Shown here: in pieces, positions 1 through 34,867 of the stretch
How the letters are laid out: each line of letters begins with the position of its first letter
Position numbering within the stretch: the stretch's first letter is position 1
Source of the DNA: a virus
Length of the DNA stretch: 34,867 nt
Virus record (IMG/VR): IMGVR_UViG_3300037840_000126
Span: 1 to 34,867 of that record
Reading direction: 5' to 3' (one strand)
Program-made: the position numbers and the translations under genes
Notes under the pieces: generated by a model
The model's input: only the letters and a program-made list of their open reading frames with translations
Database searches by the model: none
What the model was told of the DNA's origin: nothing

Positions 1-127
1 GCTGCGCATTACCAATACCAACCTGCTCTTCCAAGATAATATCTATGCCAGATTCAGTAGTAATGTCTTGCCCATCCTCTGTTAGTAAGTCAACGTCTTC
101 AAACGTTTCTACATCATCAGCGCCTTG
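1..127. repeat. Terminal direct repeat, left copy
   Basis: Identical to 34741-34867. It lies inside the gp10-like gene and reads through in frame when the ends are joined, so it is an assembly overlap of a circular contig (length 127, a common k-mer size) and not a biological long terminal repeat. The unique genome is 34,740 bp. Confidence 0.95.
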
Positions 128-1654
128 TAGTAAATCAAGCTGGAATCTATCAATTCTAAGCCTATCATAACCTTCAGGCGTAAACTGGCGACTTATCCGC
201 ATGCGCCTAATTGGCTCGCCATTATTTGTAGAAGTATCATCGCTCACAATATAAAATAATGGTGCATGATAATCGCCATAGTAGTTAACGCCGTCAAAAT
301 AAGCGTGAGTCTGGGCGGGGTGCCTATCGCCATTTAACACCTCTTCTTCATGCCATTTGAGGGCTTCCGGTGTGCTCATAGAAACATTAAGTACAAACGT
401 GTGATTAGCTAACGTAAAGTTTAGGCGGTAAAATATAATACCGTTTTCCTTGATAAGAATCCCTCTAGAATCAGAAACTCCAGTTAATGGGTCGGCAGCA
501 TATTGCGCTAGCTGAAAGTCTAGCGCTCTGTTGCTAACAGGGATTGATTCAGTACCTCGTACCTCAACCACTCCCGCAAGGCCGTCCCTGTCTTGTGCCA
601 AGAAGAACATCCTATCAAAGCCTACAATTATAGAACCTACCGAAGGAGTGCCTACTTCCATTAGAAGCGAATTATTGCGCCTAAAGGGCAAATTAGTGCC
701 TTTACCCGCATTTTCCCAAACTTCCGTAAAGTTCTGAGAGAATAAAAAAAGGCGCCTGTGAAGCGTTCTACATCCGACAATTGTTCCCGGATGTGAAGTT
801 ATACTTCCTAATTGCAGCTGACCTGAATTTGTTACGAATATGGAGCCTGAACCCGTAGTTGAAAACGTTATTGGTACTCCACCATCCGTAGTGGCAATAG
901 TGAACGTTGTAGAGTTCACAACAGATGCTACAAAATAAGTCACATCCTTTGCAATGGCAGGTGTGCCGGTAGGTAACGTGCCACTCCCGTTAAAAGATAT
1001 AGGGGTTCCGACCTGATAGTTTAAGGTCGTGCCGGTTGTTAAAACAAGATTAGGAGAAGCACCACTTGTGGCCAAAAATGCATTTCCCGTGCCAGATGTA
1101 AAGTCAGCCCCCCACACGAGCCCTTGATTAAACATTGATAGCTGGAAGTTATTTGTTCCGCCATCTGCTACGACAAAAAACCCATCAAGATAACAAACAT
1201 CAAGTGGCACTGGTGGGAACGCGGGGTCGGTTATTAGATTAAATGTATTGGAAATGGTGTCCCATATCCACCCATTATGGCCATCTACAAAAATTATCTG
1301 GAAAGTATTAGCATCAACCCCTACATAACCCGTGGTACTTGTAATATTGCCGCCTGAGTCTTTTAGACTTCCTATAAGGCTTGTAGAAAGCGCACCTGTA
1401 GTTCCGATTGTCTTAAAGACAGAGCTGCCATAAACCGTATATATTGCATCGTTAAAAACGAAAGTAGCACGCGCCCCTCCCATTTCTGAGCCGAAATCAA
1501 GTTCAGCATCTATAAGACCTGCGGTTGATAATAGAACTTTAGGGCGTTTGCCATGCTCATCAAGATACTCAAACATATTAACCGTGCGCTCAGCATTTAT
1601 AGTACTTAAGCGCTGATTATCATAGCTTCCAACAATATCGAAGTCTTTACGCAT
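1..1654 (-). CDS. P22 gp10-like packaged-DNA stabilisation (tail hub) protein, 5' part
   Basis: This gene starts at ATG 1654 and runs off the left edge; in the closed circle it continues at 34740 and stops at 34520, giving 624 residues. The translation begins MRKDFDIVGSYDNQRLSTIN and includes segments such as RTLHRRLFLFSQNFTEVWEN and FDRMFFLAQDRDG, typical of the phage-stabilisation (P22 gp10) family. In P22, gp10 (472 residues) binds below gp4 at the portal vertex, closes the filled head and carries the tailspikes. This copy is longer, with a Thr/Ser/Gly-rich insertion in the first half. Its start overlaps the gp4-like stop as TAATG and has no clear Shine-Dalgarno, so it is probably translated by coupling. 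Family and position agree. Confidence 0.88.
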   Translation of the reverse strand, partial: MRKDFDIVGSYDNQRLSTINAERTVNMFEYLDEHGKRPKVLLSTAGLIDAELDFGSEMGGARATFVFNDAIYTVYGSSVFKTIGTTGALSTSLIGSLKDSGGNITSTTGYVGVDANTFQIIFVDGHNGWIWDTISNTFNLITDPAFPPVPLDVCYLDGFFVVADGGTNNFQLSMFNQGLVWGADFTSGTGNAFLATSGASPNLVLTTGTTLNYQVGTPISFNGSGTLPTGTPAIAKDVTYFVASVVNSTTFTIATTDGGVPITFSTTGSGSIFVTNSGQLQLGSITSHPGTIVGCRTLHRRLFLFSQNFTEVWENAGKGTNLPFRRNNSLLMEVGTPSVGSIIVGFDRMFFLAQDRDGLAGVVEVRGTESIPVSNRALDFQLAQYAADPLTGVSDSRGILIKENGIIFYRLNFTLANHTFVLNVSMSTPEALKWHEEEVLNGDRHPAQTHAYFDGVNYYGDYHAPLFYIVSDDTSTNNGEPIRRMRISRQFTPEGYDRLRIDRFQLDLLQGADDVETFEDVDLLTEDGQDITTESGIDIILEEQVGIGNAQ

Positions 1655-2388
1655 TAGTAGGCCAAAATGTTTTGCCAGTAGAAAGGCTCTGGTCTTGATA
1701 ATATTGCTGACGGCCTGCAGGTTACATCAGTTTCATTGGCATTTTTAATGATATTAAAGTAATCCATATACTCTTCTTCAGCCGTGGGAGGCCAGTTTCC
1801 AGATGGATAGTAGGATAAGAATTTGCGCGCCATAGCATACTTTAAAAAGCCGTAATAGAAAGGTGGTAGCTCGGTTAACGAATCATTAGCACCTAAACTA
1901 TCAATCATGCTTTTAACACTTAAAAGACAAGGATAAGGTTGGTCAGGTGCAGGATAGAGCGTTATAAAGCTTTCCGTATCTTGCTTATCTAAGAATATAA
2001 ATCCTGGGCGTGTATTAAGAGGCAAAAGACGCGTCACGCCATAATATTGCGCTTTATTAATTATTTGCAAGGGATAAATTATGCCTTGGCCTGCACTAGG
2101 AACCGTATAGTTGGCGTAGGATAAATCAACAATCCTATCGCCTACAACGTCTGCTGGCACGATATCTGATATGGAATATGTGGGCTTAGCAGCCACCATA
2201 TTAAAGCTTAATTCAGTTAAAAAGGGAATGTAAACACTGTCCGCAGCAAACTTTGTAAGAAGTTCATTAAGGATGTCAAGGCCAGAGGAAAGCATGAAGG
2301 AGTCCGGCACTTCGCCCACCCCTAACTCACCTAATAAGTATAAGGAATTAACGATTAATTCATTTACGGTTTTTGTAACCTGAGCCAT
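1654..2388 (-). CDS. P22 gp4-like head-to-tail connector (tail accessory factor)
   Basis: The 244-residue protein starts at ATG 2388 behind AAGGAATACGCC. Its N-terminus (VNELIVNSLYLLGELGVGE) and the later LTELPPFYYGFLKYAMARKF helix fit the P22 tail accessory factor gp4 family, which forms a ring under the portal and begins the closing of the DNA-filled head. P22 gp4 is 166 residues, so this version is longer, mainly in a middle beta-rich segment. Order coat, small genes, gp4, gp10 matches P22. The stop and the next ATG share TAATG. Confidence 0.82.
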   Translation of the reverse strand: MAQVTKTVNELIVNSLYLLGELGVGEVPDSFMLSSGLDILNELLTKFAADSVYIPFLTELSFNMVAAKPTYSISDIVPADVVGDRIVDLSYANYTVPSAGQGIIYPLQIINKAQYYGVTRLLPLNTRPGFIFLDKQDTESFITLYPAPDQPYPCLLSVKSMIDSLGANDSLTELPPFYYGFLKYAMARKFLSYYPSGNWPPTAEEEYMDYFNIIKNANETDVTCRPSAILSRPEPFYWQNILAY

Positions 2389-2420
2389 GGCGTATTCCTT
2401 ATGTTTAATAAATCTTAAGA

Positions 2421-2449
2421 AATCGACACATCACAAGGACATGTCGATT
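2421..2449 (-). terminator. Intergenic hairpin upstream of gp4-like gene
   Basis: Perfect 8-bp arms AATCGACA and TGTCGATT enclose 13 bases, between the 67-residue gene (ends 2459) and the gp4-like gene (starts 2388). No T-tract follows on either strand, so it may be an attenuator, an mRNA-processing site or a stabilising hairpin. Confidence 0.45.
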
Positions 2450-2458
2450 AAGGGAGAT

Positions 2459-2662
2459 TTATTTCAAAGGGAATGCATCGTCCATATCACGACATAAATC
2501 ACGCGCAAATTCTTGAGCATTAGCCCCATCATTGCTCATGTAAGCATTAAATTCTTCCATTTCACGCTTCATCATAGGACGATTTCCCATTTTGCTTTTC
2601 ATCTTGGCTTGTTCGGCTCGCACAAATGCATTGTTAGATTGAACCATACTGTTATCTTTCAT
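2459..2662 (-). CDS. Small charged virion-region protein, unknown function
   Basis: 67 residues, Met-rich and charged, with the central run MKSKMGNRPMMKREMEEFNA and an acidic C-terminus. A longer reading from ATG 2704 is possible, but ATG 2662 is preferred because AAGGAGAAACGCC sits directly in front of it. It overlaps the upstream 70-residue gene by 11 bases. Location between coat and gp4 genes suggests a head-completion or assembly role, which is inference. No family recognised. Confidence 0.7.
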   Translation of the reverse strand: MKDNSMVQSNNAFVRAEQAKMKSKMGNRPMMKREMEEFNAYMSNDGANAQEFARDLCRDMDDAFPLK

Positions 2663-2864
2663 GGCGTTTCTCCTTGGCTTTATCTGATTTAGCACCAAGA
2701 GCATCAGCCCTTGGCGCCTTATTCATATCCTCAACTACCTTATCTCGATATTTCTTTGCTTTTGCTGGACAGTCAAACCACATACCAGTTGCTTTTAATT
2801 GCGCAGCTTCCTCTTCTTCTAGAACGCGCATTGCATCAACTGGATGGTAAACGCAAGTCAGCAT
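2652..2864 (-). CDS. Small conserved-looking phage protein next to coat gene
   Basis: 70 residues starting MLTCVYHPVDAMRVLEEEEA, with a middle GMWFDCPAKAKKYR segment and a lysine-rich tail. Short proteins with a Cys-x-Tyr-His start and a 'WFDxPxKAKxxR' motif are common beside coat genes in podophages, from memory; no function is established. The start at 2864 follows TAAGGAGATAACTT. That Shine-Dalgarno is in the loop of a 5-bp hairpin (2869-2883) which also covers the coat stop codon. Confidence 0.72.
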   Translation of the reverse strand: MLTCVYHPVDAMRVLEEEEAAQLKATGMWFDCPAKAKKYRDKVVEDMNKAPRADALGAKSDKAKEKRHER

Positions 2865-2868
2865 AAGT

Positions 2869-2883
2869 TATCTCCTTAAGATA
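2869..2883 (-). promoter_or_regulatory. Shine-Dalgarno-in-loop hairpin, 70-residue gene
   Basis: On the minus strand TATCT-TAAGG-AGATA, four bases before ATG 2864. Five paired bases, loop of five carrying AAGG. Member of the set described in the findings. Confidence 0.5.
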
Positions 2884-4087
2884 GTACACGTACGGCGTAT
2901 TGCTGATGCCAAGTAAATCCGCATAGTAAATCTATACGCATGTAGTTTTGATATCCTAAAATATCCCCTGTTTGAGTTACAGCAAGCGATAATCCAGTTT
3001 CAGGATCAACCGCAACTGACGCATAAGGTACTTGTAACTTGTAAAGAGGAGGACAAACGATATCAAGACCACGAGAAGGATAAGCAACGTTAACATTATG
3101 GCTTCCTACCATCGTAACTGCCGCATCATCTGGAACGGCATTAGAAACGTTTCTGTTAGGGTTCATAGTGTCAGAAATAATAATAGGACTTACAAGAACC
3201 GTAATATTTCCAGAACCATCCGAACTTGCATTTGCAGTTACAACAAACTGCATATCTTGGCCAGTTGATGCGCGTCCTACAGGGTTAACAGATTGAACAC
3301 CAGCTATTGAAATAACATCCCCTACTACAAAATAGTTGGTAATACTAATTGTAGCCCCATCCATGACAATTGTGTTTCCTGAGGAAACAGCACCATTTAC
3401 AAGCAGTGGGTCGGATGAATAAAGCGTAGGTCCTGCACCAGCTGTATGACGCTTAATATTCTGAGACTGGAAAATGTCAAAATAGGACAAGTGTCCAATA
3501 GCAGACGAACGAACGATATCTTCATTAAATACAGGTGTAAAGTTATTTAAGAGCGCACCTTTCAAGCTCGAACCATCACGTACGGTCATTGCTAAATAAG
3601 CATCAGATGCAATATTTACTCCTTGCTCAAGTAACTTAGCACCCGCTGTATCAACGGTTGTAAAGGAGTTAATCGCAACACCTGCAGTTCCCGTGAAGAA
3701 GTTAAGCTCTTGCTCAGCCGCAGAACCTATATCTTTCTCCATCTGGGTTATTACTTCCTGAATGGCCGGCGCAATAAACAATCTGGAAAAATCTTCGATT
3801 CTTAAAGATAAATCTTGGATGGTATAAGCAATCAACGCATGATACTGATGCGCGATTACAATTGTTTCAACCGTTTCAATGATTGATTGGGGAGTCGCAA
3901 CACTACCATCACCAACGATGAAATGGTTCTGTCTACGAACTTGTAATGTGTCACCAATCTTATAACCAGAGGACACAAAATCATCTTGGTAAATTCGAGA
4001 AGCTGTCATTACGAAAGGGGCATTGTTGGCAAACATTGCCAAAGCTGTATTACTGACTAAGTCAGTGGTAATAAATTGGTTAGCCAT
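2876..4087 (-). CDS. Major coat protein, P22 gp5 family
   Basis: The 403-residue protein starts MANQFITTDLVSNTALAMFA and shows the P22 coat (gp5) pattern: an N-terminal arm, a 'GDTLQVRRQNHF' segment, a long helix near 'RIEDFSRLFIAPAIQEVITQ' and an inserted beta domain near residues 225-345. It polymerises with scaffold into the procapsid as the HK97-fold capsid subunit. P22 gp5 is 430 residues. The start follows GTGGAGACCTAGCAA. It lies between scaffold and gp4-like genes as in P22. An 83-base leader separates it from the scaffold stop and holds a hairpin at 4147-4163. Confidence 0.92.
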   Translation of the reverse strand: MANQFITTDLVSNTALAMFANNAPFVMTASRIYQDDFVSSGYKIGDTLQVRRQNHFIVGDGSVATPQSIIETVETIVIAHQYHALIAYTIQDLSLRIEDFSRLFIAPAIQEVITQMEKDIGSAAEQELNFFTGTAGVAINSFTTVDTAGAKLLEQGVNIASDAYLAMTVRDGSSLKGALLNNFTPVFNEDIVRSSAIGHLSYFDIFQSQNIKRHTAGAGPTLYSSDPLLVNGAVSSGNTIVMDGATISITNYFVVGDVISIAGVQSVNPVGRASTGQDMQFVVTANASSDGSGNITVLVSPIIISDTMNPNRNVSNAVPDDAAVTMVGSHNVNVAYPSRGLDIVCPPLYKLQVPYASVAVDPETGLSLAVTQTGDILGYQNYMRIDLLCGFTWHQQYAVRVLS

Positions 4088-4146
4088 TTGCTAGGTCTCC
4101 ACTTAATCCATTAAATGGGTACATAGCAGTAAAACAAGCGCTTCGA

Positions 4147-4163
4147 GTTTTAATCCTTAAAAC
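4147..4163 (-). promoter_or_regulatory. Hairpin in coat leader with AAGGAUU tip
   Basis: Minus strand GTTTTAA-GGA-TTAAAAC, perfect 7-bp arms with a 3-base loop, between the scaffold stop (4171) and coat start (4087). The tip AAGGATT is the same as in the hairpin at 5048-5064 ahead of the scaffold gene. No start codon uses this AAGGA. Confidence 0.55.
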
Positions 4164-4170
4164 CCTTGTC

Positions 4171-4986
4171 TCACTTCCATGTACCGGCTTTCATCCTCGC
4201 CCTGATGACGGAGGGAGGAGTTTTACCCGTTATAGCACCTGAAGAACTCACCGGATTTACCCTGACCGACCCCATTGGAGCCGACTTGGAAGAGGGCGAT
4301 TTTGAATCATTGCCCCCCAGTAGGGAAAACGATAGCTTGTTAACTTCACGAGCTTGGTCTAGTGGATGAAGCTTAGATATTCGTTCGAGCTCTGCTTTAT
4401 TGCGACCTAACTTGTAAGCTACATCAGCCGGATTTTCAACGAGTAGTAGTGCATCCCGCACATGTGGCGTAAATGGGACATCATCCCCTCGCACCACGTC
4501 GTCAAAGTCCTCGTACTTTTCAGATGCCTTGTCAAACTCATTGTTCAATCGCTGATATTGCTTATGAACATGCGCTTGACTCTCGGCAACCTTAGCTTGC
4601 TTTTCTTCATGCTCCTTTGCGCCTAAAGCATAGCGTACGGCCTGTTGTATTCTGTCCTCTTCACTCATGCTTGGCGGTGGTGGTTGCCCAGGTGAGTTAT
4701 AAGGATTGGTGGTGTGATTAGTGTATTGTGGATTAGCGCTGTCGCCTCCAGCCATCATTGCATGCATCTGCTCGATTCTATCGTGCAGTTGTCGCATTTC
4801 GCGCTGGTGCTTCTTAGCTTGCATACCTAGTCGCTTTTTAATGCTATAGGGTTCATCCTGGTTTGCCTGGTCTTCTTGACCTACCTCTTGGGCTTCCTTT
4901 TCAGATTCATAGCCAGGATCTACAGCTCCACTTCTTTCTGTCTCATCATCACCGCTTACTTGTTCCGCTAAAGCATTCTCGTCCAT
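4171..4986 (-). CDS. Scaffolding protein, P22 gp8-like
   Basis: About 271 residues, strongly acidic at the N-terminus (repeated EE, DD, EQ), then a basic coiled-coil stretch (SIKKRLGMQAKKHQREMRQL), a Pro-rich linker (GQPPPPSMSEED), more charged helices and a basic C-terminal end, which is where P22 gp8 binds coat. P22 gp8 is 303 residues; sequence identity in this family is low, so position between portal and coat carries much of the weight. The frame is open to a GTG at 5004 and an ATG at 5001, but the ATG at 4986 is preferred because GGAGAATAGATTC precedes it. Confidence 0.82.
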   Translation of the reverse strand: MDENALAEQVSGDDETERSGAVDPGYESEKEAQEVGQEDQANQDEPYSIKKRLGMQAKKHQREMRQLHDRIEQMHAMMAGGDSANPQYTNHTTNPYNSPGQPPPPSMSEEDRIQQAVRYALGAKEHEEKQAKVAESQAHVHKQYQRLNNEFDKASEKYEDFDDVVRGDDVPFTPHVRDALLLVENPADVAYKLGRNKAELERISKLHPLDQAREVNKLSFSLLGGNDSKSPSSKSAPMGSVRVNPVSSSGAITGKTPPSVIRARMKAGTWK

Positions 4987-5047
4987 GAATCTATTCTCCA
5001 TCACGATGCTAATCGCACCCTAGACTTTACGGTAAGCCTGAGACCCT

Positions 5048-5064
5048 GTGGGAATCCTTCCCAC
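5048..5064 (-). promoter_or_regulatory. Hairpin in scaffold leader with AAGGAUU tip
   Basis: Minus strand GTGGGAA-GGA-TTCCCAC, perfect 7-bp arms, in the 125-base gap between portal stop and scaffold start. It shares its AAGGATT tip with the coat-leader hairpin while the lower stem differs, suggesting a common binding protein or a processing site. No T-tract, so it is not an obvious terminator. Confidence 0.55.
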
Positions 5065-5129
5065 GCTTAACTAAAATTATAGCCCTATATTTTGCAAATA
5101 GTACCCCATAGGTACGACTTATATAGATT

Positions 5130-7346
5130 TTATTCCTTCTTATGGGGATTTTGGTGCTTGTGTATGTCAGCTAGCACCTTCGATAATGTAGATGAGAAGT
5201 CCTTCTCTGACTTATCAGCATCCAAAAGAAGCTTCCCGTGCTCTACCTTAATCTTTTGCTGTTCTAATCCCATCTTAGTTTGCATCTCTTGAGCTTTGAG
5301 AATCATTTCAGCTTGATCAAGCATGTGCTTTTCTTTTCTTATGCGCAGCTCCTCTGCCCTTTCGGCAAGCGCTTGTTCCTCCAACATCATTTTTTGCTGA
5401 TTCATAGCCATTTCTTGCTGCTTTTGCTGCATCTCCATTTGCATCATCATCTCTTGCGGATTAGGCTGTTTGGGAGGCGCTTCTTTTCCTTCCTCTTTTG
5501 CTAATATCTCAGGTGGTACAAGATTCTTAAACCGCTCGGCTATTTGTGGCATGAACTGTACATCAAGGTTTTTCGCCCAAAGATCAGCAATAAGTGGGAA
5601 TACTGTGGGTTGAGCTTGTAAGGTCTGTTGCATAAATTCTAAGGCGATATCTTTTTGTACTGCAAATGAGGGACCCGTATCAATTTCTATGTCATACTCA
5701 TCATCATCAAGTGTGTTCTCGCGCGTAGGGTTGCCGTCATCATCTTGACCCACAATCTTATTGAGTACGATTGAGTCAGTGCGCCCATCAGCTTTTGATA
5801 CAATCATATGTCGTTCATGCTCACCAGATATGACAGGTAAGAGATCAAGCACAACCCTTCCTCCCTGCTCAATTGCTTGATTTAAGTTATCAAACCAGAC
5901 ATACGCTGACATTGAGCCCTCTAGCTTTCGTTCGCGGCGCGCTTTACCTGAGATATCTTTACCTTGTAGCTGTTCTGTTTCCGAGAATCCTAGTATCTCG
6001 CGTATATCTTGGCATCCTCTTTGAAACTGGGATAATAACGTTCCTGATAACTCCCAGGGAGGCATTTTCTGGGGCATAGCACCTGTTTTTGGGTCAGGCT
6101 TTGCGATCAAAATACCTGCTTGAAGCTCAGGATTTCTCCACATCTGCTCCTCACCCAATATGTTATCTGGTGTACCAAGCCACTGCTCACGTCTTCTATT
6201 TTTAATTTCTGCTGCAATCTCAGAACCTACATAGTTCACAAATTTCTGAGCGTCTTTCGCTTCATGAATGAAGGAGCGAGTATATTGTTGGCCGTTTATA
6301 AAATTGGAATCTCCATCCACGAAAATCAGAGGCAGATATTTTGACGGCCAATCCGTGAATTTGATAATCTGGTTTTGAGTAAGCATATATTGCCGGATAA
6401 AATAATCCTTACTTTGGCGCTCCCCATGTACTTCAGGAATAGATTTAATAATTAAGTCTTTTACAACTTGCGATCCATTAGCCAGAGCTCTTCGCATTTC
6501 TATATCTTTTTGCATATTCTGCCACATATCCTCAGTAACGGACGTGCCATCAGTTAGAAGCAAAACCTTAATCGGGAACCACTCCTTGCGAGTATATTTG
6601 CAAACTACTATTGCATCTCTGGTTTCCCACTGGAAGTCTAATAGTGAACGTGGGTCAGAATAAGATACTGGATTCATAACATGAGGATAGGTTGCGTAAA
6701 ACTCTTGTTTATTGTACACATATTGGCGTGCGCAAAAGTTACCATCGCCTTTATGAGGCTTAAGTGCAGTGGGGTCGAAAGATGTACGCGTTACATCCGG
6801 CACTAACTCATAGCGTATAACCTGGTTAAATGATGTTGGTGTTTCATAATCAAGCACAATCTCGAATGCGCCATGCCCCATCATCAAGGCTTGTTTAAAA
6901 GCCGTTTGATAAACTAAATCATTCTGCGATTGGTAAGAAATTGTGCGTACTAAGTCGGCTCTTAAATCTATCTGCTTTTGATTAGCTTTACCAGTGAGCG
7001 AACGTACAAGTAAGTCAGGTTTATTCTTTCGTTGCTCACCAGCTATCTTTTTGATTGGATCATATAGCTTATTGTAAGTTTGCGCAGGCTTAAAAAGACG
7101 CGAGAACTCAGATCTCTCAACAGCTGACCATTGGTCGCGCAGAACAAAGTTCATGTCATCTTTGCCTCGAACCTGGTTCTCGCCGAAATATCCATCCCAA
7201 AGCACAATGTCTTCACGTGCTTTAGTTAATACTTCAGCTTCATCAACTCCAGCTTCTTCTAGCTCTTCTACAAGTCTATCGTTCATGCTGTTGATTTCTT
7301 CAACAGGCAATTGTTCGGAAAGTATCTCCATTCTTTTCCCATCCAT
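5130..7346 (-). CDS. Portal protein, P22 gp1 family
   Basis: 738 residues, against 725 in P22 gp1. It forms the twelve-subunit channel through which DNA is packaged and ejected. Visible features include 'LWDGYFGENQVRGKDDMNFVLRDQW' near the start, 'RKNKPDLLVRSLTGKANQKQ', a 'GHGAFEIVLDYE' segment, and a final hundred residues rich in Gln, Met and Glu (QQKQQEMAMNQQKMMLEEQA) that should form the long helical barrel seen in P22. The first ATG at 7346 has no Shine-Dalgarno; ATG 7331, preceded by GGGAAAAGA, is a possible alternative. Scaffold follows and a Tad2-like gene precedes. Confidence 0.93.
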   Translation of the reverse strand: MDGKRMEILSEQLPVEEINSMNDRLVEELEEAGVDEAEVLTKAREDIVLWDGYFGENQVRGKDDMNFVLRDQWSAVERSEFSRLFKPAQTYNKLYDPIKKIAGEQRKNKPDLLVRSLTGKANQKQIDLRADLVRTISYQSQNDLVYQTAFKQALMMGHGAFEIVLDYETPTSFNQVIRYELVPDVTRTSFDPTALKPHKGDGNFCARQYVYNKQEFYATYPHVMNPVSYSDPRSLLDFQWETRDAIVVCKYTRKEWFPIKVLLLTDGTSVTEDMWQNMQKDIEMRRALANGSQVVKDLIIKSIPEVHGERQSKDYFIRQYMLTQNQIIKFTDWPSKYLPLIFVDGDSNFINGQQYTRSFIHEAKDAQKFVNYVGSEIAAEIKNRRREQWLGTPDNILGEEQMWRNPELQAGILIAKPDPKTGAMPQKMPPWELSGTLLSQFQRGCQDIREILGFSETEQLQGKDISGKARRERKLEGSMSAYVWFDNLNQAIEQGGRVVLDLLPVISGEHERHMIVSKADGRTDSIVLNKIVGQDDDGNPTRENTLDDDEYDIEIDTGPSFAVQKDIALEFMQQTLQAQPTVFPLIADLWAKNLDVQFMPQIAERFKNLVPPEILAKEEGKEAPPKQPNPQEMMMQMEMQQKQQEMAMNQQKMMLEEQALAERAEELRIRKEKHMLDQAEMILKAQEMQTKMGLEQQKIKVEHGKLLLDADKSEKDFSSTLSKVLADIHKHQNPHKKE

Positions 7347-7410
7347 TGGGTTAACTATCCATGTAACAGTACTCTATAGTTAAGACTACAAAGTACTGTT
7401 TTAATTACCT

Positions 7411-7668
7411 CTATGCAGCTTCTTTGCTTATATCATCGACTGTTGCTTCAATAGGTGCTGAAGGAGTTGTAAATTCTTGCCAATCATCCCCATTAAAATC
7501 CTCTAAAGAAAATATAAAATTTCCAGCATTGGGATTCGGCACGAGCACAATTTTCCACACGAATTTCATGCCAGGCATCAGTTTTAAATAGCCTTCTTCA
7601 ACCGGCCAAGAAGCTCTGCGCATCGGCAATCCTGCTTCTAATTGTTGTAGTGCATCTAAAAATAACAT
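7411..7668 (-). CDS. DUF2829 / Tad2-like small protein (possible anti-Thoeris)
   Basis: 85 residues. The start 'FLDALQQLEAGLPMRRASW' followed by 'GYLKLMPG' and ending 'FNGDDW' follows the DUF2829 layout: an amphipathic helix ending in a gly-x-x-(V/M)-x-R-x-x-W motif, a strand, and a final DLxxxDW. DUF2829 includes Tad2, a phage protein that sequesters the cyclic ADP-ribose signals of Thoeris defence. The sequence match is moderate and I cannot align it here. Start 7668 follows AAGGAGATGTAAAT. It lies in the late operon just before the portal gene, an odd place for an early-acting anti-defence protein; virion packaging or a different role is possible. Confidence 0.6.
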   Translation of the reverse strand: MLFLDALQQLEAGLPMRRASWPVEEGYLKLMPGMKFVWKIVLVPNPNAGNFIFSLEDFNGDDWQEFTTPSAPIEATVDDISKEAA

Positions 7669-7703
7669 ATTTACATCTCCTTGTTGTTTAAAAAAATACG
7701 TCT

Positions 7704-7904
7704 CTATGTTAGTGATAATTCCTCAATTACGTAATTATAAAAGTCTGATGCTTCAGCTTCATTATCAAACTTTAGTCGGTGAGACATTTGGCCAAACGAT
7801 AAAGTAACCATCCACCAATCACCTGATTCATGCACTAAAGAAACATAATCAATATTAACGGTTGGGATAGCTACCTTTGGGTTATCTAAAATGATTAACC
7901 TCAT
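7704..7904 (-). CDS. Hypothetical late protein, 66 residues
   Basis: Starts MRLIILDNPKVAIPTVNIDY and continues with alternating hydrophobic strands and an amphipathic C-terminal helix (DNEAEASDFYNYVIEELSL). An upstream ATG at 7928 gives eight more residues, but the ATG at 7904 overlaps the previous stop as TAATG, the same coupling seen between the gp4-like and gp10-like genes, and is preferred. No family recognised. Position suggests a head or packaging accessory protein. Confidence 0.65.
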   Translation of the reverse strand: MRLIILDNPKVAIPTVNIDYVSLVHESGDWWMVTLSFGQMSHRLKFDNEAEASDFYNYVIEELSLT

Positions 7905-8164
7905 TATGGCAGCACTGTCAACTGACATGATCCATTAGTGAACACGGGCTTATACCATTGATGTCCATCGGATGCGACGGCTGCGATAAAGTCAGTTGGA
8001 AGTAAGTTGTTGCCTTGTGCTTTCAAGTAACCATCCAGGAATCCTGCTGCTGAAACTTGAGATAAGGTATTGTTAGGACAATAAAGCCTCCCAATACGAG
8101 GAATTACCTCATTATTCTCACCTGCAAAATTTAATAATAGTGTGGCTTGTGCTTGTGCAGTCAT
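7904..8164 (-). CDS. Hypothetical late protein, 86 residues
   Basis: Contains 'SQVSAAGFLDGYLKAQGNNLLPTDFIAAVASDGHQWYKPVF'-like content (quoted in part): 'AAGFLDGYL', 'LLPTDF' and 'VASDGHQWYKP'. Short proteins with an 'AGFLD...L...D.I.VAASDG' pattern recur in phage structural regions, from memory, with no firm function. Start 8164 follows AAGGAAATAGTC. Translationally coupled to the next gene. A minor capsid or decoration role is only inference. Confidence 0.7.
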   Translation of the reverse strand: MTAQAQATLLLNFAGENNEVIPRIGRLYCPNNTLSQVSAAGFLDGYLKAQGNNLLPTDFIAAVASDGHQWYKPVFTNGSCQLTVLP

Positions 8165-8201
8165 GACTATTTCCTTGTTTTAGTTGTTGAAGTTTTATAT
8201 C

Positions 8202-9758
8202 TTACTGCCAACGGAAAACCGGATTAAACATACTTTCTCGTTTATTATCACCCATTTTATCAGCAACAATCCTATCGCTCGCCATTTCAAGACAGGCATA
8301 GCCCAATGCATCCATAGGGTGTGATGCCATATTCTTGTTTGGCTTATCTTTATAACGCTCTTCCCCTGATACCGCAATACGAGCGTAAACATAATCTTTT
8401 ACAAACCCTTTGAATAGTGTGGGGCATGCCTTTCTATCCATAACAAATCCAGGTTTTCCGTCTACCATTTTGTTTAAAAAGTATCTCACAGAACCCAAGC
8501 GTGGGTCTAGATCATTAGTGCGAGCAGATGTTGTTTTTATCCCCAATGAATTAAGCTCACCAATGCAAGACATTTCCTCTACTATTTCGTTTCTAGCACT
8601 ACCTGCTGGATCAGCAACTGATGTTCCTACTTTGCAATAAGGAAAATCTTTAGCAATCCCAGGAATCGCAATAGATTCAGCAAATGTCCTAATCCCCATC
8701 CCATCGCCCACATATTCTTTCAATACTAATAATTGACCACGAGGAGACAATTGTATAACAACGCAAGCAGGAGTAAGCCCAAAATCCCATCCGATAACAA
8801 CATCAAGCCCCTGTATAGCCTCAAGACTATCAACGGCATGGACATCTGCATTAAACTCTGGATAGACGCATTTCCCGAACCCAACCGAACCGTATTCCCC
8901 GAGACAAAATACCTTAACAAAGTCCTTTGATTGCCCCTCTGCAAGCATCTCGTAATAGTTATCAGGCAAATGACTTGCATTATCAGCGTTAGGATTCCTA
9001 ACCCACTTATTATCTTCATTTTTAATCAGCCCAGGCGGTTGTTTGAATAGTCTATGGTTGTCAAAATGATTCTCTTCAAAGTCCTTGTAAATCCAATGAT
9101 CATCCTCCGGCGGGTTCGTATCTGCAATAATACCTGACCAGTAAGGCTCATGACAAAATGCCTTTGATGGATAGCGATTAACCCGTCCCTTCATATGAGC
9201 AAGTGCGGCTTTCGGAACTTCCGATAGTTCATTAATATAACATCCTGTGAGTTCCAGGGACTTAATCTTGCGCACATCCTCAGGTCTGTCCAAAGCTATA
9301 AATAGAAGCTCTAACTCTACTATTCCACGTCCATCATTGAATGTGTGTTCATAGGTCATTACAGGTTTTTGGCGCTTTCTAATATCTCCTAAATCCTCAA
9401 ACCATGATAGCCAGCTCGCGAGAGTTGTTGACGATAGCTCGCCACTGGTGTTTCTGACGATTCCCCAGCGGCTTCTTCTTCTTCCTGAGTGCCAAATTGG
9501 CATTTCACAGGCTCGTTGGACGATTTCTGTAAGTGCCCACGTAGACTTTCCACTGCCATAAGGCCCCATGATAACGCGCACAAAACTATTATCCTTGTGA
9601 GCAAGGTTACCAGTAGCAGTGGGAATATAGATTTTTTTTTCTTCTTTCGCATAAATAACCATCTCATTGTTAGTGATTGTTATTTGCTTTGTAGTACCTC
9701 GTCGCTTCTCATCTTCTATTTGGGCTATGTACTTCCTTATCTCTGACGGCGTTCTCAT
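8202..9758 (-). CDS. Terminase large subunit, P22 gp2-like
   Basis: 518 residues, P22 gp2 being 499. It is the ATP-driven packaging motor and headful nuclease. The Walker A motif GPYGSGKST lies at residues 65-73, an INE-type Walker B region (LTGCYINELSEV) at about 170-181, and the RNase H-like nuclease begins with VIGWDFG near 321-327, its first acidic residue being D325. The start ATG 9758 overlaps the stop of the zinc-ribbon gene by four bases (ATGA), so the two are coupled. Unlike P22, it is separated from the small subunit by about 1.7 kb and seven small genes. Confidence 0.95.
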   Translation of the reverse strand: MRTPSEIRKYIAQIEDEKRRGTTKQITITNNEMVIYAKEEKKIYIPTATGNLAHKDNSFVRVIMGPYGSGKSTWALTEIVQRACEMPIWHSGRRRSRWGIVRNTSGELSSTTLASWLSWFEDLGDIRKRQKPVMTYEHTFNDGRGIVELELLFIALDRPEDVRKIKSLELTGCYINELSEVPKAALAHMKGRVNRYPSKAFCHEPYWSGIIADTNPPEDDHWIYKDFEENHFDNHRLFKQPPGLIKNEDNKWVRNPNADNASHLPDNYYEMLAEGQSKDFVKVFCLGEYGSVGFGKCVYPEFNADVHAVDSLEAIQGLDVVIGWDFGLTPACVVIQLSPRGQLLVLKEYVGDGMGIRTFAESIAIPGIAKDFPYCKVGTSVADPAGSARNEIVEEMSCIGELNSLGIKTTSARTNDLDPRLGSVRYFLNKMVDGKPGFVMDRKACPTLFKGFVKDYVYARIAVSGEERYKDKPNKNMASHPMDALGYACLEMASDRIVADKMGDNKRESMFNPVFRWQ

Positions 9759-9949
9759 CTCTCAAGTATCCGCCTAGGGGCTGGTGTTTGATAGTTAGCG
9801 CCCCTTCCCGTATCGCGTAAGTTTTCTTGCGTTGTGTACCGCACACCACATTTGATACACTCACGCCGCCTATAGATTTGATTAGTGCGATTGTCTTTAG
9901 TCGTCTCAACAACGCGCGAATCGGGATAATTGCATACTTTGCATAACAT
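9755..9949 (-). CDS. NrdR-like stand-alone zinc ribbon
   Basis: 64 residues: MLCKVCNYPDSRVVETTK, then IYRRRECIKCGVRYTTQE. The Cys pairs C3/C6 and C31/C34 and the RRRECxxC...(F/Y)TT pattern match the N-terminal zinc ribbon of NrdR, the repressor of bacterial ribonucleotide reductase genes, but the ATP-cone domain is absent (NrdR is about 150 residues). It could bind NrdR boxes, serve as a late-gene DNA-binding factor, or act with the terminase gene it is coupled to. Adjacent to the previous stop (TAAATG). The fold is convincing; the job is not known. Confidence 0.72.
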   Translation of the reverse strand: MLCKVCNYPDSRVVETTKDNRTNQIYRRRECIKCGVRYTTQENLRDTGRGANYQTPAPRRILER

Positions 9950-10135
9950 TTATTTTCGTATCCCCCGCAAAGTACGCATAACGACAGAGCGCGCAGCTAT
10001 CGTAAAGCGCTTAAGAGGTTTTTTAGTGTTATATATTTCAGATTCGGCCAAAGGATTGCTTTCAAAAGATGGCGCGGTTTCCGCTTCCTTCTTTTTCTTA
10101 CACTTCTCAATCCATGAGTTTGGTATGACGGACAT
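9950..10135 (-). CDS. Hypothetical basic protein, 61 residues
   Basis: Starts MSVIPNSWIEKCKKKKEAET and is Lys/Arg-rich at both ends. ATG 10135 has AAGGATTACG in front. The stop abuts the start of the zinc-ribbon gene. No family recognised; part of the run of small basic proteins between the terminase subunits. Confidence 0.62.
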   Translation of the reverse strand: MSVIPNSWIEKCKKKKEAETAPSFESNPLAESEIYNTKKPLKRFTIAARSVVMRTLRGIRK

Positions 10136-10143
10136 CGTAATCC

Positions 10144-10353
10144 TTATTTCTTTTTACCAAGTACCTTATCGGCTTTTGCATCTATCTTTGCTTTACTAGA
10201 TGCGGATAGTTTGCCTTTCTTCTCCATCTCGGAAGCTCTTGCTTTGGCGTTTGCTGCTCTAGCTCTCGTATCAACTGGATACTTCCTATCTTTGGGTTCT
10301 GCAAATTCAGATGCAGGAAGTTTATTTCTAGCTTTTGTTGTTATTTTGCTCAA
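10144..10353 (-). CDS. Small lysine/alanine-rich phage protein with TTG start
   Basis: 69 residues with 'NKLPASEFAEPKDRKYPVDTRARAANAKARA', of which 'LPASEFAEPKDRKYP' matches a widespread small phage family with an 'LPDSAFAxPxxRxYPI' motif, function unknown. The C-terminal half is highly basic (KLSASSKAKIDAKADKVLGKKK). The start codon is TTG at 10353, preceded by GGAGAGGGACT, inside the end of the endonuclease VII gene (26-base overlap). A nucleic-acid or virion role is inference. Confidence 0.72.
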   Translation of the reverse strand: MSKITTKARNKLPASEFAEPKDRKYPVDTRARAANAKARASEMEKKGKLSASSKAKIDAKADKVLGKKK

Positions 10354-10795
10354 AGTCCCTCTCCAAATAATTAATCATTGCTTGTAGCAGCCCCACATCA
10401 TCCTTGACGGAACCGAGTACTCGATTACATCTATCGCATATCCAGCCTCTAAAATGACCACCATCATGACAATGATCGAATACGGTAGATACAACAGTAA
10501 AACATAACTCGCATTTATTAGCCCTAGGTCTACCAGCTATTTCCCAAAGAGCCGCCTCATTCTTAATCTTAAACCTTTCAGTTCTAGCTTTCTGTAATTC
10601 AGGCTTTGTCTTCCTGTATTCCCTAGCTCTTAGTTTATGCTTCTCTCTGGAAGCCTCTATATCCTTTTCATAGTATTTCTTGTTAGCTTTTGCACCTGTC
10701 TCAGGATGCTTTTCTCTATATCTCCTAGCTTGTTCAATCACTTTTTCAGGATTATTCTTGCGCCACTCTTTAACCTTATCATAATTAGTTGTCAC
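10328..10795 (-). CDS. Recombination endonuclease VII-like nuclease
   Basis: 155 residues. The C-terminal part has the endonuclease VII signature: zinc cysteines C95-x2-C98 and C120-x2-C123, the DHCH motif at 107-110, and GHFRGWICDRCNRVLG. The family (T4 gp49) cuts Holliday junctions and branched DNA, clearing branches ahead of packaging. Residues 1-80 are a very basic helical region with repeated 'YREKHPE/AREYRKTKPE' units, probably for DNA binding. The start codon is GTG 10795 after GAGAATATC. Its position between the terminase subunits supports a packaging-linked debranching role. It could instead be a homing-type nuclease of the same fold, since these also sit near terminase genes. Confidence 0.88.
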   Translation of the reverse strand: MTTNYDKVKEWRKNNPEKVIEQARRYREKHPETGAKANKKYYEKDIEASREKHKLRAREYRKTKPELQKARTERFKIKNEAALWEIAGRPRANKCELCFTVVSTVFDHCHDGGHFRGWICDRCNRVLGSVKDDVGLLQAMINYLERDFEQNNNKS

Positions 10796-10814
10796 GATAT
10801 TCTCATTAAATGAG

Positions 10815-10846
10815 TATCATATCATAAATAAATCCACTATATGATA
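10815..10846 (-). terminator. Intergenic hairpin before endonuclease VII gene
   Basis: Perfect 8-bp arms TATCATAT and ATATGATA around a 16-base loop, in the gap between the 48-residue gene and the endonuclease VII gene. AT-rich and without a T-tract, so a weak terminator or processing site at most. Confidence 0.3.
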
Positions 10847-10850
10847 ATGG

Positions 10851-10997
10851 TTATTTCCTCCTCTTTTTTTTCTCGCCAGCTTCACTATAGGCAATAGCTA
10901 CTGCTTGCTTTTGTGGCTTGCCAGCGTCCATTTCACGCTTAACATTTTCACCAAACCCTTTGCGCGTTCGAGCTTTAGCACCCTTAACTAATGGCAT
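10851..10997 (-). CDS. DUF6496-like small basic protein
   Basis: 48 residues beginning MPLVKGAKARTRKGFGENVK and containing AGKPQKQAVAIAYSEA. The 'NV/I..E..AGKPQKQAVAIA' motif is typical of a widespread family of about 50 residues in phages and plasmids, function unknown. An ATG at 11033 is open, but ATG 10997 has AAGGGGATAATA in front and matches the family start. Ends with KKKRRK. Confidence 0.75.
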   Translation of the reverse strand: MPLVKGAKARTRKGFGENVKREMDAGKPQKQAVAIAYSEAGEKKKRRK

Positions 10998-11007
10998 TAT
11001 TATCCCC

Positions 11008-11169
11008 TTAAGATGTTTTAGTCTTGCTCTCAATCCACGTAACTATGTGAGATGATAACCCCTCAAGCTCCTTAAGTAAGGATGCTTGTAAATCAGGTTC
11101 ATGAGCTTCAAGGGCAGATTCTAATGCAGGCAGTAAATGGTTAACTAAAAAGGTCGCAAGTAAGCTCAT
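11008..11169 (-). CDS. Small amphipathic protein, 53 residues
   Basis: The product starts MSLLATFLVNHLLPALESAL and ends VTWIESKTKTS. It has strong support as a gene: AAAGGAGATGA precedes ATG 11169 and the ATGA overlap couples it to the upstream 60-residue gene. The first 20 residues are hydrophobic, followed by acidic and polar residues. No family recognised. A membrane-associated or oligomeric helical protein is possible. Confidence 0.7.
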   Translation of the reverse strand: MSLLATFLVNHLLPALESALEAHEPDLQASLLKELEGLSSHIVTWIESKTKTS

Positions 11170-11348
11170 TTCATCTCCTTTGATATATCAGATTTTCCGT
11201 AATTTTCCATGCTTTGTTCAGGCAAGTTGCGTGAAGCTCCCGCATGCTTATAAGTACAAACTTGTTGCTTGTATTCTCTGTCTAGATAAATATTATTGCG
11301 TTCGCATAAATATCCGTCCGGCTTTGGCGATGTATATTTAGCACCCAT
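11166..11348 (-). CDS. Hypothetical protein, 60 residues
   Basis: Starts MGAKYTSPKPDGYLCERNNI; contains two Cys and is polar throughout. ATG 11348 follows AGGAGCAAATA. Overlaps the next gene by four bases. No family recognised. Confidence 0.65.
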   Translation of the reverse strand: MGAKYTSPKPDGYLCERNNIYLDREYKQQVCTYKHAGASRNLPEQSMENYGKSDISKEMK

Positions 11349-11357
11349 TATTTGCTC

Positions 11358-11471
11358 CTAGTATTTGCAATCCTTCTTCTTCATTTTGTCTTTTAATATT
11401 TCATTCCCCATCATCTTTTTGTCTTGCTTCATGTCTTTCTTTTCTTCTTTTTTAGCAGACTTCTTAATCAT
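11358..11471 (-). CDS. Lysine-rich microprotein, 37 residues
   Basis: Sixteen of 37 residues are lysine (MIKKSAKKEEKKDMKQDKKM at the start). The ATG at 11471 overlaps the end of the small terminase gene by eight bases, after GTGAAGGA, so it is likely translated by coupling. With the other short basic proteins downstream it could help condense or neutralise DNA, but no homology supports this. Confidence 0.55.
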   Translation of the reverse strand: MIKKSAKKEEKKDMKQDKKMMGNEILKDKMKKKDCKY

Positions 11472-11931
11472 TTCCTTCACATCCTTTTTCAGGGATGCCG
11501 ATTTCTTCATCTTCACGCTCTCTATCTCCTAGTAGTTTATCTAGTTTTTCATTAAGTTCATGCAGTGCAGCATTGGGGCTAAAATGCTTGTGCCATCTAC
11601 GTTCCAAGAGCCATGCGTCAGCTTGCCAACGTTCTGGTTTAGCCGCGATCATATCGCAATGTTCTCGTACACGTTGCATTTCTGCGCGCTTTAAGCCCTC
11701 AAAAAAAATGGTGTAGTCAGACGTTATGCCTTCGCGAGCTTGATCTCTTCCAGTCTTAAGCCATTCATAAAGTGTAGAGACAGTTATGCCGTGAGCTTCA
11801 GCGGCCATCTCGTAAGGGATACGATGAGATATAGCATCGATAATAGATATTCTAATTTCTGGAGTGAATTTTGATGGGCGTCCGCTACCTTCTCGGACAT
11901 ATTCTTTTTTTGGTTGTGGTTTACCAGCCAT
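11464..11931 (-). CDS. Terminase small subunit (probable)
   Basis: 155 residues, close to P22 gp3 (162). The N-terminal half carries a helix-turn-helix: PEIRISIIDAISHRIPYEMA followed by HGITVSTLYEWLKTGRD. A helical middle (FFEGLKRAEMQRVREHCDMI) and a charged C-terminal coiled coil (LNEKLDKLLGDREREDEEI) follow, as in ring-forming small terminases that choose the packaging site and load the large subunit. The start 11931 lies two bases after a hairpin that presents AGGA in its loop. A pac site could lie in or near this gene, as in P22, but I could not identify one. Confidence 0.8.
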   Translation of the reverse strand: MAGKPQPKKEYVREGSGRPSKFTPEIRISIIDAISHRIPYEMAAEAHGITVSTLYEWLKTGRDQAREGITSDYTIFFEGLKRAEMQRVREHCDMIAAKPERWQADAWLLERRWHKHFSPNAALHELNEKLDKLLGDREREDEEIGIPEKGCEGND

Positions 11932-11933
11932 TG

Positions 11934-11949
11934 CACTAATCCTTTAGTG
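11934..11949 (-). promoter_or_regulatory. Shine-Dalgarno-in-loop hairpin, small terminase
   Basis: Minus strand CACTAA-AGGA-TTAGTG, perfect 6-bp arms, loop exactly AGGA, two bases before ATG 11931. Confidence 0.65.
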
Positions 11950-11964
11950 TTTAATGAGTTAATC

Positions 11965-12183
11965 TTACTTATCTTTACGTTTTAACACAAACATTATTCC
12001 AAACAAAACAACAGCTTCAAATCCGTTAGCAGAGGAACATAGCTGGCTAAACGCATTAGCATCAAAGTCCCTAGTCTCAATTATCTCAATTACCTCATAG
12101 ACAAACTGAATAAAGCAAAGTATCGCAGGTATAGAGATAGCTATATTTGGGTTGTCGTTAAAAAACTCGCGTAACTTGCTCAT
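11965..12183 (-). CDS. Holin-like membrane protein
   Basis: 72 residues with two hydrophobic stretches, about residues 13-33 (IAISIPAILCFIQFVYEVIE) and 54-67 (FEAVVLFGIMFVL), a polar loop between and a basic tail KRKDK. Two membrane segments, this size and a four-base overlap (ATGA) with the endolysin gene are typical of class II or III holins that permeabilise the inner membrane. No specific family recognised. Confidence 0.72.
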   Translation of the reverse strand: MSKLREFFNDNPNIAISIPAILCFIQFVYEVIEIIETRDFDANAFSQLCSSANGFEAVVLFGIMFVLKRKDK

Positions 12184-12593
12184 GATATAAGCTCAAAGTG
12201 ATCAGCATCATTTAGCTGGCCGAACTGGTCTAGTTTACCCAATCCATCCCAAGCTCCACCCCACCGCACGGAATGCTCCATTTTGCCCTCATCTTTCAAT
12301 CTTTGCGCTATACCCATTACATATCCACCAAACCACAACAACAAGCGATTATCACGGTAATTTACGGGATATGGCATAACGTCCACTGCCATTGAGGGTT
12401 GATGGTTATGCTTGCCGTTGGGATAATGCAACTTCGTGTTGCCAGAGGCAAAGGCTTTCTCTTGGTCAATCTCGTTACGGTAGCCCTCAATGATTGAGCA
12501 ATCAAAGTATTTTATAACCTCGAAAAATAATACTTGCAAGTCATGATGACAAGTTGACAGCTTAGAAAATGATTCTTGGCTAAATTTTGGCAT
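12180..12593 (-). CDS. Endolysin, L-alanyl-D-glutamate (M15) peptidase
   Basis: 137 residues, the same length as T5 endolysin. The zinc-peptidase signature is complete: EGYR near 36-39, H64-x6-D71 in KHNHQPSMAVD, and D131-H132 in the C-terminal DADHFEL. These match the H/D/H zinc ligands of the VanY-like M15 peptidases that cut the L-Ala-D-Glu bond of peptidoglycan. It has no signal peptide, so it needs the holin encoded just downstream. It is the first gene of the leftward late block. The start 12593 has AGGACGTTTGT in front, with AGGA in the loop of a 5-bp hairpin. Confidence 0.92.
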   Translation of the reverse strand: MPKFSQESFSKLSTCHHDLQVLFFEVIKYFDCSIIEGYRNEIDQEKAFASGNTKLHYPNGKHNHQPSMAVDVMPYPVNYRDNRLLLWFGGYVMGIAQRLKDEGKMEHSVRWGGAWDGLGKLDQFGQLNDADHFELIS

Positions 12594-12612
12594 ACAAACG
12601 TCCTATTTTTGT
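12594..12612 (-). promoter_or_regulatory. Shine-Dalgarno-in-loop hairpin, endolysin
   Basis: Minus strand arms ACAAA and TTTGT with loop AATAGGACG, directly before ATG 12593. Five paired bases. Confidence 0.45.
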
Positions 12613-12661
12613 CTGTTAAATCAATCGTAGCATAAAAAGATGAAAAAAGTGAAATATACAG

Positions 12662-12690
12662 TTGACACACTAAGTATTAAATGTTTAAAT
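12662..12690 (+). promoter_or_regulatory. Sigma-70-type promoter, rightward
   Basis: Perfect -35 TTGACA at 12662-12667, 17-base spacer and TTAAAT (4 of 6 to TATAAT) at 12685-12690, 36 bases before the start of the 79-residue gene. The leftward late promoter should lie in the same divergent gap, but I could not identify it. Confidence 0.6.
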
Positions 12691-12726
12691 ACACCAATCA
12701 ACAAAACAACAAGAGAGGACAAAAAG

Positions 12727-12966
12727 ATGTACAAGTTAACAGCCAGGAATGAATATGGCGCAAGTGTAAGCTTTGAAGCAGATAGAGCCTATCAAGCAAT
12801 AGACAAGTTTGACGCGCAATACGCGCGAGGTGGATTTGAAATAAAACTTTACAAGCTCATCTCATATGGTCCATATTTTTTATTGGACGATGACACTGCA
12901 GAACATGAGGAAGATTATTCTGAGGGTTGGAATTTTGTAAGATTTATAAAACGCACTTTCAGATAA
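12727..12966 (+). CDS. Hypothetical protein, 79 residues
   Basis: Starts MYKLTARNEYGASVSFEADR and ends with basic RFIKRTFR; an acidic patch (DDDTAEHEEDYSEG) lies before it. The open frame extends upstream to 12640, but ATG 12727 is chosen because GAGAGGACAAAAAG precedes it and the promoter at 12662-12690 would start transcription inside the longer version. No family recognised. Confidence 0.7.
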   Translation: MYKLTARNEYGASVSFEADRAYQAIDKFDAQYARGGFEIKLYKLISYGPYFLLDDDTAEHEEDYSEGWNFVRFIKRTFR

Positions 12967-12999
12967 CAGTATTTTAAAATAAACCATAAGGATATACAC

Positions 13000-13197
13000 A
13001 TGAAGGTAAACCAAAACACGCGTGCCCCAAAAGCAGGTAAAAAGATTTATTGTCCAAGCTGTGATGCTGATTTAACCGTAAGCCACTTTTCATGGCTAGA
13101 TATGCATTGCAGGCGTTGCAGAAAGTTAATACCGAAACATGAATGGAATTTGATTTCTAGTGCAAAAAACTCTCAAGCATTCAAAGAGGTTAAGTAG
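13000..13197 (+). CDS. Small zinc-ribbon protein
   Basis: 65 residues with two CxxC pairs (CPSCDADLT and CRRC) separated by about 16 residues, a plausible zinc ribbon. Starts at ATG 13000 after AAGGATATACAC. Its last eight bases overlap the end of the convergent VRR-NUC gene. A DNA- or RNA-binding or regulatory role is only inferred from the fold. Confidence 0.72.
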   Translation: MKVNQNTRAPKAGKKIYCPSCDADLTVSHFSWLDMHCRRCRKLIPKHEWNLISSAKNSQAFKEVK

Positions 13198-13576
13198 TCA
13201 AATATTCCTCAACAATACGCTTACCTTCTACCCATCCGTAGCAAAAATGACCTTGGTAGCCAACCATTTTAACATTGTCCAGGAATGATTCTTGGGCAAT
13301 CCAACTAGGGGTTGCGCGTTCGGACTTAGAATAGACTTTATTGCGCTTCATCTCTAAAAACAAGCCATGGTAAGTCTTGGTTGGGTAGAATATAAATAAG
13401 TCGCTAACTCCAGGCTTAAGCCCTAGCATCTTTGCCATAAACCCTTGTTTCTCGGTGCGCTTGCCTTCGTTATCAATCTTGAAGAAGTAGTCTTTTAGCT
13501 TGGCATGTAAGCTCAGCCACTTCACTAATGCCAATTGCTCCGTTCTCTCGGATGGCGTAACTATCCTTGCCCTCAT
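13190..13576 (-). CDS. VRR-NUC domain nuclease
   Basis: 128 residues forming a single VRR-NUC domain of the PD-(D/E)xK nuclease superfamily: SERTEQLALVKWL at the start (E13), then GVSDLFIFYP with D59 and LFLEMKR with E75 and K77 as catalytic residues. Phage stand-alone VRR-NUC proteins are structure-selective nucleases, here probably acting in replication or recombination. The start ATG 13576 follows GGAGGAGGTGC, an unusually strong site. Last gene of the leftward replication operon; its start lies 104 bases inside the previous gene. Confidence 0.88.
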   Translation of the reverse strand: MRARIVTPSERTEQLALVKWLSLHAKLKDYFFKIDNEGKRTEKQGFMAKMLGLKPGVSDLFIFYPTKTYHGLFLEMKRNKVYSKSERATPSWIAQESFLDNVKMVGYQGHFCYGWVEGKRIVEEYLTT

Positions 13577-13664
13577 GCACCTCCTCCATTCGATACGTGT
13601 CCTTAAGTAGCTCCTTTACAGCCTTCTTGTCAAACAAATTAACAGATACTTTTTTGTTCTTCAT
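13473..13664 (-). CDS. Hypothetical protein, 63 residues, overlapping VRR-NUC gene
   Basis: Starts MKNKKVSVNLFDKKAVKELL at ATG 13664 behind AAAGGAAGAGAG. The first 30 residues look like a normal charged helical protein. The last 34 codons overlap the VRR-NUC gene in another frame, so composition there is dictated by the nuclease. Either the overlap is real or the natural product is shorter or frameshifted. Confidence 0.5.
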   Translation of the reverse strand: MKNKKVSVNLFDKKAVKELLKDTYRMEEVHEGKDSYAIRENGAIGISEVAELTCQAKRLLLQD

Positions 13665-13788
13665 CTCTCTTCCTTTCAAACAATTCCTTGGCCTCGATCA
13701 AAGGCATAGTCTTTGGTAAAAACCACTTTGCACATGCTAACCATTGCAAAAATCCTCGCGCTTGTCCAGTACTCAAAGTATTCATCAT
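13639..13788 (-). CDS. Small protein, 49 residues
   Basis: Begins MMNTLSTGQARGFLQWLACA and ends with a charged helix (ELFERKRDEEQK). ATG 13788 (or 13785) follows TTAAGGAAA. It starts five bases after the upstream stop and overlaps the next gene by 26 bases, which fits the compact operon. No family recognised. Confidence 0.55.
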   Translation of the reverse strand: MMNTLSTGQARGFLQWLACAKWFLPKTMPLIEAKELFERKRDEEQKSIC

Positions 13789-13793
13789 TTTCC

Positions 13794-14003
13794 TTAATAA
13801 CAATATGCTTTATGCCTGTTCTCTTTTAAAACCTGTTCATAGCAAGAGATAGCTTCCTCTATATTCTCAGATTCGTGTAATTCTGCAAGATCTTTGCAGT
13901 GACTTGCTAAAAAGTCCTCGTTATCACTGCCAAAAAGATCAGACAATTTTTTTACTAGAGTAAATAAGTAATTCTTCCTAGCTATCCATAGTCCGCGGTT
14001 CAT
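13794..14003 (-). CDS. Hypothetical protein, 69 residues
   Basis: Starts MNRGLWIARKNYLFTLVKKL and contains an acidic helix (LAELHESENIEEAISCYEQV), which resembles a single TPR-like pair of helices. The start is four bases after the replication-initiator stop and has only a weak GAAG, so coupling is likely. A helicase-loader or partner of the initiator would be expected here, but there is no motif to support that. Confidence 0.6.
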   Translation of the reverse strand: MNRGLWIARKNYLFTLVKKLSDLFGSDNEDFLASHCKDLAELHESENIEEAISCYEQVLKENRHKAYCY

Positions 14004-14007
14004 AACT

Positions 14008-15006
14008 TCAAACCGAAGAAGCCGATATTTGATTAAGAATTACCTTATGGTATTGCAGAGCCGTAAGACCCAGTTTTTTGCGCTCCTCCTCATGCTTTAT
14101 CTGCAACTCGGTAAGATCGGGGCGGCTCGATACAATAGAGTGAATTTTTTTAAAGCTATGAGCATCGTCAATCTCTCTCCTTTTTTCTTCCTGTGCTTTT
14201 AGCTCCCGCTCTCTGATTTTAAGCTCATTAGCTTCCCTTTCCTGTTTAGACGGAAACCTCACGGCGCTAGAAGGGTTAAGCGCACCTATATCTTGCTTGA
14301 AGTACCGGAACTCTACACCCGCCCACCCATTGCCCACAGCCTTTTTAAAACAGTCAACGGGGGAAAGGCCAGCGTCTTTAAGCTTTGCAAGATTTTGATT
14401 GGCTTGCTCCCAGGCTGTTGCCGTCATCTTAGCCTTTTTGCCTTTGCGAACCTCTAACCAATCTTTCAAGACTGATTCAGGGATATTCCAGGGATTGTTT
14501 TCAAGCATTTCAGAAAGAGAAAAAGACCCAATCACAGCACCCTTGGGTGCTAAGGTTTTAGATTCTTCTTTTAGATTCTCTCTTTTAGATTCAGTGTCCC
14601 GTTTTTGGGACTGGTCACCCGTTCCGTTTTTGGGACTGGTACCCGTGCCGTTTTTGGTACTGGTAAAAGTTTGACCAGTCCCGTTTTTGGGACTGGTTGT
14701 GGATAAGTTTAAAGATAATTCGGAGACAGACTGATCAACATAAGTTAGTTTCATTACGGGAATCTGACCGGAGCGCCCTTTAAAATAGCCCATGTATTCG
14801 AGCAGATTTTTATCTATTACAGATTGCCGTACTTTTATAATGGTTTTTCTTTCAAGCCCCGTGTCAGCACAAAGGCGTTTTATGGAAGGCCAACACTCAT
14901 GAGACTCTCCTGCGCGATTGGCACAAGAAAGGAGGAAAAGCTTCTCACTAGATGAAACGATTTCTTTTGATAGGCGCCAAGTTGCTAGCGTTGCTTCAAC
15001 ACTCAT
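14008..15006 (-). CDS. Replication initiator, lambda O-like, containing the origin
   Basis: 332 residues. The N-terminal part (about residues 5-105) is a winged helix of the helix_turn_helix_36/phage O type: LSKEIVSSSEKLFLLSCANR, ECWPSIKRLCADTGLERKTI, then a wing. Residues about 105-140 are a low-complexity linker with repeated S/T-PKNGTG units, encoded by the iterons described separately. A conserved 'VLKDWLEVRKGKKAKMTATAW' helical region and a charged coiled C-terminus follow. The protein should bind the iterons and recruit host helicase, as lambda O does. Start 15006 follows AGGAGTATTACT. It overlaps the upstream gene by four bases. Confidence 0.85.
   Translation of the reverse strand: MSVEATLATWRLSKEIVSSSEKLFLLSCANRAGESHECWPSIKRLCADTGLERKTIIKVRQSVIDKNLLEYMGYFKGRSGQIPVMKLTYVDQSVSELSLNLSTTSPKNGTGQTFTSTKNGTGTSPKNGTGDQSQKRDTESKRENLKEESKTLAPKGAVIGSFSLSEMLENNPWNIPESVLKDWLEVRKGKKAKMTATAWEQANQNLAKLKDAGLSPVDCFKKAVGNGWAGVEFRYFKQDIGALNPSSAVRFPSKQEREANELKIRERELKAQEEKRREIDDAHSFKKIHSIVSSRPDLTELQIKHEEERKKLGLTALQYHKVILNQISASSV
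14556..14697 (-). other. Putative replication origin inside the initiator gene
   Basis: Four 17-bp iterons CCGTTTTTGGGACTGGT (plus-strand reading) lie at 14599, 14624, 14648 (one mismatch, GGTAC) and 14681, spaced 25, 24 and 33 bases. The last has an inverted arm in front, so ACCAGTCCC and GGGACTGGT can pair (14674-14697). On the 3' side in coding direction come three TTTTAGATTC direct repeats at 14556, 14569 and 14583, an AT-rich stretch fit for unwinding. Lambda ori has the same layout: four iterons then an AT-rich region inside gene O. A GC-rich dyad, GCACCC-TT-GGGTGC, flanks it at 14537-14550. Confidence 0.78.
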
Positions 15007-15224
15007 AGTAATACTCCTATGCGTTGTGAGGTTGGTGTTGGAGTTGTTGGTTGTTTTCTTAGTCCGAATAATTCCAGCCCTTTAATGCCTTCTGAGGTTC
15101 GTATGAATGCTTCAATCTCTGAAATGGGCACGGCCACATTAGAAGTCTTGCTTATGTATTCACGTAGAAAAAGGATAAATTCGCGCTCAATCGTAGAAAG
15201 GGTGTTGCGTGATGGGTTTGTCAT
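15003..15224 (-). CDS. Hypothetical protein, 73 residues, first gene of replication operon
   Basis: Starts MTNPSRNTLSTIEREFILFL, with two predicted helices, an ISEIEAFIRTSEGIKGLELF segment and a Thr/Pro linker near the end. ATG 15224 has only a weak AGG upstream. The stop overlaps the initiator start by four bases. No family recognised. Confidence 0.6.
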   Translation of the reverse strand: MTNPSRNTLSTIEREFILFLREYISKTSNVAVPISEIEAFIRTSEGIKGLELFGLRKQPTTPTPTSQRIGVLL

Positions 15225-15232
15225 GTTATAAT
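15205..15232 (+). promoter_or_regulatory. Extended -10 promoter, rightward
   Basis: TTGCGT at 15205-15210, 16-base spacer, TATAAT at 15227-15232 with an extended TG two bases upstream (TGTTATAAT). It overlaps the start of the leftward 73-residue gene and would transcribe across the divergent gap toward the ribbon-helix-helix gene. Confidence 0.5.
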
Positions 15233-15497
15233 TGCCTCGTGTGTGTATGGATACTCAAGCCGTTTGCCAATCTTGGTATTCGGTGGTTGTAATAAGCACG
15301 ATTGACATCTTGGCGGACGGGCAATCATGCGCTTTAAATTTAAATCAAAAGTTCCAGCAGCTTGGAACATGATGTAACCTTGCTGCTACCCCTATTATTT
15401 ATCTTAGTCTAACTTAATAAACCTCTTAATTCTAATACTATATTGCTCTCAATATAACATCTTATGTAAATTATTTGATTCTTTGTTAAAATAATAC

Positions 15498-15526
15498 TTG
15501 CGTAATTAATTTTGCGATGTTAACAT
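15498..15526 (+). promoter_or_regulatory. Promoter of ribbon-helix-helix gene
   Basis: TTGCGT (15498-15503), 17-base spacer, TAACAT (15521-15526), 38 bases before ATG 15564. It shares its TTGCG -35 with promoter candidates at 15205 and 22809. Weak by consensus, supported by the operator-like dyad on top of its -10. Confidence 0.4.
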
Positions 15527-15544
15527 TCGTTTAAATCAACGAAT
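15525..15544. promoter_or_regulatory. Operator-like inverted repeat
   Basis: ATTCGTT-TAAATC-AACGAAT, perfect 7-bp arms with a 6-base centre, overlapping the -10 and probable start of transcription and ending 19 bases before the ribbon-helix-helix gene. Likely binding site for that protein (autoregulation), by inference. Confidence 0.55.
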
Positions 15545-15563
15545 AATTAAAAAGGATAAAGAA

Positions 15564-15740
15564 ATGGCATTAGATTACAGTAATTCCAAGACGTTCTCCA
15601 TGAAGTTACCTAAGGAATTATGGGCATTTTACAAGATAGCATCGGTTGCGAGTGAGGAGCCAATGGGGGAAATTATTGCCAGGGTGCTAGATAAGTATAA
15701 AAAGAGCATGGAGAGTAAGAAGGTAGGTATGGTAAAGTAA
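15564..15740 (+). CDS. Ribbon-helix-helix (Arc/CopG-like) DNA-binding protein
   Basis: 58 residues. 'SKTFSMKLPKELWAFYKIAS' gives the strand and first helix, and 'EEPMGEIIARVLDKYKKSM' the second helix, the standard ribbon-helix-helix arrangement. Such proteins bind inverted repeats as dimers, as P22 Arc and Mnt do. ATG 15564 follows AAAAAGGATAAAGAA. It is the first gene of the rightward early block and sits directly behind a perfect inverted repeat. It is the only recognisable transcription repressor in the genome. Confidence 0.8.
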   Translation: MALDYSNSKTFSMKLPKELWAFYKIASVASEEPMGEIIARVLDKYKKSMESKKVGMVK

Positions 15741-15796
15741 ATCTAGGAAGGGGATAAGGAGGACTGGCCTTATCCCCTGGGTTCTCATAAACATTT

Positions 15797-15811
15797 CTTT
15801 TCAGGAAAAAG
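15797..15811 (+). promoter_or_regulatory. Shine-Dalgarno-in-loop hairpin, 171-residue gene
   Basis: CTTTT-CAGGA-AAAAG, two bases before ATG 15814. Five paired bases, loop carries AGGA. Confidence 0.42.
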
Positions 15812-15813
15812 TC

Positions 15814-16329
15814 ATGAACAAAAATAGTTTACAGGATAGCTATATCCAAAATCAACACAAATCATCATGGATTGATGATCCTTTCGGCTTAGGTTTTACA
15901 GGAGTTGAGCCAGTGTCGCACGATGAGCAGTTATCTAACTATGCCAATGAACTTGTAGGAAGTTATGCAAAGTATGATGGGGAAAGTTATGCGCTAGACC
16001 TAGATTCACTTTCCGACCCACTACAACTTGAGCTTGCACGACTTTATATCGAGACTATTGATCGCGAGATAGAATGGGCATGCTATGGTGAGGATGAGAC
16101 TTTAAACAGTAATTTCTTAACAGCTTTGCTTGCTATGCTTAAGAATAGTACGCCTAAGACTCGTACCCATTTCGCACAAGTCACTACACAAAACGTTCTC
16201 ATTTACTATAAAAAAATCTTACAAGAAATCCTTGATACGGCCTGTGCTGAGTATTATTGCAATGATATGCATGATTCATTTTGTATGGCGAATCAGGATT
16301 TAGAAGTAGGAGTAAATATAAATGGCTGA
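15814..16329 (+). CDS. Hypothetical acidic protein, 171 residues
   Basis: Starts MNKNSLQDSYIQNQHKSSWI. Acidic and mainly helical, with Cys residues clustered near the end (ACAEYYCND, FCMANQ). No family recognised. ATG 15814 follows CAGGAAAAAGTC. It overlaps the next gene by eight bases. Placed second in the rightward early block, so it could be a host-takeover or anti-defence protein; this is inference from position only. Confidence 0.7.
   Translation: MNKNSLQDSYIQNQHKSSWIDDPFGLGFTGVEPVSHDEQLSNYANELVGSYAKYDGESYALDLDSLSDPLQLELARLYIETIDREIEWACYGEDETLNSNFLTALLAMLKNSTPKTRTHFAQVTTQNVLIYYKKILQEILDTACAEYYCNDMHDSFCMANQDLEVGVNING
16298..16317 (+). promoter_or_regulatory. Shine-Dalgarno-in-loop hairpin, 67-residue gene
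   Basis: Arms ATTTA and TAAAT with loop GAAGTAGGAG, four bases before ATG 16322. Confidence 0.4.
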
Positions 16330-16525
16330 GCACATTATAAATGGCGATAAGGCCAATGTTTATTATGATTACGATAGGGCATTCTGGGGCTGCATGCCTT
16401 GGGTTGCAACTTGGGATGGTTACGATGGGGCGCCCATTGACCATGATACGCCAAGCCGTGACCCGATAGGTGAGGGAAGAACAGAGCAAGAAGCGTTAGA
16501 TGACTTAATTGATATGTCATCTTAA
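16322..16525 (+). CDS. Small acidic protein, 67 residues
   Basis: Starts MAEHIINGDKANVYYDYDRA and ends 'GEGRTEQEALDDLIDMSS'. The 'G.GRTEQEAIDDL' ending is common in small phage proteins of unknown function, from memory. ATG 16322 follows GTAGGAGTAAATATAA. Confidence 0.72.
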   Translation: MAEHIINGDKANVYYDYDRAFWGCMPWVATWDGYDGAPIDHDTPSRDPIGEGRTEQEALDDLIDMSS

Positions 16526-16577
16526 GAAATATAGTAAAACACTTTCTAAACACTTCATGAACAAAGAGGACTAGAAA

Positions 16578-16718
16578 ATGGAAATGCAATGTTATTGCGA
16601 AAAATGCGACTATAAAAACAATACAGATTATATGCACCATCACGATTGGTCGGAGCCTGAAGACTTTTGTTGTGAGAAGTGCGTAGATATTTGTTACGAA
16701 AGTGATGATAGAGAGTAG
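16578..16718 (+). CDS. Small zinc-binding protein, 46 residues
   Basis: Contains CYCEKCD and CCEKCVDICYE, two CxxC knuckles with a HHH run between, so zinc binding is likely. ATG 16578 follows AAAGAGGACTAGAAA. The Shine-Dalgarno lies in a 23-base loop closed by TTTCTA/TAGAAA (16543-16577). No specific family recognised. Confidence 0.62.
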   Translation: MEMQCYCEKCDYKNNTDYMHHHDWSEPEDFCCEKCVDICYESDDRE

Positions 16719-16827
16719 GTAAACACTTTATGAGCACCTTTTTACTGACATCAGGCAAATGGTGCTCATATGGGGTTTATCTAAGTCCTTAAGTGGACAT
16801 AATATATTAATAAGTTGGAGATTTAAA

Positions 16828-17673
16828 ATGGCTTTAAAAGCAAAAAAACCATCGGTTGCCGAATGCAGACTAAAGGCATTATTTTATGGTTGTGCCGGGG
16901 TTGGGAAAACATACGCGGCAATACAGTTCCCCAAGCCTTATATAATTGACACGGAAGGCTCAACTAATAAGCCACAGTACGTAAGGCTTATAGAGAAATC
17001 AGACGGTGCCGTACTTATGACCGTTGATTTTGACGAGATGATTAATGAAGTCAGGGAGCTTTTAACTACAAAGCATGATTACAAGACATTGATTCTTGAC
17101 TCTCTAACACTGGCTTACAATGATTTGCTTGAGAAGGCAGAAAGGAAGGTAGGTACCGATTTCGGAAGACATTATGGGGAGGCTAATAAACGCATGAAGC
17201 AACTGCTTAACTTGCTTTTTAGGCTTGATATGAATGTTATTATCACCTCACATTCTAAAAATGAATACGGTGCTAATTTGGCGGTTTTAGGACAAACATT
17301 TGATTGTTATAAAAAATTAGACTATCTTTTCGATCTCGTATTTGAAATACAAAAGCGCGGTAATGACAGGATGGGCATGGTTAAGAAGTCTCGTTTTGAA
17401 ACATTTCAGAACAACGACATTTTCCCATTTTCTTATGAAGAGATTGCCGAGCGTTACGGACGTGCTGTTATTGAGCGTGAAGCTGTAGCGCAAGAGTTAG
17501 CAACGCATGCTCAGGTTACCGAGATTGCAAGGCTAATTGATTTACTCAAAGTTCCAGAGGAAATATTTCAGAAATGGCTTGATAAGGCATCTTCTGAAAG
17601 CTGGGAAGATATGCCAAGCGAGTCTATACAAAAGTGTATTGATCATCTTAGGTCAAAAATACAGGGAGAGTAA
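16828..17673 (+). CDS. Sak4-like RecA-fold ATPase (AAA_24)
   Basis: 281 residues. The Walker A is GCAGVGKT at 21-28, followed by 'PYIIDTEGS'; the Walker B is TLILDS at about 87-92, and 'VIITSHSKNEYG' is the sensor-like strand. This is the AAA_24/Sak4 type, a short RecA/Rad51-like protein that helps single-strand annealing and homologous recombination in phages, usually beside an SSB gene as here. The frame is open to 16759, but ATG 16828 is chosen for TTGGAGATTTAAA in front and the family start. The C-terminal 60 residues are a helical extension. Confidence 0.88.
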   Translation: MALKAKKPSVAECRLKALFYGCAGVGKTYAAIQFPKPYIIDTEGSTNKPQYVRLIEKSDGAVLMTVDFDEMINEVRELLTTKHDYKTLILDSLTLAYNDLLEKAERKVGTDFGRHYGEANKRMKQLLNLLFRLDMNVIITSHSKNEYGANLAVLGQTFDCYKKLDYLFDLVFEIQKRGNDRMGMVKKSRFETFQNNDIFPFSYEEIAERYGRAVIEREAVAQELATHAQVTEIARLIDLLKVPEEIFQKWLDKASSESWEDMPSESIQKCIDHLRSKIQGE

Positions 17674-17676
17674 TAA

Positions 17677-18141
17677 ATGTTTGATTACGAAGTAATGAGC
17701 GAAACTGAAGCCATGGCAGAAAGATTCCAGCTAATTAAAGCTGGTGAATATGACGCAGTCATTACCGCATCGAAAGATGCGGTCTCCTCAAGTGGAAACC
17801 CGATGATGGACATGACGGTTTGTGTTTATGATAATGACGGCAATAAGCACGAAATAAGAGACTTTCTGGTATTCACTAAAACTATGATGTGGAAAGTGAT
17901 ACATTTTGTTACCAGTGCAGGAATATTAACTCTTTACGAATCAAGAAAGCTATGTTCAGATACTGCCATTAACTGTCGAGTGCGCGTTAAAGTTGGAGTT
18001 GAGGAAGGCAAGGAAATTCCCGAGGACAAGCTTAATGGCAAGCCTTATGGGTCAAAATATCCGGACAAAAATAAGATTGAAGATTATTTGAAACGCACGG
18101 ATAAAGGTTCTCCATTGGCTGACGAGGATGTACCTTTTTAA
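17677..18141 (+). CDS. DUF669 / SSB-like single-strand DNA-binding protein
   Basis: 154 residues with an OB-like region ('GEYDAVITASKDAVSSSGNPMMDMTVCVYD', quoted in part as GEYDAVITASKDAV and GNPMMDMTVCVYD) and a C-terminal acidic tip ADEDVPF like the DDDIPF tail by which bacterial SSB binds its partners. DUF669 proteins commonly accompany Sak4-type recombinases. It begins three bases after the Sak4-like stop, with AGGGAGAG in front. Confidence 0.85.
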   Translation: MFDYEVMSETEAMAERFQLIKAGEYDAVITASKDAVSSSGNPMMDMTVCVYDNDGNKHEIRDFLVFTKTMMWKVIHFVTSAGILTLYESRKLCSDTAINCRVRVKVGVEEGKEIPEDKLNGKPYGSKYPDKNKIEDYLKRTDKGSPLADEDVPF

Positions 18142-18155
18142 TTCCTGAGATTACA

Positions 18156-18350
18156 ATGAGCGTCGAAAAAATTATAATTAAAGAAATTCATCTGTCATTT
18201 GAATTGCCGCCAGAATTTTTCGAAAGGCAAGAATCTATGACTATAACAGATTTTATGCCAGGTATGCATGAATTTGCCAATAAAATGCATGGATCAATCT
18301 CCGAGCCAGGTATTTATTGTCTAGAGTTAAGGCTTGTGAGGCTAAAATGA
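18156..18350 (+). CDS. Hypothetical protein, 64 residues
   Basis: Starts MSVEKIIIKEIHLSFELPPE; a strand, a Phe-rich loop and a final strand CLELRLVRL. Weak Shine-Dalgarno (CTGAG). The stop overlaps the next ATG as ATGA, so it is part of the recombination operon. No family recognised. Confidence 0.6.
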   Translation: MSVEKIIIKEIHLSFELPPEFFERQESMTITDFMPGMHEFANKMHGSISEPGIYCLELRLVRLK

Positions 18351-18748
18351 AATTAAATGAAGTAATTAATGATTTGAACGAAGGTAAGAAGATTACGCGT
18401 TCTGTCTGGACAGTTGGAACATATATAAAGATAAAAGACTCGCATCTTCTTGGGTACCGAAAAGCATTAAGATATATTGATATTGTTGACGATACGTTGT
18501 TGTCTGATGATTGGCTGAAAATTAATTCAAATGAAACTGACAATACAAAAAAATATAAATTTTATGAATTAATAGATTATCTTAAACAAGGCAATCTTAT
18601 AAAGCGCATAGATTGGGAGAATGAGTGCATATTTATTGATAAAAGTGATCGCGTATTAGTGCAAGAATATATATATTTAGCTGCTGTATCGTTAAATTGC
18701 GAAGATCTTTTTGCTGAAGATTGGATAGTGTTGGAAGATAATAACTAA
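18347..18748 (+). CDS. Tandem DUF2829 / Tad2-like protein (possible anti-Thoeris)
   Basis: 133 residues made of two copies of one domain. Copy 1 (about 1-58) runs MKLNEVINDLNEGKKITRSV-W ... LLSDDW; copy 2 (about 70-128) runs FYELIDYLKQGNLIKRIDW ... LFAEDW. Both follow the DUF2829 plan: helix, G-x-x-I-x-R-x-x-W, a strand, then LxxxDW, with LFAEDW close to the usual LLAEDW ending. DUF2829 contains Tad2, which binds the cyclic nucleotide signal of Thoeris. Known Tad2 proteins are single-domain oligomers, so a fused pair is uncommon. The frame is open to 18317; ATG 18347 is chosen for GTGAGGCTAAA and the ATGA overlap. Confidence 0.7.
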   Translation: MKLNEVINDLNEGKKITRSVWTVGTYIKIKDSHLLGYRKALRYIDIVDDTLLSDDWLKINSNETDNTKKYKFYELIDYLKQGNLIKRIDWENECIFIDKSDRVLVQEYIYLAAVSLNCEDLFAEDWIVLEDNN

Positions 18749-18825
18749 AGAATAAACCAGCCAAGCCTCTGCTTACTTCGCTTAGCAAGCTCAAGCAGGC
18801 GGGTTCTTATTAATGGAGTGATAAA

Positions 18826-18984
18826 ATTAATATTTGCCATGAACATAATTGGAAAAAGACCCTGGCTAAATCTGGTATGTATTTTATTTGGATGTGTCAC
18901 GCATGCAAAGAGACTAAACCATGGTCTACTGCTCATCAACTGTCTTCTATTAAAGCAACAATCGCAGAAACTATAGGGCTTTAA
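18826..18984 (+). CDS. Small zinc-finger-like protein with probable AUU start
   Basis: The frame reads NICHEHNWKKTLAKSGMYF-IWMCHACKETKPWS and ends at TAA 18984, 52 residues if started at ATT 18826. It looks coding: a Cys/His pair, a CxxC, and a basic and aromatic pattern. There is no ATG, GTG or TTG before residue 20, and a TAA closes the frame at 18811. The ATT has GGAGTGATAAA immediately before it, a proper Shine-Dalgarno spacing. It could also be a decayed gene that lost its start. Confidence 0.45.
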   Translation: MNICHEHNWKKTLAKSGMYFIWMCHACKETKPWSTAHQLSSIKATIAETIGL

Positions 18985-19052
18985 TACAAGGGCTTTTCTG
19001 CCTAAGCCAAATAAAGCGCAGAGTGCAAGGATCGGCACTAATAGGGGTCGGA

Positions 19053-19076
19053 GACGGTGAGAGCCCGTCGTTTTTT
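19053..19076 (+). terminator. Rho-independent terminator
   Basis: GACGG, a 7-base loop, CCGTC, then G and six T residues. It would end the recombination/Tad2 transcript. Two smaller pairings lie just upstream (GGCTT/AAGCC and AGTGC/GCACT in 18985-19045), so the 3' end of the transcript may be structured. Confidence 0.65.
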
Positions 19077-19106
19077 ATTTGAAACTGGATTTAAAGGTGA
19101 ATATAT

Positions 19107-19391
19107 ATGGCAGAAGATGACCGCTTAGAAAGAATCAGCAGGCAAAAAAATAAGCTGCAAGGATGGCTCAACGAATTCGAAGATCAAAATGCACTTGACC
19201 TTGCAGTTCTTGCCCTAAGCCATAACTTCTTGTCAGAACTTTATAACGAAATTGTTGATTTTCACTCCAATTCAAGCAAAGAATCTATAACAGGTACCGA
19301 TATCTTAAAGTTGTCAGTGAAGATTTTAAGAAATGAGATTGTAAAAATAGAGAACATTATAGCTCATGATAATAATAGTATGATGCAATAA
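19107..19391 (+). CDS. Hypothetical helical protein, 94 residues
   Basis: Starts MAEDDRLERISRQKNKLQGW and is predicted wholly helical, with coiled-coil character at both ends. ATG 19107 follows AAAGGTGAATATAT. No family recognised. First gene after the terminator at 19053, so it needs read-through or its own promoter, which I did not find. Confidence 0.68.
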   Translation: MAEDDRLERISRQKNKLQGWLNEFEDQNALDLAVLALSHNFLSELYNEIVDFHSNSSKESITGTDILKLSVKILRNEIVKIENIIAHDNNSMMQ

Positions 19392-19410
19392 TCCAAGAGA
19401 TATTTAAAAC

Positions 19411-19803
19411 ATGAATGAAGTAAAGGTTAAATGGCCTCTCATAGCCAAAGAATGGGATAAAACCTATTTTAATTATATAGACCTGGGAAATTACACAATG
19501 TTCCGAATCTCATTATATAGAACTGGTCAGCCAAGATTGGGCTTATGGGTTTCTATCGAAGATAAAGGCTCGTTCTTTTTCTCTCTGGAAAACAGGCTGC
19601 ATAAAGACTACGTTGCTGACAAATTATTTTTACAGGGTGATGCTGGGCAAATGGCCGACTTCCTAAACGCTCAACTTGGCAAAGAAGGCGAACAACAAGG
19701 ATATTACCACGAGCAAGCCATTAAAGATATTGAGCCATATGGCAAGATTGGCGAAGACAAGTACATGCCATGGACACCAGAAATAATCAAGGGCGTGGAA
19801 TGA
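19411..19803 (+). CDS. Hypothetical protein, 130 residues
   Basis: Starts MNEVKVKWPLIAKEWDKTYF, mixed strands with many aromatic residues, then a helical and charged C-terminal part. No family recognised. Weak Shine-Dalgarno (AAGAG). The stop TGA overlaps the ATG of a 13-codon frame. Confidence 0.68.
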   Translation: MNEVKVKWPLIAKEWDKTYFNYIDLGNYTMFRISLYRTGQPRLGLWVSIEDKGSFFFSLENRLHKDYVADKLFLQGDAGQMADFLNAQLGKEGEQQGYYHEQAIKDIEPYGKIGEDKYMPWTPEIIKGVE

Positions 19804-19841
19804 TTGACAACCATATAGAGGATCCAGTTTCTAAGCCATGA
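19800..19841 (+). pseudogene. 13-codon remnant resembling the start of a DUF3310-type gene
   Basis: Reads MIDNHIEDPVSKP then stops. 'DPVSKPxHY' is the usual start of DUF3310-type phage proteins, so this looks like a truncated gene head. It is joined by ATGA-type overlaps on both sides. Confidence 0.35.
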
Positions 19842-19918
19842 ATGACTTCACGAAAGAAGAGCTAGATGCTCTCATAGAAAAAGAAAATGGCAAAAAAATG
19901 AATGATTATAAAGAATAA
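19838..19918 (+). pseudogene. 26-codon small frame or remnant, MNDFTKEELDAL
   Basis: MNDFTKEELDALIEKENGKK and six more residues. Starts in the overlap with the previous remnant and ends inside the 3' end of the HNH gene. 'MNDFTKEEL' begins many longer small phage proteins, so this may be a truncated copy. No good Shine-Dalgarno. Confidence 0.38.
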
Positions 19919-20361
19919 AAAACATCTTGGGCGCTTTTTCTGCCCTCGATAATAGATTTATTTAATAGTTCAATCTTTAATCTGCTTAGCTTTAAGTCCA
20001 GTTCTTCATGCAATACTCGATCATCATTCGCATGTATTTCAGCATGACAATTGGCACAAAGCATAATGCATTTATCAATTTCACTTCTTAGCATTTCCCA
20101 ATTTCTTACTTTCTTAAATCCAGGCCTTGATTCAAATATTCCAAAGTTTTTTTTTGATGGATCAATATGATGGAAATTGAAAGCCCGCCAGCATTTATCA
20201 TATCCGCATTTTTGACACTCGCCACCACCATACTTAACTGCTTTTAATTTTATATTCTCTAAATACCTCCTACTATAAAAATATTCGCACTTTTTGCATT
20301 TCCACTTTGTACCTGATAATCTGTGAATTGAAACCCCGTGACGATTGCAAATTAACTGCAT
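19906..20361 (-). CDS. Free-standing HNH endonuclease
   Basis: 151 residues. An N-terminal zinc ribbon (C5 to C22-x2-C25) is followed by the HNH core: C49-x2-C52, FHHIDP with H64-H65, and LCANCHAEIH with C102, C105, H106 and H110. This is the fold of phage free-standing homing endonucleases. It is the only minus-strand gene in the rightward early block and lies beside gene remnants, which suggests insertion as a mobile intron-less homing gene. ATG 20361 follows GGCAGGAAAT; a 6-bp hairpin holds the Shine-Dalgarno in its loop. Confidence 0.88.
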   Translation of the reverse strand: MQLICNRHGVSIHRLSGTKWKCKKCEYFYSRRYLENIKLKAVKYGGGECQKCGYDKCWRAFNFHHIDPSKKNFGIFESRPGFKKVRNWEMLRSEIDKCIMLCANCHAEIHANDDRVLHEELDLKLSRLKIELLNKSIIEGRKSAQDVFYSL

Positions 20362-20379
20362 ATTTCCTGCCTCAAATAT
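20360..20379 (-). promoter_or_regulatory. Shine-Dalgarno-in-loop hairpin, HNH gene
   Basis: Minus strand ATATTT-GAGGCAGG-AAATAT, perfect 6-bp arms, touching ATG 20361. Confidence 0.5.
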
Positions 20380-20489
20380 CTGATTATACCAAATACTAGA
20401 TACAAAAACACGGTTATCTAAATAATCAGACTTAGCACCCTATGCCTTATATAAATCAATAACTTATCTTTTTAGAGAATAGCACAAAA

Positions 20490-20520
20490 ATTATACTAAC
20501 AAATAGTATAATAATTATAC
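20490..20520. promoter_or_regulatory. Operator-like inverted repeat with third half-site
   Basis: ATTATACTA-ACAAA-TAGTATAAT, perfect 9-bp arms, then a further AATTATAC half-site in the first orientation at 20513-20520. Lies about 90 bases upstream of the best promoter of the cassette. May bind a host or phage repressor; the regulator is unknown. Confidence 0.5.
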
Positions 20521-20602
20521 CGAAATAATGCCCTCATAGTTTACAAATAGAAAAACATCAATCCTAAACGATTAATAATCATGTTATAGAAAACCTTTTT
20601 TA

Positions 20603-20631
20603 TTGATTTTGGCGTTTTTTGCTGATAAAAA
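20603..20631 (+). promoter_or_regulatory. Promoter candidate for exported-protein cassette
   Basis: TTGATT, 17-base spacer, TAAAAA with an extended TG upstream (TGATAAAAA), about 75 bases before the first gene. A TTGACA at 20661-20666 has only a poor -10 at 15 bases (TAATAG) and is a weaker alternative. Confidence 0.4.
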
Positions 20632-20681
20632 GTCTCGTGTTAGGTTTTTATGGAAAGATTTTGACAAGGATAGGTTCAACT

Positions 20682-20704
20682 TAATAGGAAGAGAGGAAAT
20701 ATTA
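20682..20704 (+). promoter_or_regulatory. Shine-Dalgarno-in-loop hairpin, exported protein 1
   Basis: Arms TAATA and TATTA with a 13-base loop that includes GAGAGGAAA, one base before ATG 20706. Confidence 0.38.
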
Positions 20705-20705
20705 C

Positions 20706-21125
20706 ATGAAGTGTATATCAAAAATTGCTGGCATCGCTTTATTGTCAACAACAATGAGTTCGCATGCTGGGTTCTGGGCAAACACGGCACATAGCCGTGC
20801 TAACTGCAAGGGGTTCAATGAGTCCATCACTTGGAACTGGAACGAATATCACTGGTGGGAAGTAAAATCAATTCACTTTAAACAATCTGGGAATGGTCCT
20901 GATACTCACGAAGTAATGTCTTGGATGGCTTATACCTGGCGTGCGGCGGCGTATGATTTCTGGCGTGACCCTGCGGGACCTATGGCTAATCAATACCACG
21001 TACAAGGGTATCATTACTATATGGCTTATAATGGCTCTTACGTTTATGACGTTTACACAGATGCAGACGGTTGCAATCTGTATTACGACGGCTGGTGGGA
21101 TAAAAACAAGGCCAATGGAGAATAA
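20706..21125 (+). CDS. Exported Trp/Tyr-rich protein, 139 residues, unknown
   Basis: An N-terminal signal peptide (MKCISKIAGIALLSTTMSSHA) has a likely cut before GFWANTAH. The mature part of about 118 residues is remarkably rich in Trp, Tyr and His (WNWNEYHWWEVKSIHF, YTWRAAAYDFW, GYHYYMAYN) with two cysteines (C34 and C123) that could form a disulfide in the periplasm. ATG 20706 follows GAGAGGAAATATTAC. No family recognised with certainty. It leads a three-gene cassette with an exported and a membrane protein. Superinfection exclusion or host-fitness cargo is possible by inference. Confidence 0.8.
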   Translation: MKCISKIAGIALLSTTMSSHAGFWANTAHSRANCKGFNESITWNWNEYHWWEVKSIHFKQSGNGPDTHEVMSWMAYTWRAAAYDFWRDPAGPMANQYHVQGYHYYMAYNGSYVYDVYTDADGCNLYYDGWWDKNKANGE

Positions 21126-21127
21126 AT

Positions 21128-21967
21128 ATGAATAAAACAACAATATTATTATTACTCGCATCATCAAGTGTTGCTTTTGCAAATACTATGACGAGTCAAC
21201 CCTATGATCCAAAGCCTATGGTTGAAGGGAATAGGAGGGTGGATGAAATTATCGAATGGCATAAGAGCCATCCTGGTGAAATGCCACCATTAACTGAACA
21301 AGAGAAGGAACATTTTTTCACAAGTAAAGGAATACCAGTGCCAGGCTCTGGAGCAAAAATTGTAAATAGCACACAAGGTTTTGGCATGACTAAAAATCAG
21401 GCATCTGTTGTCGCGAGCTTTAATAGTGCACAAAGAACCAAAGGTTATTTCGAGGCTAATAATAAGCGAGCTAAGTTTCTTTTTTCAATGCCTGAAATGG
21501 CCGAGAAGGAATTTAACGAAAGACAGGGAGCTGCATTTAATGCGCATGATACCCATTTATATGAATCAAAGACTAATCTGGTGATGGATTATGGTTACAG
21601 AGGTGTTCCAGAAAATTTATCTAAAAAGGTTATTGGGTTTGCGCCTGAAAGTACTTTTGCAAATGGTGGCTGGAGAGGTGCTGTTGAATTCTTTACTCCA
21701 TTATTTGATTCGGTGTGCGCTTATCATGAAATTAATATCGGGCTAACGCAATCATCAGCTTCAATCCCTAAGGAAGTAGTGACCCATACAGTTAATAATA
21801 AGCTTACAACAATGAACGTTATAGGTTCTAAAGAAAGTGGGTTTGTTTACGAGGTTGAATGGTGGGATAAAACCTACAGGCGCACACTTGAATGTGCATC
21901 TAAAGCCTATACCGAAGAAATGCGCGCTCAAGTTATTGAGCTTGCAAGGCAGATAGACAAAGGATGA
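21128..21967 (+). CDS. Exported protein, 279 residues, unknown
   Basis: Signal peptide MNKTTILLLLASSSVAFA with likely cleavage before NTMTSQ. The mature protein is soluble-looking, with 'HKSHPGEMPPLTEQEKEHFF' near the start and an alpha/beta C-terminal region holding its only two cysteines (SVCAYHE and LECASKAY). Begins two bases after the previous stop, behind GGAGAATAAAT, so it is co-expressed with the 139-residue exported protein. No family recognised. Confidence 0.8.
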   Translation: MNKTTILLLLASSSVAFANTMTSQPYDPKPMVEGNRRVDEIIEWHKSHPGEMPPLTEQEKEHFFTSKGIPVPGSGAKIVNSTQGFGMTKNQASVVASFNSAQRTKGYFEANNKRAKFLFSMPEMAEKEFNERQGAAFNAHDTHLYESKTNLVMDYGYRGVPENLSKKVIGFAPESTFANGGWRGAVEFFTPLFDSVCAYHEINIGLTQSSASIPKEVVTHTVNNKLTTMNVIGSKESGFVYEVEWWDKTYRRTLECASKAYTEEMRAQVIELARQIDKG

Positions 21968-22113
21968 AGAAAAAGGAAGCTAAATTAAAAAATAGTTACG
22001 CTATAATTATCTTGGCTCTATTGGTAGAGGTAGTAGTGGCTTTTTATGCTATATCTTCAGTTGATACTGAAAGTAAAAACAATAAAGGCGTACTAATTGC
22101 GCCAAATAGATAA
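21964..22113 (+). CDS. Single-pass membrane protein, 49 residues
   Basis: Basic start MKKKEAKLKNS, one membrane segment (about residues 12-30, YAIIILALLVEVVVAFYAI), then a polar tail. The ATG overlaps the previous stop (ATGA), so it is the third gene of the cassette. By position it may anchor or partner the two exported proteins at the inner membrane. Confidence 0.72.
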   Translation: MKKKEAKLKNSYAIIILALLVEVVVAFYAISSVDTESKNNKGVLIAPNR

Positions 22114-22144
22114 AGTATAGTTTAACTAAATAACACTTTTAATC

Positions 22145-22173
22145 TGAGTTGTTGTTATTTTTGCAACAACTCA
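22145..22173. terminator. Bidirectional hairpin between convergent genes
   Basis: TGAGTTGTTG and CAACAACTCA, perfect 10-bp arms with a 9-base loop. It lies at the meeting of the rightward cassette and the leftward acyltransferase, whose stop codon is inside the stem. A T-tract is lacking, but the position fits a shared terminator. Confidence 0.6.
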
Positions 22174-22728
22174 CACTGTCTTTAAAAATTCTTCCTCAAG
22201 CTTAAGTAAATCTTTTTGTCTTTCCTTTATTCTCTTAGCTGGAATGCCCGCATATATTCCCCAGGGATTAGTGCTATGGTTTACATACGTTAGTGCCCCA
22301 ATAGCGCAACCTTCCCCAATAGTGACACCAGGCATAATTATCGAGTTCGCACCTACTAGCACATGTTTTTTAAGTATGACCGCACCATGAGTAGTTTCTT
22401 TGAAGTTTTCAGGAATTAATGGGTTAGATAGTGCAGCGCCAGAATAGTCATCGCTTGAAGTGAAAATGCTTGTGCTATAAGAAATGCCTACAAAATCGTC
22501 TATTATTATAGGTGCTAGAGATGCGCTTATGAGGCAAAAGGGGGAAACGTGGGAATAATTACCAATTACAAGAGGGCCTTTAAGTAAGCAGTAATCATCT
22601 ATCCTTGAATTATCCCCAATAGATATTTCTTGAATGTTATAAAAGCTAGTTATGGTGCTAATTTTTACATTTTTACCAAGGTGTTTGAAAGGTAAATCAT
22701 CAAGTTGTGCTTGCGTTAAAAAAGCCAT
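22171..22728 (-). CDS. Hexapeptide-repeat acyltransferase (LbH family)
   Basis: 185 residues with left-handed beta-helix turns: IGDNSRIDDYCLL, VIGNYSHVSPFCLI, then after a loop VLVGANSIIMPGVTIGEG-CAIGA and the typical NPWGIYAGIPAKRIKER ending. A catalytic-type His is H114 (TTHGAV). The family transfers acetyl groups from acetyl-CoA to sugars. In phages such genes often modify O-antigen and block re-infection. The gene stands alone on the minus strand, behind its own start (AAGGGATAAA), separated from the phage operons. Confidence 0.88.
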   Translation of the reverse strand: MAFLTQAQLDDLPFKHLGKNVKISTITSFYNIQEISIGDNSRIDDYCLLKGPLVIGNYSHVSPFCLISASLAPIIIDDFVGISYSTSIFTSSDDYSGAALSNPLIPENFKETTHGAVILKKHVLVGANSIIMPGVTIGEGCAIGALTYVNHSTNPWGIYAGIPAKRIKERQKDLLKLEEEFLKTV

Positions 22729-22757
22729 TTTATCCCTTGTGCGTAATCAGAATATAA

Positions 22758-22817
22758 AGTGCGCAGATATACCAGCTCAAAATATTTTAGTCAATCATGC
22801 GTTATTACTTGCGCACT
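22758..22817. repeat. Paired inverted 8-mers in divergent promoter region
   Basis: AGTGCGCA (22758-22765) and TGCGCACT (22810-22817) face each other 44 bases apart, in the gap between the leftward acyltransferase and the rightward 46-residue gene. The second overlaps the putative -35 box. Could be two half-sites for a looping regulator. Confidence 0.4.
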
Positions 22818-22837
22818 GAATTATTTTTTTATAGTAT
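22809..22837 (+). promoter_or_regulatory. Promoter candidate, TTGCGC type
   Basis: TTGCGC, 17-base spacer, TAGTAT, about 30 bases before ATG 22868. Same TTGCG -35 and 17-base spacing as the candidate at 15498. Confidence 0.35.
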
Positions 22838-22867
22838 GCAAATCTGTCTCAGAACAAGGCGTATATT

Positions 22868-23008
22868 ATGAGATTCTATGACGTTGACGGCATGGAAATT
22901 GACGTTCAAGATATTAAATTTTTCATAGATGAAAAAGAATTAACTGAAACGCAGGAAGCTATAGCGGAGATGTTAGATCTTTATGAAGAAAGTATACCAG
23001 TGGGTTAA
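22868..23008 (+). CDS. Small acidic protein, 46 residues
   Basis: Starts MRFYDVDGMEIDVQDIKFFI and is strongly acidic. ATG 22868 follows AAGGCGTATATT. It overlaps the WGR gene by 26 bases and is probably its operon partner. An acidic partner for a WGR domain is noteworthy because that domain binds nucleic acid; DNA mimicry is speculation. Confidence 0.55.
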   Translation: MRFYDVDGMEIDVQDIKFFIDEKELTETQEAIAEMLDLYEESIPVG

Positions 23009-23213
23009 TAGAGAAAAAGCCCGTTACTACACAATAACAATGCAAAAAGATGGAACTAATGACATTGTACTTAATTACGATTGGGGTAGCTGCAACACAA
23101 ATCGCGGTGGTAAGAAGGATATTTATGTTTCCACCGAAGAAGAAGCAGAAACCTACATTGTTAAAATGATAAAAAGGCGCAAAGCTCGTGGATATGAACT
23201 TACAGCGCCATAA
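22983..23213 (+). CDS. Stand-alone WGR-domain protein
   Basis: 76 residues. 'RYYTITMQKDG', then 'VLNYDWGSCNTNRGGKKDIY', then 'STEEEAETYIVKMIKRRKARGYE' reproduces a WGR domain from end to end, although the central motif is WGS (residues 34-36) and not WGR. WGR domains bind nucleic acid in PARPs and in MolR-like proteins; short stand-alone copies occur on phages and plasmids. ATG 22983 lies inside the previous gene, after GGAGATGTTAGATCTTT. It is convergent with the last late gene, three bases away. Confidence 0.72.
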   Translation: MKKVYQWVNREKARYYTITMQKDGTNDIVLNYDWGSCNTNRGGKKDIYVSTEEEAETYIVKMIKRRKARGYELTAP

Positions 23214-23216
23214 TTA

Positions 23217-24029
23217 TTATGGAATAACTAAATAACCAATCAGCAAAGTTCCATTCAATGATGATCCATTATTATTCGTGATTGTTATGGTAGATGTTCC
23301 ACTTCCTGCGGTTGCCATTAGTTCAACAGTATTCCTTGTATTTGTGCCACCCATAAGACTCAGTATTATTACTGAACTTGTAGTTATCACAGTATTTGTC
23401 CAAGTTATTGCGTAAGCAGAACCTGTTCCCGTAGTTAATGAGGAAGTAGTAATAACACCTGCTGTACCGCTTGCAGTAACTGCATTAGCAGCTTCGGTGC
23501 CATTCGCCTTGGTGTATATATAGGCTGTACCTGTAGTATCTGGGAAAGTAACTGTTTGTGTAGCATTCGTATTAGAAAAGGCAAAAAAAGTTCTGTGCTG
23601 TGGCATGCCCGCCATTAATGTTCCATTGAAAATAGAGAAAGGAGTTGTTGTATTAGCGCTAAACATGTTAACAGTTCCTGTTCCTTTTGAAGCTATAAGA
23701 AGGTCTACATTAGTATCCGAACCTTCAGAGGCTATTTGTGGGGCAGTTCCAGTAATTGAGTTTTGCATACCTATATAATTAACAGCGCTTGCCACAGAAA
23801 AAAAACGTAAAATATAATTCCCTGATGCATCGCCAATTCCTGTAGGAGCTTGCAGAAGTCCTGTTAATCCTGTCATGGAAGTGATATTGGAATTAATACC
23901 CGAAGTGGCAAAAAGACTTGTTAACTGCGTAAAACTTTCTTTGTACGTTACTCCTGATTGCACTACCGGAAAGATGTCCGATAGTGCCGGTGTTGCGATA
24001 GCAGGTAAATTACTTATTCTAATACCCAT
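23217..24029 (-). CDS. Tail fibre/tip protein, 270 residues
   Basis: Starts MGIRISNLPAIATPALSDIF and continues [20 protein letters not shown], nearly the same as the start of the 847-residue fibre, so both probably attach to the same virion site. The rest is Thr/Ser/Gly-rich beta structure typical of trimeric fibres. It is the last gene of the late block. Its Shine-Dalgarno lies in the loop of an 8-bp hairpin, the best example in the genome. It may be a second receptor-binding protein or fibre cap. Confidence 0.72.
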   Translation of the reverse strand: MGIRISNLPAIATPALSDIFPVVQSGVTYKESFTQLTSLFATSGINSNITSMTGLTGLLQAPTGIGDASGNYILRFFSVASAVNYIGMQNSITGTAPQIASEGSDTNVDLLIASKGTGTVNMFSANTTTPFSIFNGTLMAGMPQHRTFFAFSNTNATQTVTFPDTTGTAYIYTKANGTEAANAVTASGTAGVITTSSLTTGTGSAYAITWTNTVITTSSVIILSLMGGTNTRNTVELMATAGSGTSTITITNNNGSSLNGTLLIGYLVIP

Positions 24030-24048
24030 GATTAAATCCTTTTAATCA
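24029..24048 (-). promoter_or_regulatory. Shine-Dalgarno-in-loop hairpin, 270-residue fibre
   Basis: Minus strand GATTAAA-AGGA-TTTAATC, perfect 7-bp arms plus an eighth pair that uses the A of the start codon. The 4-base loop is exactly AGGA and the stem ends at the ATG. Confidence 0.7.
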
Positions 24049-24054
24049 ATTACA

Positions 24055-24276
24055 TTAATCTTCGCACTCACTTTGTTCTGTAAGGGTGCCGTTTATATTT
24101 ATTGGGGAACTTGGGGAACTATCATCTTCTTCTGGCGTGTTAGTCTCTGTTAATGATTTAATGTATTGCTGCAAAATGTCTATGGCGCCTGAAATCTGGT
24201 GAAAAGCTTGATGAATTTCTTCTTTGCGTGCTGTTAACATTTTTAAATCATGTGACAATTTTTCTAAATCTATCAT
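24055..24276 (-). CDS. Small coiled-coil protein between fibre genes
   Basis: 73 residues. Residues 1-45 form an amphipathic helix (LEKLSHDLKMLTARKEEIHQ), followed by an acidic Ser/Pro tail (PEEDDSSPSSP). ATG 24276 follows CAAGGAAACATAG. Position between two fibre genes suggests a fibre chaperone or connector; no family recognised. Confidence 0.62.
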   Translation of the reverse strand: MIDLEKLSHDLKMLTARKEEIHQAFHQISGAIDILQQYIKSLTETNTPEEDDSSPSSPININGTLTEQSECED

Positions 24277-24298
24277 CTATGTTTCCTTGGTTAAATTT

Positions 24299-26842
24299 TT
24301 AAACTGAATAAATAATAGTACCATCTATAGTTACCGCGACGTTAGTAGCAAAATTAGTGGTGGTAAATGCGCCCCCAGAAATACCACTTCCTGTGCCGTA
24401 GATAGTCAAAGATGAAGAATTGGGAGTTAATAATAAATGAGGTGAGGTGCTACCTGTAGGCCAAACGTTAGAAAGTGCAGAAATTAAAACATTTCCTGTG
24501 ATGTTATTACTAGCTGTGTTGTGAGATGCAACAGGCAAGCCAGTAATAGTTGCAGATCCTGAGGAAGTAGTCCAGGTAGGGGTGAAGCTAAGTGCAAAAG
24601 TGGCAATAATAATATTTCCTATCTGGGTATAGAATCCAAGCTGGACAGTGTAAACCACAGAAAGATTTCCAGCTGTTCCAAAAGTGAATACAGGTGTCCA
24701 GGCAGTATTTGAAGTATAAGTCGATAATGTAGAGCCACCAAAGTTTATACTTGTAGCTGTAGCCGCCCCGATATTGGGAGTTGTTAACGTCATATTAGTT
24801 GCTGCGATGCCACTAGGAAGCGTTGTACTTAAACTTGGCACCCCTCCCGATGAGGTCACCAAAACAGAGCTATTTGCAGTTGCCAAAGCCGCCATAACAT
24901 TTGCACTTGAGGCATAAAGTAAGGTATTGGCGGCATTAGTCCCTGGGTAGGTGGATGTCGACCATGCAGGGGTCGTGCTGGCACCTGATAACAGCACTTG
25001 GTTTGCAGTTGCAGTACCTGCAAGGACTGCCATAGCTGACGCGGTACTGTATACGATGCCGCCATTTGAAGCTGTTAAACTTGCTGCGGTTCCCCCTCTA
25101 GTAAGTCCAAGCTGACCAGACCACCCCATAGTTAAAGATGTGGCTTGTAATAAAGCTGTAGTCGGGGTTCCTCCTAGGGTAATAGTTACATTCGTATCAT
25201 TAGAAGAGGTTAAAGCTGCCGGAGTGGGAAGTTGGGTAGTTGTTGCTAACGTTCCGCTGGTAGGAAAAGTAACACTCGTGGTATTCGTAAATGTAAATGT
25301 ACTTGTAAAAGCCCCGCTTAAAGTATGGCTTCCTCCAATCGTTATTGTGCTTGCTCCATTATTAACGCCAGTTCCTCCATATGTACCTGTGACAACAGAG
25401 CCTTGCCAAACACCTGTTCCAATAGTGCCGAGTGTTGTAATAGATGACTGCCCTACGTAAGATGCAGATATATCTATAGCGGGAGTAGACCCGCCACTAG
25501 ATGTTATGCGGTTTGTAGTACCCGTAACACTTGTAACACCAGCAATGGCAGCATTATAGTCCGAACTCCAAGAAGCGGCCGTTGTTCCAGAAGTTAAAAT
25601 ACAAGTAAATACTGCAACGGTGCTGGCGGCCATGGCGGTAATAGTGTTGCTTCCAGAGGATTGTACAGTTACAACACCGGAAGAATTATTAACTATCAAA
25701 AATGCTTGTCCTAACGCCAGAGTCGATGTGACAGGAAGTAATACCGTTTGAGTGGTGCTTCCTGTAAAAAACTGTTGGTACGCACTTGATACTGTTAAGG
25801 TGGTAGTTCCTGCAGCGGTTGCCGTAGTTGCATATCCTTCTATGAGGTTATTAGCTGATAAGTTCTTATTAGCATCCCATCCTGCGAATGCTGTTGCGGC
25901 AGGTGCCGTTGTGACGGATGTTACTCCTGTCCCACCGTTGGCAATAGCGATAGTCGTACCTGTCCATACCCCTGTAGTTATCGTACCTAAGGTGGTGATT
26001 GATGACTGCCCTACGTAAGATGAAGATATATCAATAACCGGTGTAGTTCCTCCAGTTGAAGTTACACGGTTTAAAGTTCCTGAAACGCTAGTTACTCCAG
26101 TTCCAGCGGGGGTTGCCCAAGTTCCGTCACCTCGCCAAAAAGTAGACGAGCTCGCACTCGTGCCACTATTTAGGTTTGTTACTGGAAGGTTACCCGTGAC
26201 ACCTGTTGTTAAAGGTAAACCTGTTGCATTCGTTAGGGTCAATGAGGTAGGGGTTCCCATTGCTAACCCATTAGGTAGTGTAGTACTTATACTAGGTACG
26301 CCCCCAGCACTTGTTATAAGCACGCCACTTGCGGCTGTTGAAAGTCCTGATAAGGTCGTTCCTGCTGCTGCATACCAAGCAAGTTGATTAATTAGTCCCG
26401 CATTGATAACACCAGATGCGCTGGCTGTTGTAGCTAAGGTACCAGATGTTGGAAAGGTGACATTAGTTGTGCCTGTGAAATTAAAGTTTGAGGCAAAAAA
26501 ACCCGTTAAATTAAAATTACCTTGGGTTGCGATAGTGCCTCCAAGGGTAATGGTATTAGTGCCATTATTAACACCTGTCCCACCTCGAATTGGTGATAAT
26601 ATGCCAGTCCATCCTAACGTCAAAGATGTGGCATTGAGTAGCGCTGTAGTAGGAGAGCCGCCCAATGTTAACGTGACATTTGTGTCATTAACATTTGTTA
26701 AGGCTGAACCACTAGCTTGAAAAAGCGTAAATAGCTGTGAATTAGATTCTTTATATGTGACTCCAGATTGGCTTATAGGAAAAACATCAGTTAATTGCGC
26801 GGAGGCTGTAGCTGGTAAATTGATAATCTTAATCCCTGACAT
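24299..26842 (-). CDS. Long tail fibre, 847 residues, with internal repeats
   Basis: The N-terminus ([20 protein letters not shown]) shares an anchor motif with the 270-residue fibre. The shaft contains long repeats: '[21 protein letters not shown]' and '[20 protein letters not shown]' appear about 186 residues apart, and '[21 protein letters not shown]' has a partner '[21 protein letters not shown]'. The last 150 residues ([20 protein letters not shown], then [14 protein letters not shown]) resemble the C-terminal 'WTP...Y..IGN' domains of phage fibres, probably the receptor-binding tip. ATG 26842 follows TTAGGAGCTACGC. Main host-range candidate. Confidence 0.82.
25443..26022. repeat. Long-period direct repeats inside fibre gene
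   Basis: The 22-mer at 25443-25464 recurs exactly at 26001-26022, a period of 558 bases, and neighbouring sequence is similar over tens of bases. They could let the shaft lengthen or shorten by recombination. Confidence 0.6.
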
Positions 26843-26851
26843 GCGTAGCTC

Positions 26852-26989
26852 CTAAGTATCAATTAACTGTGATAAATCTGTCAGAATAAATTGATTATCA
26901 TCTGTAATTAATGCAAATTCCTGTTCAATGGCGGATTCAAATCCGGCATACATTAAAATACAAATCAGTCCACCATAAATCCCTGGCAT
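26852..26989 (-). CDS. Small protein between fibre genes, 45 residues
   Basis: Starts MPGIYGGLICILMYAGFESA, with a hydrophobic first third and an acidic second half. ATG 26989 follows TAGGAATTAATT. The gene lies between the 526- and 847-residue fibres. Its start follows a 13-bp intergenic hairpin. No family recognised. Confidence 0.55.
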   Translation of the reverse strand: MPGIYGGLICILMYAGFESAIEQEFALITDDNQFILTDLSQLIDT

Positions 26990-26990
26990 A

Positions 26991-27007
26991 ATTAATTCCT
27001 ATTTAAT
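26991..27007 (-). promoter_or_regulatory. Shine-Dalgarno-in-loop hairpin, 45-residue gene
   Basis: Minus strand ATTAA-ATAGGAA-TTAAT, one base before ATG 26989. It overlaps the foot of the 13-bp hairpin at 27005-27041, so the two folds compete by three bases. Confidence 0.42.
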
Positions 27008-27041
27008 AAATGGAAGAACCTTATGGGCTCTTCCATTTATT
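27005..27041 (-). terminator. 13-bp hairpin after 526-residue fibre gene
   Basis: Perfect arms AATAAATGGAAGA and TCTTCCATTTATT with an 11-base loop, starting five bases after the stop of the 526-residue fibre gene. No T-tract beyond the stem, so a partial terminator or transcript-stabilising hairpin that lowers expression of the downstream fibre genes. Confidence 0.6.
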
Positions 27042-27046
27042 TGTCA

Positions 27047-28627
27047 TTAAACAGTAGCAGTTAAGAGCTGATATACGACAGTAATGGTTATTGAAGTACC
27101 AGTTCCTGCAGTGTAATCACCAGTAGCATTGGAGAAATAAAGACCAAGTCCGGAAAGTCCTGTTATGGCCGCTGTTGCGATACCAAACAAGTTTCTAACC
27201 TGACTAGTTGCCGCTGTTATATCTCCTGCTACTAAGCCAGACGCTGTTGCAATAGTACCCGCGCCATGCTGTCCATTCGTACCACCAGAGCTGTACTGGA
27301 TAATGGGAGCGGTACCTGTAGCATAAGGCGTATGTCCAGTACTTGCGGTATATACAGATGCCTGCATAACTAATATCATTTGAGATGCAGCAGGGTTTGC
27401 AACAATCTGCAAAGGCGTGTCGTAAGCGGTTACCATTTGTGCGGTATTGAAGGTAACACTTACTTGATGCAAGGCACCTAATTGTGTTATTGCAGTAGAT
27501 ACACTGGAAACGGTTACGCCAGAGTCCACAACTGCACCACTAGTGCCAGATAATTGTACAATGTTTCCGGATACAAGTGAGCCGCCTGCAGCAAGTACCT
27601 TACCAGTCGCTGCCCCAACATCAGGGAAGGTGAGAACGGTAGACTGTGCTTGCGTTGTCTGGTTACTTAAAGTAGTTCCAAAGTTACCACTACCATTAAC
27701 TGCTGCTTGCATAGAAATAAATCCAGACGATGCAGTTGTTGGGAATGCTTCAAATAGCCCTACAAATCCACCTGTGGAAAGCCCACTAGTAACAGCTCCT
27801 GCATCTACTTGAAGCGCACCTGATGTTAGATGCTGCGTACCTGCAGATTTACTGATAATGAAGTTTGAAGTGGCACTTCCACCATCCGGAATTGAAACCA
27901 CTTGAGCTTGTCCGATAGAAGAAGCGTTGCTTATAGTAGTATTAAAGTTCCCACCAGCATTAGATACTGCCGCAAGGATAAGTTCACCTTCGGTTGCAGT
28001 GCCTGGGAAAGAAGCGACAGTGCCGGCATGACCAGAAGAACCAGCAACTAAGTTTCCAGTTGTCGCAACAATATTCCCCGTTGCGGCTGTTAAACCAAAA
28101 GCGAGCGTTGCAGTTGTAGTTTGAGCTTTAATATCTCCAGAAGTGTCAGAGAATACAGGAATGGCATTAGCAACAGATGCGGGACCTGAGAAACTAACCG
28201 CTCCAACGGATGCTTGTCCATTATAGGTAAAAGTATCAGTACCTATTACCTGTGGCAAAGGCTCAACCAAGGTATAGAAATCCCCTGCATTAACGCTTCC
28301 CGCACCTATTGCAATATTTTCTCCAGCATGCAATTGCTCTATGTTTTGTTGATCGAATGCTCGTTGTAGAACTACTGTTGAACTTATGCTCTCAACCACA
28401 TAAACGCCGTTCTGAGCGCCTGCACTTTGAGCAGCTAATAATACGCGGTCGCCTACATTTAGAACGACAGAATCAATTGTTAGAGAAGATGCGGCTATTG
28501 TGAGCGTTGCCCCTACCCCATTATTGTTAGGGCCATTGTAATAGGTTCCTGCAACGTTAGAAGTCGATACAACTCTCGCTGGCGTTAACCAGGGAGAAAA
28601 TACAAATTGGCTTACACTTGTAGTCAT
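27047..28627 (-). CDS. Tail fibre protein, 526 residues
   Basis: Starts MTTSVSQFVFSPWLTPARVV. Residues 25-135 ('SVVLNVGDRVLLAAQSAGAQ', 'NGVYVVE', 'GDFYTLVEPLPQVIGTDTF') form the small beta domain common near the start of phage fibres ('GDRVLLxxQ...NGVYxV'). A Ser/Thr/Gly/Ala-rich shaft follows, with two similar units beginning near 'GNFNTTISNASS' and 'GNFGTTLSNQTT'. The C-terminal 130 residues are a distinct beta-rich tip. ATG 28627 has AAGGAATTTAAA in front with the Shine-Dalgarno in a hairpin loop. Confidence 0.78.
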   Translation of the reverse strand: MTTSVSQFVFSPWLTPARVVSTSNVAGTYYNGPNNNGVGATLTIAASSLTIDSVVLNVGDRVLLAAQSAGAQNGVYVVESISSTVVLQRAFDQQNIEQLHAGENIAIGAGSVNAGDFYTLVEPLPQVIGTDTFTYNGQASVGAVSFSGPASVANAIPVFSDTSGDIKAQTTTATLAFGLTAATGNIVATTGNLVAGSSGHAGTVASFPGTATEGELILAAVSNAGGNFNTTISNASSIGQAQVVSIPDGGSATSNFIISKSAGTQHLTSGALQVDAGAVTSGLSTGGFVGLFEAFPTTASSGFISMQAAVNGSGNFGTTLSNQTTQAQSTVLTFPDVGAATGKVLAAGGSLVSGNIVQLSGTSGAVVDSGVTVSSVSTAITQLGALHQVSVTFNTAQMVTAYDTPLQIVANPAASQMILVMQASVYTASTGHTPYATGTAPIIQYSSGGTNGQHGAGTIATASGLVAGDITAATSQVRNLFGIATAAITGLSGLGLYFSNATGDYTAGTGTSITITVVYQLLTATV

Positions 28628-28628
28628 T

Positions 28629-28644
28629 TTAAATTCCTTTTTAA
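28629..28644 (-). promoter_or_regulatory. Shine-Dalgarno-in-loop hairpin, 526-residue fibre
   Basis: Minus strand TTAAA-AAGGAA-TTTAA, one base before ATG 28627. Confidence 0.45.
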
Positions 28645-28667
28645 TTGTAATATTACATTGAAGTTAG

Positions 28668-28970
28668 CTAACTTCCCCACACGATGCCAGTCGCTGTCGT
28701 TCCACTCGAGTTTACCTGAATAGAGAAAATCGGGTGCCAAACGCCCGCAGCTAGTCCCGTTAGAGCCTGTGTTGTACCATCCCATTTTACATATGATACA
28801 TTTCCGGTCACACCTACATAAAGCCAGCGGGCAAATTCTACTGAATTATTAGCGCCATAATATGTATCTGCCGTAACAGTACCAGTTCGTGCAACACCGG
28901 ACATAACCCGCGTGGGTCCTGTATAAGCATTTGGATCTAAAGCTGGAATTATTGATAATTGTACTGCCAT
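28668..28970 (-). CDS. Small virion protein of spike-base type, 100 residues
   Basis: The C-terminal half, 'FARWLYVGVTGNVSYVKWDG', 'LTGLAAGVWHPIFSIQVNSS' and 'GTTATGIVWG', follows a pattern seen in small phage structural proteins sometimes named spike-base proteins ('LYVGxxGdVxv..dG...l.nv.aG..hpv.v.rVn.TGTTAt.iv'); recognition is from memory. ATG 28970 follows TAGGAGTAAATA. Lies between two fibre genes. Confidence 0.68.
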   Translation of the reverse strand: MAVQLSIIPALDPNAYTGPTRVMSGVARTGTVTADTYYGANNSVEFARWLYVGVTGNVSYVKWDGTTQALTGLAAGVWHPIFSIQVNSSGTTATGIVWGS

Positions 28971-28979
28971 TATTTACTC

Positions 28980-30596
28980 CTACAATTTTATGAATACATT
29001 AAAAAATGATGTTGGCTGCATATTATTATGCGCTCCACTTCCACCTGTTGAGCCTGTGGTTGCGCCAAATGAAAGACTAGAACCTGGATCTGATGCTTCA
29101 ACGGCAGATCCATTAGTTTGTACAAAAGCACTTCCAGATAATGGCGGATGTGTATGCGCTGGCATTTCGGGAACAGTTAAAACATGAGTTTCTTCACCTA
29201 CATCTTCTCCTAATACACGCGCTGTTAATCCAGCACCTGAGCCAGCACCAGCTATTGCACGACCCAAAGATAAAGGCAAAGTTAATGTTTTACCGGCTAA
29301 AAAGTCAGCAGTCGCACTTGCTCCCAAACCAGTAGATACAGGCGCATAAACATTGCCTGATGGATTAGAAATGCCATCCCATAATGTTTTATAAAGCTGG
29401 TAAGTATAGTCGCCTGCCGTTGTAGCTCCTGAGCCTGTGTTGCCAATGGACGTATCATTCATGGCCAGCCAACCAGGAGGAGGAGATGAAGTTAAGCTAA
29501 CACGAATATCTCCTGTGCGTGGCGTTTGATCTACAGAATCGATTTGATCGTAAGTCTGAAAATCAGTAGTTGGATCAATATTTCCTAAGTAAAGCGCAGG
29601 CTTTGTGAAAAGCACATCGATAGAAGTTCCAAGTGGCATTCCTAACTGAATATAAAGGGCGTCATCATCCGTCTGCTTGCCGCCTACACCTAATGTGCCA
29701 GCTGAGACATCAGGAACCGTGAAAGATAAAACATATGCTGTCCAGGTAGTGGTTAATGCAATCGTTCCCTGTTGAGTTTGGACAGGCGCTGTTGCCCCTG
29801 TACCTGAACCATAATATTGCAAAGTGTAAATAGTAATTGTCTCTGGAGTAGCTGCAACTTTAGCCCAAATTCTAAAGGTTACTATCTGGTTAGAAAGGTT
29901 CTTAACTTTCTGACAAATCGGGAATTGAAAGTTTTTAAAAGTCTCGCCTGCTGGAGTTCCAGTGCACACATATTCTATACTGTAAGCTGGGGTAACATCT
30001 CCTTCTAATGCCATAGGAGAATCTGACAATGCAAATACAGGAAATGTTATTGAATCACTTGAAAGCCCAGTATTATTCTTATTGAATCTTATGTCAGGAC
30101 CTATGGTACCGTAAGCCGTGGTTATAGGATTTATTAATGCAGGTGTAAACCCTTTATGATTGGATGGGCAAATCACATAATTAGTTATATTAGATGGAGA
30201 CGAAATAGTAGCGCTATGATTTATAAAAACATTATTGGCAATAAGGTTATCTAGCGGAAAAATCTCAGTTATAGTTCCGCCACCCCCGCCACCCTGACCT
30301 GTAAACCCATCAACTTCCCAAAGAAGCGCGCCATTTGCATCATAGGCTTGTACAAAATAGGTTTCATCTGGGAATGCTGGGTCAAACTCCCAGTAAATTG
30401 GAGCATGCGTGCCATTTAAATCAAAAAATGTTGGATTAGGCCATGCTTCCTCGCCAGCTGGATCAACAAAAGTAGGCTTGTCTTCGATCTTATTTAATGA
30501 TCTTTTAGTAACAAGATAGCCGCCACCTGCAACGGTTCCGACAAGATTTATTAATACCCATACTGGCTCTGGAGCTAAACTATATGATGCCGTCAT
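28980..30596 (-). CDS. Tail fibre with C-terminal tail-collar domain, 538 residues
   Basis: The N-terminal 120 residues hold 'PAGEEAWPNPTFFDLNGTHA' and a 'VQAYDANGALLWEVDGF' strand pair ending in a GQGGGGGG hinge, probably the virion-binding part. A beta-sandwich-like middle (CBM-like, residues about 125-350) follows. The C-terminus is a phage tail-collar domain: 'GDIRVSLTSSPPPGWLAMND', 'HVLTVPEMPAHTHPP', then 'GAHNNMQPTSFFNVFIKL'. Tail-collar domains end many short fibres. ATG 30596 is four bases after a hairpin with GGGAA in its loop. Confidence 0.85.
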   Translation of the reverse strand: MTASYSLAPEPVWVLINLVGTVAGGGYLVTKRSLNKIEDKPTFVDPAGEEAWPNPTFFDLNGTHAPIYWEFDPAFPDETYFVQAYDANGALLWEVDGFTGQGGGGGGTITEIFPLDNLIANNVFINHSATISSPSNITNYVICPSNHKGFTPALINPITTAYGTIGPDIRFNKNNTGLSSDSITFPVFALSDSPMALEGDVTPAYSIEYVCTGTPAGETFKNFQFPICQKVKNLSNQIVTFRIWAKVAATPETITIYTLQYYGSGTGATAPVQTQQGTIALTTTWTAYVLSFTVPDVSAGTLGVGGKQTDDDALYIQLGMPLGTSIDVLFTKPALYLGNIDPTTDFQTYDQIDSVDQTPRTGDIRVSLTSSPPPGWLAMNDTSIGNTGSGATTAGDYTYQLYKTLWDGISNPSGNVYAPVSTGLGASATADFLAGKTLTLPLSLGRAIAGAGSGAGLTARVLGEDVGEETHVLTVPEMPAHTHPPLSGSAFVQTNGSAVEASDPGSSLSFGATTGSTGGSGAHNNMQPTSFFNVFIKL

Positions 30597-30599
30597 TAA

Positions 30600-30614
30600 T
30601 CACATTCCCTGTGA
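30600..30614 (-). promoter_or_regulatory. Shine-Dalgarno-in-loop hairpin, tail-collar fibre
   Basis: Minus strand TCACA-GGGAA-TGTGA, three bases before ATG 30596. Its stem is identical to that at 34187-34201 while the loop differs by one base. Confidence 0.5.
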
Positions 30615-30657
30615 AGTATCGTTTATTGTATAACATTTGTATCAATAAAAATAATGC

Positions 30658-30687
30658 TTGTTTTTTATCCTTAGTGTATCTTATAAT
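30658..30687 (+). promoter_or_regulatory. Rightward promoter inside the late region
   Basis: TTGTTT, 18-base spacer, perfect TATAAT at 30682-30687, 29 bases before a 21-codon plus-strand gene. It opposes the leftward late operon. Confidence 0.5.
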
Positions 30688-30716
30688 TAACTGTCTATTT
30701 TAGGGGTAAGTTAATC

Positions 30717-30782
30717 ATGTTATTTACTATATTTGTCGTTATCATTGGCCTTTGGGCTACCGTAGACTGGTGGAATAAGTAA
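30717..30782 (+). CDS. Membrane microprotein, 21 residues, opposite to late operon
   Basis: Twenty-one codons: a hydrophobic stretch LFTIFVVIIGLWATV followed by DWWNK, enough for one membrane helix. It has a Shine-Dalgarno (TAGGGG, 11 bases before ATG) and its own promoter candidate, and occupies a 191-base gap between two minus-strand late genes. The size is like known toxic or exclusion microproteins, but no function can be read from the sequence. The transcript would run into the antisense of the 537-residue ejection gene. Confidence 0.5.
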   Translation: MLFTIFVVIIGLWATVDWWNK

Positions 30783-30787
30783 CAACA

Positions 30788-32401
30788 TTATTGGAATAAA
30801 TGCGATAATGCATTACCCCCGATAGCTAATGCTGTCGCCCCACCTGCCAATTTGCCAGCTTTCTTTAGATTCTCTACATTTTTCATTTTTTTAGTAAGAG
30901 AATTAATGCTTTCTTTTACCTCTGGCGTGAAATAGCTTTCATATCCTTTGCTTTTAATGGAATCTAGCTTTTTAAGTAAAGCATCCGCCGTCAACTTATT
31001 GCCGCCTATTGCATCAAATATAATTCTGTCTTTTGAGCTTTGAGGCAAATCTTGCATTATTTTGTTAATACTTCCTATTTCTTCTATCCCTGCTTTATTA
31101 ATGACGTTAGTAGGGGTGTTAAAGATATTATGTAGTCCCTTAATATCTGTTTTACCACCCTTGATAATATCCAATAGTTTTTTATTTGATAGGAAAGGAG
31201 CAACATTTTTTTCAAATAATTCAGAAGCTTTTTTATAATGACCAGAAAGAGGTTGATTTGATGTTAAATCCCTCTTTTCAAGAAACTTATTTATATCTTC
31301 CTGCAATTGCGCTTTCGCAGATTTTACTTTAGATATTTTCAATAAATCTTCTTGTGTTTTAGCCGGATTGGATTCAAGTGTTCTACCTATAAACCCAAGT
31401 TCGGATTGTAATTTATGTGCATTTTCAAATGTAGGGCTTTCCTTGAATACATCAAATACTTCTCCCACATTTAAATCATTTATCTTTCCTAACGTTTCTT
31501 GCTCTCTTGCATGCAAAGGCCCCCTAGTAGGGACGATATCTTTATGACCTACCCCATAAATAGGCTCTTTGCCTGCAGATTTTAATGCATGATTATAAAA
31601 TATCCCGGCCTCTTCTTGACGCATTGAATGTGCATTTTTAATATCTTGCGCTAACTGTCTAGAATTCTTTGTTATATTGTTACTTCCACTGCTTAAATAA
31701 TTCTCTAGATCTTTTGCGTGAGCTTCTGGATTAAATTTGGAAGCAGTATTTTTTAAGAATTCATTATTTTGAACAGAATTCTTGATGCCGCTATAACCCT
31801 TAGAAGCAACTTCACCTAAAGCACCACCTGCAGCACCCAACCCCAATCCTAGCAATTGGTTATCTGGAGCATATGCGCCACCTAACAATGCATTGCCAGC
31901 AATTCTAGATGTTACTGGAGCTTTACTTAGAATATTGCTTGCATGCTTAATACCTTCTGCAATCATAGGTATTTTCATTGCAGATTTTGCCGTATGCATA
32001 AAAGCTGGTGTCTTCCCTAATAGCTTAAATAAAGCTCCTGGTGAGAAAAATGATGCTATCTCCCCTGCTGTTTCACTAGGGCCATGCGGAACGATATCTA
32101 TCATAGGACTTTTGGGCACATTAGCACCCAGTGCATTAACTCCACTAGCTCCTAAGTTATATAATCCAGGAGCTATATTTGCAATGCCTTGGCCAAAGCC
32201 ACCCACTATATTTCGAGCACTTCTTCCCAGCGCCTCTATGGGTCTATTAATATGCTGCTCAACATCCTCACCTGCGCGCTGCAGAAAACTCTTCTTTTCC
32301 TCTTTAGGCTTTTTTCTGAAGTTAGAAGCTAGATACTGGCTATCATCATCTTTCTTCTTTAAGAAATTAGAAGCCAAATATTGGCTATCATCGTCAGTCA
32401 T
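30788..32401 (-). CDS. Ejection (injection) protein, gp16-like position, 537 residues
   Basis: The N-terminus repeats DDDSQYLASNF twice (residues 3-13 and 18-28, each followed by basic residues). Then come Gly/Ala-rich hydrophobic stretches (NIVGGFGQGIANIAPGLYNL, GLGLGAAGGALGE) and long charged helices to the end, with a final Gly/Ala segment (LAGGATALAIGGNALSHLF). This mix of amphipathic helix and membrane-active segments is like P22 gp16 and other proteins that leave the virion with the DNA and form a channel in the host envelope. No sequence family recognised; the call rests on architecture and position. It overlaps the previous gene by eight bases. Confidence 0.65.
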   Translation of the reverse strand: MTDDDSQYLASNFLKKKDDDSQYLASNFRKKPKEEKKSFLQRAGEDVEQHINRPIEALGRSARNIVGGFGQGIANIAPGLYNLGASGVNALGANVPKSPMIDIVPHGPSETAGEIASFFSPGALFKLLGKTPAFMHTAKSAMKIPMIAEGIKHASNILSKAPVTSRIAGNALLGGAYAPDNQLLGLGLGAAGGALGEVASKGYSGIKNSVQNNEFLKNTASKFNPEAHAKDLENYLSSGSNNITKNSRQLAQDIKNAHSMRQEEAGIFYNHALKSAGKEPIYGVGHKDIVPTRGPLHAREQETLGKINDLNVGEVFDVFKESPTFENAHKLQSELGFIGRTLESNPAKTQEDLLKISKVKSAKAQLQEDINKFLEKRDLTSNQPLSGHYKKASELFEKNVAPFLSNKKLLDIIKGGKTDIKGLHNIFNTPTNVINKAGIEEIGSINKIMQDLPQSSKDRIIFDAIGGNKLTADALLKKLDSIKSKGYESYFTPEVKESINSLTKKMKNVENLKKAGKLAGGATALAIGGNALSHLFQ

Positions 32402-33566
32402 AAGTAAATCCCTCCGATAGTTTCTTATCTACTAAATCGGGGGGGAAAAAATATTGCTTATTGTCCTTGTATAATCCTATGTATCCTTCTGGAATATCTA
32501 AATCTGACAGATCATATTTTTTATTTATTCCACTCTTAGGACTGGAGTTTAAGCTTGCAGCATCAACCCTTACAGATTGACGAGCCTTAAGACCTTCGCG
32601 CAATGCTTCATCTAAAAATCTAGTAGCCTCTTTTCTAGCCGAAGACGAAAGAGATGGGAAGCGACTTTCAACCATTTGCCCGGATAGCTTCATAAGTCCT
32701 TCGGTTGATGTTACACCTGGCTGACCATTAGCCAATTTTATACGTTGCTGAGCTGCTTCATACTGCAGCGCTTGTGATGCTATAAATCTACCTAAGCGCT
32801 TTTGTGACTCCGGATCTGATTTAAATGTGTCTAAAATTTGCTGAGGTGAATAATTCATTATAGTATCGCCGTAAGGAGCTAATCCTTTTTCAGCATAATC
32901 ATTTAATACTGTTAATTCCGCATCTGCCTGATTGGCCTTAATGTTTCCGGTTATGATTGGCGCAGTCGTACCACGTTTTACAATTTGGCTTGTTATGGAA
33001 TTTACGATACCGGAAGGTTGTGGCAACGGCTCCCCACTAGGTAAAGCACTCTGTCCGCTAATATAAGCACTTGCTGCCTGATTAATCTTATCTGCATCCC
33101 AGTCAGGATTCTCAAGTCCTAATTGCCTTTGCAGTTGCATTATTTCTTTCTGACCAACCCCAGCATTAGAACCACCCATATTTCGCCAATTAATTTCTGC
33201 TTCTTTAGCTTGGGGATAATATTCATTTCTTAATCGCAATTCCTCTGCTTCCAAAGGCGTCATTGTTTGGGAACGCTGAGTAATGGCGTTTCTATTTGCA
33301 ATTTCTGATTGTATATTAGGCGCGTAGTATTGGTTTTGTAATTGAGATAAAGCATTAGCTAATTGCAATTTTTCAGGCATGAATTGATTTAATATCTTCT
33401 GGCCTTCGGTTAATGCATTACGATTATTGATCTCAGATTCAATATTTGGCGCATAATATTTCTTTTTAAGAATATTAAGAGCCAGCGCATTTATACCATT
33501 TAAAGCAGTATTAACACCACCTCCAGGTTGAATATCCGCAATAACTCTTGGCAAAGGTAAGGCCAT
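32394..33566 (-). CDS. Ejection (injection) protein, 390 residues, YYAPNI repeats
   Basis: Three similar units in the first 130 residues: YYAPNIESEINNRNAL (37-52), YYAPNIQSEIANRNAI (80-95) and the weaker YYPQAKEAEINWRN (116-129). 'YYAPNI..EI..RNA' repeats recur in internal virion proteins of aquatic-bacterium phages, from memory. A Gln-rich helical part and a mixed C-terminal domain follow. By order it corresponds to P22 gp20 or gp7. ATG 33566 overlaps a hairpin holding its Shine-Dalgarno. Confidence 0.65.
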   Translation of the reverse strand: MALPLPRVIADIQPGGGVNTALNGINALALNILKKKYYAPNIESEINNRNALTEGQKILNQFMPEKLQLANALSQLQNQYYAPNIQSEIANRNAITQRSQTMTPLEAEELRLRNEYYPQAKEAEINWRNMGGSNAGVGQKEIMQLQRQLGLENPDWDADKINQAASAYISGQSALPSGEPLPQPSGIVNSITSQIVKRGTTAPIITGNIKANQADAELTVLNDYAEKGLAPYGDTIMNYSPQQILDTFKSDPESQKRLGRFIASQALQYEAAQQRIKLANGQPGVTSTEGLMKLSGQMVESRFPSLSSSARKEATRFLDEALREGLKARQSVRVDAASLNSSPKSGINKKYDLSDLDIPEGYIGLYKDNKQYFFPPDLVDKKLSEGFTYD

Positions 33567-33584
33567 TTTTAATTCCTATAAAAA
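33566..33584 (-). promoter_or_regulatory. Shine-Dalgarno-in-loop hairpin, 390-residue gene
   Basis: Minus strand TTTTTA-TAGGAAT-TAAAAA, perfect 6-bp arms; the last stem base is the A of ATG 33566. Confidence 0.52.
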
Positions 33585-34184
33585 GTTACTAAAACCTGGA
33601 ATCCCACTCAATATACTTAGACCTCCTCCTAAAAGGTTTGAAAAGTCCTGATTTCTTCCAGCCTCACTACCAAATGCGCCTTGTCCCATTTGTTGACCCA
33701 ATTGATTATATAGTTGTGTTAGTGCATTTGCCGAACCCTGGCCACCCTGAATTAAATTATTTTGGCCTTGGCCATATTGGGTATTAATTCCTAGAACATT
33801 CTCAAGCCATTTATTCATGTCTTGACTAGCTATATTTCCCGCATTTTGCTCTAGTTGTTGATAAAGAGGTGTGCTTCCAGTGAGTCCACTAGCACTTGCA
33901 GCATTTTGACCTGCTCGTAAGGATTGGGACTGCAGATAATTAGCAAAGGGACTTTCTTGGTAGTTCCCCATTAGGTTATTGATAAACTCAGTGGGATTTT
34001 TTTGACCTTGTAACCACTCTTGGTATTGTGGGATAGCGGCTACCCCAGCTTGTGTGAAAGGCTTTTGTTGATTAGCTGCTTGCTGCCCAAACTTCTTGTA
34101 TTGCTGCATAGCCTTATCATAGGGGCTCTCAGAATGGCCAAATAATCCGCCTAAAATACCGCCTATTCCACTTAAAAAAGACAT
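33576..34184 (-). CDS. Ejection-type virion protein, 202 residues
   Basis: Gly-rich start MSFLSGIGGILGGLFGHSES, then an amphipathic helical protein rich in Gln, Asn and Gly ('SPYDKAMQQYKKFGQQAANQ', 'GQGQNNLIQGGQGSANALTQ') and a Gly/Leu/Phe end (LLGGGLSILSGIPGFSNFL). Proteins with 'A.....PY..A......' and Gln-rich helices are typical of podovirus internal proteins. A GTG at 34190 is also open, but ATG 34184 is preferred (AAGGAATGTGACC). First of three ejection-type genes, as in the P22 order 7-20-16. Confidence 0.7.
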   Translation of the reverse strand: MSFLSGIGGILGGLFGHSESPYDKAMQQYKKFGQQAANQQKPFTQAGVAAIPQYQEWLQGQKNPTEFINNLMGNYQESPFANYLQSQSLRAGQNAASASGLTGSTPLYQQLEQNAGNIASQDMNKWLENVLGINTQYGQGQNNLIQGGQGSANALTQLYNQLGQQMGQGAFGSEAGRNQDFSNLLGGGLSILSGIPGFSNFL

Positions 34185-34186
34185 GG

Positions 34187-34201
34187 TCACATTCCTTGTG
34201 A
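34187..34201 (-). promoter_or_regulatory. Shine-Dalgarno-in-loop hairpin, 202-residue gene
   Basis: Minus strand TCACA-AGGAA-TGTGA, two bases before ATG 34184; same stem as at 30600-30614. Confidence 0.52.
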
Positions 34202-34216
34202 TTCGTTAACTATAGT

Positions 34217-34516
34217 TTATACAATTACTGTCCACTGTCCAACACCTGCAACAACTTGCCATATTTGTAGCTGTGCGGTTCTTGGTAAAGTGGGCGTATT
34301 AGAATCTGATACATAAATCATCTGCCCTTCTACCGGGTTTAGAATAGAATTCCTTTGGGAGAGCGTTATGCTTGGAACAAACATCCCGTTGGATGATAAA
34401 TATTCCTGCAAACTTTCCACGAATGTCGCTATGAAATCAGACCATATATTAGATAAATAAACATCATCTTTTACTAAAGGGTCATAAGTTGGGAAGTTAT
34501 CAAAATCACGTGCCAT
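34217..34516 (-). CDS. Hypothetical virion-region protein, 99 residues
   Basis: Starts MARDFDNFPTYDPLVKDDVY and has a beta-rich second half (NSILNPVEGQMIYVSDSNTP, LQIWQVVAGVGQWTVIV). It takes the position of the gp26 tail needle in P22 but shows no needle-like coiled coil. The pattern 'R..I..PVEGQMIYVSD......LQIW' appears in proteins encoded near fibres, so a tail-tip or plug role is possible. ATG 34516 follows CGGAGTGATTA. Confidence 0.68.
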   Translation of the reverse strand: MARDFDNFPTYDPLVKDDVYLSNIWSDFIATFVESLQEYLSSNGMFVPSITLSQRNSILNPVEGQMIYVSDSNTPTLPRTAQLQIWQVVAGVGQWTVIV

Positions 34517-34519
34517 TAA

Positions 34520-34867
34520 TCACTCCGGTAACACTTCAAAGTCCCAAGCCGCACCTAAAATAATAAACGGAATCTCATTAAAAAACTGTATTCTGCCTAC
34601 AAACCCCTGGCCTCTTGGTGTAGTGCCTAATTTGCGCCATACGGTGCGAAACGTTCTTTGTCCTAACCTTCCCATAGGTGCTATTAGCTCCATGCCGTAG
34701 GTTTGGCCACCGTCTCTTGAAATAGATAAGAAGACTTGGGGCTGCGCATTACCAATACCAACCTGCTCTTCCAAGATAATATCTATGCCAGATTCAGTAG
34801 TAATGTCTTGCCCATCCTCTGTTAGTAAGTCAACGTCTTCAAACGTTTCTACATCATCAGCGCCTTG
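34520..34867 (-). CDS. P22 gp10-like stabilisation protein, 3' part across the join
   Basis: This is the C-terminal part of the gene that starts at 1654. It ends in TGA at 34520-34522. An ATG at 34774 makes this stretch look like an independent 84-residue protein, but the frame is open upstream through the join and the sequence (QVFLSISRDGGQTYGMEL, then RQRTF-like and WDFEVLPE segments) is the normal end of the gp10 family. The stretch 34741-34867 is the same DNA as 1-127. A 99-residue virion-region gene follows after three bases. Confidence 0.86.
   Translation of the reverse strand, partial: QGADDVETFEDVDLLTEDGQDITTESGIDIILEEQVGIGNAQPQVFLSISRDGGQTYGMELIAPMGRLGQRTFRTVWRKLGTTPRGQGFVGRIQFFNEIPFIILGAAWDFEVLPE
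34741..34867. repeat. Terminal direct repeat, right copy
   Basis: Exact repeat of bases 1-127. Any gene call in this stretch duplicates one at the left end, and the gp10-like gene crosses the join without a break. Confidence 0.95.

Follow-up and report, generated by a model that had tools for sequence, protein, structure and literature searches.

The MS2 coat-protein operator and the T4 RegA sites are examples in which a ligand encoded by the phage represses the translation of phage genes at their starts. In many bacteria, CsrA/Rsm is a global life-style switch, and CsrA sites are characterized by an A(N)GGA core displayed by a short hairpin, the loop of which usually has six bases, by a position at or near the Shine–Dalgarno (SD) sequence of the target, by at least two sites per strongly regulated leader, allowing bridging by the dimer, and, in the hairpins of highest affinity, by a C–G closing pair (CANGGANG). 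Such C–G-closed CANGGANG hairpins are high-affinity CsrA sites (PMC4894983). RsmA binds the RsmZ-2 positive-control hairpin CCCCG-AAGGAU-CGGGG and also bound short unstructured oligonucleotides (PMC4066749) and, thus, the C–G closing pair is a mark of top affinity and not a requirement. In Campylobacter jejuni, the flaA leader contains two ANGGA hexaloop hairpins, one of them over the ribosome-binding site, which are backed by compensatory changes; this leader is bound and repressed by CsrA, and the flaA mRNA titrates CsrA (PMC4894983). The replicative/transmissive switch of Legionella is under CsrA control (PMC5338858, PMC6853998). Phages are already known to carry csrA genes, 30 of 2517 doing so (PMC7366521), whereas no phage virion regulon of CsrA sites was found in the open-access full-text literature.

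Hairpins that, judging from their sequence, are very probably of this CsrA/RsmA-binding type occur on or next to the SD in leaders of virion and packaging genes in a family of uncultured P22-like bacterial viruses. The whole stretch of DNA that was analysed, here called the window, is the 34,867-base virus record IMGVR_UViG_3300037840_000126, which has an exact 127-base terminal repeat and, after its removal, forms a circular unit of 34,740 bases. Since an identical 127-base overlap is seen in several relatives, the repeat seems to be an assembler overlap and not a biological one. On the minus strand, PHROG matches include a P22-type portal (phrog_156), a major head protein (phrog_283), terminase subunits, a DNA-ejection protein, and tail fibres, and an O-like replication initiator lies at 14008-15006; the plus strand encodes single-strand DNA annealing (Sak4-like) and ssDNA-binding proteins. 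No near-identical DNA was found among annotated phages and plasmids, no annotated phage being close, and therefore no CRISPR-spacer-like host match either, and an Rfam search of the window gave no match at gathering scores. In IMG/VR, 71 loci have a related large terminase, 55–84% identical in its best segment; the analysis used 20 relatives with complete or near-complete genomes, which, together with the window, make up the 21 complete genomes referred to below. Genes were called with a simple script, and some start sites will be wrong.

The original prediction held that SD cores are presented in hairpin loops directly before many start codons, and each of the 13 hairpins that it listed is present exactly where it was placed. 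These hairpins and those added here are the following:

2869 to 2883, minus strand: TATCT-TAAGG-AGATA, ANGGA but asymmetric, doubtful
4099 to 4118, minus strand: hairpin 2 of the capsid gene (MCP, 2876-4087), CCATTTA-ATGGAT-TAAGTGG with one G-U pair, GGA at -22
4145 to 4165, minus strand: capsid hairpin 1, GGGTTTT-AAGGATT-AAAACTC, GGA at -69
5048 to 5064, minus strand: leader of the scaffold-position gene (4171-4986), GTGGG-AAGGATT-CCCAC, GGA at -71
7338 to 7350, minus strand: portal, CCC-AATGGAT-GGG, just upstream of the likely start at 7331
11934 to 11949, minus strand: small terminase (TerS), CACTA-AAGGAT-TAGTG over the SD, z -4.2
12594 to 12612, minus strand: ACAAA-AATAGGACG-TTTGT, non-ANGGA, probably chance
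15797 to 15811, plus strand: CTTTT-CAGGA-AAAAG, non-ANGGA, probably chance
16298 to 16317, plus strand: ATTTA-GAAGTAGGAG-TAAAT, non-ANGGA, probably chance
20360 to 20379, minus strand: ATATTT-GAGGCAGG-AAATAT, non-ANGGA, probably chance
20682 to 20704, plus strand: TAATA-GGAAGAGAGGAAA-TATTA, non-ANGGA, probably chance
24029 to 24048, minus strand: TGATTAA-AAGGAT-TTAATCA over the SD of gene 23217-24029, dG -4.6, z -2.7
26991 to 27007, minus strand: ATTAA-ATAGGAA-TTAAT with a TAGGA loop, dG 0, probably chance in the window
28629 to 28644, minus strand: TTAAA-AAGGAA-TTTAA over the SD of the fibre-like gene 27047-28627
30600 to 30614, minus strand: TCAC-AGGGAAT-GTGA over the SD of the tail fibre gene 28980-30596
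33566 to 33584, minus strand: TTTTTA-TAGGAAT-TAAAAA, non-ANGGA, probably chance
34187 to 34201, minus strand: TCAC-AAGGAAT-GTGA over the SD of the ejection-protein-like gene 33576-34184

The hairpins at the capsid, scaffold, and portal genes were absent from the earlier list. The hairpin at 26991 belongs to a small ORF with its start at about 26989, and ANGGA hairpins are present at the same gene in several relatives.

Among the 43 scored genes of the window with a recognisable SD, the excess of SD-loop hairpins over chance was upheld, both when left flanks were swapped among genes and when upstream regions were shuffled. Stems of at least 5 bp with the SD in a loop of up to 6 bases numbered 7, against 1.02 ± 0.96 after swapping and 1.02 ± 1.00 after shuffling, the shuffles thus falling well below the observed count; loops of up to 10 bases gave 12 against 2.8–3.2 expected and loops of up to 13 bases gave 13 against 4.4–4.7, all permutation P values being 0.0025, which is the floor of the test. 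The 13 hairpins are not a single class. Five of them (11934, 24029, 28629, 30600, and 34187) have an A-N-GGA loop of 6–7 bases and belong to classes found again in the relatives, and the one at 2869 has ANGGA in an asymmetric loop. The remaining seven have non-ANGGA loops, with a predicted dG of 0 in six cases, and are best read as chance, since non-ANGGA SDs show no excess in the relatives.

The rule that the loops obey emerges from the relatives, where the complementarity of the bases to the left and right of GG was scored in 883 non-redundant SD regions. Most of the Watson–Crick excess is found on the diagonal that is symmetric about GG and, with closure at the third base on each side of GG (a 6-base loop), 49 stems of at least 4 bp were counted against 7.3 expected, and 28 of at least 5 bp against 2.1. 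The split of these stems of at least 4 bp by loop sequence is decisive and settles the rule as ANGGA only: 43 against 3.9 expected for ANGGA, 2 against 1.8 for [CGT]NGGA, and 4 against 1.6 for AGG[CGT], in which GG is followed by a base other than A. When one member per protein family is counted, ANGGA yields 11.3 against 1.44 expected, whereas [CGT]NGGA, with 0.2 against 1.7, is at or below chance. Under the looser criterion of the original prediction, hairpins at ANGGA SDs in the relatives numbered 27.2 against 17.5 expected and those at non-ANGGA SDs 25.3 against 28.9, with no excess in the latter. Hence, the display of SDs in loops does not hold as a general rule in these phages, the excess being confined to A-N-GGA-N in a 6-base, sometimes 7-base, loop that is symmetric around GG; as regards homologous genes, the ANGGA hairpin classes recur in related phages, whereas the non-ANGGA class is not enriched there.

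In the 21 complete genomes, an ANGGA hexaloop with a stem of at least 4 bp is formed at 79 of the 640 ANGGA sites near starts (12.3%), in comparison with 1.3% of ANGGA sites inside genes and with 7 of 1506 antisense sites (0.46%). Control loops at starts ([CGT]NGGA, ANGG[CGT], ANAGA, and ANGAA) reach 0.5–0.9%, with stems of at least 4 bp at 4 of 434 [CGT]NGGA and 2 of 370 ANGG[CGT] sites. In 12 control phages, which include P22, Vibrio VvAW1, and several with a related terminase, portal, or capsid, the hairpin is present at 1 of 161 ANGGA sites (0 of 14 in VvAW1). With regard to sponge RNAs of the CsrB/RsmZ type, which are non-coding and bear many clustered ANGGA hairpins, few hairpins were seen outside starts. 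A set of 102 distinct hexaloop hairpins, drawn from 34 families, shows free variation at loop positions 2 and 6. Its constant A and GGA were imposed by the search and, therefore, it is the contrast with the control loops that supports the loop rule. The closing pairs of these hairpins are A–U in 68 cases, U–A in 28, C–G in four, and G–C in two, and most of the stems are predicted to have little stability (0 to -5 kcal/mol).

The capsid leader provides the comparative evidence for the stem itself. Across the family, it takes the form CCATTTA-ANGGAY-TAAATGG about 22 bases before the start, with an SD, ATGGAG, that overlaps the 3' arm, as does the SD GTGGAG of the window with the 3' arm of hairpin 2. 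The looped GGA at this gene is not the SD, from which it lies about 10 bases upstream. Stem variants include CCAATTA/TAATTGG, CCATTAA/TTAATGG, CCATTTG/CAAATGG, and CCATTA/TAATGG; in 17 distinct relative sequences, 97.5% of pair cells are paired and 5 of the 7 pairs have changed on both sides. The covariation score is 0.414, against 0.120 in shuffled alignments (0 of 500 reaching it) and at most 0.061 when the stem is slid, in agreement with covariation of the stem at the capsid gene. The consensus fold of 31 capsid leaders has hairpin 2 as its only structure. At least two such hairpins are present in 22 of 34 capsid leaders, and in the window, where the two are 47 nt apart, the predicted fold of the leader is far more stable than those of shuffled sequences (z -5.5), with a predicted local fold at the upstream site that competes with hairpin 1.

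The hairpins are concentrated on virion and packaging genes and are not phage-wide, since, throughout the family, they precede 123 of 453 such genes (27%) but only 59 of 1629 other genes (4%), and are nearly absent from replication genes. By gene, the hairpin is conserved at the capsid gene in 28 of 35 members. With a stem of at least 4 bp, it is present at TerS in 32 of 59 members, with the stem variants CATTA/TAATG, CAGTA/TACTG, and TACTA/TAGTA, and in 20 of 59 members of the pooled fibre family; the tail fibre gene has it in 14 of 20 and the ejection gene in 14 of 26. In the hairpin at 24029, the last base of the 3' arm is the A of the ATG, and the scaffold leader hairpin has a dG of -8.3 alone and -9.8 within the folded stretch. 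The leaders of several relatives show CCC-AAGGAA-GGG or CCC-(A)ANGGAN-GGG at the portal gene; however, the portal hairpin is the weakest case among those added, because its fold in the window is no better than shuffles (z -0.7).

These properties can be set against those of CsrA sites. Enrichment is found only for the ANGGA core, the register and the capsid covariation place this core in a hexaloop, the hairpins are located at starts, and at least two sites are present in most leaders of the capsid gene, the one gene for which this was tested; the closing pair differs, 96 of 102 being A–U or U–A. From this likeness we infer the steps of binding by CsrA, repression, timing of late synthesis, and titration of CsrA by late mRNA. 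Host CsrA would bind the hairpin loops and block ribosome binding, so that synthesis of capsid, portal, small terminase, scaffold, ejection, and fibre proteins would be held down until CsrA is low or, alternatively, is exceeded in number by late mRNA. With its usual two hairpins, the capsid mRNA would also act as a titrant of CsrA, in the manner of flaA mRNA in Campylobacter jejuni. That phages without a csrA of their own have wired their virion and packaging genes to host CsrA, with production awaiting either the CsrA state or titration, appears to be about an even call.

Of the three roles offered in the original prediction, that of a translation regulator is supported, whereas ribosome access and a phage-wide ribosome-binding-site format are not, the latter in view of the concentration on virion genes. 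A hairpin that merely keeps the SD single-stranded in its loop for better ribosome access would agree with the looped GGA being the SD in most cases and with the 13 hairpins of the window exceeding chance. However, this explanation would have to account for why an A must stand two positions ahead of GGA and why the loop must be symmetric with 6–7 bases, features that SD–anti-SD pairing does not need and that favour a regulator; other good SDs show no excess, the capsid loop lies upstream of an SD that its stem overlaps, and the 4 of 434 [CGT]NGGA sites already largely refute generic display, which is decidedly unlikely. Chance in AT-rich upstream regions, with an excess created by selection by eye, may well describe the non-ANGGA hairpins, most of them with a dG of 0 and not enriched in relatives, but for the ANGGA class it is already refuted by the permutation tests in the window and by independent replication in relatives, deduplicated by protein family and with matched loop controls, and has almost no probability as a general account. 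DNA-level palindromes, acting as operators of a dimeric transcription factor that overlap start sites by coincidence, would explain why the elements are inverted repeats and why the distant genes at 30600 and 34187 share one; nevertheless, the stems differ freely between genes and covary between relatives, and an asymmetric centre, ANGGA, is retained in the coding strand immediately ahead of starts, which makes operators highly improbable. Generic display, operators, and chance were rejected on the permutation, register, family-deduplicated, and loop controls.

A further alternative concerns the ligand, which might be an RNA-binding protein that the phage itself encodes and that shares the loop specificity of CsrA without being related to it, constituting a self-contained late-gene repressor similar to the MS2 operator system. 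Phages often encode their own translational repressors, and those considered here lack csrA and have several small conserved proteins without known domain. On the other hand, the A-N-GGA hexaloop rule is exactly that of CsrA/RsmA and no candidate RNA-binding protein was found, so that such a ligand is unlikely. No csrA gene over the cut-off was detected in the window or in 48 related records, and the small proteins of the window showed no CsrA-like domain against Pfam; host CsrA is, therefore, the likely and simplest ligand, the presence of a matching CsrA in the host being assumed. A csrA-like fragment in one relative was sub-threshold (13.7 bits) and was rejected.

The window genes 20706-21125 and 21128-21967, with homologues in two complete relatives, match two neighbouring genes of Legionella lytica plasmids (40% and 31–35% identity), the only hits among 72,556 plasmid records. 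Nevertheless, Legionella as host is only a hint from sequence matches, because the pooled accessory genes of the relatives gave mixed proteobacterial matches (Rhizobium, Variovorax, and others) and no Legionella signal. A prophage search over 84,980 species matched only two MAG contigs, one of about whole-phage length, and both are probably binning contaminants.

The hairpins suggest that these viruses may tie the production of their own particles to the CsrA switch of the host. If so, the timing of phage assembly would depend on a physiological regulator of the host and the Csr life-style switch would become a checkpoint of phage development. Moreover, late phage transcripts would act as a CsrA sponge that may disturb the Csr network of the host, and hosts could restrict such phages through CsrA. 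The comparison of ANGGA hexaloops with [CGT]NGGA at starts can be applied to any phage collection in search of other Csr-wired phages.

As with the MS2 operator and the T4 RegA sites, the control proposed here would be translational and exerted on phage genes at the start site, but the ligand of those systems is encoded by the phage and their RNA motif is different. Phages bearing csrA share the link to the Csr system, and VvAW1, a csrA carrier (gp26) that also has a P22-type coat protein, is the best tblastn match of the window capsid protein; however, those phages encode the protein, whereas the present family has target sites and no recognisable csrA. The AAGGAU hexaloop of RsmZ-2, which has a 5-bp stem, is the same as that at the window sites 11934 and 24029, although RsmX/Y/Z and CsrB/C are non-coding sponges with many hairpins, unlike these mRNA leaders with AU-rich stems. 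The phage capsid leader appears to repeat the design of flaA: in both, the mRNA for a very abundant structural protein has a leader with a pair of ANGGA hexaloop hairpins and compensatory changes. The flaA gene, however, is a host gene under FliW control, while here a set of phage virion genes would be involved and would titrate CsrA.

The control Vibrio phage VvAW1, which has a P22-type coat protein, encodes a CsrA of its own (L120 28277-28489, 62 bits), yet none of the 14 sites scored at its gene starts presents an ANGGA hairpin, the format recognized by CsrA/RsmA.

In the window, CACATGGAAGTGA is conserved at the end of the scaffold-position gene (about 4170-4185), and also in relatives, and could form a third ANGGA hexaloop, CAC-ATGGAA-GTG, ahead of the capsid gene. 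However, CACATGGAAGTGA is coding, specifying GTWK-stop in relatives, and thus the constraint on it may act on the protein.

The window ends in an identical 127-base terminal repeat (1-127 and 34741-34867, exact), which is probably an assembler overlap and a sign of a complete circular genome; several relatives also carry the repeat, at 127, 123 or 98 bases.

Further features of the window:
7411-7668, Tad2-like (Thoeris anti-defence 2) domain match, 22 bits, below the cut-off of 25
9755-9949, isolated NrdR-like zinc ribbon, the remainder of NrdR being absent
20706-21967, module of two genes, products of 139 and 279 aa
22171-22728, acyltransferase, similar to galactoside O-acetyltransferases
22983-23213, small phage ORF, WGR domain protein, match above the Pfam cut-off

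The acyltransferase has a homologue in the related phage genome G033, and another relative, G004, carries a gene for a sialate O-acetylesterase-like protein. Both proteins of the two-gene module have N-termini that resemble signal peptides; homologues occur in relatives G009 and G036, and the module is syntenic with a gene pair on Legionella lytica plasmids.

What the first reader, a model, noticed from the sequence alone, without database searches (positions are those of the whole stretch)
20490..22113. Independent cassette of two exported proteins and a membrane protein
Three coupled genes with their own promoter, operator-like repeat and terminal hairpin encode two signal-peptide proteins with two cysteines each (one extraordinarily rich in Trp, Tyr and His) and a 49-residue membrane protein. 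They are not part of the virion or replication modules. They look like a complete envelope-acting unit such as superinfection exclusion, secreted toxin or host-fitness cargo.
Basis: partly seen in the sequence, partly recalled or inferred. Interest (0 to 1): 0.6.

Follow-up and report, generated by a model that had tools for sequence, protein, structure and literature searches.

The report
Mobile pair of exported Legionella-phage proteins
A phage carries two neighbouring genes for exported proteins of unknown families that always travel together through Legionella chromosomes, plasmids and phages, and in bacteria the first gene is often found broken while the second stays intact, as expected if the first makes a harmful protein and the second protects against it.

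Summary
The three genes are real. Two of them (ORF1, 139 aa, and ORF2, 279 aa) form a conserved, mobile, always-linked pair of previously unnamed protein families. The third (49-aa membrane protein) has no detectable relative. The pair occurs in about 18 other viral contigs, two Legionella lytica plasmids and about 30% of 143 Legionellales genomes; distant pairs occur in an Oxalobacteraceae relative and other Gammaproteobacteria. No Pfam, NCBIfam, PHROG, PADLOC or PDB sequence family matches. ORF1 is a predicted disulphide-bonded beta-sandwich with invariant His/Arg/Glu residues. ORF2's C-terminal domain resembles the Tsi3/DcrB/PsbP-type fold, weakly. The two proteins co-vary (r = 0.87). New evidence for function is an asymmetry of decay: 12 Legionellales loci have ORF1 broken or lost but ORF2 intact, against 2 the other way, although ORF2 is twice as long. 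This is what a harmful protein and its neutraliser would leave behind. I commit to an exported effector-immunity-like module carried as mobile cargo (confidence 0.45). Rivals are superinfection exclusion and a secreted effector acting on protozoan hosts. It is not a virion component. The claimed promoter and terminator are no better than chance by consensus scan.

The parts
20706..21125 (+). ORF1: exported, Trp/Tyr/His-rich protein (139 aa), predicted all-beta sandwich, conserved C34-C123 pair and invariant H57, H103, R31, R79, E39 in the close family; proposed active (effector) partner
21128..21967 (+). ORF2: exported protein (279 aa), helical N-terminal part plus C-terminal alpha/beta sandwich (residues 153-279) resembling Tsi3/DcrB/PsbP-type domains; proposed neutralising partner
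21964..22113 (+). ORF3: 49-aa single-TM protein overlapping ORF2 by 4 b; not conserved with the pair
20490..20512 (.). A+T-rich 9-b inverted repeat (ATTATACTA / TAGTATAAT, 5-b loop), possible operator, unproven
22145..22173 (+). perfect 10-b hairpin between ORF3 and the convergent acyltransferase gene; terminator-like but such sites are no more frequent than in shuffles

Best explanation
ORF1 and ORF2 are an exported effector-neutraliser (toxin-immunity-like) pair carried as mobile cargo. Shown: both families are new to the libraries searched, they are obligately adjacent in one order, they co-vary, they sit in phages, plasmids, integrative elements and isolated chromosomal sites, and ORF1 is lost or broken while ORF2 is kept far more often than the reverse. 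Inferred: ORF1 is secreted across the inner membrane, folds as a disulphide-locked beta-sandwich, and acts outside the cytoplasm through its conserved His/Arg/Glu site, harming cells that lack ORF2; it leaves the producer by lysis or, in Legionella, possibly by type II secretion. ORF2 stays in the periplasm, binds ORF1 through its C-terminal domain and neutralises it. The phage gains by protecting or favouring the cell that carries it against related cells or elements.
For: Linkage and order: all complete viral, plasmid and chromosomal loci found have ORF1 directly before ORF2, including very distant pairs in L080, L083, L167 and L176 at about 15-17% ORF2 identity. Decay asymmetry, read in the DNA: 12 loci ORF1-broken/absent with ORF2 intact (G001, G008, G010, G028, G043, G088, G104, G108, G125, G130, G137, G138) against 2 reverse (G035, G141); P = 8e-5 if hits fall by gene length, 0.0065 if equal. 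One viral locus (L038) and one distant genome (L081) show the same direction. Tandem, diverged, intact ORF2 copies behind a broken ORF1 at G043:C48. ORF2 under purifying selection (dN/dS 0.08-0.16) where it could be estimated at loci whose ORF1 is broken. ORF1 has 25 near-invariant residues rich in His/Arg/Glu/Asn, while ORF2's are mainly structural Gly/Trp/Cys and ORF2 diverges faster (34% against 49% mean identity); distance matrices correlate at 0.87, 0 of 5000 permutations. ORF2's C-terminal domain has the periplasmic immunity protein Tsi3 as its top PDB match (Z 6.3, 102 residues, rmsd 2.9), though at a level common by chance; Tsi3 blocks its effector's active site (PMC3792639).
Against: No toxicity, binding or secretion was shown. 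No delivery or trafficking domain is fused to ORF1 in any hit. The Tsi3 match is below the level that separates relatives from common arrangements, and the same list holds sensor domains and beta-lactamases. ORF1's many Trp codons make nonsense mutations easier, and five of the twelve ORF1 losses look like 5' truncations, so part of the asymmetry may be mutational. Purifying selection on ORF2 averages over time before ORF1 was lost. In the relative L002 the pair follows an early replication gene, an odd place for a cargo toxin.
Confidence: 0.45

Rival explanations
1. Superinfection-exclusion or envelope-modifying pair: ORF1 and ORF2 act together in the periplasm or outer membrane of the infected cell to block adsorption or DNA entry of other phages or conjugative elements. 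ORF2 would be the main protein and ORF1 an auxiliary.
For: Both proteins exported; pair carried by several phage backbones, plasmids and integrative conjugative elements; in some phages it lies behind the early gene block (L002, L032-L034), as expected of a gene acting during infection; ORF2 kept without ORF1 also fits ORF2 being the working part.
Against: No match to any PHROG or PADLOC family; common in isolated chromosomal sites with no phage genes nearby; ORF1, not ORF2, has the enzyme-like conserved residues.
Confidence: 0.22
2. Secreted effector pair acting on protozoan hosts: ORF1 (and perhaps ORF2) is a type II secretion substrate that helps Legionella live in amoebae, spread by phages and plasmids as fitness cargo; ORF2 is its chaperone or partner.
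For: Concentrated in Legionellales, which live in protozoa; Sec leader and disulphide fit type II secretion; L. pneumophila secretes many novel proteins of this kind, several needed in amoebae (PMC6617341).
Against: Distant pairs occur outside Legionellales; obligate pairing and preferential survival of ORF2 are not expected for a host-directed effector; patchy (30% of genomes) and often pseudogenised.
Confidence: 0.2
3. Virion or lysis component of the phage.
For: In the distant relative L081 a lysozyme-like gene lies within about 550 b of ORF2.
Against: Outside the head, tail and endolysin genes of the window; present in plasmids and chromosomes without phage genes; only a minority of phages of the same backbone carry it (6 of 79 Sak4-bearing loci, 56 of which extend 3 kb or more past Sak4).
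Confidence: 0.03

Closest known systems
Periplasmic effector-immunity pairs such as Tse3-Tsi3 of Pseudomonas aeruginosa (type VI secretion)
   Same: Two-gene unit; immunity partner exported to the periplasm; ORF2 C-terminal domain resembles Tsi3 (Z 6.3); immunity gene outlives the effector gene, as in orphan immunity genes (PMC12247911, PMC10470768).
   Different: No sequence similarity; ORF1 is a small Sec-exported beta protein, not a muramidase; no type VI linkage or delivery domain seen; activity untested.
Lactococcin 972 bacteriocins
   Same: Small Sec-exported all-beta antibacterial proteins rich in aromatic residues (considered because of short motif likeness).
   Different: Profile comparison gives probability 0.1%; Pfam PF09683 matches none of the 29 ORF1 proteins and found nothing in 143 Legionellales genomes, although its control also rang nowhere; partner genes differ.
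Novel type II secretion substrates of Legionella (NttA-NttG)
   Same: Exported, Legionella-centred, mostly without known relatives (PMC6617341).
   Different: Those are single genes present in 58-91% of Legionella species; this pair is patchy, mobile and always two genes.
Phage superinfection-exclusion proteins
   Same: Phage-borne exported or membrane cargo proteins.
   Different: Known ones are mostly single membrane proteins or lipoproteins (own knowledge); no family match.

Membership tests
Effector-immunity (toxin-immunity) pairs | two adjacent, co-inherited genes | tested here: met
   (r = 0.87, 0 of 5000 permutations)
Effector-immunity (toxin-immunity) pairs | immunity gene survives loss of the toxin gene, rarely the reverse | tested here: met
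   12 against 2 loci
Effector-immunity (toxin-immunity) pairs | first protein harms cells lacking the second; the two bind | not testable with these tools
   needs expression and binding assays; no complex prediction was available
Polymorphic toxins / type VI effectors | toxin domain attached to a delivery or trafficking module | tested here: not met
   ORF1 is a stand-alone Sec-type protein in all relatives; longest open frame 238 aa, with only a non-matching N-terminal extension
Tsi3-like immunity proteins | sequence relationship to Tsi3 | tested here: not met
   ORF2 profile has no PDB sequence match better than E 0.5
Tsi3-like immunity proteins | same fold of the immunity domain | tested here: inconclusive
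   Z 6.3, rmsd 2.9, 102 residues; top of the list but below the chance ceiling of 7-8
Lactococcin 972 bacteriocins | sequence profile of the family (PF09683) | tested here: not met
   no Pfam hit in 29 members; hhalign probability 0.1 against the 2lgn sequence
Lactococcin 972 bacteriocins | beta-sandwich fold of lactococcin 972 | tested here: inconclusive
   2lgn not listed among matches to the ORF1 model
Superinfection-exclusion systems | relationship to a known exclusion or defence family | tested here: not met
   no PHROG or PADLOC match
Superinfection-exclusion systems | blocks entry of a second phage | not testable with these tools
   needs infection assays
Type II secretion substrates | Sec leader | tested here: met
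   by inspection of leaders in both families; no predictor run
Type II secretion substrates | secretion depends on the Lsp system | not testable with these tools
   needs mutant supernatants
Virion proteins | encoded only in phages, within the structural modules | tested here: not met

The most novel reading that the evidence does not exclude
ORF1 founds a new class of exported antibacterial protein (beta-sandwich with an invariant His/Arg/Glu site) with a dedicated periplasmic neutraliser, spread by phages, plasmids and conjugative elements through Legionella and relatives: a bacteriocin-like competition or element-protection system not described before.
Probability: 0.35. Interest if true: 0.75.

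Novelty: new variant of a known kind. Interest (0 to 1): 0.52.

Why it matters
Few proteins are known through which Legionella fight one another or through which their phages alter the host, and phages of Legionella are scarcely described (own knowledge). Here is a compact two-gene unit, absent from the family libraries searched, that is found in about a third of Legionellales genomes and on phages and plasmids, and that decays in a telling order. If the reading is right it gives a new antibacterial protein family with its antidote. If instead it is exclusion or a protozoan effector, it is still a clear, testable phage contribution to Legionella biology.

Tried and rejected
Direct family look-up of ORF1, ORF2 and ORF3 in Pfam, PHROGs, NCBIfam and PADLOC: nothing above chance. 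PDB sequence profiles: no match. Phage genome records: no match to ORF2, and none to a distant ORF1 relative. ORF1 fold search: many unspecific Ig/FN3/CBM-like sandwiches, best Z 6.2, not informative. ORF2 in BFVD: nothing. Lactococcin 972 idea: rejected by profile comparison. ORF3 relatives: none. A third conserved gene: 17 of 51 cassettes have some ORF of 35 aa or more close behind ORF2, but of different kinds; only three of these are short proteins with a strong TM segment. A search with the widest ORF1 alignment was not possible, too little conserved. Papers on Legionella LME-1 exclusion or Legionella lactococcin-like bacteriocins: nothing useful in the library.

Full report
What is there. 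The window is a 34,867-b virus record with a P22-like coat and portal, terminase, O-like replication protein, Sak4-like annealing protein and SSB. At 20706-22113 it has three + strand genes: ORF1 (139 aa), ORF2 (279 aa) and ORF3 (49 aa, one TM), with gaps of 2 b and -4 b. ORF1 and ORF2 have Sec-type leaders by inspection and two cysteines each in the mature part; ORF1 is 24.6% Trp+Tyr+His.

Relatives. A first search found one close virus (L002, 70-75% identical), another virus (L003) and two L. lytica plasmids with identical copies. Profile searches then gave 18 loci in bacterial contigs, nearly all Legionella or Legionellales, one in Solimicrobium silvestre, and 16 IMG/VR contigs; two more viral contigs came in through the Sak4 search. 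In every complete locus ORF2 follows ORF1 directly on the same strand. Among 143 genomes of the order, ORF2 is found in 43 and ORF1 in 42. Of 67 ORF2 places, 55 have ORF1 within 1.5 kb upstream, and all but one of the full-length ORF2 genes do; the rest are fragments. Outside the order it is rare: 3 further genomes in a sample of 369 Gammaproteobacteria, 2 besides Solimicrobium in 195 genomes of its family, none convincing in 398 of the phylum. Several of these distant relatives still have ORF1-like and ORF2-like genes side by side (L080, L083, L167, L176). Conserved throughout are S30, C34, E39, H57, V99, G101, H103 and C123 of ORF1; ORF2's two cysteines are not kept in the distant members.

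Where it sits. The cassette occurs in L. lytica plasmids near a Tn3 transposase, in chromosomes beside conjugation or integrase genes (L009, L015, L018) and as a lone insertion among housekeeping genes (L006, L020, L021) (gene identities by inspection). Among viruses sharing the window's Sak4 protein only 6 of 79 loci carry it (56 of them extend at least 3 kb past Sak4), so it is accessory. One Legionellales genome (G134) holds a prophage with a Sak4 gene 66% identical and related tail, fibre and nuclease genes; no cassette was found in the 37 kb fetched, and the prophage points to a Legionellales host for the window phage.

The third gene and the signals. ORF3 has no relative, is absent from L002 and L003, and other cassettes have different or no third genes. 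Small one-TM proteins do recur beside some cassettes (L019, L035, near L007 and L045), and distant members have a multi-TM protein behind ORF2 (L083, L167); whether this is meaningful is open. The inverted repeat 20490-20512 and hairpin 22145-22173 exist, but consensus promoters and terminators are no more frequent than in shuffled sequence.

Folds. ORF1 is predicted as an all-beta sandwich (pLDDT 80.8), with only unspecific Ig/FN3-like matches. ORF2 is predicted well (87.8): a helical N-terminal part and a C-terminal alpha/beta sandwich whose best PDB matches are the immunity protein Tsi3 (Z 6.3), BT_1490 (3hlz) and mycobacterial TiME and PknH extracellular domains, with DcrB lower down. The Tsi3 paper itself relates Tsi3 to 3hlz, Mog1 and PsbP and notes that such folds serve protein-protein contact (PMC3792639). 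The Z value is within the range common for unrelated folds, so this is a hint only.

The decay test. If ORF1 is harmful and ORF2 protective, ORF1 should be lost first. I classified every Legionellales cassette and then read the DNA of the discordant ones. Thirty-five have both genes intact. Twelve loci have ORF1 broken (frameshifts, nonsense, internal deletion, truncation) or missing with ORF2 open over its full length. Two have ORF1 intact and ORF2 broken. With ORF2 twice as long, chance favours the opposite; P = 8e-5 by length, 0.0065 with equal odds. Two of the twelve are named isolates (L. fairfieldensis, L. impletisoli). At G043 a broken ORF1 is followed by two diverged intact ORF2 copies. 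Where a near relative allows an estimate, ORF2 of ORF1-broken loci shows dN/dS of 0.08-0.16, though this averages over time before the loss. The same direction is seen in viral locus L038 and in the distant G344 (L081). ORF1 and ORF2 distances correlate at 0.87, with no permutation reaching it. Caveats: ORF1's Trp codons are prone to nonsense mutation, five losses look like 5' truncations, and many genomes are drafts or metagenome bins.

Reading. Shown: two new, linked, co-varying, mobile families of exported proteins, with preferential survival of the second. Inferred: ORF1 acts outside the cytoplasm and is costly; ORF2 neutralises it. The alternative that ORF2 is the main actor (for example in exclusion) also explains its survival, but not why ORF1 has the conserved enzyme-like residues. 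A protozoan-directed secreted effector remains possible given the Legionella focus (PMC6617341). A virion role is practically excluded.

Novelty. Neither protein belongs to a family in the libraries searched. I file it as a new variant of a known kind (effector-immunity-like pair) because the inferred logic is known while the proteins are not; membership in any named family failed or could not be tested.

Noticed in passing
window 22171-22728 (-): Hexapeptide-repeat acyltransferase gene directly behind the cassette, also next to the pair in L002 (63% identical); possibly modifies surface polysaccharide (serotype-conversion-like cargo).
   Followed up: partly
window 19906-20361 (-): HNH endonuclease gene inserted on the opposite strand between the early gene block and the cassette; looks like a homing-type insertion.
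   Followed up: no
L164 (G134:C1:1755000-1774900): Prophage in a Legionellales genome sharing the Sak4, SSB, nuclease and tail/fibre genes with the window phage; suggests the host range and a temperate relative.
   Followed up: partly
L004 and L005: Two plasmids of one L. lytica strain carry the same segment with the cassette, Tn3 transposase and the start of a polyketide synthase: a recent duplication between plasmids.
   Followed up: no
L017:1212-1709 and L071 (G138:C98): Two cassettes are followed by coupled genes for exported proteins with a similar stretch near the N-terminus (IL.E..W..G), a possible alternative third gene.
   Followed up: no
L019, L007, L045: Small one-TM proteins of about 50 aa with a similar pattern (KWFYLG...GF..AF..F in L019 and L045) lie beside several cassettes; too short to relate to ORF3.
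   Followed up: no
window 22983-23213 (+): 76-aa protein with a WGR domain (Pfam E 9e-7), unusual as a stand-alone phage gene.
   Followed up: no
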